NCBI GenBank assembly: GCA_949298925.1
Contig: CASFYE010000052.1
Coordinates: forward strand, 1 to 42,738
Direction: 5' to 3'
Length of the DNA stretch: 42,738 bases
Origin: an uncultured Bacillota bacterium
GTDB taxonomy: Bacteria; Bacillota; Clostridia; Christensenellales; UBA1242
The notes below the pieces were generated by a model. That model did not search any database. It worked only from the letters and a program-made list of their open reading frames with translations, and was not told where the DNA came from. A program made the position numbers and the translations under genes. This document shows positions 1 to 42,738 of this stretch, in pieces. Position 1 is the stretch's first letter. Each line of letters opens with the position of its first letter.

Positions 1-29
1 GTCAAGAGCGCATCCCACCGTCTCCGCCA
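1..29 (+). other. Degenerate tRNA-Ser-like 3' end
   Basis: The stretch ends in CGTCTCC, then G, then CCA at about 18-29. That is the acceptor 3' strand, discriminator G and CCA expected of a bacterial tRNA-Ser. The preceding bases do not give a normal TTCRANY T-loop, so this is more likely a decayed or duplicated tRNA piece than the end of a working gene. The 5' part would lie outside the window. Truncated tRNA copies also sit beside tRNA-Glu and tRNA-Arg further on, which supports this reading. Confidence 0.35.
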
Positions 30-118
30 AAGCCGTCGCGGTGTGATTGGAGCCTGTCGGCTCCTGTCAAATAGTCATTTGACCGAACCCACGTTTTGTG
101 GCTACGACCGAACCAAGA
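16..118. repeat. Multi-hairpin repeat island 1
   Basis: A GC-rich run of short inverted repeats in an otherwise AT-rich intergenic region. Seen directly: GGAGCC/GGCTCC at 49-64, GTCAAAT/ATTTGAC at 66-83 and CCAC/GTGG at 89-101. The AGTCATTTGAC core at 73-83 followed by AACC recurs at 16694-16710 in the tRNA-Glu repeat island. No coding frame is convincing here. Confidence 0.6.
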
Positions 119-232
119 GGCGTGCGTGGATAAAAATGTTACAGATGTAAAAATTAGATAAAGTGTAAAAGTTTCTGTTGGTTTTGTTAATTAAATTATT
201 ATTTAAAACATAATATCAATTTGTTTAAGTGT

Positions 233-262
233 TTGATTTTTTTGTTGGGTGTATGATATAAT
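233..262 (+). promoter_or_regulatory. Promoter of valS
   Basis: TTGATT at 233-238 and TATAAT at 257-262 are separated by 18 nt and are followed by a short leader with AAGGAG at 273-278. The leader is too short for a T-box and no T-box motif is visible upstream, so valS here lacks the T-box control common in Bacillota synthetase genes. Confidence 0.65.
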
Positions 263-283
263 TAGTTCGTTTAAGGAGTCGCT

Positions 284-2890
284 ATGGAGAAAAGTTATTC
301 ACCTGAATTGTTCGAGACACAGATTTATCAAAAATGGCTTAATAATAATTACTTCACAACAAAGCCAGATGGAAGGGAACATTACAGTATTGTTATGCCA
401 CCACCAAATGTAACCGGCAAAGCACATATTGGGCACGCACTCGACAACACTATGCAAGACATTTTGATTAGAACAAAAAGAATGCAGGGTTTTAACACCC
501 TTTGGGTGCCAGGCACTGATCATGCTGCAATAGCAACTGAGCAAGTTTTGGTGAAAGATTTAAAAAGCAAAGGGCTGGATAAGGAAACAGTTGGAAGAGA
601 GGAGTTTTTAAAATTAGGTTGGCAATGGTATGACAAATATGCGAATGTCATATGTGATCAGTTAAAAAAACTTGGAATTTCATGTGATTGGTCGAGACAA
701 GCTTTTACAATGGATGAAAATCTTAATAGAGCGGTCAGGCATGTGTTTTGTCAATATTACAATGAGGGGCTCATTTATAAAGGGAAAAGGGTGGTAAATT
801 ATTGCCCAAGTTGCAAAACGACAATTTCTGATAATGAAAATGTGCATATTGATCAATCAACGTTTTTGTGGTACATAAAATACCCATTTGCTGATGGAAA
901 TGGAAGCGTGGTTGTTGCTACAACAAGACCAGAGACGATTTTTGGAGACACGGCAGTTGCAGTAAACCCAAACGACAGGCGTTTTGCTGATAAAATTGGT
1001 AAGGATTTGATTTTGCCACTTGTAAACAAAAAAATTAAACTCATTGCAGATGATTATTGCGATATGAAGTTTGGAACGGGAGCGGTTAAAATTACTCCAG
1101 CGCACGATCCAAATGATTATGAAATAGGATTGAGGCATAATCTCGAAGTTGTCAATTGCATTGACGATGACGGCAAACTTACAGAAAGCGCTGGTGCGTT
1201 TGCAGGACTCGACAGAATTGAAGCAAGGGGCGCTATTGAAAAAGCTTTGGCTGATGGCGGTTACTTGGTTAAAAAAGAAAAATACAAAAACCAAGTTGGG
1301 ACTTGTGAAAGATGTGGCTCGTTTACTGAACCAAGAATTTCAACTCAATGGTTTGTAAAGATGAAGGATCTAGTTAAACCGGCGATCGATGTTGTAAAAA
1401 AAGGTAGGTTAAATTTTCATCCTAAACGTTATGAAAAGACATATTTAAATTGGCTTGAAAACATACAAGATTGGTGCATTTCACGTCAAATCTGGTTAGG
1501 GCATAGAATACCAGTGTTTACATGCTTGAACGGACATACTTTTGCAACGGAAACTGATCCTCAAACTTGCCCTGTGTGTGGGGAAAAACATCTCGAACAA
1601 GACGAAGGTGTGCTTGACACATGGTTTTCTTCTGCACTTTGGCCTTTTTCCACTCTTGGCTACCCTGAAAAAACTGATGATTTGAAATACTATTATCCAA
1701 CATCAGCGCTCGTAACGGGATATGATATAATAACATTTTGGGTTTCTAAGATGGTCTTTTCGGGGCTTAAATTTATGGGCGATGTGCCATTTAAAGATGT
1801 TGTTATACATGGACTTGTCAGAGATATTCATGGGGTTAAGATGTCTAAACATTTGGGCAATGGAATTGACCCAATAGACATGATAAATAAATACGGCGCC
1901 GATGCGTTAAGATTGAGCCTTGTCAATGGCATGAGCACAGGGACAGATGTCAAATATGGGGAAGAAAAAGCGAAAGAAGCAAAGATATTCATCAATAAGC
2001 TTTACAATGCTAGCAAATTTGTTGTTCAAAATCTAAAAGATGTAAAAATTTGTTCAATCGAAACTCTTGATTTGAGAGAAAAAGACAAATGGATATTGTT
2101 GGAACTTGACAAACTGATCAAATCAGTAAATAAAAATATTGATAAGTATGCTTTTGGTGTTGCGACAAGCAATTTAATCGAATTTACTGTAAACAAGTTT
2201 TGTGATTGGTATATTGAACTTAGTAAAGTCGATTTGTATGGTGATGATTTAGAAAATAAAACAAAAACGCAAAATGTTTTGCTTTATGTTTTGGATGCTT
2301 TACTCAAATTGTTTCATCCTTTTATTCCTTTCGTTACTGAATATATTTACCAAGAATTGCCAGGCAGTCAAAAAACGATCATGCTTGCAGAATTTCCAAA
2401 AAACGTTCAGTCGAAAAGATTAAGAAACAATTTTGCTAGAACAATTGAGATTGTTAGATTGATAAGAAATGCTAGGGCGGAATTCAACGTTCCTGACAAT
2501 AAAAACGTTTCAATTTTCTTGCGCGTAAACAAAAAAGACAAGACAATTGAAGAAAACTTAAGTGAAATTGCAAAACTTGCTCATGGTGATGTTTGTAAGA
2601 TTGTGGAAAGTGAACCAAAAGAAAAGTGCTCAAAGATTATAAGCGGAGATGTAGAGATTATGCTTCCAATGGGGCAACTTGTTGACTCTCAAAAAGAAAA
2701 AGAACTCATGGAAAAAGAGATCGCAAGATTGAAGTTTGAAATAGAACGTTCTAAAAAAATGCTTTCCAACGAGGGCTTTGTCGCAAAAGCACCTGAAAAA
2801 CTAATAAATTCTGAAAAAGAAAAATTAGAAAACAATTTACAAAAACTCATAAAGATAGAAAATGAAATAAAAAATTTGCAAATTTTTTAA
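284..2890 (+). CDS. valS: Valine--tRNA ligase
   Basis: Class I aminoacyl-tRNA synthetase that charges tRNA-Val. The protein is 868 aa, at the lower end of the family range. It has the HIGH signature at residues 48-51 after PPPNVTGKA, the editing (CP1) domain with TTRPETIFGDTAV near 213, and KMSK at 519-522 in the GVKMSKHLGN context. CxxC pairs near 174, 339 and 428 suggest zinc sites. The C-terminal roughly 60 residues form the Lys/Glu-rich coiled-coil arm typical of ValRS. The start is set by AAGGAG 5 nt upstream. It is a single-gene unit with its own promoter and a hairpin terminator, in the cytoplasm. Identification is secure. Confidence 0.97.
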   Translation: MEKSYSPELFETQIYQKWLNNNYFTTKPDGREHYSIVMPPPNVTGKAHIGHALDNTMQDILIRTKRMQGFNTLWVPGTDHAAIATEQVLVKDLKSKGLDKETVGREEFLKLGWQWYDKYANVICDQLKKLGISCDWSRQAFTMDENLNRAVRHVFCQYYNEGLIYKGKRVVNYCPSCKTTISDNENVHIDQSTFLWYIKYPFADGNGSVVVATTRPETIFGDTAVAVNPNDRRFADKIGKDLILPLVNKKIKLIADDYCDMKFGTGAVKITPAHDPNDYEIGLRHNLEVVNCIDDDGKLTESAGAFAGLDRIEARGAIEKALADGGYLVKKEKYKNQVGTCERCGSFTEPRISTQWFVKMKDLVKPAIDVVKKGRLNFHPKRYEKTYLNWLENIQDWCISRQIWLGHRIPVFTCLNGHTFATETDPQTCPVCGEKHLEQDEGVLDTWFSSALWPFSTLGYPEKTDDLKYYYPTSALVTGYDIITFWVSKMVFSGLKFMGDVPFKDVVIHGLVRDIHGVKMSKHLGNGIDPIDMINKYGADALRLSLVNGMSTGTDVKYGEEKAKEAKIFINKLYNASKFVVQNLKDVKICSIETLDLREKDKWILLELDKLIKSVNKNIDKYAFGVATSNLIEFTVNKFCDWYIELSKVDLYGDDLENKTKTQNVLLYVLDALLKLFHPFIPFVTEYIYQELPGSQKTIMLAEFPKNVQSKRLRNNFARTIEIVRLIRNARAEFNVPDNKNVSIFLRVNKKDKTIEENLSEIAKLAHGDVCKIVESEPKEKCSKIISGDVEIMLPMGQLVDSQKEKELMEKEIARLKFEIERSKKMLSNEGFVAKAPEKLINSEKEKLENNLQKLIKIENEIKNLQIF

Positions 2891-2983
2891 TCAACAAGAT
2901 TTAAGAATTTAATCATTAAAAAATTTTTGAATTTAGAGAAAATGCTATTTTGTTTTAAAAAATCATTTAATTTTTATAAGCAT

Positions 2984-3014
2984 AAAAAAACTGCAATTTT
3001 GTGCAGTTTTTTTT
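2984..3014 (+). terminator. Terminator of valS
   Basis: ACTGCA and TGCAGT form a stem around ATTTTG, preceded by an A run and followed by eight T's. This is a classic intrinsic terminator about 95 nt after the valS stop. Confidence 0.8.
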
Positions 3015-3053
3015 AATTAAAATTTGATTAATAAATTTTAAATTTGATTATTT

Positions 3054-3081
3054 AAAAAAAGACCAAAATTGGTCTTTTTTT
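3054..3081 (-). terminator. Terminator of the pilin-like gene (bidirectional)
   Basis: AGACCAA/TTGGTCT stem with A7 on one side and T7 on the other. It lies directly after the stop of the minus-strand pilin-like gene and could also back up valS termination. Confidence 0.75.
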
Positions 3082-3086
3082 AAAAT

Positions 3087-3434
3087 TTAAGATACAGGAT
3101 TCGTTATTACTTGATTCTCACCCGAAGAGCTTACAAAGGCATCTATAATAATAGGAAGCAATTCGTTAAAGAATACTACTAACAAAATTGTTACTGCAAC
3201 AGCTATTATAGTTGTAATCAAACGCTTTTTTGCTTCATCACGTTTTGATTGATCTTCTGCGCGTGCGAGATTTATTCCTAAAACAACAGCATAAACAGCA
3301 CCAGCCGCTGCTGCAACAGCCATTATTGCGTAAAGCAAAGGATAAAGCACATTAAACAAGTTTGTTAACCATGTGTAATTTTCTGGCCATGTCGTATTGT
3401 TCCAACCACCAAGCAAAGAAATAAATTTAAACAT
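3087..3434 (-). CDS. VirB2/TrbC-like pilin subunit homologue
   Basis: A 115-aa membrane protein with a short N-terminal segment, then two hydrophobic helices (residues about 28-55 and 75-100) split by a charged loop rich in Arg, Lys, Asp and Glu. This is the layout of TrbC/VirB2 and the small pilin-like conjugal transfer proteins of Bacillota and Mollicutes. Such subunits normally build the type IV secretion pilus or channel. No other transfer genes are adjacent; the only other T4SS-like gene in the window is the coupling protein near 26.4 kb. The start at 3434 is preferred over an in-frame one at 3455 because GGAGG lies 5 nt upstream. It has its own terminator. The family call rests on topology and the Ala/Val-rich helix and is moderate. 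Confidence 0.6.
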   Translation of the reverse strand: MFKFISLLGGWNNTTWPENYTWLTNLFNVLYPLLYAIMAVAAAAGAVYAVVLGINLARAEDQSKRDEAKKRLITTIIAVAVTILLVVFFNELLPIIIDAFVSSSGENQVITNPVS

Positions 3435-3601
3435 AAAAACCTCCGTATTGTGCACAAATAGTTATGCACTCTTTTGTTTTTAATTTAATATTTGTAAAAA
3501 AGAAATTTATATTCAAATCTTTTTACATGACAATATTAGCATAAAAATTTTTTAATACCAAACGTTTTTACATTTTTTTTAAAAAAAATAAAAAATTTTT
3601 T

Positions 3602-3652
3602 TTGTAAAAAAAGCAAGGTAAAAAATTAAAAATGATTAATTAAACCTTGCTT
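3602..3652 (-). terminator. Inverted repeat, likely terminator of the 59-aa gene
   Basis: AAGCAAGGT at 3611-3619 pairs with ACCTTGCTT at 3644-3652 around a 24-nt AT-rich loop. Read on the minus strand it is followed by a T-run. It lies 80 nt after the stop of the Cys-rich peptide gene. Confidence 0.5.
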
Positions 3653-3731
3653 AAAACTTAATAAATTATTTATTTTTATTTTTCATATTTAAATCATTTT
3701 AAGATATTAAACACTCATTTTTTATTTTATG

Positions 3732-3911
3732 TTAAAAAAGTCGTCCAGAGCATTGACCAGGGCATGTGTTTGCACAGCCACAAGAATTATTGTTGTTTGA
3801 CAAGGCTAGCAAAAGTAGCAACAAAAAGTTTGTGTTGGTGTTAAGATTTGTGTCAGTTGCATTTGCGAATATTGACAACAGCAAAATTAGCAAGATGTCT
3901 TGAGAATTCAT
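3732..3911 (-). CDS. 59-aa Cys-rich small membrane protein (too short for usual callers)
   Basis: An unlisted small gene. It reads from ATG at 3911 to TAA at 3732 with a strong AAAGGAGGAG ribosome binding site 6 nt upstream. The product has a hydrophobic helix at residues 6-16, a Thr/Asn linker (ATDTNLNTNTN), a second Leu-run helix at 29-37, an Asn run, then a tail with four cysteines as CGC, then TC, then GQC (residues 44-54). The tail could bind metal or form disulfides. It is divergent from the ArsR gene, 174 bp apart, so ArsR could control it. A possible terminator follows. I recognise no family; function is unknown. Coding status rests on the ribosome site, the intact frame and the protein-like composition. 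Confidence 0.6.
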   Translation of the reverse strand: MNSQDILLILLLSIFANATDTNLNTNTNFLLLLLLALSNNNNSCGCANTCPGQCSGRLF

Positions 3912-4085
3912 TGGCTCCTCCTTTCAACATTTTTTAATTTAAAAAAGCAAAAATAGTCAAAATAATTTTTTGCAATTTTTCTTTTGTAAGTTACTATTGA
4001 ATATGTCCTGATTATTTCGCTTCAGGAGGAGCGTTACGACATTATATATGATTAATCTAACAAAATTGCCACACTAGGAGGAATT

Positions 4086-4421
4086 ATGGAAGAAAAATAT
4101 CTGATGCTCTCGGAGCGACGTAAGAGCGATATATTGAGCTTTTTGCCAAGCGATGCTGAGGTTTCGCGACTTGCAGATTATTTTCAAAACTTTTCTGATT
4201 TTACTCGGCTAAAAATCATTTCCTGTCTTTCTATTTGTGACATGTGTGTTGGGGATATTTCCACATTGCTAGGAGTCAATCAAACCACAGTTTCCCACCA
4301 GCTTAAAATCTTAAAAGATCAAGGGCTAGTTAGTTACAGGCGAGATGGAAAAATTTTGCTTTATTCTCTTACCGAAAGATCAGTGAATGATGTTATGATG
4401 TATGCCGTTGAATATTTATAA
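4086..4421 (+). CDS. ArsR/SmtB-family transcriptional regulator
   Basis: A 111-aa winged-helix repressor. The middle shows LADYFQNFSDFTRLKIISCL, then CDMCVGDIS at 51-59, which matches the ELCVCDL-type metal-sensing helix, and TTVSHQLKILKDQGLVSYRRDGK as recognition helix plus wing. Cysteines 47, 51 and 54 are candidate thiolate ligands for As(III)- or Cd/Pb-like sensing. The C-terminal helix lacks the His ligands of SmtB/CzrA-type sensors. The start has AGGAGG 6 nt upstream. Divergent to it is the Cys-rich small protein, a plausible target. No arsenite pump or metal ATPase is nearby, so the inducer is open. Confidence 0.88.
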   Translation: MEEKYLMLSERRKSDILSFLPSDAEVSRLADYFQNFSDFTRLKIISCLSICDMCVGDISTLLGVNQTTVSHQLKILKDQGLVSYRRDGKILLYSLTERSVNDVMMYAVEYL

Positions 4422-4426
4422 GAGCA

Positions 4427-4455
4427 TTGACTTTTTTTTTGTAATTTGTTAAAAT
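4427..4455 (+). promoter_or_regulatory. Promoter placing +1 at the start codon (4463)
   Basis: TTGACT at 4427-4432, 17-nt spacer, TAAAAT at 4450-4455. The ATG begins 7 nt after the last base of the -10 (6 nt between), so transcription should start at or next to the start codon. There is no ribosome binding site. One of several such arrangements in this window. Confidence 0.7.
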
Positions 4456-4462
4456 CTTAGTC

Positions 4463-4882
4463 ATGTCAAGTGTTTCATTTAAAATTCCAAAAGGTTACAT
4501 AAAGTTGCAAGAAAAATATGATCTTTCAAATGATCAAAATTTGCAATTTGTTTTTAATTTACTTTCACCAAACAAAACAATCATCTCTGTCTTTTTAGCA
4601 AAGGAGGAGTTGTTTGTTTATGACAAGATGATCAAAGATTATAAAAGCATTACACCAAACCTTGAATTGAAGAAAAAGTTTAACATAAAGATTGGAGAAA
4701 AAACGGCATCATTATATATAATTGGCAAAGACAGTTTCTTTGCGCAACTGTTTTTTCAGTTTGGCAACAAACTTTACAGTTTTGTTACTACATTAGAAAA
4801 GTTTGAACCTAGTTATGAAAAACTGAAAAAAGAAAATTTAGCTTTAGCAGATTTGGTGGGGTTTGTGAGGTTGTTAAAATGA
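4463..4882 (+). CDS. Conserved-looking hypothetical protein, 139 aa
   Basis: I do not recognise the family. The product is soluble, with alternating hydrophobic strands (VFNLLSPNKTIISVFLAKEELFVYDKM, read as strands and a helix near residues 30-56), no signal peptide and no obvious catalytic motif. Its stop overlaps the queH start by 4 nt (ATGA), so it is translationally coupled to queH and is the first gene of an operon with queH and a signal peptidase. The start has no ribosome binding site; the promoter position suggests a leaderless mRNA. Its role may relate to the operon partners but nothing in the sequence shows it. Confidence 0.8.
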   Translation: MSSVSFKIPKGYIKLQEKYDLSNDQNLQFVFNLLSPNKTIISVFLAKEELFVYDKMIKDYKSITPNLELKKKFNIKIGEKTASLYIIGKDSFFAQLFFQFGNKLYSFVTTLEKFEPSYEKLKKENLALADLVGFVRLLK

Positions 4883-5433
4883 AAAAACTTTTGTTACATT
4901 CTTGTTGTGGGCCATGTTCCACGCATGTTATTGAACAGCTTATAGGCAAATACGATTTGACAATTTTCTACTTTAATCCAAATATTTTTCCATTTGAAGA
5001 ATATCAAAAACGTTTGGCTGAACAAAAAAGATATGCTAAACTCAAGGGAGTCAACGTCATTGAAGGCGATTATGACGAAGAAAGCTTCTTAAACCTTGCA
5101 AAAGGACTTGAAGACGAGAGGGAAGGAGGCTATCGTTGTAAAATTTGCTTTCAAATTCGTTTGGGTGAAACGGCACGAGTGGCGAAAAAGCTTGGATTTG
5201 ACTTATTTGCAACAACTCTTTCGGTGAGCCCTTACAAAAACACTTTATTAATAAACAGTGTGGGAATGGAAGTTTCAAAAAAAGAAAGAATTGAATTTTT
5301 AGCTGAAAACTTTAAAAAGAAAGATGGCTATTTAAAAAGCATTCAACTTTCAAAACAGTTTGGTCTTTACAGACAAAATTACTGTGGTTGCAGATTTTCA
5401 AAAAAGGAGAGAGATGTTCGGCACGAAGTCTAG
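4879..5433 (+). CDS. queH: Epoxyqueuosine reductase QueH
   Basis: QueH (former DUF208) performs the last step of queuosine synthesis, reducing epoxyqueuosine in tRNA, and replaces QueG in many anaerobes. The 184-aa protein shows the family cysteines: HSCCGPCS with C9, C10 and C13, RCKIC with C87 and C90, and YCGC with C169 and C171; it also has FATTLSVSPYKN. These ligate an iron-sulfur cluster and a second iron. The start overlaps the preceding stop (ATGA), and its 3' end overlaps the signal peptidase start by 20 nt, so the three genes are co-translated. Identification is strong. Confidence 0.95.
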   Translation: MKKLLLHSCCGPCSTHVIEQLIGKYDLTIFYFNPNIFPFEEYQKRLAEQKRYAKLKGVNVIEGDYDEESFLNLAKGLEDEREGGYRCKICFQIRLGETARVAKKLGFDLFATTLSVSPYKNTLLINSVGMEVSKKERIEFLAENFKKKDGYLKSIQLSKQFGLYRQNYCGCRFSKKERDVRHEV

Positions 5434-6262
5434 AAAAGATATCAAAGGAGAGGAATTCATAGAGAGAAGCGTAAGAAAGTATCCAAAAGTGCTTTTCTGG
5501 ATTTTTTTGTTTTACTTTTTGATTTTTGCTTCATATATGATTTGGTATTTTTACTTTATTTCAACGCATACACTTTCAAGTGTCGACGGGATAAGCATGC
5601 AAAACACCTTGAATGCTAGTGCTATCGACTCAGATGATTGTTATGATTGGGTTTATGTAAACAACAATGATTTGCCTGAACAGTTTGATATAATAACCAT
5701 CTCAGCGACTCAATTTAACGAAAAAGGCGAGCTAAGCCATATTTCATTAATTAAACGTGCAATAGCTTTGGAAGGAGATCTCGTCACTATTAAAAAAGCC
5801 ACCGGAGAAGGTGAGGACGGTTTCTATCATGTTTATGTTCAAAGAGCGGGTGAATTGGCACCGACTAGGCTTGATGAAAATTACATTAAAAGCTATGAAG
5901 AGTGGTCAACGATGGCATCACACACTGAATGGCATTTAAACAACTTAGAAGCTGTTAAAATAGAATACGAACAAATGTTTTATCAAACTTTCTTAAAAGA
6001 AAAAGATGAAAATGTTGTGAGAATAGGAGACACTTGGTATTATAAAGTTCCTGAGAATTCGGTGTTCTATCTTGGAGACAACAGGGCACATTCTTCTGAT
6101 AGCCGTGTAAGAGGAGTCGCCAGCTTGAACGATGTGGAGGGAGTCGCCGAAATCATTTTAAAAGATGCAGAGCTTGCAACAGAATCGCAATTAATTTGGA
6201 TTAAAACCTCTTCAATATGTCAATATTATTGGAACGAGATAGAAAAGGTTTTTGCTAGATAA
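5414..6262 (+). CDS. lepB: Signal peptidase I
   Basis: Membrane-anchored Ser/Lys endopeptidase that removes signal peptides from secreted proteins. From ATG 5414 (GGAGAGAG just upstream) the protein is 282 aa. It has one membrane helix at about residues 25-52. Ser61 lies in DGISMQNTL (box B) and Lys114 in LIKRAIALEGD (box D), the catalytic dyad. Box E is FYLGDNRAHSSDSR near the C-terminus. An insert of about 60 residues between boxes D and E, rich in Glu and aromatic residues, makes it longer than the Bacillus SipS type. A longer in-frame start at 5360 lies deep inside queH and lacks a ribosome site, so I rejected it. Last gene of the queH operon. Confidence 0.93.
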   Translation: MFGTKSRKDIKGEEFIERSVRKYPKVLFWIFLFYFLIFASYMIWYFYFISTHTLSSVDGISMQNTLNASAIDSDDCYDWVYVNNNDLPEQFDIITISATQFNEKGELSHISLIKRAIALEGDLVTIKKATGEGEDGFYHVYVQRAGELAPTRLDENYIKSYEEWSTMASHTEWHLNNLEAVKIEYEQMFYQTFLKEKDENVVRIGDTWYYKVPENSVFYLGDNRAHSSDSRVRGVASLNDVEGVAEIILKDAELATESQLIWIKTSSICQYYWNEIEKVFAR

Positions 6263-6326
6263 GAGCAAAATCTGTCTGTTTTCTTGTAAAATGCATTAAA
6301 ATCGTTTTGTTAAAATGTCGATTTAT

Positions 6327-6343
6327 GCTAGTATTTTACTAGC
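6327..6343. promoter_or_regulatory. 7-bp palindrome over the HU promoter -10
   Basis: GCTAGTA, TTT, TACTAGC is a perfect inverted repeat. It overlaps a likely -10 (TAGTAT at 6329-6334, 16 nt after TTGTTA at 6307-6312). It could be an operator or a 5' mRNA hairpin. Confidence 0.4.
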
Positions 6344-6378
6344 ACAGAGATGCAAAATTTTAAAAAGGGAGAAAATTT

Positions 6379-6651
6379 ATGAACAAATCTGAATTTATCA
6401 AAGCTTTTGCTGAAAAAGCAAATTTCACTCAAAAGGATGCAGGAATTGCTTTTGAAGCCATGGTTGCAACAGTTGTTGATGCACTTAAAAAGGGTGACAA
6501 AATTGCAATCGCTGGTTTCGGCACTTATGAAATTAAAAAGAAACCTGCACGCACAGGAATCAATCCTATGACAAAACAAAAGGTTAAAATTGCTGCCGCA
6601 AAAGTTCCATCATTCAAATTCGGAAACAGTTTTAAAGCTATCTTCAATTAA
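6379..6651 (+). CDS. hup: HU-family DNA-binding protein
   Basis: A 90-aa nucleoid protein, the normal HU length. It starts MNKSEFIKAFAEKA, has the GFGTYEIKKKPARTG strand and DNA-binding arm with the conserved NP (INPMTKQ), and ends KVPSFKFGNSFK. HU dimers bend and compact DNA and assist replication and repair. AAGGGAGAAAA precedes the start. It is monocistronic, with a palindrome over the promoter and a strong terminator shared with the convergent rubrerythrin gene. Confidence 0.96.
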   Translation: MNKSEFIKAFAEKANFTQKDAGIAFEAMVATVVDALKKGDKIAIAGFGTYEIKKKPARTGINPMTKQKVKIAAAKVPSFKFGNSFKAIFN

Positions 6652-6679
6652 AAAAAAACCGCAATTTGCGGTTTTTTTT
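6651..6679. terminator. Bidirectional terminator between HU and rubrerythrin
   Basis: A8, CCGCAA, TTGCGG, T8: a symmetric intrinsic terminator serving the convergent HU and rubrerythrin genes. Confidence 0.85.
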
Positions 6680-7268
6680 AATTTTTTGGGAAATCAATTA
6701 TCACATAACCTTGTGGGTATTGACATAGTGGGCAAATTTTCCATGCTTCCTTCTTGGTTTCTTGGTGTCCACAATTTGAACATTCGTATTGCTTTGCAGT
6801 TTGGGATTTGTAAAGTGCATTTTTCTTGTATAACTGAGCCAAATATCCCAATTTTTCTGCATGCACTTTTTCTACTTGGGCAACTTTTAAAAAAGTTTTT
6901 TCTATTTCTAAAAAGCCTTCGTCTTTTGCAATTTTTGCAAAGGCAGGATAGATGTTTTCTCCTTCTGCTTCTTCTATTTGTGAGGCTGCTGCAAGTGACG
7001 AGCAAATTTCGGATTGTTTGAATGGAAAGCCTGCCTCGATGTTTACATTTCCATTTGATGATTTTGGCAAGTTGTCAATCATGTGCTGGTAAAACATCTT
7101 TGCATGCGCCATCTCGTTTTTCGCGAGCATCTTTAATATAGTTGAAATATAATTCATTTGATTTTTCTTCGCATCTTTTGCGATAAATTGATATCTTGCA
7201 CCATCTTGACATTCGGCAGCAAAGGCTCTCGCTAAGTTTTCTCTTGTTTTACTGTTACAAAACTCCAT
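6678..7268 (-). CDS. rbr: Rubrerythrin
   Basis: A 196-aa diiron peroxidase that removes hydrogen peroxide in anaerobes. The N-terminal four-helix bundle carries the iron-ligand motifs AAECQDGARY, KNEMAHAKMFYQHM, EEAEGENIYPAF and QVEKVHAEKL. The C-terminal rubredoxin-like knuckle has CSNC and CPLC near residues 160-180. The start at 7268 follows AAAGGAGGAATTTTT; an in-frame ATG 30 nt upstream has no ribosome site. Monocistronic and convergent with HU. Indicates an anaerobe coping with oxidative stress. Confidence 0.95.
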   Translation of the reverse strand: MEFCNSKTRENLARAFAAECQDGARYQFIAKDAKKNQMNYISTILKMLAKNEMAHAKMFYQHMIDNLPKSSNGNVNIEAGFPFKQSEICSSLAAASQIEEAEGENIYPAFAKIAKDEGFLEIEKTFLKVAQVEKVHAEKLGYLAQLYKKNALYKSQTAKQYECSNCGHQETKKEAWKICPLCQYPQGYVIIDFPKN

Positions 7269-7380
7269 AAAAATTCCTCCTTTTAAAATTATTGTCAACA
7301 GTTTCTCGTTTTAAACATTTGCATTTTTCATAAAAAACGTGTTAAACTTTTAACAAGGGGTTATCCCATTAGGAGAAAGT

Positions 7381-8145
7381 ATGGAAACGACAGAGAATGG
7401 TATAATCAAATATCATTACGACATGTTAAGAGACAACATTCAAAATGTCATTCACAAACTCGACGATGAGTTGACTTATTACAGGATTTACTTCGAAAAG
7501 CGTTTAAAATCGGTCGAAGTCATTTATGACACACCAACGAATTTGCTTTCCAATGCAGGAATAGTGTTGAGTAAGGAATTTAGAGAAGGCAAGTGCTATT
7601 TTAAGGTAAAAAAGATCTCATACTTGCCAACAGAATTTAGAAAACCAAACAGGAAATTTTACAATGCAGAGTGCAGTGCAAGAGAAACACCAAAAGACTA
7701 TCCTATTCAAATTGCCTCTGCAATAAACAATGCTTTTTCAAACATCTTTACCATTGACCTTGTAGAAGTTGTAAAACAAACCGTTCCAATCTATGAAATA
7801 AAAATTAAATCCGATGTTTACAAGATTATAAGTGGCATGGGGTTAAAAGGCAGTTTTGCTTTTGAAAAAATCACCTACAAAGATATGCAGTCAGGAAGAA
7901 AAGAGAAGAGATTGGGGGTAACATTGTCGCTTCCAGAAGATCAACGATTTGAAAAAGAAGCAAACGAAGTGCTTAGCGCTATTGAAAGAAAATGCAAAGA
8001 ATTGTTCTTTTATAAAGAAAGTAGATTTGAGATAGCGCAACGAATTTTGCGAGCTAAGAGGTCTGACAAGCCTAAACTTTCTCGTAAGGAATTAAAAGAG
8101 CAATTTAAAAATGAAACTAAAGAGTTAAATAAAGAAGAAAATTAA
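7381..8145 (+). CDS. Hypothetical protein, possibly CYTH-like, 254 aa
   Basis: Soluble, Lys/Glu-rich and without membrane segments. Residues 47-75 (VEVIYDTPTNLLSNAGIVLS, then KEF and FKVKKIS) loosely resemble the strand-DTP-strand pattern of CYTH-fold proteins, which bind triphosphates or polyphosphate. The N-terminal ExExK signature of that fold is not evident, so the resemblance is weak. The tail after residue 205 is a basic helix (RILRAKRSDKPKLSRKELKEQF). GGAGAAAGT precedes the ATG. It stands alone between rubrerythrin (divergent) and a symporter gene. Real gene; function unknown. Confidence 0.8.
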   Translation: METTENGIIKYHYDMLRDNIQNVIHKLDDELTYYRIYFEKRLKSVEVIYDTPTNLLSNAGIVLSKEFREGKCYFKVKKISYLPTEFRKPNRKFYNAECSARETPKDYPIQIASAINNAFSNIFTIDLVEVVKQTVPIYEIKIKSDVYKIISGMGLKGSFAFEKITYKDMQSGRKEKRLGVTLSLPEDQRFEKEANEVLSAIERKCKELFFYKESRFEIAQRILRAKRSDKPKLSRKELKEQFKNETKELNKEEN

Positions 8146-8200
8146 TGAATTAATCAAACAGTTTGTCCTTTTTTTTCACGACAGTGCATATAGATAACTT

Positions 8201-9640
8201 GTGAAAAAGAAGGACAATTTTTTACCTTTTAGAAACAAATTATTTTATGGTATGGGCGGATTAGGTTACAACTCGCTGTCCCAGACCATAGGCTCTTTTT
8301 TGATGTTTTTTTGCACATCGATCATGGGGCTTTCTGGAACTCTTGTTGGGCTCGCGATAGGCATTGCTTCTTTGTGGGACGGAGTTAGCGACCCACTTGT
8401 TGGCTATATTTCAGACAGGACTAAGCCCGGCTTTTTCGGCAAAAGATTAAAATACATGATTTTTGCAGTTTTTGCAATTGCACTTTGTAATTTGGCACTT
8501 TGGAGCATGCCTAAAACTAGTCAGTTTGGAATGTTTGTGTGGCTTTTGACATTTTTGCTACTTTTAGAAACCGCAAACACATTTTGGTCAACACCGTTTT
8601 CGGCGCTTGCTCTTGACATAGCACCTGATTACAACGAACAAAGCAAAATTCAATCATATAAAACATTTTTTAATGTGATTGGTATGATTGCGCCAAGTTT
8701 TTTAATGTTTTGGTTGATGCCATCGTTGACATTGGGTATTGACGCAGCAGATGCTAGCCAAGGGGGATTCATCACCATTGCACTTTTGAATGGCGGACTT
8801 GTAATATTGTTTGGATTAATAGCGGTTTTTGGTAATTTAAAACGAGTAAGAAATTTTGTAAAGTATGGCCATCCGCCACAAAAAGAAAAGCACGCTTTAA
8901 AAAATCTAATTGTTGGATATATTGACATTTTTAAAAAGAACAGCTTTGCGTGTTTGATTTTGGGATACTCGGTAGCACAGATCGCGTCATCATTTTTGAC
9001 GTCAGTAGGAATGCACCTATTCACATATTGTTACCATTTTTCGACTGCGAAAATCTCTATTTTGTTAATAGCACTGTTTGCGGGCGCAATTTTGTCACAA
9101 CCCGTTTGGGTGGGGCTTGCGAAGAGGATTGATAAAAAAGGTGCATTGATTTCTGCCTTATCTTTACTTTTACTAGGTATTGGGTTGACTTTAATTTCCT
9201 TTTTATTTAGGCAATATATTCCTCTTGAAACACTTTTTATATTTGTTTTGTGTTGCATAATCGTCTGTGGTTTTGGATTGGGAGCAATGTATTCTTTACC
9301 GATTTCAATGTATGCTGATGTGGTAACGTTGGAGCAATATAGCTCAGGTGTTAATAAGTCAGGGGCATACCTTGGATATTATTCCTTTACCTACAATCTT
9401 TCAAATTCAATTTCGATGCTTTTTATTGGGATTTTGTTAGATGCAATAAAGTTTGATCCGTCCGAACCTATTCAAGCGATAAGTGTGCAAAATGGACTTG
9501 GCACAATTGTTTTTTGTGGTTGCGCGATAGCTCTTGCCTTTGCAATTTTGCTGTTTTCGAGATACAAAGTCAAACGCTCGGATGTTTTGAAGGCACAGTT
9601 AAAATTAAATGATGATGAAAATAAAACTATAAAATTGTAA
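8201..9640 (+). CDS. GPH-family sugar:cation symporter (MFS)
   Basis: A 479-aa polytopic inner-membrane transporter, likely 12 helices. The N-terminus, GMGGLGYNSLSQTIGSF, and the loop DGVSDPLVGYISDRT followed by GKR are hallmarks of the glycoside-pentoside-hexuronide (MelB-like) family, which imports sugars or sugar conjugates with Na+ or H+. A second motif near 370, YADVVTLEQYSSG, matches the conserved family segment before helix 10. It starts with GTG and has no ribosome site; TATAGA at 8189-8194 ends 6 nt before the GTG, so the mRNA may be leaderless. No glycosidase is adjacent, so the substrate is unknown. Confidence 0.9.
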   Translation: MKKKDNFLPFRNKLFYGMGGLGYNSLSQTIGSFLMFFCTSIMGLSGTLVGLAIGIASLWDGVSDPLVGYISDRTKPGFFGKRLKYMIFAVFAIALCNLALWSMPKTSQFGMFVWLLTFLLLLETANTFWSTPFSALALDIAPDYNEQSKIQSYKTFFNVIGMIAPSFLMFWLMPSLTLGIDAADASQGGFITIALLNGGLVILFGLIAVFGNLKRVRNFVKYGHPPQKEKHALKNLIVGYIDIFKKNSFACLILGYSVAQIASSFLTSVGMHLFTYCYHFSTAKISILLIALFAGAILSQPVWVGLAKRIDKKGALISALSLLLLGIGLTLISFLFRQYIPLETLFIFVLCCIIVCGFGLGAMYSLPISMYADVVTLEQYSSGVNKSGAYLGYYSFTYNLSNSISMLFIGILLDAIKFDPSEPIQAISVQNGLGTIVFCGCAIALAFAILLFSRYKVKRSDVLKAQLKLNDDENKTIKL

Positions 9641-9676
9641 ATTTTAAATTCAGCACTATATTAAATATTTTTTATT

Positions 9677-9762
9677 GCGCGCAAATAAAGCTCGTGCATC
9701 GCACGAGCTTTTGTGCCCTGCAAGAAGCAGGGCACGAGCCACTTTTCGTGGCTTTTGCGCGC
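9677..9762. repeat. 86-nt cloverleaf-like inverted repeat element
   Basis: A perfect 9-bp outer stem, GCGCGCAAA at 9677-9685 with TTTGCGCGC at 9754-9762, encloses three hairpins. These are AAAGCTCGTGC/GCACGAGCTTT (11 bp, 9687-9711), GTGCCCTGC/GCAGGGCAC (9 bp, 9713-9735) and AGCCAC/GTGGCT (6 bp, 9737-9753). The element is far more GC-rich than its surroundings and lies between the symporter stop and a lipoprotein start. It may be a BIME/MITE-like repeat, a structured RNA or a terminator cluster. Confidence 0.75.
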
Positions 9763-9822
9763 AGAGTTGGTCACAAAAGAATTATTTTTTTTCAGTTAGC
9801 CAAACTAAATTTAGGGGGCAAA

Positions 9823-10311
9823 ATGAAAAGGAAAGTGTTAATTATCACAATTTTATTAATGTTTGTGATTTCGTCATTTTACGGATGTGGCAAGCAATTA
9901 AGTTATGGCGATGTTGTGCGCGATTCGGCTTTGACAGGTGGAGATTTGAGTTTTGTTTATGACAAACAAACTCACACGGCGACATTTGGTGGGCAAGGCG
10001 AAGTTGTTGCCTACTATATCGGTGATGAAGAGTTGGGTATAAAGTCTGGTAATAGAATAGGAGTTAAAATTTACGCACCTGATGAAATAACAGATTACTC
10101 TAAGGCCAAACTTGATTTTGAAGGAATGCAATACACTTCAGGAAGTTTTATGAGTAAAGTTTACGATCAAACTCAAAATTATTTTGTTTTGAAGCCATTA
10201 GTAAGCGAAGATGTTTCTTCTTTAGAAATTAGAGTTACATGGACGCCAGACAGTGAAACACAAACATACATAATTAAGGTTGCAAAAGGCACAAAGTTTG
10301 CAAATTCATAA
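9823..10311 (+). CDS. Putative lipoprotein, 162 aa
   Basis: The N-terminus is a lipoprotein signal peptide: KRK, a hydrophobic core VLIITILLMFVIS, then SSFYGC with Cys22 as the probable lipidated residue. The mature part is beta-rich and hydrophilic, with no motif I recognise. ATG 9823 follows TTAGGGGGC; a longer in-frame start at 9694 would read through the cloverleaf repeat and is rejected. It is 42 nt upstream of a GtrA-domain gene but that gene has its own promoter. Function unknown; likely attached to the outer face of the cell membrane. Confidence 0.85.
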   Translation: MKRKVLIITILLMFVISSFYGCGKQLSYGDVVRDSALTGGDLSFVYDKQTHTATFGGQGEVVAYYIGDEELGIKSGNRIGVKIYAPDEITDYSKAKLDFEGMQYTSGSFMSKVYDQTQNYFVLKPLVSEDVSSLEIRVTWTPDSETQTYIIKVAKGTKFANS

Positions 10312-10338
10312 AAAATGTTTTTTCTATCGGAAGTGTTA

Positions 10339-10347
10339 TGATATAAT
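10339..10347 (+). promoter_or_regulatory. Extended -10 promoter abutting the GtrA-ASCH start
   Basis: TG-A-TATAAT (10339-10347) is an extended -10. The ATG begins after 6 further nt and there is no ribosome site between, again implying a leaderless transcript. The -35 is only T-rich. Confidence 0.6.
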
Positions 10348-10353
10348 AAATCC

Positions 10354-11184
10354 ATGAAAAAAGATATTGTAGCGCAGTCGCAAGAAAAAGAAAGCGAGAA
10401 AAAGAAAAAAATAGATAAGGCAGAAATTTTTCGCATTTTAAAATTTGTTGGCTTTTCAATTTCTGCTGGAGTTATTCAAATTGCTTCATTTGAAATTTTG
10501 TATCATGCTATAAATTGGCTTTGGTGGCCAAGTTATTTGATTTCAATAATTTTGTCGGTCATTTGGAATTTTACTTTTAATCGCAAGTTTACTTTTCAAT
10601 CTGCCAACAACGTTTATATAGCAATGGCATGGACGCTTTTGTATTACGTTGCATTCATTCCTATATCAGTTTTTGGTGGGAATGAACTTGAAAATATAGG
10701 TTGGCATGGAACTTTGGTGACAGCACTTATGATGCTTTTAAATTTCGTAACTGAATTTGCTTGGCAAAGGTATTTTGTTTTTAGAAAATCCATTAATTCA
10801 AAACCGTTGCCAAAAACAGTGCAAATGGCATTGCATTCTGAACCGTTTGAAAAAATAGCATCTGGATTAAAAAAAGTTGAAATGCGGCTTTTTGATAACA
10901 AAAGAAAAGAGTTAAATGTTGGCGACAAAATAGTTTTTAAAGAAAGGACAAATGAAAACAACAAAATAAAAGTCAAAATAACTAAATTAAACAAATTTTC
11001 TTCATTTGATGAACTTTATCGTTTTTACAAAGATAAGACCGTGCTAGGTTATGCACCAAATGAAACGGCGGATCCTAAAGATATGGAAAAATATTACACG
11101 AAAGAAAAACAAAAAATGGGGGTCCTTGCAATTGAATTTGAATTAATCAGCAAAAACAATGAGAAAAATGTAAAATTAAATTAA
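10354..11184 (+). CDS. GtrA-like membrane domain fused to an ASCH-like domain
   Basis: 276 aa. Residues about 27-145 form a four-helix GtrA-type domain with the family hallmarks WNFTFNRKFTF at 71-81 and EFAWQRYFVFRK near 134-145; GtrA proteins move or present polyprenyl-linked sugars. Residues about 158-270 look like an ASCH domain: SEPFEKIASGLKKVEMRL, then NVGDKIVFKER and a central strand-helix region. ASCH domains are beta-barrels that bind RNA or nucleotides. A basic coiled N-terminus of 25 residues precedes the first helix. The fusion would place the ASCH domain on one membrane face. The combination is unusual; neither half shows a break. Confidence 0.75.
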   Translation: MKKDIVAQSQEKESEKKKKIDKAEIFRILKFVGFSISAGVIQIASFEILYHAINWLWWPSYLISIILSVIWNFTFNRKFTFQSANNVYIAMAWTLLYYVAFIPISVFGGNELENIGWHGTLVTALMMLLNFVTEFAWQRYFVFRKSINSKPLPKTVQMALHSEPFEKIASGLKKVEMRLFDNKRKELNVGDKIVFKERTNENNKIKVKITKLNKFSSFDELYRFYKDKTVLGYAPNETADPKDMEKYYTKEKQKMGVLAIEFELISKNNEKNVKLN

Positions 11185-11399
11185 CAAAAAAGTTTTTAAA
11201 TTTGAAAAATCATTACTAAGGAATAAAAACAAAATAAATTGTCATAAGATTTTGGAATATTGGTTTTCTGTAATATTGCTGGCAATTTATTTTTTTATAC
11301 AAAAAAGCATTTGTCAATTGAAAATAAATCGCAGTGTGAATACAATAATTCTTTTAATGTAACTGTGCCAATTTAATTTTAAGAAAATAATTTTGAGTA

Positions 11400-11428
11400 T
11401 TGACAACAGTAAAAAGGTGTGATATATT
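11400..11428 (+). promoter_or_regulatory. Promoter of ankyrin gene 1
   Basis: TTGACA at 11400-11405, 17-nt spacer, TATATT at 11423-11428: near-consensus sigma-A promoter. The surrounding 40 nt are almost identical to those at 12998-13026. Confidence 0.85.
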
Positions 11429-11452
11429 GTGTATAACAAGGGAGAAAAAAAC

Positions 11453-12877
11453 GTGGAAAACATTATAGATGAAATTAAAGAGTTAATTGAAATAAATGAT
11501 GTAGAAGCAGAGGAATACTTAATTAATTATTTTTCAGAGTTGGACGAAAAAAGTAGCAAAGATGAAGAATTGTTGAAAATGAAATCTTCTGATGGCGAAA
11601 CATTGATAGACCTGGCTATTTTTAAAAAAATGAGGAAATTCTTGTGTTTACTAGTAGAAAAATATCCAAATCTTGCGCAAAACAGTTTACACAGGGCGGC
11701 AGAGGAAGGCTTTTCAGACGTTTTAATCAAAGCGTTAGAAGTTGATCCAAGTCTTGCAAAAGTGCAAAATAAAAAAGGTGAAACCTTTTTGCATGAGGCG
11801 GCATGGAAAGGTCTTTCAGACGTTTTAATCAAAGCGTTAGAAGTTGATCCAAGTCTTGCAAAAATACAAGATTATACTGGCGATACGTTTTTGCATGCTG
11901 CAGTTAGGCGAGGTCTTTATTACGTTTTGATCAAAGCGTTAGAAGTTGATCCAAGTCTTGCAAAAGTGCAAAACAAAAAAGGTGAAACCTTTTTGAATAA
12001 GGCGGCGTGGGAAGGTCTTTCAGACGTTTTAATCAAAGCGTTAGAAGTTGATCCAAGTCTTGCAAAATTACAAGACAAATATGGCTACACTTTTTTGCAT
12101 GCTGCGGCAGAGAAAGGTCTTTCAGACGTTTTAATCAAAGCGTTTGAAGTTGATCCAAGTCTTGCAAGAATTCAAGACCACCGTGGGAACACCTTTTTGC
12201 ATTATGCGGCAGAGAAAGGGCTTTCAGGCGTCTTAATAAAGGCGTTAGAAGTTGATCTAAGTCTTGCAAAAGTGCAAAATGAAGAAGGCGAAACTTTTTT
12301 GCATGAGGCGGCAAAGAAGGGGTTTTTAGGCGTTTTAATAAAAGTGTTAGAAGTTGATCCGAGCCTTGCTAAAGTGCAAAACGAATATGGCGATACGTTT
12401 TTGCACGATGCGGCATGGAAAGGTCTTTCAGCTGTTTTAATTAAAGCATTAGAAGTTGATCTGAGTCTTGCAAGAGTGCAAAGTAAAAAAGGCTATACGT
12501 TTTTGCATGATGCGGCAGACAAAGGTCTTTCAGAAGTTCTAATCAAAGCGTTAGAAGTTGATCCGAACCTTGTTAAAGCGCAAGATTACAAAGGCTATAA
12601 TTTTCTGCATAAGGCGGCGGTGAATGGTCTTTCAGATGTTTTAATCAAAGCGTTAGAGATAAATCCGGAATTTTTAACAATTAAAACGAGAGAAGGACAA
12701 ACTGTTCTAGATCTCGCGAGGGAGACGGCATCTAAAAGAGGTTGTAAAGCAGACTTTTCGGAATTTTTCAAACTTGCTGCACCAATGAACCAAAAAGAAG
12801 CTAAAGAAAATATTCAAAATGCAAAAATCTTTTTAAATGAAAGAAAAGCTCAAAAGCTGGGCGAAGATAGAAGATAA
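11453..12877 (+). CDS. Ankyrin-type repeat protein, ten 34-aa units
   Basis: 474 aa from GTG 11453 (AGGGAG upstream). An upstream GTG at 11429 overlaps the promoter edge and is less likely. An acidic 87-residue N-cap is followed by ten units of 34 aa (11714-12733) with consensus S-D-V-L-I-K-A-L-E-V-D-P-S-L-A-K-V-Q-N, then G-x-T-F-L-H-x-A-A-x-K-G-L; the last unit is degenerate (FLTIKTREGQTVLDLAR). This matches the ankyrin helix-turn-helix pattern. There is no signal peptide or enzyme domain, so it is a protein-binding scaffold, cytoplasmic unless exported by another route. The units are very similar at DNA level, pointing to recent expansion. A shorter paralogue follows. Confidence 0.85.
   Translation: MENIIDEIKELIEINDVEAEEYLINYFSELDEKSSKDEELLKMKSSDGETLIDLAIFKKMRKFLCLLVEKYPNLAQNSLHRAAEEGFSDVLIKALEVDPSLAKVQNKKGETFLHEAAWKGLSDVLIKALEVDPSLAKIQDYTGDTFLHAAVRRGLYYVLIKALEVDPSLAKVQNKKGETFLNKAAWEGLSDVLIKALEVDPSLAKLQDKYGYTFLHAAAEKGLSDVLIKAFEVDPSLARIQDHRGNTFLHYAAEKGLSGVLIKALEVDLSLAKVQNEEGETFLHEAAKKGFLGVLIKVLEVDPSLAKVQNEYGDTFLHDAAWKGLSAVLIKALEVDLSLARVQSKKGYTFLHDAADKGLSEVLIKALEVDPNLVKAQDYKGYNFLHKAAVNGLSDVLIKALEINPEFLTIKTREGQTVLDLARETASKRGCKADFSEFFKLAAPMNQKEAKENIQNAKIFLNERKAQKLGEDRR
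11714..12733 (+). repeat. Ten tandem 102-bp repeats inside ankyrin gene 1
   Basis: Each 102-bp unit encodes one 34-aa repeat. Blocks such as TTTTAATCAAAGCGTTAGAAG recur almost unchanged in most units. The nucleotide identity exceeds what protein constraint needs, so units likely duplicate and convert by recombination. Confidence 0.85.
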
Positions 12878-12904
12878 ATTAAAATTTGTTGTTAGCGGGA
12901 AATG

Positions 12905-12935
12905 AAAAGACACCTTAAAAATTAAGGTGTTTTTT
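12905..12935 (+). terminator. Terminator of ankyrin gene 1
   Basis: ACACCTT/AAGGTGT stem around an A/T loop followed by T6. The same stem ends ankyrin gene 2. Confidence 0.8.
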
Positions 12936-12997
12936 AATAAAATTAATTATTAAATAAAAAAATCGTGAGATTGTTGTAAGATTAATAATTTTGAGTA

Positions 12998-13026
12998 TTG
13001 ACAACAGTAAAAAGATGTGATATATT
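12998..13026 (+). promoter_or_regulatory. Promoter of ankyrin gene 2
   Basis: TTGACA, 17 nt, TATATT. It differs from the promoter of ankyrin gene 1 at one spacer position in the region compared, so the two genes carry the same promoter. Confidence 0.85.
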
Positions 13027-13050
13027 GTGACTAACAAAGGAGAAAAAAAC

Positions 13051-13671
13051 ATGAGAAACATTAAAGAAAACATTGTAGATGAAATTAAGATGTCGATTAA
13101 AGAAAACAGTGCAGAAGCGGAGAAATACTTAATCAACTATTTTTCTGAGTTGAATAAAGAAGGTTTCAATGATGATGAATTGTTAAGAATGAAAACTTCT
13201 GATGGCGCGACATTGATAGATTTGGCAATTTCAGAAGGATTACAGAACTTTTTGTGCTTTATAGTGAAATATTATACAAATTTTGCAAAAGTACAAAATA
13301 AAGAAGGAAATACTTTTTTGCATAAGGCGGCACGGAAAGGCTTTTCAGGCGTTCTAATAACAGCCTTAGATGTAGATCAAGATTTTGCGAAAGTACAAAA
13401 TAAAAAAGGCGAAACCTTTTTGCATGAGGCGACAAAAGGCGATGCCGTAGAGGCCCTAATCAAAGCGTTAGAAGTTGATCCTGAACTTTTAACAATTAAA
13501 ACTAAAAAAGGTAAAACTGTCTTGGATATGGCAAGAGAAAGGAAATCTAGCTTTAATTGTGATCTTCGTTTCTATAATTTTTTTGAACTCTTTAATAAAG
13601 AAGAAAACAAAAAAATAATAACTCATCTAAATGAGAGAATGCTTCTAAGATTGGGCGACGATAGAAGCTAA
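13051..13671 (+). CDS. Short ankyrin-type paralogue, about three repeats
   Basis: 206 aa from ATG 13051 (AAAGGAG upstream). N-cap and C-tail match ankyrin gene 1: both N-caps contain YLINYFSEL and DELL-like segments and both C-termini read LNER, then LG, then DDR or EDR. Only about three 34-aa units lie between, with the shared block KGETFLHEA. It therefore has the same design with fewer units. No signal peptide. It has its own copy of the promoter and terminator, so the full transcription unit was duplicated. Role unknown, likely protein binding. Confidence 0.8.
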   Translation: MRNIKENIVDEIKMSIKENSAEAEKYLINYFSELNKEGFNDDELLRMKTSDGATLIDLAISEGLQNFLCFIVKYYTNFAKVQNKEGNTFLHKAARKGFSGVLITALDVDQDFAKVQNKKGETFLHEATKGDAVEALIKALEVDPELLTIKTKKGKTVLDMARERKSSFNCDLRFYNFFELFNKEENKKIITHLNERMLLRLGDDRS

Positions 13672-13701
13672 TTCTAAATTAAACGATGGTAGAAAATAAA
13701 T

Positions 13702-13732
13702 AAAAACACCTTAAAAATTAAGGTGTTTTTTT
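13702..13732 (+). terminator. Terminator of ankyrin gene 2
   Basis: ACACCTT/AAGGTGT stem, T7 tail; same stem and loop as at 12905-12935. Confidence 0.8.
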
Positions 13733-13891
13733 GTTAAAAATTTTATAAAAAAATTAAAGTCGTAATAATAAAAGAAAATAAATTTACAAAACTCGAATTA
13801 GAAATAAGGTTTGATTATTTTAAAGTATATCTTAAATTCTTTGACTATTTTAATGTATTTTTAATTCTTTTTACAATTTTTTAAGCAAAGA

Positions 13892-15094
13892 TTAATCACA
13901 TTTTAAGACGACTTTGATCGTGTCACGTGGGTTTTCAATTAAGAGTTTAAAAGCTTTTTTGTAGTCATCAAGGGCAAAGCGGTGAGTAATAAAGCCTTCG
14001 GTAATGAGCTGTTTTTTTAGCATCATTTCTTTTACTATTTCAAAGGTTTGCTTAGGCTCGCCATTTATAATTTCTAGCCCATGTGAATCAGCGCCTATAA
14101 TATTTAGCCCTTGCCACCAGATTGGCGTTTCGTCAAATTTAGTTTTTGTCATTTGATAGCCAACCTTAACGAGTGTGCCTTGTGCCTTTAACCATCTTAG
14201 TGTGTCGTTAAAAAGTGTGCCTTTGCCAACACAATCGTATATCACATCGAAACCGCCTAAAATCATCCTGTTGTTTCCTTTTTCATATAGTTTGCCTTGT
14301 GTGGCTTTTGCAACGGCTTTGTAAGGATCTCCAGATAGAATTTCATCAGCACCAAGTTTTTTTGCAAATGCGTGTTTGTTTGGATTGTTTTCCATAACAA
14401 AAATTTTGCATTCTGGCATCAGTAACTTTGCAAATTGGATCACGTTTAATCCAATCATGCCAGCACCTATCACCAAAACTTTATCGTTAGGTTTTGGAAT
14501 ATGCTTTAAAACTGCGTGGAGAGAAACTGCGAAAGGCTCTACTAAAACTGCCTCATCATTTGTCAAATCGTTTACTTCGATGAGTTGCCCTTCTGGTGCG
14601 ATATAACTGTCGCTCATGCCTGCGCCAACAGGCTCTTGAACTTTGCTAGGCATACCGTAGTTTTCACAATCTGAATAATTTCCTTTTTTGCACATTTCGC
14701 AAAATTCATTAGGCTTAAAACCTTTAAGTTCGCAACTTGCCATGTATTTTTGCATACAAACTTTGTCGCCCACTTTTAAATTTTTTACGTCTTTTCCGAT
14801 TTCTACAACTTCGCCAACGGTTTCATGCCCCAAATAAGTTATTTCAGAACATGGCATTGGCAAAAAAGCAGTGCTTGGCCCTTGCGCACAGCGATAAAAA
14901 GTCATATCAGATCCACAAATTCCTGTTTGTATATTTTTTACGCGAACCCAGTTTTCAGCAGGTAGTTTAGGATCAGGAAATTTTTTAAAAATTACAGGCG
15001 ACAATTTGCTGTGATATGCTTTTTTTGAAAAAGCACTTAAAACCTTAATGATAGCGACTTTTGAAATCTTTCCTTCGAACAATAAAGTTTTCAT
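13892..15094 (-). CDS. Zinc-dependent alcohol dehydrogenase (MDR family)
   Basis: A 400-aa medium-chain dehydrogenase. Catalytic zinc ligands are Cys60 in ICGSD, and His90-Glu91 in LGHE. Structural-zinc cysteines are at about 121, 132, 135 and 143. The Rossmann NAD(P) loop is IGAGMIG at 209-215. An N-terminal extension of about 40 residues precedes the catalytic domain, and a 20-residue insert sits between zinc motifs. The substrate may be an alcohol, polyol or sugar. GAGGTG lies upstream of the ATG. It stands alone, with no partner genes. Confidence 0.9.
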   Translation of the reverse strand: MKTLLFEGKISKVAIIKVLSAFSKKAYHSKLSPVIFKKFPDPKLPAENWVRVKNIQTGICGSDMTFYRCAQGPSTAFLPMPCSEITYLGHETVGEVVEIGKDVKNLKVGDKVCMQKYMASCELKGFKPNEFCEMCKKGNYSDCENYGMPSKVQEPVGAGMSDSYIAPEGQLIEVNDLTNDEAVLVEPFAVSLHAVLKHIPKPNDKVLVIGAGMIGLNVIQFAKLLMPECKIFVMENNPNKHAFAKKLGADEILSGDPYKAVAKATQGKLYEKGNNRMILGGFDVIYDCVGKGTLFNDTLRWLKAQGTLVKVGYQMTKTKFDETPIWWQGLNIIGADSHGLEIINGEPKQTFEIVKEMMLKKQLITEGFITHRFALDDYKKAFKLLIENPRDTIKVVLKCD

Positions 15095-15235
15095 ATTACA
15101 CCTCTTTTTTTAATTTATCATAATTGTTGCAAATTAAAAAAACAAAATAACAGTTTTTTAAATATTTTATAATAAAAATTAAATTAAGAATAAAATGGCT
15201 GTTTTTGAGAATGCTATTATTAAGGAGGAAAAGAA

Positions 15236-15469
15236 ATGATAATAGCAAATTATATTGCTTATATCTTAACACTGATTGGCGGACTTAATTGGGGGCTTGT
15301 AGGTATTTTTAACTTTGATCTTGTCAACTGGATGTGCGGAGGCAGAAATGTGGGGTCCATCATCATATATATTGTCATTCTTTTGGCGACATTGTGGCTC
15401 ATCATATCTCCAATTTTGTCAAGAGGTATGTTAGATTTGGGTTATACGCGTCGCGATGACAAACAATAA
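15236..15469 (+). CDS. DUF378 family membrane protein
   Basis: A 77-aa protein with two membrane helices (about 5-25 and 40-60). ILTLIGGLNWGLVGIFNFDLV is the DUF378 hallmark, here split around Asn18-Trp19. The function of the family is unknown; it is common in Bacillota. AAGGAGGAAAAGAA precedes the ATG, and a good terminator follows. Monocistronic. Confidence 0.9.
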   Translation: MIIANYIAYILTLIGGLNWGLVGIFNFDLVNWMCGGRNVGSIIIYIVILLATLWLIISPILSRGMLDLGYTRRDDKQ

Positions 15470-15508
15470 TAAAAACCTTTTAAATTAGCATTTTTAACTG
15501 TTTAAAAG

Positions 15509-15546
15509 ACAAAGAGAACGTTAAACTAAAAAACGTTCTCTTTTTT
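15509..15546 (+). terminator. Terminator of the DUF378 gene
   Basis: GAGAACGTT/AACGTTCTC perfect 9-bp stem followed by T6. Confidence 0.85.
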
Positions 15547-15705
15547 ATAATCAATATTTTTTTTAAATGTAACAATTTTTCGGATTTTTTAATTAAAAGC
15601 TCTAAAACATATTTTGATTTTTGTAATACTTTTTATATGATTATGTTATAATGTGTTATAAAAAAAACAAATTAACAGTTATAAAATTTAATATGAGACA
15701 AAGCG

Positions 15706-15861
15706 ATGTTTGAGTACAAGGTAGAAAAATACAAAATTAAAAATGCAGAGGAGTCGATGAACAATTTGGCAAAAGAAGGTTGGCGTGTCATTTCAGTTTC
15801 TCCAAATGAGGCACTAGGATTTGGAATTATTGTAACTTATGAGCGTGAGGTCAAAAATTGA
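15706..15861 (+). CDS. DUF4177-like protein, 51 aa
   Basis: Too short for a default ORF list. Reading from ATG 15706 to TGA 15859 gives a protein that starts MFEYKVEKYKI, continues NNLAKEGWRVISVSP and ends IIVTYERE. This is the strand, helix, KEGW, strand pattern of the DUF4177 family, whose function is unknown. The ribosome site is poor (GACAAAGCG). TATAAT at 15647-15652 is a probable -10, leaving a leader of about 50 nt. It lies between the DUF378 terminator and a convergent lipoprotein gene. Confidence 0.75.
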   Translation: MFEYKVEKYKIKNAEESMNNLAKEGWRVISVSPNEALGFGIIVTYEREVKN

Positions 15862-15899
15862 CGTTTTACATAATGATTTAACAAAAAAACAAAACTTTT

Positions 15900-16394
15900 T
15901 TACTTACTAAAATAAACAATTTCATAATAAGATGTTTTTAATTGTGTGTGTTTGTTTTGTGTGTCAATAATTTCTAAATTTCCATTTTCATTTATTTTTA
16001 TTTGTATGTAATTAGCATATAATGCTGTTATCTTCCATTTTTTATAAACTAATTCGTTATTGTCAAATGAAATCGATTTATAATAGTTGCCAATTTCATA
16101 TTCCATGCTTTTATCATGCGTCATATCTTTTGTCGTTGTAAAAATCATCTCTGGACAGTCTAGTTTATTGTATTCTTCGTAATCGATTACAGTTTCCTCA
16201 ATATCAAAATTGTAAAATGAATTCAATGTTGTAGTGTTGTTTTGAGAATCTAAGTAGGTGACTGAACAAACCTCCTGAAAGCCTTTAACGAGCTCTGTTA
16301 TCGTTTCAGTTACTTCTTCTTTACATCCCCAGCCTATTAAACATACAGAAGTCATTATTAAAATCAAACAAACTGTTGACAAAAATTTTTTCAT
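15900..16394 (-). CDS. Putative lipoprotein, 164 aa
   Basis: N-terminal MKKFLSTVCLILIMTSVCLIGWGC is a signal peptide (helix at 5-20) with Cys24 as the likely lipidation site, although the -3 residue is not ideal. The mature protein is hydrophilic and beta-rich with many Tyr, Asn and Thr, and has no motif I recognise. It ends close to the convergent DUF4177 gene. The ATG follows GGAGGCAAT. Probably an exported, membrane-attached protein of unknown role. Confidence 0.8.
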   Translation of the reverse strand: MKKFLSTVCLILIMTSVCLIGWGCKEEVTETITELVKGFQEVCSVTYLDSQNNTTTLNSFYNFDIEETVIDYEEYNKLDCPEMIFTTTKDMTHDKSMEYEIGNYYKSISFDNNELVYKKWKITALYANYIQIKINENGNLEIIDTQNKHTQLKTSYYEIVYFSK

Positions 16395-16508
16395 ATTGCC
16401 TCCGTGGTTATTATATCATGTTTATATGATTAAATCAATAGGTCAACTTTTACATTTTACCAACGATCGGCTAGTTTGTTTTTAACTTACCAAATTTGCT
16501 TATTTAAC

Positions 16509-16557
16509 AAAACGAAGCGAATAGTTTCGTTTTATTCTTTGGTAGCCTCAAGGGGAG
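16509..16557 (-). repeat. Truncated duplicate of tRNA-Glu 3' end plus terminator
   Basis: This 49-bp stretch repeats 16789-16837 at an exact 280-bp offset with only three mismatches. It contains the terminator stem (CGAA...TTCG) and the last 18 nt of tRNA-Glu with CCA, then breaks off inside the T-arm at 16558. The mismatches are confined to the terminator stem-loop. Confidence 0.85.
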
Positions 16558-16783
16558 CCACACCCTAAAAAAGCAAGCTTTTTTAGGGGACCTATCTCAC
16601 CACAAGGGGTTCGACTCCCAAACATCTGAAAAACTTCGCCACCGAAAAACTAAAAAGTTTTTCTTGCCACGCTTTAGAAAAAAAGCTAAAAACAGTCATT
16701 TGACTTAACCAAACTCCTGTTTTATAGCATTTTTTCCGCTTGCCTCGCTCGTTTTTGAGATGTTTGTTAAAATTTTCAATTAT
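16558..16783. repeat. Multi-hairpin repeat island 2 (tRNA-Glu locus)
   Basis: Begins with a perfect 12-bp hairpin CCCTAAAAAAGC/GCTTTTTTAGGG (16563-16588), then GACC, then an inverted copy of a tRNA T-arm (GGGGTTCGACTCCC at about 16605-16618). A GAAAAACT/AGTTTTTC hairpin follows, then the AGTCATTTGAC core at 16694-16704 shared with island 1. No credible gene lies in it; open frames here are translations of the repeat. Confidence 0.7.
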
Positions 16784-16812
16784 TAAAAAAAACGAAGCCA
16801 ATCGCTTCGTTT
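16784..16812 (-). terminator. Terminator of tRNA-Glu
   Basis: On the minus strand AACGAAGC, GATTG, GCTTCGTT and a T-run follow the tRNA 3' end by about 8 nt. Confidence 0.8.
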
Positions 16813-16819
16813 TATTCTT

Positions 16820-16894
16820 TGGTAGCCTCAAGGGGAGTCGAACCCCTCATTCCGCCGTGAAGGGGCGGCGTCTTAGCCGATTGACCATGAGGCC
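16820..16894 (-). tRNA. tRNA-Glu (UUC), CCA encoded
   Basis: Read on the minus strand: acceptor GGCCTCA pairs with TGAGGCT, D-stem GTC/GAC, anticodon stem CCGCC/GGCGG, T-arm AGGGG-TTCGACT-CCCCT, discriminator A and encoded CCA; 75 nt. The anticodon loop is CCTTCAC, giving anticodon TTC (Glu). Position 33 is therefore C in place of the almost universal U. A terminator follows. A truncated copy of its 3' end lies 280 bp away. Confidence 0.93.
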
Positions 16895-16958
16895 GTGACA
16901 GTCGATTATGATTATAATCGATAACAAAGGGTTAAGTCAAGTGTTTTGACAAAAAAAA

Positions 16959-17696
16959 TCATTTTTTTATTTTACTACTCGATTGTTTGCGTGCAAAAGT
17001 GATGACAAAAACGTTGTTTGCAAATTTTTTAAGCTCCTTTGCACATTCATTTGCGGTTGCACCAGTCGTCATTACATCATCTACAAGTAAAATGCTTTTG
17101 TTTAAAATTTTAGTTTTGTCCGTTACTTTAAATGCGTGATGCAAGTTTTTTTGTCTGTCAAAAAATCCTAGTTCTTTTTGATGCTTTGTTTCTTTAACCT
17201 TTTCAAAGCATTTAGTTTCAACCGGCAAATTACAAAGTTTTGATAGTTCTTCCGCAAGCATTTGTGCTTGATTAAATTTTCGTTTGGAAAATGACTTTTT
17301 TGACAATGGCATAGGTATGATTATGTCAAATTCAATATCAGTCTGTTTTAGCCGATCATTCATTAATTGCGCCATATGAGGAGCAAGATATTTTGCATTG
17401 CTGTCTTTAAATTTTAGTATTACTTTTTTTACCATGTCTATGTAAGGATAAACTGAAATTGCTCTGTCAAAAGCTTTTCGATGAGATTTGCAATTGTCAC
17501 AAACTATGCTGTCGCCTTGTAGTATATCATCACAAAGCTTACAACGTTTGTCGTTTTCAAAATGTAGTTTTTCTTCGCATTCATCACAATAACAAATTTT
17601 AGGGTCGGGAATATCTCGACCACAAAATATGCATTTTAAATTCGAAGGAAAAAATATTTCTAAAATCCAATTCCAAATTTTTTTTAAAGTTTTCAT
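16959..17696 (-). CDS. comF: ComF family protein (zinc finger plus phosphoribosyltransferase fold)
   Basis: 245 aa from ATG 17696. The N-terminal half has a four-cysteine zinc module (CIFC, CDEC, CKLC and CDNC pairs). The C-terminal half has the type I phosphoribosyltransferase fold with PRPP loop LLVDDVMTTGAT and the MPLSKKSFSKRKFNQAQMLA segment typical of ComF. In Bacillus, ComF aids DNA uptake for transformation as a cytosolic partner of ComFA; no comFA is seen here. A TTG 12 nt upstream is another possible start; neither has a clear ribosome site. Confidence 0.92.
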   Translation of the reverse strand: MKTLKKIWNWILEIFFPSNLKCIFCGRDIPDPKICYCDECEEKLHFENDKRCKLCDDILQGDSIVCDNCKSHRKAFDRAISVYPYIDMVKKVILKFKDSNAKYLAPHMAQLMNDRLKQTDIEFDIIIPMPLSKKSFSKRKFNQAQMLAEELSKLCNLPVETKCFEKVKETKHQKELGFFDRQKNLHHAFKVTDKTKILNKSILLVDDVMTTGATANECAKELKKFANNVFVITFARKQSSSKIKK

Positions 17697-17741
17697 ATTG
17701 TTTATCAAAATGTGCTCATTAAAACGTTTTATTTTAAATCA

Positions 17742-17773
17742 CCCCAAAGCATTGCGAAGCAATTGCTTTGGGG
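17742..17773 (-). terminator. Long hairpin, probable terminator of the 74-aa gene
   Basis: CCCCAAAGCATTGC pairs with GCAATTGCTTTGGGG with one bulge and a GAA loop. It lies between the 74-aa gene and comF on the minus strand. The T-tract is weak, so a processing or repeat role is possible. Confidence 0.45.
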
Positions 17774-17808
17774 CTTTAAAAATCATTTAACCAAAATTTA
17801 ATTTTAGA

Positions 17809-18033
17809 TTAAATATTTAACAGTCTCATAATTCTTCCTGAGACGATCATGAGTATAAGGTCAATCAGCCAAACGATGTTGAAACCAAAGAATACTCTAA
17901 GTAATCCTGCCACTGGTTTTCCTTCCTTAAATCTTGTTAAAATGCCAAGTATCCAAGCGGTAACAGGTATTATTGCAAGGATAATGCTGACAATTCGTCC
18001 AAGTCCGAAGTAATCTTTTCCTTTTTTAGCCAT
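17809..18033 (-). CDS. Small two-helix membrane protein, 74 aa
   Basis: MAKKGKDYFGLGRIVSIIL opens the protein, followed by a helix at about 13-32, a charged loop (TRFKEGKPVAG), and a second helix at about 43-65 ending SGRIMRLLNI. I recall similar small proteins from Clostridia without a function. AAAGGAGGAAAAATC gives a strong ribosome site. No operon partners. Confidence 0.85.
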   Translation of the reverse strand: MAKKGKDYFGLGRIVSIILAIIPVTAWILGILTRFKEGKPVAGLLRVFFGFNIVWLIDLILMIVSGRIMRLLNI

Positions 18034-18137
18034 GATTTTTCCTCCTTTCTTTTAAAAGAATACCATTTTTTTATAAAAAAACAAAACGAATTACAAGTAC
18101 ATAGTGAATTTCAATTAGACAAAATTTTAATTACGTA

Positions 18138-18166
18138 TTGACAACTGATCACAAAGGTGCTATAAC
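18138..18166 (+). promoter_or_regulatory. Promoter of the 260-aa orphan
   Basis: TTGACA, 17 nt, TATAAC. The spacer contains AAAGGTG and the -35 reads TTGACAAC, as in the ankyrin gene promoters (TTGACAAC and AAAGGTG). Confidence 0.75.
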
Positions 18167-18186
18167 TTTTTTAAGAGGGCAATGAT

Positions 18187-18969
18187 TTGTTATCTTATCC
18201 GCAAGTAAAAAAAATTTTGAAAGATGAAGAAGACAGAGTGTTAAGGTCTAAAATTCTAAGTTTTACAAAGGACAATAGTTCTTTGTTTGCTTTATTGTGT
18301 TCAATAAGGATGTATTTTGATCCAAACAGTTCAAGATTTGAAAGAAAAGGTTTTTTGAAAAACATACAAAACAACAATTTGGTGGAAAGTTTTAATATCT
18401 TGCGACCAGGGTTTTTAAAGAGAATTAATACTTTTTTTCAGAAAGTCGGCAACAGATCCATCAATGCGACAAATAGAGCTTCTCTTGAAATAACGGTTGA
18501 CGGAGTCTCGGGTAAAATAACTCCATTCAACATCGCTGTTGAAAAAGAATACGAGGGGAATAATAATTGTTACTCAAATGTTGTTATGCTTGCCATTCGT
18601 CGCTATGTTGAAGGCATAAAAATAAATGGTATTTGTGGAATTTTACGGTCACCTGAATACTTACGAACCGACACAGAAGATGTTATTCATTGCGTAGTTG
18701 AGAAAGATGACATGATTAACGATATGCTTAGGCATTGTGCTTTTTCAAAAGATCTATATGAAAAATTATTTTGTTTTGAAACACTTACAAATTTTTCTAA
18801 CGAAAAGATTTTTAATCAAATAATGTTTGTGCGTTCTAAGGCTCCAGAATGTATAGGAGGAGAGGGTGTTGCCCCGTACTACTTTTTGGCAAATGATGAT
18901 TTTATGGATAATGTTAAGAAAAGGCTTGATGAAAAAGTTTCTAATGCAGACGAGATAGCAAGACAATAA
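18187..18969 (+). CDS. Hypothetical protein, 260 aa
   Basis: Starts with TTG 18187; the upstream ATG at 18183 is in another frame and stops quickly. GAGGG provides a weak ribosome site. The protein is soluble, with no signal peptide and no family I recognise. Residues 127-135 (NCYSNVVML) and 168 (IHCVVE) place a Cys and a His in a spacing seen in papain-like peptidases, but this is weak. It has a strong promoter of the type used by the ankyrin genes and no operon partner. Possibly part of a lineage-specific accessory set with the next two genes. Confidence 0.7.
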   Translation: MLSYPQVKKILKDEEDRVLRSKILSFTKDNSSLFALLCSIRMYFDPNSSRFERKGFLKNIQNNNLVESFNILRPGFLKRINTFFQKVGNRSINATNRASLEITVDGVSGKITPFNIAVEKEYEGNNNCYSNVVMLAIRRYVEGIKINGICGILRSPEYLRTDTEDVIHCVVEKDDMINDMLRHCAFSKDLYEKLFCFETLTNFSNEKIFNQIMFVRSKAPECIGGEGVAPYYFLANDDFMDNVKKRLDEKVSNADEIARQ

Positions 18970-19163
18970 AAATATAATTTTATTGAGCTATGAAAACAAA
19001 AAAATTTGATTATGAAATTTGTTGTGCGGTTTAGAATAATGACGATAAAACTTATGGCGTGTTTGGTAAATGTTTAATTAATATAAACTATGACAGCAAA
19101 AGTATGAAAAAGTGTTGACTTGTTTGAAATTGTGTGTTAACCTAAAAATATAAGGAGGCACAA

Positions 19164-19334
19164 ATGATTAACGAAGTAAAAGCAAACCCAGAAAGCAACA
19201 CTGATGATATGATCATATTTGATGGGATCGTCTTGGATGATCCCGACGATGAAAAAGAATTGTCAAAACAGGACGAAATGAAACTAGAAAGGCTTTTTTA
19301 TAAAATAAAAAAAGAAAAAACATTGACTAGATAA
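19164..19334 (+). CDS. Acidic 56-aa hypothetical protein
   Basis: Below usual size cut-offs. ATG 19164 follows AAGGAGGCACA, and TTGACT at 19115 gives a probable -35. The product is Asp/Glu-rich (DDPDDEKE near the middle) with a basic tail (YKIKKEKTLTR). It is followed at once by a clear terminator. No family recognised; the size, acidity and strong expression signals would suit an inhibitor, antitoxin or adaptor, which is inference only. Confidence 0.65.
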   Translation: MINEVKANPESNTDDMIIFDGIVLDDPDDEKELSKQDEMKLERLFYKIKKEKTLTR

Positions 19335-19340
19335 AAGTTT

Positions 19341-19364
19341 AAAAGTAGCGAACGCTACTTTTTT
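19341..19364 (+). terminator. Terminator of the 56-aa gene
   Basis: AAGTAGCG/CGCTACTT stem with AA loop, A-rich 5' side and T-run 3' side, 8 nt after the stop codon. Confidence 0.85.
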
Positions 19365-19476
19365 ATTTCATGGACAAAAACCGTAAAAATACTCAAATAT
19401 TAGACAAAATTTTTTGAAATATATGTGCTAAAATATTGTTGTTGTTTTGCTTTAAATTATAGATATTGGAGAGATT

Positions 19477-19938
19477 ATGATAAAAAGTGAAAGTTTAAAT
19501 GAAAAATTTTGTTATAATGCTGTTTTTGACAAAATATCGCAAGTGACAAAGGCTTATTTAGGAATTTTTCAAGAGTTTGATGCGTCAAATAAGGAAGTTG
19601 TTTTTACTGGCGCAATGTTTCGTCAATTATACAATTCAAACAAAACAGGCCAAGGCAACGGTGGGCACAATAATGCACATGATGATTTTAAAAATAGGAT
19701 GATAAAAGCCTTAACGAATGTCTGTGATGAAAATGAAATCAATGAATTGAGCGTGGAGAACAATATGTTTTCAGATAAATATAGAAGGCTATACGGCAGG
19801 CTGTCAAATCATTTTGCATTAAGCAGTTCGCAAAGTCCTAGTAGCGCCTATGAAATAAGCGTGCATAATGACAAAATTTGGGAAAAATGGTTTTCATTGT
19901 TAAAAACATTATGTGAAGACAAAGTGATATCAAGATAA
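19477..19938 (+). CDS. Hypothetical protein, 153 aa
   Basis: A soluble, mostly helical protein with an Asn/Gly/His-rich stretch (TGQGNGGHNNAHDDF) near residues 57-71 and a Ser-rich loop near 117-123. No signal peptide, membrane helix or known motif. ATTGGAGAG lies upstream of the ATG. It forms its own unit and is followed by a short terminator hairpin (TGCC/GGCA plus T7 at 19941-19962). Third orphan in this row. Confidence 0.75.
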   Translation: MIKSESLNEKFCYNAVFDKISQVTKAYLGIFQEFDASNKEVVFTGAMFRQLYNSNKTGQGNGGHNNAHDDFKNRMIKALTNVCDENEINELSVENNMFSDKYRRLYGRLSNHFALSSSQSPSSAYEISVHNDKIWEKWFSLLKTLCEDKVISR

Positions 19939-19940
19939 TT

Positions 19941-19962
19941 AAAGTGCCGTTGGCATTTTTTT
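19941..19962 (+). terminator. Short terminator after the 153-aa orphan
   Basis: TGCC-GTT-GGCA stem followed by T7. Confidence 0.55.
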
Positions 19963-19999
19963 AATTTTATAAATTGTTATACAATTAACCATATCAATT

Positions 20000-20033
20000 T
20001 TGTTTGAATAAAAGCATAAATATGCTATCATAT
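20000..20033 (+). promoter_or_regulatory. Promoter and palindrome upstream of the SPFH gene
   Basis: TTGTTT at 20000, then 15 nt, then ATATGCTATCATAT at 20020-20033. The same arrangement with a perfect 14-bp palindrome lies at 22275-22308. Whichever hexamer is the -10, the two promoters match. Confidence 0.55.
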
Positions 20034-20054
20034 TTTTGTAATAAAGGAGAAGAT

Positions 20055-21089
20055 ATGGGGATTTTAAAAAATATTGAATGGAAAGATAACAGCACCAATC
20101 TTATTATTTGGAAGTATCCAATAAACAAAGACCATGTCAACAGAGGTTCTGCATTGACTGTTAGAGAGGGGCAAGTCGCTATCTTTGTTGACAAAGGGAG
20201 ACTCGCAGATGTGTTTTTGCCAGGTTTCTATAAATTGGACACCAACAATTTGCCTGTGCTTACAAAATTGCTGTCATGGAAATATGGCTTTGAAACACCT
20301 TTTAAGTCGGATATTTATTTTGTAAACACAAAACAATTTACCAATCAAAAATGGGGGACTGTTAATCCTATTATTGTGAGAGATAAGGATTATGGCGCAG
20401 TTAGAATTAGAGGCTTTGGCAATTATTCTTTCAAAGTCGATGATGCTTACATTTTTATGAAAAATTTGAGTGGGACAAACGCAAGTTTTAACACCGATCA
20501 AATTAGCGATTATTTAAGAAGTATGGTGGTCAGTGGCATTTCTGATGCAATTGGCGAAAGTAAAATACCTGTTTTAGATATGGCTGGGAATTTGCAAGAG
20601 CTTTCAAAAATTGTTGAGCAGAAGATGGGGTTAAATTTTAAAAATATTGGCTTAAAGTTGACGAGTTTTGTTTTTGAAAACTTTTCACTGCCTGAGGAAC
20701 TTGAAAAAGCGCTTGATAAAAATACTACTTTGGGAATGCTTAGAGGCAACATGGATGTTTACACTCAAATGGAAACATTGGCCGTTATGAAGGAAGCTGC
20801 AAAAAATCCTGGATCTGCTGGAGGAACTTTGGGAGCAGGAATGGGCTTAGGTATGGGCATGGGCATGGGCAATATTTTTGCGAGCAACATGCAACAAATG
20901 GCTGAAAATCAATCTAAAAAATCCAAACAACCTTCAAAAACATGCCCACATTGTGATGCCGAACTTCATGGCAATCCTAAATTTTGTCCAGAGTGTGGCA
21001 AAAGTTTAAAAGCGGTTTGCCCAGATTGCGGGACAGAAGTAAGGGCGAACGCAAAGTTTTGCCCAGAATGTGGGAGAAAACTTAAATGA
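20055..21089 (+). CDS. YdjI-like SPFH-domain protein with two zinc ribbons
   Basis: 344 aa from ATG 20055 (AAAGGAGAAGAT upstream; a start 51 nt earlier lacks a ribosome site). Residues about 20-225 form the SPFH/prohibitin-type domain of the YdjI family (VREGQVAIFVDKGRLADVFLPG, split here over strands). A Gly/Met-rich linker (GLGMGMGMG) follows, then two zinc ribbons at the C-terminus with CPHC/CPEC and CPDC/CPEC pairs. In Bacillus subtilis YdjI works with the membrane proteins YdjG and YdjH and the PspA-like YdjF in envelope stress. The stop overlaps the next gene by 4 nt (ATGA), so they are coupled. No PspA homologue is in the window. Confidence 0.88.
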   Translation: MGILKNIEWKDNSTNLIIWKYPINKDHVNRGSALTVREGQVAIFVDKGRLADVFLPGFYKLDTNNLPVLTKLLSWKYGFETPFKSDIYFVNTKQFTNQKWGTVNPIIVRDKDYGAVRIRGFGNYSFKVDDAYIFMKNLSGTNASFNTDQISDYLRSMVVSGISDAIGESKIPVLDMAGNLQELSKIVEQKMGLNFKNIGLKLTSFVFENFSLPEELEKALDKNTTLGMLRGNMDVYTQMETLAVMKEAAKNPGSAGGTLGAGMGLGMGMGMGNIFASNMQQMAENQSKKSKQPSKTCPHCDAELHGNPKFCPECGKSLKAVCPDCGTEVRANAKFCPECGRKLK

Positions 21090-22174
21090 CAAATAAATCC
21101 ACAGATGAATTATTGTATGGTGATGAAAAACTTGACACTTCTGTATGCAAATGTCCTAATTGTGGTGGAGAAAGTGAATTTTCTGCAGTTGACCAGAAAA
21201 TGAAGTGCCTGTATTGTGGGAGTTTGTTTGATGTCGAAAGCCTTGGGACGATAGAGGAGCGGGATTTGGATGAGCTTTTGTCCAAGGGTCAAGTTTGGAA
21301 GAACGCATATGTTTATCAATGCAAAAGCTGTGGAGCAAAAGAAGTCGTTGAAAATCAAGAATTTTCGATGGAGTGCCCATTTTGTGGCACAAGTAATATA
21401 ATAAAGATAAATCAGTTGCCAGGCTTAAAACCTCAGGGTGTAGCGCCTTTCAAAATAGGGAAAGAAGAATCGGTAAAAATAGCATTAAATTGGGCGAGAA
21501 AAAAGGTTTTTGCGCCAAATTCATTTAAAAAAGGTGCCAAAGCCCAAAATATTCACGGAGTGTATAATCCGATATTCACATTTGATGCTAAAACCAAAAA
21601 CGAATATTACGGTCGTTTAGGAAAAAATGTTGTTTCATATAGATTTGTTAACGGCAGACGTACTGCCCAAACGACCACAAGGTATTTTGACATCAGAGGA
21701 CAAAAAAATGTGAATTTTGATGACATTTTGGTGCAAGCTTCTACCAATCTGCCTGAAAAATACGTAAAAAAAATTGAGCCTTTTCCTACAAATAATGCTC
21801 CTAAATATAAGTCGGAATATTTAAGAGGTTATGTTGCTTCTACATATGATAAAGATGGGAAAGAATGTTGGGAAGAATGTAAAACGCAAATTAAAAAGCG
21901 TGTTGAAGCTGTGATCTTAAAAAGTTATTCATATGATGTAAAACAGTTTTTAAACGTAAAGACGAAATTTGAAAATAAAAAATATAAGTTCGTTTTAGTG
22001 CCCATTTATGTTGGTCATTACAAATACAAAAACAAATTATACAATTTCTATATTAATGGTGATAATGGAAAGATTGCAGGTAAAACTCCAATTTCAGCAT
22101 GGAAAGTGCTGTTTGTGGTTTTTGGGGTATTATTGTTTATAGGTGCTATTGCGACAATAATTGCTCTTTCATGA
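21086..22174 (+). CDS. YdjG-like zinc-ribbon membrane protein
   Basis: 362 aa. Residues 21-45 hold one zinc ribbon (CPNC, CLYC) and about 78-100 a second (CKSC, CPFC). A beta-rich domain follows (IHGVYNPIFTFDAKT, then GRRTAQTTTRYFDI). A single membrane helix lies at 340-361 at the C-terminus after the LVPIYVGHYKYKNKLYNFYI segment. This is the architecture of the TFIIB-type zinc-ribbon membrane proteins found beside YdjI-like SPFH genes. Translation is coupled to the SPFH gene by an ATGA overlap. Likely a membrane receptor that recruits the SPFH protein. Confidence 0.85.
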   Translation: MTNKSTDELLYGDEKLDTSVCKCPNCGGESEFSAVDQKMKCLYCGSLFDVESLGTIEERDLDELLSKGQVWKNAYVYQCKSCGAKEVVENQEFSMECPFCGTSNIIKINQLPGLKPQGVAPFKIGKEESVKIALNWARKKVFAPNSFKKGAKAQNIHGVYNPIFTFDAKTKNEYYGRLGKNVVSYRFVNGRRTAQTTTRYFDIRGQKNVNFDDILVQASTNLPEKYVKKIEPFPTNNAPKYKSEYLRGYVASTYDKDGKECWEECKTQIKKRVEAVILKSYSYDVKQFLNVKTKFENKKYKFVLVPIYVGHYKYKNKLYNFYINGDNGKIAGKTPISAWKVLFVVFGVLLFIGAIATIIALS

Positions 22175-22274
22175 CGTTATGGTAAATTATGTTAAAGAAA
22201 CAAATATGATTATGGCAAATTAATGTTGACATTTTAATGTTAATCTTTGTAAAGTGTCATTTGTAGTTAATAAT

Positions 22275-22308
22275 TTGTTTTATATTGTTTGTAAATATGA
22301 TATCATAT
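22275..22308 (+). promoter_or_regulatory. Promoter with perfect 14-bp palindrome
   Basis: TTGTTT at 22275-22280, 15 nt, then ATATGATATCATAT at 22295-22308, a perfect palindrome overlapping the likely -10. It matches 20000-20033 in motif and spacing. Confidence 0.55.
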
Positions 22309-22326
22309 CATTAAGGAGGATTTGAA

Positions 22327-22767
22327 ATGGGAAGAAATTTTGTTTACAAAGTTTTAGGTGCTTTGATAATTGTTTTGGCTTCTGTCTTGTGGATATTGTC
22401 ACTCACTGTTACAGATGCCTTTGGATTTTTTAACTTGGCATGGGCAGGTGTTCTGCTGTGTGGTGGTATAGGTTTATTATTTTTAATAAACGGTGTTTTG
22501 CAAAAAAACATAACAACAGTTAAAAAACTAAAAATTTGGTTCGGTGCTGGGTTATTGATTTGTGCGGTTTTGTGTTTGGTCTCTGCGATCGCTTTGCCTC
22601 ACAGTTTGGTTTTACCTATTATTTCAATAGTTGTTGCTTTCGCGTTTTTGATCACCATTTTAGCGACCGGTGGCAAAAAATGGGATGAAGGCGACAATCA
22701 TAAGTTAGGATACAAAAACTACCACGAAAGAAAAGCTGAAGAAGAAAAAAAAGAAGAAAGCGAATAA
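22327..22767 (+). CDS. Four-helix membrane protein, 146 aa
   Basis: Four hydrophobic segments (about 7-27, 36-56, 69-88 and 92-112) followed by a charged cytosolic tail (KKWDEGDNHKLGYKNYHERK, then a Glu/Lys run). No family recognised. AAGGAGG precedes the ATG by 6 nt. It starts a second unit whose promoter matches that of the SPFH operon, so it probably belongs to the same envelope system. Confidence 0.8.
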   Translation: MGRNFVYKVLGALIIVLASVLWILSLTVTDAFGFFNLAWAGVLLCGGIGLLFLINGVLQKNITTVKKLKIWFGAGLLICAVLCLVSAIALPHSLVLPIISIVVAFAFLITILATGGKKWDEGDNHKLGYKNYHERKAEEEKKEESE

Positions 22768-22770
22768 AGC

Positions 22771-23274
22771 ATGAAAAGTAAAAATGAAGTAAGTGTTGAA
22801 AAAGACTTAAAAACAAGATTAATTGTTTCGTTTGTTGTGACGATTATGCTTGTTTTTGGAATTCCTTTAATAATAGTTGGAGCAACCCAATCTATTTGGG
22901 CCATTTTAGGAATAGGCATAGCTTTTACGGTTATAGGTTTTTATGGTGCGCCAATATCATGGACGACTTATGCAAATTTTAAAACATTAAAGAGAATTGT
23001 GGACTGTGTTAATGAGGAAAATTTATTGACAACTGAAGAGATATCAAAACAGCTTCAAATAGATGAGAAGTCGGTTAAACAACAATTAACCCTTGCTATT
23101 AAAAAAAAGTATATTACCGGATTTTTGTTTGATGGATCAACATTGACAGCAAACAACAAAGAAACGTCAAAAAAACGAGTTTTGGAAAACAAATGCCCAA
23201 ATTGTGGCGCGGTTATGGATTTTAATGAAACGACGTGGCATTGCTCATATTGTAATTCCAAATTTGAAAAATAG
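22771..23274 (+). CDS. Membrane-anchored winged-helix/zinc-ribbon protein, 167 aa
   Basis: Two helices at about 17-37 and 42-60 are followed by a helix-turn-helix-like region at 80-118 (LLTTEEISKQLQIDEKSV, then IKKKYITGFLFDG) and a C-terminal zinc ribbon with CPNC and CSYC at about 142-161. The start lies 3 nt after the previous stop, so the pair is coupled. The helix-turn-helix could bind DNA, making this a membrane-tethered regulator, or serve as a protein-binding module as in PCI domains. The zinc ribbon is of the same kind as in the SPFH and YdjG-like proteins. Confidence 0.8.
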   Translation: MKSKNEVSVEKDLKTRLIVSFVVTIMLVFGIPLIIVGATQSIWAILGIGIAFTVIGFYGAPISWTTYANFKTLKRIVDCVNEENLLTTEEISKQLQIDEKSVKQQLTLAIKKKYITGFLFDGSTLTANNKETSKKRVLENKCPNCGAVMDFNETTWHCSYCNSKFEK

Positions 23275-23276
23275 TA

Positions 23277-23305
23277 TTGACATTTGATTAATTTTTTGTT
23301 ACCAT
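23277..23305 (+). promoter_or_regulatory. Promoter of the 290-aa anchored protein
   Basis: TTGACA at 23277-23282 overlaps the preceding stop codon; TACCAT follows after 17 nt. GAGGAGGG leads to the ATG. The last gene can thus be expressed apart from the unit upstream. Confidence 0.55.
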
Positions 23306-23319
23306 TAAGCGAGGAGGGA

Positions 23320-24192
23320 ATGATGAAAAAATTTTTGATTGCAATTTTAATAATAATCTTAATTGCGGGGGCTGGCGTTGGTGGATTCTTTATTGGTAAA
23401 AATGTAAAAGGAGACGACTCAGTCTCAGCGGTTACAAAAGAAAATGTAATTGAAGTTTTGGACAATTTTAGTTACAGTGCAGGCTGGATTGAAAAAAATG
23501 AGACTGTCGCAAAGGCTACATCAAACACACAAGAATATACTGCTGAAGAAGTAGATTACAAGGGTCAAGAAGATTTTATTAAAACTATGATATTTGTTAC
23601 AAAATATGCTTTATTAAATGAAGAAGTTAAAGAGAAAGAATTTTATTTTTCAAGTGCGACATATGAAGTTAATGGCCTAAGATATTCTGGCAATATGGGA
23701 TTATACTATGAATTTGGAGAAAATTCTGCGTTTATAAACGTGTATGATTTTGACAACAAAGCACATGTCGTTTTAATCGTTGACATCCAACCTATTCAAG
23801 ATCAAAAGTATGTTTTAAACATTTTGCAAGACGCAGATATGCGTGGACAAGATGGTTTTGCTTTACAACAATTATACATGGATCAATATGCAAATCAAAT
23901 TTATCAATACAGTAGATTAAACGTTCAAACGACAAGGAAAAATTTAAGTGGAATTACAATTGAAGATGTTGACAATATAGAGCTCTATGGTTGTGACATA
24001 ACAACACACGAGCAAATTGATATTTCAAAAGAACAAATTGCTACCGAGCAAACTTATACTTTTGAGGCATTGATGAATGTTTATAAAGAGCAGGCTTCAA
24101 GATATTCAGGCGTAAACTTTATAAATAGAGATTACAAACAAATAGATGCTTTAGAAAAGGCATATTCAAATATTGGCTATCAAGTTGTATAA
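23320..24192 (+). CDS. N-terminally anchored extracellular protein, 290 aa
   Basis: MMKKFLIAILIIILIAGAG opens the protein: a signal anchor at 4-27 with no clear cleavage or lipobox site. The outside part is acidic and beta-rich, rich in Tyr, Asn, Glu and Gln, with no motif I recognise. Two ATGs (23320, 23323) follow GAGGAGGG; a start 36 nt earlier has no ribosome site. It closes the SPFH region and is followed by a strong terminator. It may be an exported sensor or cell-wall part of the same system, which is inference from position. Confidence 0.8.
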   Translation: MMKKFLIAILIIILIAGAGVGGFFIGKNVKGDDSVSAVTKENVIEVLDNFSYSAGWIEKNETVAKATSNTQEYTAEEVDYKGQEDFIKTMIFVTKYALLNEEVKEKEFYFSSATYEVNGLRYSGNMGLYYEFGENSAFINVYDFDNKAHVVLIVDIQPIQDQKYVLNILQDADMRGQDGFALQQLYMDQYANQIYQYSRLNVQTTRKNLSGITIEDVDNIELYGCDITTHEQIDISKEQIATEQTYTFEALMNVYKEQASRYSGVNFINRDYKQIDALEKAYSNIGYQVV

Positions 24193-24542
24193 CTTTACGA
24201 ACAAAACAAGTTGTTTGGCAACTAGTAACACAAACAACAAAGCACCATTCTAAAATGGTGCTTTTTATTTGTTTAAAAAAATAATAAATACGATTAAGTA
24301 TAGTTATTAAATAAAATTTTGTATTAAAAACAAATGATATTAAAACAAGTTAATAATTATAATATTTAAGTGAAACCATATAATGAATTTAAAATGTTTT
24401 CAATATTGCATTTATTAAGATTATACTTTCTTTATTTTATAATTTTTAAATAAAATTTTAAGTATTTATATTTCATTAAAAAACCTTTGTATTATTAATA
24501 AGATAATGTCATAAATCTCGAAAATTTAAAAAATAAAATTTA
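24193..24542. other. AT-rich noncoding gap of 350 bp
   Basis: Apart from the terminator at its left end I see no gene, RNA or repeat here. It separates the SPFH region from the convergent pepC remnant. Confidence 0.6.
24239..24266 (+). terminator. Terminator of the SPFH region
   Basis: AAAGCACCATT/AATGGTGCTTT 11-bp stem followed by T's. Confidence 0.85.
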
Positions 24543-25256
24543 TTAAACTGGTTCATTATAGCCAAATAAAATTGGCTTTTTGTTTAAAATTTTAAAATGA
24601 TCTTTTTTTAAAAAATTCTTATTTATCCATGCTTGGAAAACACACTTTTCAAAAAAATTGTTGTTCATTACATAATAACCATTGGTTCTTTGATCTTCTC
24701 CAGCGCTATCTTCTACTTTCCACCTTATTACTTTTCCTTCTTCAATTTGACAGCCTTTAAATGTCATCCAATGTTTTAGAGTTATATCAAAACTTTCTAA
24801 TGCATGGGTTTTATCCATATCTTTAATACCAAAAAGTTTTTCATAGCTAAAAAGTCTTGTGTCAAGAACAGTGCTTTCCTGATTTCTATATTTTTTATTT
24901 TCACAAGCAAAGCAAACGGGAATATTGCTTTTTAATTGTAAAACAATTAGTTCAACAAAATCTTTTTGAGGAAGATTTATAAACTCGACAAAACTTTTCC
25001 CTTCAATATTTCCTGAATAAGCTTTTCTAAATTTTGAATAGTATGGGAAGGTTTTCATAGGAACATTGCCAATCAAAATAAAGTCGTCTAGGTTTATAGA
25101 AGAATATTTATTATAAAATTCTTGTGGAGTAATTTGTTTAATGACCTTTGACTTACCATACTGGTCTTTATAGGAGTAGTTAAAAACAATAGGCGGAGTT
25201 CCTAAGACTTTACATAATATTGTATAATTTTCATTAAGCATTTTGTTTTTTAACAT
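24543..25256 (-). CDS. PepC/bleomycin hydrolase-like protease, C-terminal part (in -1 frame)
   Basis: 237 codons from the ATG at 25256, though this is probably not an independent start. The sequence matches the C-terminal two thirds of aminopeptidase C: LGTPPIVFNYSYKD, ITPQEFYNKY, IPVCFACENK, then the catalytic His in THALESFDI (His151) and RWKVEDSAGE. In PepC that last motif is WKVENSWG, so the catalytic Asn is Asp here (Asp183) and the Trp is lost. Joined to the upstream frame by a -1 shift it gives a 445-aa protein, the usual PepC length. The ATG has no ribosome site of its own. Confidence 0.85.
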   Translation of the reverse strand: MLKNKMLNENYTILCKVLGTPPIVFNYSYKDQYGKSKVIKQITPQEFYNKYSSINLDDFILIGNVPMKTFPYYSKFRKAYSGNIEGKSFVEFINLPQKDFVELIVLQLKSNIPVCFACENKKYRNQESTVLDTRLFSYEKLFGIKDMDKTHALESFDITLKHWMTFKGCQIEEGKVIRWKVEDSAGEDQRTNGYYVMNNNFFEKCVFQAWINKNFLKKDHFKILNKKPILFGYNEPV

Positions 25257-25879
25257 ATATAAATCTTTTTTGTTTTTTTAGCTTGAATTAATAAAAACAA
25301 ATCCCTTTTTACCTTTTGCGAATATAGCTTAATAAATTCTGATGAGTTTGATGAGTTATAAGTTTCTGGCATTATTTCTTCTGGGACAATACCATATTTT
25401 TTAATAAGTTCCCTGGCATACTCTATCCTTCCAGATTCTCGAACAGGATCTTGCAAAAATTCCGCTAAAAATCTATTTTTAGACTTATTAACCAATCCGT
25501 TTTTGTAAAAATTGTAATTACTGTCAATAATTACTTGGTATGCATGGTTTGATTTTTCTAACTTATCATAAAAAGTTAAATAGTTAGAGGATATTTGAAA
25601 ATGTAAGGGATCACAATTCATGTTATGAGCTATATCATTTTTAATCAAATTTAAGCATGAAAATAGCCAGCAACGAAGAGATGATTTTTGAGAATAAATT
25701 TTGCAGTTTTCTAATTCCAAATTAAATTCAAATTTATTTCCTTTTATAATTCTATTATTTAATGAAAAGTCCTCTAATGAAACTTTTTTTAATTTATCGG
25801 CTATATTAAAATTTTGGTTTTTTAAATAGTTTTCTTGAAATTCTTTCAAATTTTGTAATGAAATTGATGCATTTTTCAT
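25250..25879 (-). CDS. PepC/bleomycin hydrolase-like protease, N-terminal part
   Basis: 209 codons from ATG 25879 (AAGGAAT upstream). SQKSSLRCWLF carries the oxyanion Gln64 and nucleophile Cys70, matching NQKQSGRCWMF of PepC with the Gly before Arg changed to Leu. The later blocks FYDKLEKSN, RFLAEFLQDP and KYGIVPEEIMPE are family-typical. The frame stops at 25250 just after A AAA AAG (25265-25271 on the plus strand as complement). The rest of the enzyme continues in the -1 frame. PepC is a cytosolic thiol aminopeptidase that trims peptides. Either a young pseudogene, an assembly indel, or a gene expressed by frameshifting. Confidence 0.85.
   Translation of the reverse strand: MKNASISLQNLKEFQENYLKNQNFNIADKLKKVSLEDFSLNNRIIKGNKFEFNLELENCKIYSQKSSLRCWLFSCLNLIKNDIAHNMNCDPLHFQISSNYLTFYDKLEKSNHAYQVIIDSNYNFYKNGLVNKSKNRFLAEFLQDPVRESGRIEYARELIKKYGIVPEEIMPETYNSSNSSEFIKLYSQKVKRDLFLLIQAKKTKKIYIC
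25265..25271 (-). promoter_or_regulatory. Slippery heptamer A AAA AAG in pepC
   Basis: Read on the minus strand in the zero frame the codons are ACA AAA AAG ATT, giving the X XXY YYZ heptamer A AAA AAG used by Escherichia coli dnaX. A -1 slip continues as GAT TTA TAT ATG, exactly the downstream frame. A separate A7 run lies just upstream (complement of 25273-25279), which could also cause slippage or an indel. Confidence 0.5.
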
Positions 25880-25956
25880 AAAAAATTATTCCTTACATGG
25901 TATTCAAACATCTTGCTATTTAGTTTTTTTGGCTTAATCTACTTTTTTATTATAAT

Positions 25957-26031
25957 TGGTGCTCCCGTCAGGATTCGAACCCGAACTAATGGTTCCGAAG
26001 ACCATTGTGCTATCCATTACACCACGAGAGC
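25957..26031 (-). tRNA. tRNA-Arg (UCG), CCA encoded
   Basis: On the minus strand: acceptor GCTCTCG with CGGGAGC, anticodon stem ATGGT/ACCAT with loop CTTCGGA giving anticodon TCG, T-loop TTCGAAT, discriminator A and CCA; 75 nt. A degenerate copy of its 5' half lies about 200 bp upstream. Confidence 0.95.
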
Positions 26032-26039
26032 ATATAAAA

Positions 26040-26190
26040 TTTGAATTAACGATGAGATTAATTTTTAGGGAGCGAGGAACCATTAGTGGGGTCCCCAAAA
26101 AAAGATGTTTTTTTTGGGATAGCGCAGACTTTGTGCTTGAGTTCTCTGATTTGCGATAGCAAATCGAGTTGTAAGCACAAATAGTCGAGC
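26040..26190. repeat. Multi-hairpin repeat island 3 (tRNA-Arg locus)
   Basis: Contains an inverted copy of part of tRNA-Arg (GGAACCATTAGT at about 26079-26090) followed by GGGGTCCCC and a hairpin of A-run and T-run closed by CCC/GGG (to about 26121). Its reverse complement reads CCC, A8, CATC, T7, GGGGACC, which parallels the CCCT, A6, GCAAGC, T6, AGGGGACC core of island 2. A GATTTGC/GCAAATC hairpin lies near 26148-26165. No gene seen. Confidence 0.65.
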
Positions 26191-26235
26191 AGGTTCCGAA
26201 GACCATTGTGCTATCCATGTTCGCTACGAGAGCAT
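26191..26235 (-). pseudogene. Degenerate duplicate of the tRNA-Arg 5' half
   Basis: 27 bp (26192-26218) are identical to 25991-26017 of the tRNA-Arg gene, covering anticodon arm and D-arm. After an 8-nt replacement the acceptor piece (complement of CGAGAGCAT) returns. The 3' half is missing, so it cannot make a tRNA. Confidence 0.85.
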
Positions 26236-26409
26236 GGAGTCGTGCGTCATCAATAACCAAGTGAAATTATATAACAAAATTAAAATTATTTCAACTGTTT
26301 TTATCATTCATATCCAGTTGTTTAATATTAAAACATTTTTTTTAAAACTTATAGAAATGCTTTTATAATCATGGTTTTTGTGTTAAAATATTAAAAAATG
26401 GGGGATATA

Positions 26410-28392
26410 ATGAAAAAAACAATTCAAAGATTGTTGGTCTTGATGTTACTGTTCGCAGTCTTAGGATATGCTTTAGGTGTCTTGCTAGGTTTTTTGTTAA
26501 GTTCATTTGAGTTTTCTGTGTCGCTTTTTTCGGATAGTGTGAGTTTAATCTGTTTGGGTGTGGGCGCATTAGGTGGACTTATCTATGCGCTAGCTAAACC
26601 TAAAAAGAAAAGTGGAAGTCAAAAAAAAGGGAAAACTGCGGGAGGGCAGGAATATGAACTTCACTTTGATGCTGGCTTTATGACAAGGGAGCAGATATTG
26701 CAAGACAAAATGCTTATTAATTCAACTTGGTCAACTTTGCCAGCTTTAAAAAAAACAGGAATGGTGTTTAGAAGTGAACTTATCGGTTCTAAATATGAAA
26801 TAAGTATGCAAGATGGGACCCATGCGCTCATAGTTGGAACGACAGGAACAGGTAAAACCTATTTTGTGTTGGAGCCTACGATAAGAATCTTAGCTAGAAG
26901 CGCAGAAAAACCTTCTTTGGTTATTGCCGACCCTAAAGGCGAACTTTATGAAAATAATGCAATTGCTCTACAAAAAGAAGGTTATGATGTTCAGGTTTAT
27001 GACCTTGACAATCCATACATTTCTTCTCGTTGGAACCCAATGGAAAAGCCTTTTGATAGTTATCACAAAGCGATGAGCTTGCAATCGACGGCAAAAGTTT
27101 ACCGAAACTGCACACCGGCTCAGGCTGGGAAAACAGCTTTGCCAAATGCGCAGTATGGAGATGTTTGGTATGAATTTGACGGTTATGCCTTTCCAGATGA
27201 AGGATCTTTAAATAAGCAAATTGAAACTAAAAAGCAACAACTCATCAATGATGCTACTTTTGATCTAAAGGGAATTTGCTCATCAATCTGTCCTGTAAGC
27301 ACCGGAACTAATGACACGATTTGGGAGCAGGGGGCGCAAGACTTTTTGTATGGAATAATGCTCGCGATGTTGGAGGACAGTGTAGATTCGAGGTTGGGCG
27401 CGAACAAATTGCGCAAAGATCAATTTAATTTTTACAATTTGTATAAAATCGCTAACAACAAAGATCCAAACGACGTAAATGATCCGTTTAATCCTTTAAA
27501 AAAATATTGCTCAGGACGACCAAAAACGTCAGACGTTGGCACAATGACTATGCCGGTTGTTAATTCAGCGCCTACAACGACGAAATCATATATGTCTGTT
27601 CTTGCGGGCAAGATTAACAGTTTGATGAGCGATATGGGAATTTGCTATGCGACATCTGCGTGTGATATAAAATTTCAAGAATTTGTTGACAAACCGACCG
27701 CGTTTTTTATAAAAATTCCTGACCATAAGAAAGAAAGACACCCTTTGGCAACGATTTGCATTGGGCAACTCTATAGGTCGCTTGTTGATATTGCAAATAG
27801 GAATCCTAACAGAAAACTACCTCGACATGTTTATATGCTACTTGACGAGTTTGGGAACCTTCCTGTTATCCCTGATTTTGCTACAATGGTGACAGTTGCT
27901 AGATCAAGAAATATTATATTTGAAATAGTTTTGCAGTCGTTTACGCAATTGGACACAAAATATGGGCGTGAAGTGGCTGAAACATTAAAAAGCAATTTTA
28001 ACATTCAAATTTATTTAGGAACGGAAGACCCAGCGACGAGAGAAGCATTTTCTAAAAGTTGTGGCGAGGTGCAACTTGTTGTTTCCGAGGAGTCGACGAC
28101 AGAAAACAAGGGGAAAGACGGTGGAAAATCTGTGTCAAAGTCAAATCAAAGAGTAACCAGACCGCTTATTGATCCTTACGAATTGTCACTTTTGCCGTTC
28201 GGGACGGGAATTGTTAAACTGTTTAGAAAAAATCCTTTAAAAGTTAAACCTCTTCCTAGCTTTAAGGCTTCGTTTATGACTAAGTACCCAGCACCACCAG
28301 CTGCGACCATTGGCAATTCTCTCAATGAAACAACAATATTTTATGACATAGATAAACGCAACTCAATAATTTTAGGTAATAGAATGTGGTAA
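26410..28392 (+). CDS. VirD4/TraG-family type IV coupling protein
   Basis: 660 aa from ATG 26410 (GGGGGATATA upstream). Two N-terminal membrane helices (about 5-29 and 40-62) are followed by a P-loop, GTTGTGKT at 143-150, DPKGELYE near 175, and Walker B LLDEFGNLPVIPDF near 477, with ARSRNI and the ring-lining segments typical of TraG/VirD4. Such ATPases feed DNA-protein or protein substrates into a type IV secretion channel. Here it has no relaxase or VirB genes around it; a lone pilin-like gene sits at 3.1 kb. It may be a leftover of an integrative element or serve a T4SS encoded elsewhere. A strong terminator follows. Confidence 0.93.
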   Translation: MKKTIQRLLVLMLLFAVLGYALGVLLGFLLSSFEFSVSLFSDSVSLICLGVGALGGLIYALAKPKKKSGSQKKGKTAGGQEYELHFDAGFMTREQILQDKMLINSTWSTLPALKKTGMVFRSELIGSKYEISMQDGTHALIVGTTGTGKTYFVLEPTIRILARSAEKPSLVIADPKGELYENNAIALQKEGYDVQVYDLDNPYISSRWNPMEKPFDSYHKAMSLQSTAKVYRNCTPAQAGKTALPNAQYGDVWYEFDGYAFPDEGSLNKQIETKKQQLINDATFDLKGICSSICPVSTGTNDTIWEQGAQDFLYGIMLAMLEDSVDSRLGANKLRKDQFNFYNLYKIANNKDPNDVNDPFNPLKKYCSGRPKTSDVGTMTMPVVNSAPTTTKSYMSVLAGKINSLMSDMGICYATSACDIKFQEFVDKPTAFFIKIPDHKKERHPLATICIGQLYRSLVDIANRNPNRKLPRHVYMLLDEFGNLPVIPDFATMVTVARSRNIIFEIVLQSFTQLDTKYGREVAETLKSNFNIQIYLGTEDPATREAFSKSCGEVQLVVSEESTTENKGKDGGKSVSKSNQRVTRPLIDPYELSLLPFGTGIVKLFRKNPLKVKPLPSFKASFMTKYPAPPAATIGNSLNETTIFYDIDKRNSIILGNRMW

Positions 28393-28420
28393 AAGACGCT
28401 CAGTAATGAGCGTCTTTTTT
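28391..28420 (+). terminator. Terminator of the coupling-protein gene
   Basis: AAAAGACGCTCA/TGAGCGTCTTTT stem with GTAA loop and T6. Confidence 0.9.
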
Positions 28421-28471
28421 AAGTAACACTATTTCGACATTTTTCATACAAAAAGTCGAGGTGTGAGTTTT

Positions 28472-28939
28472 ATGGATTATGATGATTTTGCTTGTTTAAA
28501 GCCTGATGAATATGAAGTGCTTGCGAAAGCGTATTCAAATTCATTAAAAGAAAAAGGTTTTATCTTTGTTAGACTTGATGCTGAGGGAACTGAAATTCTT
28601 ACCGACGAAGTGTTCGACTTAATGTTTAAACTTCGCGCATCTTATCGAAATCTTGGTAGGTTTATGGGTGCTGACCGGTTTTATGCTTTAAACGAAGAGC
28701 AACTGTCTGTTTTAAGAGAAAAGTTTAATTATAAACAAAATCGTGGGTTTCAAATACGTTGGAACAGAACAAAATGTTTTTTAAATGCTATAAGTTTAGA
28801 AAACAGATTGCTTATAAAAATGTTTTTATTAGCACAAAAAAGCGACGAGTTTGAATTTCTCGTCGGCTTAATTTTTCAAAGAATGAGATTGTCGGCAGAT
28901 TTATACGATGTCGGTGATGTGATGAATGTGCAGTTGTAA
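28472..28939 (+). CDS. Hypothetical protein, 155 aa
   Basis: Starts at ATG 28472, chosen because GAGGTG lies 7 nt upstream; a GTG 9 nt earlier overlaps that site. A soluble, helical protein with many Phe, Leu and Arg (FVRLDAEGTEILTDEVFDLM, split over strand and helix) and no motif I recognise. It follows the coupling-protein terminator and is convergent with the next gene, with one base between the stops. Function unknown. Confidence 0.75.
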   Translation: MDYDDFACLKPDEYEVLAKAYSNSLKEKGFIFVRLDAEGTEILTDEVFDLMFKLRASYRNLGRFMGADRFYALNEEQLSVLREKFNYKQNRGFQIRWNRTKCFLNAISLENRLLIKMFLLAQKSDEFEFLVGLIFQRMRLSADLYDVGDVMNVQL

Positions 28940-28940
28940 A

Positions 28941-29501
28941 TCACACTAACAGATATTCCAAAATTTTTGGCATTGATTTGTCAAGAGCTCTTTTGTAATT
29001 TCGAAGTTTTTCAGGGGTGTATTTTACTTCAACATTAGGTGCTTCGACGAGTTTTTTTGCGGTTATTTGAAGCTCATCAACGATACCTTCACACAACAAA
29101 TTCCCAAATACAAAAATATAATTTTGCTGATCTATTTTATTTTTATCAACAATTTGCTGTAGCTTTTCATTGTTGACTATGTCTTGAAAGGCATAGTTTA
29201 AGAAAAATTGTAATTTTTCGATCGTAAATTCATTGCCGTTTGCGGCTGCAAGTATTGCCCATTGCATGTAAAGATCGTAATTCTCTGGTAAAAGACCTTT
29301 TACGCCATTCTTATAATAATAGCTCATAACATCTTGTGCAATAGCGTTTCCTTCCATAGCTAGTGAGCCGACTTCTGCGAACATATCTAAAAATGATTTT
29401 TCATAAAGATGAGGATTTTCTATGCAATCATTCATGATTTTTCTTAATTCAGTGAAGCCCAAAAAGGCATCATTTTTTTTAATAAAATTTTCTTGTTCCA
29501 A
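28941..29501 (-). CDS. Sel1-like repeat protein (putative), 186 aa
   Basis: Starts with TTG 29501 after AAAGGAGATTTGCC. The segment AMEGNAIAQDVMSYYYKNGV, then YMQWAILAAANGNEF near residues 53-92 fits one Sel1-like helix pair (A-x-x-G-N-x-x-A-Q and W-x-x-x-A-A-x-x-G). The rest is helical and without known motifs. Sel1 repeats bind other proteins. It may be coupled with the DUF975 gene upstream on the same strand, 23 nt away. Confidence 0.7.
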   Translation of the reverse strand: MEQENFIKKNDAFLGFTELRKIMNDCIENPHLYEKSFLDMFAEVGSLAMEGNAIAQDVMSYYYKNGVKGLLPENYDLYMQWAILAAANGNEFTIEKLQFFLNYAFQDIVNNEKLQQIVDKNKIDQQNYIFVFGNLLCEGIVDELQITAKKLVEAPNVEVKYTPEKLRNYKRALDKSMPKILEYLLV

Positions 29502-29524
29502 GGCAAATCTCCTTTATACGAAGA

Positions 29525-30241
29525 TTATACCACATTCTTTCTTGTTTTTGAAATGTTTTTTTGCTTTTTTTGTGAAGTCGTGACTGAGCTATTGTAAGCC
29601 CCTGCTAAATAAATTTGGAATAATGGATTTGTTGCTACAATAAAAGTCACTATGATAGGCAAAATGATCAATAGTGCAGTAACGAACTGTGGGACTTTAA
29701 ACAATAAGGTGAACAAAAAGTTTATACCTACTCCAACAGAAGCAGCTGCGCAAAGCATTACCAAACCTATTAAAGCCACAAGCAAAATCATTGTTCTATG
29801 ACCATGAACCAAATATTTTGATTTAACAAAAATTTCCTTTATTGAAAGGTCGGGGTGGTCAATGTAAACTAAACCGCAAAAAGCACAGTTTAAACCATAT
29901 ATAATCCCTGGAACTATAAACAATAATCCCCAAATTATAATTCCAGATAAAGCTATTATTTTAATACATAAGATTTTTATCAATTGGTTAAAAGGTGAGA
30001 ATAGCGCGTCATAGTCGACATTTTCTCCTCTATAAGTTTTTAACACAAATCTATATAATCCGATTTGCATATAGGACATGATTATAAATCCCAATGCTAA
30101 ACTTAAAACCGGGATAAACAGTCCTAGGCAAGTAAAAACTATTGCTAGCATATTTGCAAGAATGAATTCGAACCAATGTCCTTTTGTTTTTTGCTTTATG
30201 TTGAATTCATCAATTTTTGTTAATTCCTGTTTGATTTGCAT
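29525..30241 (-). CDS. DUF975/YciC-like membrane protein
   Basis: 238 aa with about six membrane helices. PGIIYGLNCAF and the following SIKEIFVKSKYLVHGHR segment are typical of the DUF975 family of multi-pass proteins of unknown function. The tail is basic (SQKKQKNISKTRKN). AGGAGAAAACAATT precedes the ATG. Likely co-transcribed with the Sel1-like gene downstream. Confidence 0.85.
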   Translation of the reverse strand: MQIKQELTKIDEFNIKQKTKGHWFEFILANMLAIVFTCLGLFIPVLSLALGFIIMSYMQIGLYRFVLKTYRGENVDYDALFSPFNQLIKILCIKIIALSGIIIWGLLFIVPGIIYGLNCAFCGLVYIDHPDLSIKEIFVKSKYLVHGHRTMILLVALIGLVMLCAAASVGVGINFLFTLLFKVPQFVTALLIILPIIVTFIVATNPLFQIYLAGAYNSSVTTSQKKQKNISKTRKNVV

Positions 30242-30291
30242 AATTGTTTTCTCCTATGCAAATATTTTGAGTAAAAAAAAAGCTTTTATTC

Positions 30292-30319
30292 TAAAAAAAC
30301 CTTTGCTCATGCAAAGGTT
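30292..30319 (-). terminator. Terminator of the GNAT gene
   Basis: On the minus strand AACCTTTGC, ATGA, GCAAAGGTT, T7; the stem overlaps the stop codon. Confidence 0.85.
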
Positions 30320-30941
30320 AAATTCTCTTTTCAAAATATATTTCAAAATTAATCTTTTTGTATTTTTTAGTTAGAGATTTAAAAATATTTTCATCGGTAT
30401 TCTCTGGCATCATGTATTTGAGGTGTGTGTCAACATTGGCATATTCAGTTGTTAGTATAAATTCATTTGGTAGATCATCTTTAAAATCGTCGGGATCAAT
30501 TTCATTGTCTAATGTTACGTACAAATAAGGCTGAAAATTGTGTTTTTTGAAAAAGCTTATCGAAGTTTCTGTGCCTTTTGTAATTAACCTAAAATAATTT
30601 TTTTTGCGTGCGTTTTTTTCAATTTCTTCTAAAAGTTTGGTTGCGATGCCTGCACCTCTATATTCATGTTTGACTGCTAGTATTGGCATTGCCAACAGCC
30701 CCTTTTTGCCTTCTAACGGTTGGCATATAACACAACCTACTGGTTGATCATCTAGGATTGCTAAAAGTTGTAGTTTGCTGTTTTGTTGTATATTGTCTAC
30801 CATGGATTGATAAATGTCCGAAAGAGGTAAAAATGCCAAAACCTCTGTTTGAGTTGTTTTAAGAAAATTTGATTTGAAAAAATTAAAAGCTGTATGAACT
30901 TCTATTAAATCATTAATGCAAATTATTTTAAGTGATCGCAT
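30318..30941 (-). CDS. GNAT family N-acetyltransferase
   Basis: 207 aa from ATG 30941 (AGAGGTGAAAAAT upstream); a longer frame start at 31037 has no ribosome site. Motif A of the acetyl-CoA fold is VKHEYRGAGIATKLLEEIEK near residues 105-124, following strand ILAV. Motif B is around SISFFKKHNFQPY. The acceptor cannot be told. The last 50 residues are an extension. Divergent from glmS. Confidence 0.9.
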   Translation of the reverse strand: MRSLKIICINDLIEVHTAFNFFKSNFLKTTQTEVLAFLPLSDIYQSMVDNIQQNSKLQLLAILDDQPVGCVICQPLEGKKGLLAMPILAVKHEYRGAGIATKLLEEIEKNARKKNYFRLITKGTETSISFFKKHNFQPYLYVTLDNEIDPDDFKDDLPNEFILTTEYANVDTHLKYMMPENTDENIFKSLTKKYKKINFEIYFEKRI

Positions 30942-31067
30942 ATTTTTCACCTCTGTTTTAGTATAACTTATTTTTATAAATTTTCCAACAAAAATATTGT
31001 CTAAAATTAAAGTTAAAGCATCACGAAACATGAGCAACGTTCATAAAATTTTTTGTAAGGAGATTAT

Positions 31068-32819
31068 ATGTGTGGCATAGTTGGTATTATAGGCAAAAAC
31101 ATTAAAACGACAGAAATTTTTGATAAACTTGAAAAATTACAATACAGGGGTTATGATTCTGCTGGAATTTGTATTGAAAAAGATAATAAGTTTTATGTAC
31201 ATAAAGAGACGGGGATTATAGACAATCTTAGGAAAGAGTGCCCTAACTTATTTGGAGATGTAATTATTGGACACACTAGGTGGGCCACTCATGGAAAAGT
31301 CAACAAAACGAATGCGCACCCTATACTTAGTGCGAATGGTTGTTGGGCAGTTGTTCATAATGGGATAATTGAAAATTTTGCAGAACTAAAAGATAAATTT
31401 GCTAGCAAAGATGAACTTATAACAGAAACTGACACGGAGATTGTGGCTAACATTTTAGAAAAAGGTAAAGGTAAAGAAGATTTGCAAAATTTTATTTTTA
31501 CATGCGAACAATTGAAAGGTAGTTTTGCTTTGTGTGTAATGAAGAAGGGTAGTAAATCTTTGTTTATAGCCAAAAAGAAAAAACCGCTTTATGTCCAAAG
31601 TATTGGAAATAAAACAACGATTGCAAGCGATCCTATATGCTTTGAAAAGGGCGAGTATTTTAAAATGGAAGATGGCGAGTATGCTGTGGCGAATTTTGAT
31701 AATGTAAGATTTTTTGATTGTAAGGGGAGACTTGTTTCAAAACAAGCTTTAAAATGTTTTGAATTGGTTTCTCAGATCTCTAAAAATGGTTTTGAGCATT
31801 TTATGTTAAAGGAAATAACTGAAACGCCTCAAAAAATAAGAGGACTTTGCAAGCACTATCAGACGATAGACTGGTCATTCTTAAAAAGATGGTGGATTAA
31901 TAAAGTCAAATTGATTGGTTGCGGTTCGGCATACCATTCTTGCTTGGTGGGTGCTTATTATTTTAGAAAGCATTTGAATATAGATGCGGAAGCATTACCT
32001 GCGAGCGAATTTCTTTCTGATAATGCAATATTGGATTCATCAACACTTTGCGTGTTTGTTAGTCAAAGTGGGGAGACCGCCGACACAATATCTGCATTAA
32101 AAAAGGCTTTGAAAAAGACGAAAAAGATTATATCAATTACAAATGTTGATTATTCAACCTTGGCATCACTTTCACCTATAGTTTTGCCTATTTGTGCTGG
32201 CGTTGAAATAGCTGTAGCATCAACAAAAGCTTACACATGTCAAATCGTTTCGTTGTATATGCTTGTTATGGCTCTTAAATCTAAGATGAGAAATGCTGTA
32301 AGAAATGTTTTGAATTTATCCAAAAGACTCGATAGATTTTCATTAGATGTTTCAAAATTGGCGGAGGCTATAAAAGATCAAAAAAATATTTTCTATATTG
32401 GAAGAAATTTAGACTATATTACCGCATTAGAAGGCGCATTAAAACTTAAAGAAATAAGTTACATAAATTGTAATGCATATCCAGCAGGTGAGTTAAAACA
32501 TGGGGTGCTGGCTTTAATTCAAAAAGACGTTCCTGTCATAGTTTTGGTTTCGAACAAAAGATTGGTTCAAAAGACGTTAAACAGTGCGTTCGAAGCAAAA
32601 TCACGTGGTGCAAAACTGTTCCTTTTTCATTCACAACCACTTGAAAAGATTGATCTTAATAAGTTTGACGGCGGTTTTATGCTTCCAAATGTCAACAACG
32701 ATTTAACTTGTATATTTGAAACAGTGGCATTACAACTTTTGGCATATAATGTCAGTGTGATGAGAGGGCTAGATCCAGACAAACCTAGAAATTTGGCGAA
32801 GTCAGTGACAGTGGAGTGA
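31068..32819 (+). CDS. glmS: Glutamine--fructose-6-phosphate aminotransferase (isomerizing)
   Basis: Makes glucosamine-6-phosphate from fructose-6-phosphate and glutamine, the entry to cell-wall amino sugars. The N-terminal glutaminase domain begins with the nucleophile Cys2 (MCGIVG) and has LQYRGYDSAG, GHTRWATHG and VVHNGIIEN. Two SIS domains follow, with CGSAYHS, FVSQSGETADT, ASTKAYTCQ and a C-terminal KSVTVE. At 583 aa it is slightly short. AAGGAG precedes the ATG. The 126-bp gap upstream has no glmS ribozyme signature. Confidence 0.96.
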   Translation: MCGIVGIIGKNIKTTEIFDKLEKLQYRGYDSAGICIEKDNKFYVHKETGIIDNLRKECPNLFGDVIIGHTRWATHGKVNKTNAHPILSANGCWAVVHNGIIENFAELKDKFASKDELITETDTEIVANILEKGKGKEDLQNFIFTCEQLKGSFALCVMKKGSKSLFIAKKKKPLYVQSIGNKTTIASDPICFEKGEYFKMEDGEYAVANFDNVRFFDCKGRLVSKQALKCFELVSQISKNGFEHFMLKEITETPQKIRGLCKHYQTIDWSFLKRWWINKVKLIGCGSAYHSCLVGAYYFRKHLNIDAEALPASEFLSDNAILDSSTLCVFVSQSGETADTISALKKALKKTKKIISITNVDYSTLASLSPIVLPICAGVEIAVASTKAYTCQIVSLYMLVMALKSKMRNAVRNVLNLSKRLDRFSLDVSKLAEAIKDQKNIFYIGRNLDYITALEGALKLKEISYINCNAYPAGELKHGVLALIQKDVPVIVLVSNKRLVQKTLNSAFEAKSRGAKLFLFHSQPLEKIDLNKFDGGFMLPNVNNDLTCIFETVALQLLAYNVSVMRGLDPDKPRNLAKSVTVE

Positions 32820-32834
32820 TGTTCAGCATAAATA
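32805..32834 (+). promoter_or_regulatory. Promoter abutting the phosphotransferase start
   Basis: GTGACA at 32805-32810 (inside the glmS 3' end), 18 nt, TAAATA at 32829-32834, then 6 nt to the ATG at 32841. No ribosome site. Confidence 0.5.
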
Positions 32835-32840
32835 ATATTT

Positions 32841-33656
32841 ATGGTCAAACATTTTACGATTGATGATGATTTTAATTTAATAATTAAACAATTTTTTCCA
32901 CGTGCAAAAAATATTTGTCAAATTTCTACAGGGTGGACAAATTTTGTTTTCAAAGCCAGAATTAAAAAGAATTGGTGGATTTTTCGATTTCCAAGAAACA
33001 GCTTTTTTAGTAAAGTTCTGCTTAAAGAAGTCAAGGTGTGTTACACTTTGCAAAAAGAAAAGTTGAATGTTAAATTACCAAAATTAAAACTTTTGTATTA
33101 TAAAAACAAGCCTTTTTCTATTCATAAAATGATTAAGGGAGTGCCACTTACTGAGTGCAAATTAAATGATAGACAAATGACAAAAATTGCAAAAGAAATA
33201 TGTTTATTTTTAAAGAAAATTAATCGTGTTAAATTGTCAATAAGATTGCCTCTCGCAAGTACATTTTTAAAAGATTTATCTTTTGTTTCAGGGGGAGATT
33301 ACAATCTTCAAATGCATAATAGATTAAAAAAAATGGAAAAACAAAAAAAGGTTTTTTCACATGGGGACTTAAACCCTGGCAACATTTTAATAAAAGGGAA
33401 AAAAATTGTGGGTATTTTGGATTTTGCATTTGCTTGTAGGTCAACACCCATCAATGATTTGGCACGATTAATTGAGAGGTTGCCTGATTGCCAAAGAAAA
33501 TTGTTTTTACATGAATATGAAAGACATTTCAATCAAAAAATTAATTTAGAGGAACTAAGTGATCTGATTGCAATGTGGGAATATGTAGAAGACAGATATA
33601 TTGAATATATCAAGAAAAAACATCCTGATATACAACTTCCAAAATCTGTTTTTTAG
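32841..33656 (+). CDS. APH/choline kinase-fold phosphotransferase
   Basis: 271 aa with a protein-kinase-like fold. The catalytic loop is FSHGDLNPGNIL (HGDxxxxN) near residues 172-183 and the metal-binding motif is GILDFAFA near 191-198. The N-lobe has WWIFRFPRN and a Glu in LKEVKVC. Members phosphorylate aminoglycosides, choline, homoserine or similar alcohols; the substrate here is unclear. It follows glmS by 21 nt but seems to have its own promoter. Its 3' end overlaps the convergent kinase gene by 47 nt. Confidence 0.85.
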   Translation: MVKHFTIDDDFNLIIKQFFPRAKNICQISTGWTNFVFKARIKKNWWIFRFPRNSFFSKVLLKEVKVCYTLQKEKLNVKLPKLKLLYYKNKPFSIHKMIKGVPLTECKLNDRQMTKIAKEICLFLKKINRVKLSIRLPLASTFLKDLSFVSGGDYNLQMHNRLKKMEKQKKVFSHGDLNPGNILIKGKKIVGILDFAFACRSTPINDLARLIERLPDCQRKLFLHEYERHFNQKINLEELSDLIAMWEYVEDRYIEYIKKKHPDIQLPKSVF

Positions 33657-34410
33657 CTTTTAATAATTTCATTTCATCAAAACTTGAGATTTTTGTATTT
33701 TTTCTTGATTGTTTAAAAAACTTGTAAGCAAATTTAGAGCGCCCAATATAAACAGGTGCTAAATTGTCAATTGACCAAACAGTGCAATGAACATTAAATT
33801 TTTTTGTTATCAATTGCATACCTTTTTTCATGTGCTTATAAAAATATTTTTCTGAATTTTCACTTGTTTTTCTACCAGTCATTTTTGCACGTTTGTAAAC
33901 CAATGCTTTTGAAAATAAAATGTTTACAGCCATAATTTGTAAGCTTATTTTGTAATTATAGTTTTGAGCTGTTTTTAGCACATAATTGTTAAAGTTTCGA
34001 TCTAAAAAACATATTTCTAGAACAATGTCGATACCATATTCTAAGCTACGTTTTAAAACGCAAAACAAAACTTTTAATGCAAAGCCATTTGTGTTTTCTC
34101 TATAATTTTCATCGTGTTTAAACTTGTTTGAATAGGGGTGTAAATGGGCAAAATTTCTAACTGCGAGGTGCAAGGGCTTTATAATTGCATTGTGGCAATA
34201 ATTTTCGGTAGCTTTTAAAAGCTGTGAAGTTTTGCCTGTTCCGCTTTGACCAGTCAGCCAAAATAGCCTTTTGCCTCTACTATAATTTTTTTTAATACTT
34301 TGAAAATATTCATCACTTATCGTGAAAATCATTTCATCATCAGTGTCGTCTTTCCAAATGCTGTTTTTAATAAAATTAAAAGTTTTATCAAAATTGTCCA
34401 TTAAAAACAT
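33610..34410 (-). CDS. Zeta-toxin-like P-loop kinase
   Basis: 266 aa. The Walker A motif is LTGQSGTGKTSQ at about 52-63. The later blocks NGFALKVLFCVLKRSLEYGIDIVLE, read as helix and strand, and ILFSKALVYKRA match the order in zeta/PezT kinases, which phosphorylate UDP-amino sugars and block wall synthesis. The usual epsilon-type antitoxin gene is absent, and the Arg-rich core is only partly kept, so a housekeeping or phage-defence kinase is also possible. Two ATGs (34410, 34401) lack a ribosome site. Convergent, overlapping the phosphotransferase 3' end. Confidence 0.65.
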   Translation of the reverse strand: MFLMDNFDKTFNFIKNSIWKDDTDDEMIFTISDEYFQSIKKNYSRGKRLFWLTGQSGTGKTSQLLKATENYCHNAIIKPLHLAVRNFAHLHPYSNKFKHDENYRENTNGFALKVLFCVLKRSLEYGIDIVLEICFLDRNFNNYVLKTAQNYNYKISLQIMAVNILFSKALVYKRAKMTGRKTSENSEKYFYKHMKKGMQLITKKFNVHCTVWSIDNLAPVYIGRSKFAYKFFKQSRKNTKISSFDEMKLLKAKKQILEVVYQDVFS

Positions 34411-34549
34411 TTATTCAAAAAAGTCTTAAAAAGTGCATGGCTATAAATATAATTTTCATCATGTTTTTTTGTTTATTAAAACAACAGTTTAATTCTTAAT
34501 AGTTTTGTAAATGTAATATGTAAATTTAAAAATTTTTTAATGACATTTT

Positions 34550-34632
34550 TGGTGCGGCTAAGAGGATTTGAACCTCCACGGTTTCCCACTGGAACCTAAA
34601 TCCAGCGCGTCTGCCAGTTCCGCCATAGCCGC
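34550..34632 (-). tRNA. tRNA-Leu (UAG), CCA encoded
   Basis: On the minus strand: acceptor GCGGCTA with TAGCCGC, anticodon stem CTGGA/TCCAG with loop TTTAGGT giving anticodon TAG, a long variable arm (TGGGAAACCGT), T-loop TTCAAAT, discriminator A, CCA; 83 nt. Type II tRNA as expected for leucine. Confidence 0.96.
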
Positions 34633-34672
34633 AAAACACGTTTTGAGCTGTGCTCAAAACAAAGCTTTCAGC
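34633..34672. repeat. Hairpin cluster adjoining tRNA-Leu (island 4)
   Basis: GTTTTGAGC/GCTCAAAAC (34640-34660) and AAAGCTT/AGCTTT-type stems lie directly upstream of tRNA-Leu and lead into the duplicated block. Confidence 0.6.
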
Positions 34673-34919
34673 TTTTAAAGCCTTTGGCTTTGTGTTTTGC
34701 GCTGTTGCTTCGCCCATTTTTAATCAAATGTCGCTAACGCGCCGCTTGTTAAAAACGTGCTCGCAATATGCCGCAAAATTTTCGGTAAAGCCATTTTTGA
34801 AAGCTTGAATTTTTTAAAGCCTTTAGCTTTGTGTTTTGCGCTGTTGCTTCGCCCATTTTTAATCAAATGCCCCGCTAACGCGCCGCTTGTTAAAAATGTG
34901 CTTGCAATATGCCGCAAAA
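34673..34919. repeat. Tandem direct duplication of about 107 bp
   Basis: 34673-34778 and 34812-34919 are about 95% identical, starting TTTTAAAGCC and ending GCCGCAAAA. Each copy holds an AAGCC...GGCTT or AGCTT hairpin and a GC-rich block (CGCTAACGCGCCGCTTG). The short frames across the copies are translations of the repeat and not genes. Confidence 0.9.
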
Positions 34920-35027
34920 CTTCTATTCATGTTTGCCACAAAGTTTTCAGCACAAAAAAGTATTGTTTAGTGAAAACTTTGACAATGTAATTTTAACACA
35001 AAACAAACTTAAAAGCAACAAAACAAC

Positions 35028-35053
35028 AAAAAAAGCGGAAAACCATCCGCTTA
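35028..35053 (-). terminator. Terminator of the marR-cysS unit
   Basis: On the minus strand AAGCGGA, TGGTTT, TCCGCTT, T-run; overlaps the cysS stop codon. Confidence 0.75.
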
Positions 35054-36409
35054 TTTTTTTATTATTTCATATTCATTTGCTGAATCTTTGATCAAAAAGC
35101 CCTTTTTAAAAATCTCTTCGCGCAATGCGTCAGCTTTTTGGAAGTCTTTGTCCTGTTTTGCTTCCCATCTTTCTTTTGCAAGTTTTTGTATATCTGCAGG
35201 AATGATATCACCAAGAAAATCGAAACCAAGCACAGAATTGAATTTCATAATCAAATCATAAATTCTTTTGTCTCTTGGAAGCTTTAAAACTTGCCAAACA
35301 ACACCCAGTGCTTTAGGCATATTAACGTCATCATTGATCGCTTCTAAAAAGGCGTCCTCAACTTTTTGTGGCTTAATCTTTGTTGTTTCTCCTGCGACCT
35401 TGTGCTCATTCACAATTGCTTTTAAAGATCTCAAAGCATTTTTTGCTGCCTCTAAGCCTTCCCATGTAAAGTTTTGTTGTTTTGCATAGTGCGCTGTAAA
35501 GAAAAAGTAACGGTAATCCTCTGCTGTAAAGCCCTTCTTTTGTAAATCTGACAACTTGTAAACATTTCCAAGAGATTTGCTCATTTTTTTCGAATTTACA
35601 AGCAAGTGCTCAAGATGCATCCAGATGTTGACAACCTTGTGCCCAGCGTAGCAGTCGTCTTGAGCAATTTCATTCTCGTGATGAACTGTTCTATGTTCAA
35701 CTCCACCGGTGTGAATGTCAATTTTATCACCAAGGTATTTCATGCCGATGGCACTGCATTCAATGTGCCAGCCAGGGTATCCTTTTCCCCAAGGGCTATC
35801 CCATTTCATAATGTGATTTTTAGGAGCTTTGATCCATAGTGCAAAATCGGCAGGGTGGCGTTTTTCATCATCAACTTCAATTCTTGCGCCAGCCAATTTG
35901 TCTTCCAAATTCGTGCCACCAAGTTTTCCATATTGTGGGAATGTTGAAATGTCAAAATAAATACCTTTTGACGTTTCATATGCATTTCCTTTTTCAAGCA
36001 AGGTTTTTACAAAAACGATTATTTCTGGAATGACGGTGGTGGCTGGGCAGATGTGCTCTGGAAGGTCAATTTTTAATTTTTCCATTTCTCCCATAAAAAT
36101 GTCGGTGTAATATTTGGCTATTTCTTGTGGCGACTTGTTCTCACGTTCGCTAGCCACTATCATTTTGTCTTCGCCTTCATCCTCGTCGCTTGTAAGATGT
36201 CCAACGTCAGTTATGTTCATTACACCGTCGATATTTAAGCCATTATATTTAATGATTCGTCTAAGAGCGTCCATAAACAAATATGCCCGCATATTTCCTA
36301 TATGAGGATAACTGTATACTGTAGGGCCACACGAATACATCTTTACGGTATTATCTTCAAAAGTTAATTCTTCTTTTTTTCTTGTTAAAGAGTTATACAA
36401 TTTTATCAT
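35051..36409 (-). CDS. cysS: Cysteine--tRNA ligase
   Basis: Class I synthetase charging tRNA-Cys, 452 aa. Zinc ligands include Cys27 in MYSCGPTVY, and the later GWHIECSAI and HHENE sites. HIGH appears as PHIGN at 36-40; KMSKSLGN at about 263-270. The C-terminal anticodon-binding helices are complete. It starts 4 nt after the stop of a MarR-type gene and is probably co-transcribed with it. Identification is secure. Confidence 0.97.
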   Translation of the reverse strand: MIKLYNSLTRKKEELTFEDNTVKMYSCGPTVYSYPHIGNMRAYLFMDALRRIIKYNGLNIDGVMNITDVGHLTSDEDEGEDKMIVASERENKSPQEIAKYYTDIFMGEMEKLKIDLPEHICPATTVIPEIIVFVKTLLEKGNAYETSKGIYFDISTFPQYGKLGGTNLEDKLAGARIEVDDEKRHPADFALWIKAPKNHIMKWDSPWGKGYPGWHIECSAIGMKYLGDKIDIHTGGVEHRTVHHENEIAQDDCYAGHKVVNIWMHLEHLLVNSKKMSKSLGNVYKLSDLQKKGFTAEDYRYFFFTAHYAKQQNFTWEGLEAAKNALRSLKAIVNEHKVAGETTKIKPQKVEDAFLEAINDDVNMPKALGVVWQVLKLPRDKRIYDLIMKFNSVLGFDFLGDIIPADIQKLAKERWEAKQDKDFQKADALREEIFKKGFLIKDSANEYEIIKK

Positions 36410-36413
36410 ACAT

Positions 36414-36797
36414 TTAAATCCTTTTATTTAGATAATTAATTAATATGTCTATTGAGCGTTCAGTGTCAATATCAACAGGGCCAACATAGTCGTCAATCTT
36501 GTCGTAAAAAGATTGTAGCTCATTTTCGCCCTTTTCGGTAAGCCTCAATATTCTACATCGACGGTCAATTTCTGCATGTTCAATTTTTAGAAGACCCTCT
36601 TTTTCTAACTCAGCCGTCAGTAAAGCAAAATTTGATTTTTTTATTCCTAATTTCTCAATAATCATGCTAACGGAGAGGTTGGAATAAATTTTTGCAAAAG
36701 CCAAAACTTTAAATTTAAGCAATCCGCCATCAGTCTTTTTTTTGAGAAGGTTTTCACATAACGCCTCTATTTCTAAAATTTTTTGTGCTGTTTTCAT
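36414..36797 (-). CDS. MarR-family transcriptional regulator
   Basis: 127 aa winged-helix protein. Helices with LSVSMIIEKLGIKKSNFALLTAELEKEGLL (residues about 41-70, helix-turn-helix) lead to the wing DRRCRILRLTEKG at about 78-90. This is the MarR pattern. It precedes cysS by 4 nt, so the two form an operon. The signal is unknown; Cys23 and Cys81 might sense thiols. Divergent from recD2. Confidence 0.85.
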   Translation of the reverse strand: MKTAQKILEIEALCENLLKKKTDGGLLKFKVLAFAKIYSNLSVSMIIEKLGIKKSNFALLTAELEKEGLLKIEHAEIDRRCRILRLTEKGENELQSFYDKIDDYVGPVDIDTERSIDILINYLNKRI

Positions 36798-36846
36798 AAC
36801 TAATAATTATTATAAGCATTTTTTTAAATATCGCAAGTGTTTTTAC

Positions 36847-36875
36847 TTGTTTTTATCCTTTTATAGTGTTAAAAT
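36847..36875 (+). promoter_or_regulatory. Promoter abutting recD2
   Basis: TTGTTT at 36847-36852, 17 nt, TAAAAT at 36870-36875, then 6 nt to ATG 36882. No ribosome site, so the mRNA is predicted leaderless. Confidence 0.65.
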
Positions 36876-36881
36876 TTGTTT

Positions 36882-39113
36882 ATGCAAATCGAAGGGACTG
36901 TTGAAGAAATTGTTTTTAGAAACGACGAAAACGGTTATACCGTTGCGGTGCTTTCATATAATAAAACCCCTGTAACAATTGTAGGAAAAATGATATCTGC
37001 AAATGTGGGCGAAAATTTGATTTTAGAAGGGGAGTTTGTTCACAATAAAAAATTTGGATATCAATTTGCATTTTCAAATTACGAGATAACCTTGCCTCAA
37101 ACACTTGCAGGAATAGAAAAGTATTTGGCTTCTGGTTTGATAAAGGGTGTAGGTCAAGTAACAGCTAAAAACATTGTGCAAAAGTTTAAAACGGATACTT
37201 TTGCCATAATAGAAATGGCGCCAGAAAAACTTGCCCAAGTAAGAGGGATAAGTAAAAATAAGGCATACGAAATTTCTGCAAAATTTTCTGAACTTAGGTC
37301 AATACAAAATGCTATTATGTTTTTGCAAGGATATGACATATCTGTCAACATGGCTCTTAAAATTTTTGATATTTATGGCGCCAAAACAGTTGAAATTGTT
37401 CGCAATAATCCATATCGTTTAGTTGAAGATGTTGATGGAATTGGTTTTTTGACCGCAGATAAGATTGCAAAAAACATCGGCATAGCATTGAATAGTGCCT
37501 TTCGGGTGAGAGCAGGCATTGTTTATTGTTTAACTGTTGCAACGGAAAAAAATGGAAATACATATCTGCCAAAAGGATTACTGTTTTCAAACACAATGGA
37601 GTTGTTGGGATTTCAAGAGGAAAAAATTGAGATCTTTGATGAAGTCTTAGATGAACTTGTTGCGGATAAGTCTTGTATGAATTTTTGGTATGACAATTTA
37701 GAAGTTGTCATGCTTACAAAATATTATCGCTATGAATATTCTGTTGCGCAAAAGTTATGTCTGCTTTCGAGTTCGACAAACATATCTCAAACTGATGTTA
37801 CACTTGAAATAAAATCATTTGAAGAGAGGAACAATGTTGTTTTTCATAGCGATCAAAAACGTGCGATCGAATGTGCAGTAAACAACGGTGTGTCGATTAT
37901 AACAGGAGGACCTGGAACAGGAAAAACTACGATTGTAAAATGCATCATTGACATTTTGGCAAATAGAAGAGAAAGTGTGTTGCTCCTTGCCCCGACTGGC
38001 CGTGCAGCAAAGAGACTTTCAGATAGTACAGGCCAGGAAGCGAAAACCATTCATAGAGCATTGGAGGTGAATGGAGATATTGACCGTATTGGAAGATTTG
38101 TTCACAATGAAAACAATCCTTTTGATATAAAGAATTTCATCGTTGATGAAGTCAGCATGGTTGATATTATGCTCATGAGTTCGCTTTTAAAAGCTTTGCC
38201 AAGAGATGCGAGATTGATTGTAGTGGGGGACAAAGATCAACTTCCAAGTGTCGGAGCTGGCAATGTACTTGGAGATATGTTGGCGAGCAATATTTTTCCT
38301 GTGACGATGCTGACCAAGATATATCGTCAAACAGATGACAGCCTTATTATTTCAAATGCCCAGCTTATAAATAATGGCATTATGCCTGTTATCGACAATA
38401 ATTCGAGTGATTTCTTTTTTGAGCAAAAGACTGATTTAAATGAAATTCATTCATCAATAGTGGAAATGGTGACGAAAAGGATACCTAGTTTTTTAAAAAT
38501 AGATCCATCGCAAATTCAAGTTTTAGCTCCGCTTAAAGCAGGCGTTTGCGGGATAGACAACCTTAATAGGACATTGCAAGACATTTTGAATCCAGCCTCA
38601 CCGAATAAAAGTGAATTGATTTTGGGGACAACGATTTTTCGAGAAGGCGATAAAGTTATGCAAACGTCAAATGATTATAATTTAAAATGGAATCGCCGTA
38701 ATGGATTTATTTATGAAACAGGGGAAGGAGTTTTTAATGGTGATATAGGGCAAATTTATTCTATAGATTTTCAAACAGGTGAAACTGTCGTTGAATTTGA
38801 AGATGGCAGGGTTAGCACATATGCCAGAACGGACATCGGTGAATTGTCTTTGGCCTATGCTATTACAATTCACAAATCTCAGGGATCTGAATTTGATGTA
38901 GTCGTCATTCCTATCATTGCAGGTACCAGTATGATATTGACTAGAAATCTCATATACACTGCGGTAACGCGTGCGAAGAAGATGGTTGTTCTTGTTGGAG
39001 AAAAGAAAAATTTGCGCAGAATGGTGGCAAACGCTTATACAGTAAAAAGATTTACACTATTAAAAAAATTATTAATTGAACAAAATGAAAAAATAAAAGA
39101 GCTGTTTAATTAA
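36882..39113 (+). CDS. recD2: ATP-dependent RecD2-type DNA helicase
   Basis: 743 aa, superfamily 1B helicase moving 5' to 3'. An N-terminal OB-like region (VEEIVFRNDENGYTVAVL) and helix-hairpin-helix repeats (ITAKN..., GIGFLTADKIA) precede the motor. Walker A is GGPGTGKT at 342-349, motif II is VDEVSMVD near 422, the GDKDQLPSVG motif follows, and motif VI-like TAVTRAKK lies near 690. RecD2 without RecBC acts in repair and replication-fork upkeep. ATG 36882 is chosen over a TTG two codons earlier. Divergent from marR. Confidence 0.95.
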   Translation: MQIEGTVEEIVFRNDENGYTVAVLSYNKTPVTIVGKMISANVGENLILEGEFVHNKKFGYQFAFSNYEITLPQTLAGIEKYLASGLIKGVGQVTAKNIVQKFKTDTFAIIEMAPEKLAQVRGISKNKAYEISAKFSELRSIQNAIMFLQGYDISVNMALKIFDIYGAKTVEIVRNNPYRLVEDVDGIGFLTADKIAKNIGIALNSAFRVRAGIVYCLTVATEKNGNTYLPKGLLFSNTMELLGFQEEKIEIFDEVLDELVADKSCMNFWYDNLEVVMLTKYYRYEYSVAQKLCLLSSSTNISQTDVTLEIKSFEERNNVVFHSDQKRAIECAVNNGVSIITGGPGTGKTTIVKCIIDILANRRESVLLLAPTGRAAKRLSDSTGQEAKTIHRALEVNGDIDRIGRFVHNENNPFDIKNFIVDEVSMVDIMLMSSLLKALPRDARLIVVGDKDQLPSVGAGNVLGDMLASNIFPVTMLTKIYRQTDDSLIISNAQLINNGIMPVIDNNSSDFFFEQKTDLNEIHSSIVEMVTKRIPSFLKIDPSQIQVLAPLKAGVCGIDNLNRTLQDILNPASPNKSELILGTTIFREGDKVMQTSNDYNLKWNRRNGFIYETGEGVFNGDIGQIYSIDFQTGETVVEFEDGRVSTYARTDIGELSLAYAITIHKSQGSEFDVVVIPIIAGTSMILTRNLIYTAVTRAKKMVVLVGEKKNLRRMVANAYTVKRFTLLKKLLIEQNEKIKELFN

Positions 39114-39115
39114 AT

Positions 39116-39144
39116 TAAAAAAAACAGTTTAAACCGTTTTTTTA
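39116..39144. terminator. Terminator between recD2 and mscL
   Basis: A8, CAGTTTAAACCG and T7, nearly self-complementary; serves the convergent recD2 and mscL genes. Confidence 0.65.
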
Positions 39145-39711
39145 ATCATTGATTTCAACATTATCTTCTTTGGAAATTTCTGCTTGATATGTTTTCCCAA
39201 AGTTTAAATTTTCATTCTGTTTTTTGATTTCTTGTAAAATTTGAGAAAGAAGCTCTTCGCTTGTTGGTTTTGGTGGAGGAGGGACCGGTTTGTTTCTTTC
39301 CCTTAAAGCTTTCGTTGCAACAAGCACCTCTTTTCTATTTTTTAAATTAACGCCTTCTTCTTTAAGTTGTTTTCTTTCGGCTCTTGTTGGGTAGGACTTA
39401 AAAGTTTTCGTAGTAAAACCTTTGGCGGACATAACAACTTTTAATATAATAAACAAAACAAGTGCTATTAGTAAAAAGTCAATTATAGCTTGTAAGAACA
39501 CGCCATATTGAATTGCAGTTCCATTTATATAAAAAGCCAACCCTTCGACAGTGTCCGCTCCAAAGATTGAGCAGATAAGAGGCATTAATATGCTGTTTAC
39601 TAAGGCTGTTACTATGGCGCTAAAAGATGAACCTATGATAACGCCAACCGCTAAGTCTAAAATGTTTCCACGAGAAATAAATTTTTTAAAATCACTAAAA
39701 AATTTTTTCAT
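39142..39711 (-). CDS. mscL: Large-conductance mechanosensitive channel
   Basis: 189 aa from ATG 39711 (AAGGAGAAAACAA upstream). The N-terminus FKKFISRGNILDLAVGVIIG is diagnostic of MscL, followed by FSAIVTALVNSILMP (helix 1) and a second helix near 68-92 (FLLIALVLFIILK). The C-terminal bundle (SEELLSQILQEIK) is present, with an extra basic linker of about 50 residues that makes it longer than the usual 130-150 aa. Releases solutes under hypo-osmotic shock. Confidence 0.95.
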   Translation of the reverse strand: MKKFFSDFKKFISRGNILDLAVGVIIGSSFSAIVTALVNSILMPLICSIFGADTVEGLAFYINGTAIQYGVFLQAIIDFLLIALVLFIILKVVMSAKGFTTKTFKSYPTRAERKQLKEEGVNLKNRKEVLVATKALRERNKPVPPPPKPTSEELLSQILQEIKKQNENLNFGKTYQAEISKEDNVEIND

Positions 39712-39795
39712 TTGTTTTCTCCTTTTTGAAAAGTTTAACAAATTAATAAAAAAAAAGCAAAATATTTGCTCTTATTTTTTTTATAATTTAAGGTT

Positions 39796-40251
39796 TTATG
39801 CATTTGTTAGGCTTTTGATATGGACTGGGGCAAAAAGTTTGTGTTTGTTTTTTAAAAGTTGTTCATTGCATTCTTTAAATATTTTGTTGATGGTTATTAT
39901 ATGGCGCTCGGCTAGTAATGAAATAAAATGTGTTAAGCTGGGCTTTTCATAAGGAGACAAATAATCAAAACCAATCAATTTGTTAATGTTTTTAAGTGTA
40001 TTTTTAAAATATGCTGATTCCAGGCTATGTCGCATTGCCCTTTCGATTGATTCAATTCTTGCAGAAAACATTTTTGCAAGTTTTGGCAGAATGCAAACCT
40101 TGATGGATTTTAGTAATTTTGGTTCTTTAACAGCAATAAAAATGCTTTCACATAGGTATTGATAGCCTTTTTGAGAAGGTGAAATGCCTATAAATGACAA
40201 GTCTGAAAAAATGTTTTTTTTGCATTTTATTTCTAAAAGGTTTTCTTTCAT
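39796..40251 (-). CDS. Stand-alone Spo0A C-terminal (DNA-binding) domain protein
   Basis: 151 aa. Residues 19-115 match the Spo0A effector domain: IGISPSQKGYQYLCESI corresponds to IGVPAHIKGYQYLREAI, ESIERAMRHSLESAY to SRVERAIRHAIEVAW (recognition helix), and KPSLTHFISLLAE to KPTNSEFIAMVAD. The phosphoreceiver domain that precedes it in Spo0A is absent; only about 18 residues come before. TTAGGAGTCATC gives a good ribosome site, so this is an intact gene rather than a fragment. It could bind 0A-box-like sites without phosphorylation control. No sporulation genes are nearby. Followed by mscL on the same strand after 84 nt. Confidence 0.82.
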   Translation of the reverse strand: MKENLLEIKCKKNIFSDLSFIGISPSQKGYQYLCESIFIAVKEPKLLKSIKVCILPKLAKMFSARIESIERAMRHSLESAYFKNTLKNINKLIGFDYLSPYEKPSLTHFISLLAERHIITINKIFKECNEQLLKNKHKLFAPVHIKSLTNA

Positions 40252-40363
40252 GATGACTCCTAATTAAGTTTTTAGGTAAAACATTAATAGTTTAATTAAA
40301 CTCACAATTTTATCAAAGCAGTTGTATATACACTTTTTGTCGATTTTTTTTATTTTATAATGC

Positions 40364-40392
40364 TTGCTAAAAAATAATATTAATGGTAATAT
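40364..40392 (+). promoter_or_regulatory. Promoter abutting engB
   Basis: TTGCTA at 40364-40369, 17 nt, TAATAT at 40387-40392, then 6 nt to ATG 40399; no ribosome site. Confidence 0.65.
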
Positions 40393-40398
40393 AGCATT

Positions 40399-40980
40399 AT
40401 GATTATTAAATCGGTAAAATATTTAACAAGCGTAGTGGAGAAAAGCAAACTTTTAGATGATGGAGTTTGTGAATTTGCTTTTGTTGGCAGAAGTAATGTT
40501 GGTAAGTCGAGTTTAATAAACAATTTGAGTGGTGTCAAAGCACTTGCTAAAACATCTTCAACACCAGGTGCAACAAAAATGATCAATTATTTTTCCATAA
40601 ATGAAAATCAAGCGCGTTTTGTTGACCTTCCAGGATATGGGTATCATAAAGCAGGTAAAAAAAATCAAGAACTTTGGTCCAACCTCATAGAAGATTATTT
40701 ATTGTATTCGAAAAATTTGAAATTAGTATTGTTTCTCATTGACATACGTCATAAGCCAAATGAGCTAGACAAAATGATGCTTAATTTTTTGTTGCAGACG
40801 GGGAGAAACTTTATAATTGTGGCTACAAAATCAGACAAATTATCAAAAGGTGCACAGCATATAGCAATAAAAAACATTGCGTACGAATTAAATTTAAATT
40901 CGCAAATAATTTTTCCTTACAGCAGTTTGATATCACAAGGCAAAAAGGAAATTTTAGATTATTTGGAAAGTTTGTTTTAA
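40399..40980 (+). CDS. engB: Ribosome-biogenesis GTPase EngB/YsxC (YihA)
   Basis: 193 aa. G1 is GRSNVGKSS at 30-38, G2 includes TSSTPGATK, G3 is DLPGYGYHK near 75-83, G4 is TKSDK near 144, and G5 is near PYSSL. The G2-G3 sequence is specific to EngB, an essential GTPase in 50S subunit assembly. Length is normal. The start follows the -10 by 6 nt without a ribosome site. The next gene, a VTT-domain protein, begins 29 nt later with its own -10. Confidence 0.95.
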   Translation: MIIKSVKYLTSVVEKSKLLDDGVCEFAFVGRSNVGKSSLINNLSGVKALAKTSSTPGATKMINYFSINENQARFVDLPGYGYHKAGKKNQELWSNLIEDYLLYSKNLKLVLFLIDIRHKPNELDKMMLNFLLQTGRNFIIVATKSDKLSKGAQHIAIKNIAYELNLNSQIIFPYSSLISQGKKEILDYLESLF

Positions 40981-41009
40981 ATTAAGTCAAATGTTTCATA
41001 ATAATTTTT

Positions 41010-41723
41010 ATGAACCAAAATTTAACAAAATCAAAAAAAATTGTTCATAGCTTGATTGTAATTTTGCTAATTGCATCGTTTTTGACGTTGGTTTATTTTA
41101 TTCTAGTTTGGACAAAACTTTGGGAAAAATTAAATTCAGTTGACAAGTTGAGAAACTTTATTTTAGATTTAGGCTTTTGGGGTAGGATTACTTTTGTTTT
41201 TTTGCAATTTTTGCAAGTTACATTTGTTCCCATTCCATCGACAATTCTAACTATTGCGGGGTCAATAATTTATGGACCATTACAAGGCGGGCTTTTAAGT
41301 TTGTCGGGCATTTTGCTTGGGAGTGTGCTTGCATTTTTTTTGGGAAGAACTTTTGGAAGAAAATTGGTGGCTTTTATGGTTGGTGAAGAAAGTTGTCAAA
41401 AATGGGTAAAATTTTTGTCAAAGGCCAGATACACTTTCTTTTTTATGATGCTTCTGCCTATGTTTCCCGATGACGTTTTATGCCTTGTGGCTGGAATAAC
41501 AAATATGAGTTGGGCATTTTTTGTTTTAACCAATTTGATTACGAGGCCTATCGGTATATTTATAACTAGTTATCTCGGTAGCGGTGAAATTATTCCATAT
41601 TATGGCTGGGGGCTTATTGTGTGGGGAATAATTTTGGTCGCAGTCGGTGTTCTTATGTGGCTTGTTACAAAGTATGATAAAAGGATAGAAAATTTTTTTG
41701 TCAAAATTTTTAAAAAAAAGTAA
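41010..41723 (+). CDS. TVP38/TMEM64 (VTT/DedA-like) membrane protein
   Basis: 237 aa with about five or six helices. The VTT core is VPIPSTILTIAGSIIYGP, then GILLGSVLAFFLGRTFGRKL (helix and re-entrant loop with Gly-Arg motif), and MLLPMFPDDVLCLVAGITN. This family includes lipid scramblase-like proteins of the DedA superfamily. CATAAT at 40997-41002 lies 7 nt before the ATG and there is no ribosome site. C-terminus basic (NFFVKIFKKK). Confidence 0.9.
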   Translation: MNQNLTKSKKIVHSLIVILLIASFLTLVYFILVWTKLWEKLNSVDKLRNFILDLGFWGRITFVFLQFLQVTFVPIPSTILTIAGSIIYGPLQGGLLSLSGILLGSVLAFFLGRTFGRKLVAFMVGEESCQKWVKFLSKARYTFFFMMLLPMFPDDVLCLVAGITNMSWAFFVLTNLITRPIGIFITSYLGSGEIIPYYGWGLIVWGIILVAVGVLMWLVTKYDKRIENFFVKIFKKK

Positions 41724-42422
41724 ATTAAACAAAACGTTTTTTGTTAATTTTTTTTAAAAAAACAAATTAAACAAATTGTGTTAAAAGCATAATCTAAAAG
41801 CGCATTTTAATTAACAAATCAAATTTTGTGTAAAATTAAAAGTATAAAAAATAAATTGTTTTTTTAAAAAATTTTATGATAATTTGTTTAAAATAAGCAA
41901 AAATTTAAAAAAATAATAAATAATTGGCTAAAAAAATATAAAATTTATTAAAATATTTAAAAAACAAATTAAAATAAAGCGAAGCAACGACGATTATAAA
42001 AAAAATCATTTTGTAAAAGATAAACAAAATAATAGTTAAAAATGAAATAAAGGAAATATATTTTTTTATTTTAATAAATGTAAATAAATCATGTGTAAGA
42101 CAAGGTTAAATTAAATCTATAAAAACAAAAAAACATATTTTTGCACAATGTTTCAATTAATTGTTTAATTAAAATCGCATAAAAATTATATTTTTTTTAA
42201 AAAAATTAAGTAATTTTTATATAATTATTGAAAAACAAAAATATTTGTGGCAAAGTAAAAAAAAAGTCAGTAAAAAAATATTTAAAATACTACAAAATGT
42301 AAAGACGGCAACAATATTTTTTTATACTTATATAAATAGTTGCTAATTATTAGTCTAATTAAAATCATTTGACTAAATTTGGCGAATTATGATAAACTAA
42401 CAGATATAGAAGGAGCGAAACG
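41724..42422. other. AT-rich noncoding gap of 699 bp
   Basis: A long stretch made mostly of A and T runs. A weak hairpin with T8 near 41727-41755 may end the preceding transcript. I find no open frame with a ribosome site, no tRNA and no clear repeat. A probable promoter for the next gene lies at its right end. Confidence 0.6.
42369..42398 (+). promoter_or_regulatory. Promoter of the surface-protein gene
   Basis: TTGACT at 42369-42374 and TAAACT at 42393-42398 with an 18-nt spacer; AGAAGGAGCG precedes the ATG at 42423. Confidence 0.5.
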
Positions 42423-42738
42423 ATGAAGCATTTTTTTAAAGCCGTTTCAAGCAAACTTTCAAATTCAGGTTTGACGAAAACGCAGTTGTTTACTGTGGTT
42501 TTATGTTATTTTTTAAGTTTTATGCTTTTCTTAGGAGTGGTGGTGATTTGGGATCCTATGTCAAAACCATTAAACGATTCGAGCATCGTCGCTGACGACA
42601 CGACTCCAACTGGCCCAACCAACATTGACGGCTGGTGGATAGGTGAAGGCAATTATTCAATAGATTGGTATGTAAATGCACAAGAAATTGAGATCGATGG
42701 TGTTACATATGAACCGGGTGATAAAGAAAATCCTTACA
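42423..42738 (+). CDS. N-terminus of a putative large surface protein (partial)
   Basis: 105 codons visible, running off the window. ATG 42423 follows AGAAGGAGCGAAACG. A basic N-terminus (KHFFKAVSSKLSNSG) leads into a helix at about 25-43 (LFTVVLCYFLSFMLFLGVVVI), then an exported, Asp/Thr/Pro-rich linker (DDTTPTGPTNIDG) and an aromatic segment (GWWIGEGNYSIDWY). This is the layout of an anchored or secreted surface protein. Rest of the gene and its repeats are beyond the end. Confidence 0.7.
   Translation, partial: MKHFFKAVSSKLSNSGLTKTQLFTVVLCYFLSFMLFLGVVVIWDPMSKPLNDSSIVADDTTPTGPTNIDGWWIGEGNYSIDWYVNAQEIEIDGVTYEPGDKENPY

Follow-up and report, generated by a model that had tools for sequence, protein, structure and literature searches.

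Predicted leaderless genes with a conserved spacing between promoter and start codon in a Christensenellales-like genus

A minority of genes in a Christensenellales-like small-genome genus very probably carry a sigma-A type promoter placed so that transcription would start on the start codon, giving leaderless mRNAs beside the Shine-Dalgarno (SD) system. An earlier note on the window (the whole stretch of DNA analysed, 42,738 nt) had proposed such a recurring leaderless class alongside SD-led genes, and this proposal is supported by a peak at 6 nt in the distance from -10 hexamer to start codon, by a -35 element at spacer 17, by a pyrimidine at position -1, and by a spacing that is held in homologues.

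Results

Excess of -10 hexamers at a fixed distance from the start codon

The G000 sample consisted of 311 genes, called without upstream signals and covering 43% of the genome. A strict -10 hexamer was found 6 nt before the start in 17 of the 124 genes without an SD core (no-SD genes), compared to 1.73 per other distance. Our first SD definition was broader and took in chance GGTG/GTGA matches, which masked likely cases such as recD2 of G021; the core SD definition was adopted post hoc, once this miscounting was noticed, and the peak is the same under both (14 of 103 no-SD genes compared to 1.57 with the first definition). With the SD filter off, the count at 6 nt was 17 of 311 genes compared to 4.05. 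Three genus genomes with 857 called genes together contained 351 no-SD genes, of which 49 had the hexamer at 6 nt compared to 5.32 per other distance, approximately 5 of these 49 hits being expected by chance, and the extended form TGnTAnnnT was found at this distance 30 times compared to 0.89. Dinucleotide shuffles of the three genomes gave a mean of 4.39 at 6 nt and a maximum of 9 in 100; these genomes are related, so P values drawn from them are not independent. The spacing thus recurs more often than chance allows, and a peak among no-SD genes above the level due to AT-richness, to which the earlier note had looked for support, is present in G000 as well as in the three genomes together. 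The predicted leaderless class of G000 amounts to 26 of the 311 called genes, chance hits counted in. The absence of hexamers at 6–8 nt in SD genes was dropped as proof, because an SD sequence would fill the same bases and the absence is therefore partly forced.

Promoter features were determined for 43 class genes defined with the first SD definition. A TTG was present at spacer 17 in 20 of them, with every other spacer from 10 to 25 giving 0–5, and a TGn extension was present in 21. The base at -1 was a pyrimidine in 39 of the 43, compared to 152 of 255 other no-SD genes and 223 of 410 SD genes. A -35 element at spacer 17, an extended -10 and a -1 pyrimidine are expected if the A of the ATG is the transcription start, and the -35 spacing together with the pyrimidine-purine start supports the interpretation of the class hexamers as real promoters. 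The start codons were ATG in 41 cases and GTG in two, the gene caller itself being biased to ATG.

The SD system was assessed from the 16S rRNA, which was found in four of 37 genus genomes and not in G000. Two of these sequences (G035 and G036) extend to the 3' end, which reads GGATCACCTCCTTT, and the anti-SD is intact in these two relatives. A search for rpsA (TIGR00717) in 12 relatives gave one match per genome, of approximately 330 residues and under the cut-off in every case. G000 gave no match of this length, an absence that carries no weight, the assembly being 97% complete.

We infer from the promoter geometry that transcription starts on the ATG. In the proposed mechanism, a housekeeping sigma-A type -35, the spacer, the -10 and a discriminator of 6–7 nt would run up to the start codon, and RNA polymerase would begin at the A of the ATG, with a pyrimidine before it, to yield an mRNA without a leader; a 7-nt gap would perhaps leave a leader of 1 nt. 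Ribosomes would enter such mRNAs without SD pairing, presumably as 70S ribosomes or by IF2-assisted initiation, with the normal SD system serving most other genes alongside.

Sites in the window

The features of the window are given in Table 1. The SD scan found no ribosome binding site at any of the seven starts for which its lack had been claimed. The -10 hexamers listed with them all exist, but the gap at the 4463 ORF is 7 nt rather than 6 and the hexamer of 32841 fits the consensus poorly; likewise, the -35 elements TTGACT, TTGTTT and TTGCTA are found at spacer 17, but the GTGACA claimed for 32841 lies inside glmS.

Table 1. Coordinates of predicted promoter elements and genes in the window
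Feature	Position	Strand	Remarks
4463 ORF, -35 TTGACT	4427–4432	+	spacer 17
4463 ORF, extended -10 TGT TAAAAT	4447–4455	+	ends 7 nt before ATG
4463 ORF, 139 aa	4463–4882	+	predicted leaderless (or 1-nt leader)
8201, weak -10 candidate TATAGA	8189–8194	+	6 nt before GTG; 2 mismatches; without convincing -35
8201, MFS/GPH-type sugar transporter	8201–9640	+	GTG start plausibly leaderless
10354, extended -10 TGA TATAAT	10339–10347	+	ends 6 nt before ATG; -35 weak
10354, GtrA-like + ASCH domain protein	10354–11184	+	predicted leaderless
32841, TAAATA	32829–32834	+	not accepted as promoter; 6 nt; 3/6 matches to TATAAT
32841, APH-family phosphotransferase	32841–33656	+	more likely second gene after glmS
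recD2, -35 TTGTTT	36847–36852	+	spacer 17
recD2, -10 TAAAAT	36870–36875	+	ends 6 nt before ATG; TGT extension
recD2	36882–39113	+	predicted leaderless, ATG = predicted +1; TIGR01448 RecD2 above cut-off
engB, -35 TTGCTA	40364–40369	+	spacer 17
engB, extended -10 TGG TAATAT	40384–40392	+	ends 6 nt before ATG
engB (YihA/YsxC ribosome-biogenesis GTPase)	40399–40980	+	predicted leaderless; TIGR03598 above cut-off
41010, weak -10 candidate CATAAT	40997–41002	+	7 nt before ATG; -35 unconvincing
41010, VTT-domain membrane protein	41010–41723	+	plausibly leaderless

The sites of recD2, engB and the 4463 ORF are strong. In the close clade of the 4463 ORF, for which a Pfam search gave no match at E 1e-3, all seven homologues (the window's counted) have the hexamer 7 nt from an in-frame start, a TGn, C/T at -1 and TTGACT/TTGACA at spacer 17; five of seven have the 7-nt distance if the choice is limited to the ATG nearest the expected place, the other two needing another start. 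Four distant homologues have a TANNNT 7 nt before an internal ATG by chance, without a -35. The site of 10354 is good; its close homologues L190–L193 have the hexamer at 7 nt, as judged by eye, and the window's own is at 6 nt.

The starts at 8201 and 41010 are plausible as leaderless starts, each with a weak site. For 8201, the four relatives G005, G016, G023 and G026 have TAAGAT or TAAAAT at 6 nt, G021 does not, and G004 is ambiguous. The gene caller, which used no upstream signal, shifted the 8201 start to 8252; annotation may suffer in this way, since starts of this kind can be misplaced by gene finders that lack a leaderless model. Among 30 VTT homologues of 41010, TANNNT was found at 6 nt in 13, at 7 nt in two and at neither distance in 15.

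The gene at 32841 was rejected as a member of the class on account of its -10 and of its supposed -35, which at 32805–32810 is coded by the last codons of glmS (AAG TCA GTG ACA GTG GAG TGA, the stop ending at 32819; glmS was assigned by TIGR01135). Conservation of GTGACA in G021 and G033 is due to the glmS protein coded there. For this gene only, which begins 21 nt after glmS, it is probable that it shares an operon with glmS, as the gene in second place, and that its translation relies on coupling or on some other route independent of an SD, although some homologues have TATAAA at about 5–6 nt, as judged by eye.

Conservation of spacing in recD2 and engB

That recD2 and engB belong to the class, as had been claimed, is upheld across the genus. 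Homologue matches for the distance counts of recD2, engB, VTT and the 4463 ORF were located by tblastn, L231 giving no match. TANNNT is exactly 6 nt from the recD2 start in 30 of 30 loci, and the hexamer of engB is at 6 nt in 29 of 30 (the window's own counted in both); in L136 an SD core replaces the hexamer of engB. When a fixed match position was assumed, an assumption that fails where a contig end truncates the locus (e.g. L158, L184, L233, L303), the TTG of recD2 was at spacer 17 in 28 of 30 loci and at spacer 18 in two (the window's own counted), TGn was present in 27 of the 28 engB loci counted, and there were 19 different 6-nt discriminators among 30 recD2 loci and 26 among 28 engB loci.

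These data bear on where transcription would begin. The promoters may be real but with starts 1–5 nt upstream, or mixed, such that the mRNA has a very short leader and is SD-independent without being strictly leaderless. The 7-nt gap kept in close homologues of the 4463 ORF and, by eye, of 10354 points in this direction, and start choice by the polymerase generally shifts by 1–2 nt. We consider this rather unlikely. Of the 60 recD2 and engB loci, 59 have a distance of exactly 6 nt, and the base at -1 is a pyrimidine in every one of these (30 of 30 for recD2), compared to 29 of 58 at -2, which fits a start on the A; the 7-nt family of 4463 also has C/T at -1 in seven of seven.

The promoters could also be secondary ones, with the main expression coming from upstream starts with ordinary leaders. 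In the published start map of C. phytofermentans, as far as the account goes, the 4% of genes that are potentially leaderless generally have an extra upstream start and keep their ribosome binding site. The class described here lacks an SD core by definition, 0 of 30 recD2 loci have one, and upstream of recD2 the -35, -10 and -1 positions are conserved while the stretch that separates the -35 from the -10 shows little conservation, which makes such an arrangement quite improbable. That the hexamer acts in translation as an AT-rich enhancer, like the AT-rich signals that lie upstream of non-SD genes in other phyla and may bind protein S1, or simply reflects chance AT-richness, is extremely improbable and is largely refuted by the accompanying -35 at spacer 17 and TGn, with the shuffles reaching at most 9 against 49. 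As a separate observation on recD2, T-rich sequence from -42 to -38 and again from -31 to -28 is likewise conserved.

Orthologues, outgroups and controls

Among 102 reciprocal best hits between G000 and G021, both genes were predicted leaderless in seven cases (1.1 expected), and among 106 between G000 and G004 in four (0.38 expected). Agreement between G021 and G004 was weak (three, 0.89 expected, P 0.04), and of the ten G000 genes that are predicted leaderless and have a counterpart in G004, five have one that is SD-led; the mode is therefore not kept by most genes.

As controls, 200 kb of E. coli K-12 run through the same pipeline showed no peak, and 150 kb of D. radiodurans MP1 had TANNNT at 6 nt in four and at 7 nt in four of 61, compared to 0.51; the latter control is small and has a count of three at 9 nt too. 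Within the order, the outgroups G037 and G043 (36% GC) had the strict hexamer at 6 nt in nine of 114 no-SD genes compared to 1.41. Six other families of the order gave two of 117 compared to 0.86, which is not significant, and TGnTAnnnT three times compared to 0.27. In other orders of the taxonomic class (43 genes in 60 kb), the hexamer was at 6 nt in one of ten (G167) and none of eight (G152) no-SD genes, counts too small to weigh.

Discussion

Leaderless genes of this kind are already known in bacteria, including the Firmicutes and Clostridia. The earlier note's statement that they are not usual in Bacillota is half right: a survey of 209 Firmicutes genomes predicts them in 56, on average at 4.2% (2.4–16.6) (Zheng et al. 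2011, PMC3160421), and roughly 2–4% is mapped in several Clostridia. The TA-led genes of the former study, as described in its main text, resemble ours in having a TANNNT -10 beside the start codon and no SD, and in several low-GC genomes a TG ahead of the box, like the TGn here. The genes described there are concentrated in Lactobacillales and Mycoplasma, and the words Clostridia and Clostridium are absent from that text, whereas our genus is Christensenellales-like and keeps the spacing gene by gene. In the Clostridia start maps (PMC9045289, PMC5171806, PMC6873888, PMC7438776, PMC4533764), leaderless genes are given as approximately 2–3%, 4%, approximately 2%, 15 genes and 212 transcripts, the last in C. 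acetobutylicum among genes with detected proteins. As far as these accounts go, the transcripts are of the same class as those predicted here, although in C. phytofermentans they generally retain the additional elements described above, in contrast to the lack of an SD core here, and in our genus some genes hold the spacing between species.

In Deinococcus-Thermus, the "-10 region adjacent to ORFs" has been tested with reporters (PMC12340547) and, in the parts of that report considered, likewise adjoins the ORF and yields leaderless mRNA alongside RBS-led genes; it accounts for about 30% of ORFs, in contrast to our 26 of 311 called genes in an AT-rich genome with a clear -35. Mesoplasma florum (PMC7745072), also with a small Bacillota-related genome, has some starts exactly on start codons, reported for a few genes, and -10 to start distances mostly of 6–7 bases. 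Among the titles listed in a literature search, with subscription papers mostly outside it, none dealt with leaderless genes of either Christensenellales or Christensenella. What is added here is the lineage, the spacing kept per gene across the genus, orthologues that switch mode, and, tentatively, a bias to DNA repair. In the start maps of Clostridia, leaderless genes account for a small share of the transcriptome; housekeeping genes of fixed spacing together with orthologues that switch mode would form paired natural experiments on the manner of, and the reasons for, a change of initiation mode.

Repair and recombination genes made up eight of the 26 class genes compared to three among 60 other genes picked at random (P 0.002), in a functional grouping of our own and for an idea formed after the gene list was viewed; with replication genes counted too, the numbers were eight of 26 and six of 60 (P 0.025). 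Annotation scans used E 1e-25 for the 60 random genes and 1e-10 or 1e-20 for the class genes, all eight repair genes also passing 1e-25. Ribosomal proteins were 0 of 26 class genes and ten of the 60 others. We treat the repair bias as tentative. It may be, although we think it unlikely, that leaderlessness in the genus marks a functional class rather than drift, such that repair and recombination genes (recD2, ruvC, uvrA, recF, rarA-like, polA, ruvX, pcrA-like) as well as GTPases of ribosomes and tRNA (engB, der, mnmE, lepA) would be leaderless by preference and ribosomal proteins SD-led, the former being translated when SD-dependent initiation is low. All 23 class genes of G004 were scanned, as a set without a random comparison, and include ruvC, recD2, uvrC and ribonuclease HII, together with a DnaQ/PolC-like exonuclease domain and a Xer-like recombinase.

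Distance between -10 hexamers and start codons

The earlier note read several genes of the window as leaderless, with a -10 hexamer 6-7 nt before the start codon and no Shine-Dalgarno (SD) site, and proposed a genome-wide distance scan. We scanned 20 stretches of the genome of origin (G000), in which genes were called by codon-pair usage and starts picked without upstream signal, giving 311 usable genes, 43% of the genome. On this portion the scan gave a peak. The strict hexamer, TATAAT with at most one change among the middle three bases, ended exactly 6 nt before the start in 14 of 103 no-SD genes under our first, broader SD definition (1.57 per other distance), in 17/124 under the core-SD definition (1.73), and in 17/311 genes with no SD filter (4.05). 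Similar peaks were found in two same-genus genomes, G021 (14/106 no-SD genes versus 1.30) and G004 (18/121 versus 2.30). The pooled count for the three genomes was 49/351 versus 5.32, compared to a mean of 4.39 and a maximum of 9 in 100 dinucleotide shuffles, and the extended form TGnTAnnnT occurred at 6 nt 30 times versus 0.89. Because the strict hexamers of no-SD genes peak at exactly 6 nt, the distance test is passed for the 43% of the genome covered. The class, taken as no-SD-core genes with a -10-like hexamer at 6 or 7 nt, numbers 26/311 genes in G000; the strict hits (17 at 6 nt and 7 at 7 nt, versus 1.73 each) put about 20 class genes above background.

Promoter marks were counted in 43 no-SD genes (first SD definition) with the hexamer at 6 nt. 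TTG lay at spacer 17 in 20, at spacer 16 in 4 and spacer 18 in 5; the remaining spacers between 10 and 25 each had it in 0-4 genes. C or T directly preceded the start codon in 39/43, compared to 152/255 other no-SD genes and 223/410 SD genes. The upstream neighbour was divergent in 20/41, and a same-strand neighbour lay less than 20 nt away in 1/41, versus 151/394 SD genes. TTG placement, the pyrimidine at -1 and the neighbour layout are the marks of a predicted sigma-A promoter with its +1 at the start codon.

Conservation within the genus

A genus search gave 36 further genomes with rounded sizes of 0.7-1.3 Mb (37 with G000), out of a larger genus, from which 30 loci each were read for recD2 and engB. 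All 30 recD2 loci carried TANNNT at 6 nt and C/T at -1, none had an SD core, and TTG lay at spacer 17 in 28 and spacer 18 in 2, with 19 distinct discriminators (the bases between -10 and start codon); a further genus member likewise had TAAAAT at 6 nt. For engB the hexamer was at 6 nt in 29/30, with C/T at -1 in 29/29 and, among 28 loci counted, TGn in 27 and 26 distinct discriminators; the exception, L136, has a GTG start behind an SD core. The pyrimidine rule is specific to -1, since -2 held a pyrimidine in only 29/58 recD2 and engB loci. T-rich stretches flanking the recD2 -35, roughly from -41 to -38 and again from -31 to -28, are near-invariant in the 30 loci (L009-L038), which is more conservation than a -35 needs. 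The gene divergent from recD2 belongs to the class in G021 (TAAAAT at 6 nt) and not in G000, so in some species this gene and recD2 may be driven by leaderless promoters placed back to back.

All seven close homologues in the 4463 family, the window's included, carry the hexamer with a gap of exactly 7 nt to an in-frame start, which in L223 and L224 is not the ATG nearest the expected place, with TTGACT or TTGACA at spacer 17, TGn and C/T at -1. None of the other 16 rows (15 without the misplaced L233) has this promoter; in those 15 some candidate start, by eye mostly an upstream ATG, follows an SD match 4 or more bases long. Orthologues can therefore switch both initiation mode and start codon. 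Some genes keep their own -10-to-start distance, and 10354 does not, with a gap of 6 nt in the window and of 7 nt, by eye, in L190-L193. Spacing is looser for the VTT gene at 41010: of 30 homologues, 13 have TANNNT at 6 nt and 2 have it at 7 nt, and the other 15 have it at neither distance. At 8201, TAAGAT or TAAAAT stands at 6 nt in four relatives and is absent in G021, and the -1 base is mixed. A second VTT-domain paralogue, aligning over most of its length at 39-46% identity, occurs in 9/37 genus genomes (G004, G007, G008, G012, G014, G015, G018, G022 and G025).

Sites in the window

The 6-nt spacing claimed in the earlier note stands at 10354, recD2 and engB, and fails at 4463. The sites at 8201 and 41010 are weak taken alone. 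The site at 32841 is not supported: its -10 agrees with TATAAT at just 3/6 positions, and its supposed -35, GTGACA, sits in the last codons of glmS, 21 nt upstream. Two adjacent ORFs have near-identical upstream regions, with TTGACA and TATATT right before the first GTG; their likely starts, GTG at 11453 and ATG at 13051, follow AAGGGAG/AAAGGAG, and the longer ORF versions are therefore probably mis-started.

Coordinates of features discussed, in window positions unless a locus is named
Feature	Position	Strand	-10	Gap to start (nt)	Other
4463 gene, start	4463			7	TGn; -35 at spacer 17
8201 gene, GTG start	8201		TATAGA
10354 gene, ATG start	10354			6	TGn
Rejected site	32841		TAAATA
recD2, ATG start	36882			6	TGn; -35 at spacer 17
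engB, ATG start	40399			6	TGn; -35 at spacer 17
VTT gene, start	41010		CATAAT	7
ORF upstream region	11384-11453
ORF upstream region	12982-13051
Gene divergent from recD2	36414-36797	-
T-rich stretches, recD2	36840-36854
spoIVA	L044:97-1575				NCBIfam, above cut-off
spoIIIAE	L040:2184-3392				NCBIfam, below cut-off
ypeB	L039:15185-16570				NCBIfam, below cut-off

Occurrence outside the genus

We read recD2 at 54 loci outside the genus, 27 from other families of the order and 27 from other orders of the class. An SD core preceded the start in 14/27 and 20/27, respectively. TANNNT was found at 6 nt in a single locus, L280, whose -1 base is A. Five loci had it at 7 nt: L284 (TATAAT), L315 (which has an SD core), L323, and L319 and L321, for both of which the start is uncertain. 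From these counts, leaderless recD2 looks like a trait of this genus, with few if any parallels elsewhere. The predicted class itself extends beyond the genus: two AT-rich genomes of other families (G037 and G043) had the hexamer at 6 nt in 9/114 no-SD genes versus 1.41, and six other families of 41-57% GC in 2/117 versus 0.86, not a significant excess. As controls, 200 kb of E. coli K-12 gave 1/71 no-SD genes at 6 nt (background 0.32), and 61 no-SD genes in 150 kb of D. radiodurans MP1 gave TANNNT 4 times at 6 nt, 4 at 7 and 3 at 9 (background 0.51), with the strict hexamer twice at 6 nt.

Gene content and mode of initiation

Both recD2 and engB, which the earlier note had placed in the class, belong to it in G000 with 6-nt gaps. 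The other members include ruvC, uvrA, recF, a rarA-like ATPase, polA, ruvX and a pcrA-like helicase on the repair side, and der, mnmE, lepA and an rsmE-family gene. Repair and recombination genes are over-represented (8/26 versus 3/60 randomly drawn others) and ribosomal proteins make up 0/26 versus 10/60, in a comparison conceived after the list was seen and using our own functional grouping. For these reasons, and because ribosomal protein genes are mostly operon-internal, where leaderless starts are not expected, we treat this functional bias only as a lead.

The SD class comprises 187/311 genes in G000. SD initiation probably coexists with the predicted leaderless class, since the 16S rRNA of two same-genus genomes (G035 and G036) ends in GGATCACCTCCTTT and G000 encodes IF3. 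G000 also encodes an RpoD-type sigma factor. Most likely, RNA polymerase with the housekeeping sigma factor starts transcription on the A of the ATG, and the resulting 5'-AUG mRNA would be read without SD pairing, as has been described for leaderless mRNAs of other organisms; we infer both the transcription start and the ribosome route. The rpsA (S1-like) model had no long match in the whole G000 genome, which an assembly gap may explain, and a match of about 330 residues in each of 12 relatives.

Leaderless genes of this kind are already known from Firmicutes predictions and Clostridia start maps. Zheng 2011 (PMC3160421) predicts them in 56/209 Firmicutes genomes (mean 4.2%), chiefly Lactobacillales and Mycoplasma, and the start maps (PMC9045289, PMC5171806, PMC6873888, PMC7438776, PMC4533764) give values including about 2-3%, 4% (with the ribosome binding site generally kept) and about 2%, with 15 leaderless genes in C. 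difficile and 212 leaderless transcripts in C. acetobutylicum. Among the titles listed in literature searches, none concerned leaderless genes in Christensenellales. Our analysis adds this lineage, a spacing kept genus-wide by certain genes, and mode switching between orthologues.

Host

G000 totals 834,993 bases, spread over 53 contigs, and is 97.5% complete; the window is the entire contig C52. The host belongs to Bacillota, as had been assumed, because the named records with a RecD2 like its own are 'uncultured Clostridia bacterium' MAGs (74-91% identity) and among the remoter ones (51-52%) are 'uncultured Christensenella sp.' and Candidatus Onthoplasma, placed by NCBI taxonomy in Bacillota, Clostridia, Christensenellales. 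Despite a genome of only 0.83 Mb, matches to the sporulation and germination genes spoIVA, spoIIIAE and ypeB were found.
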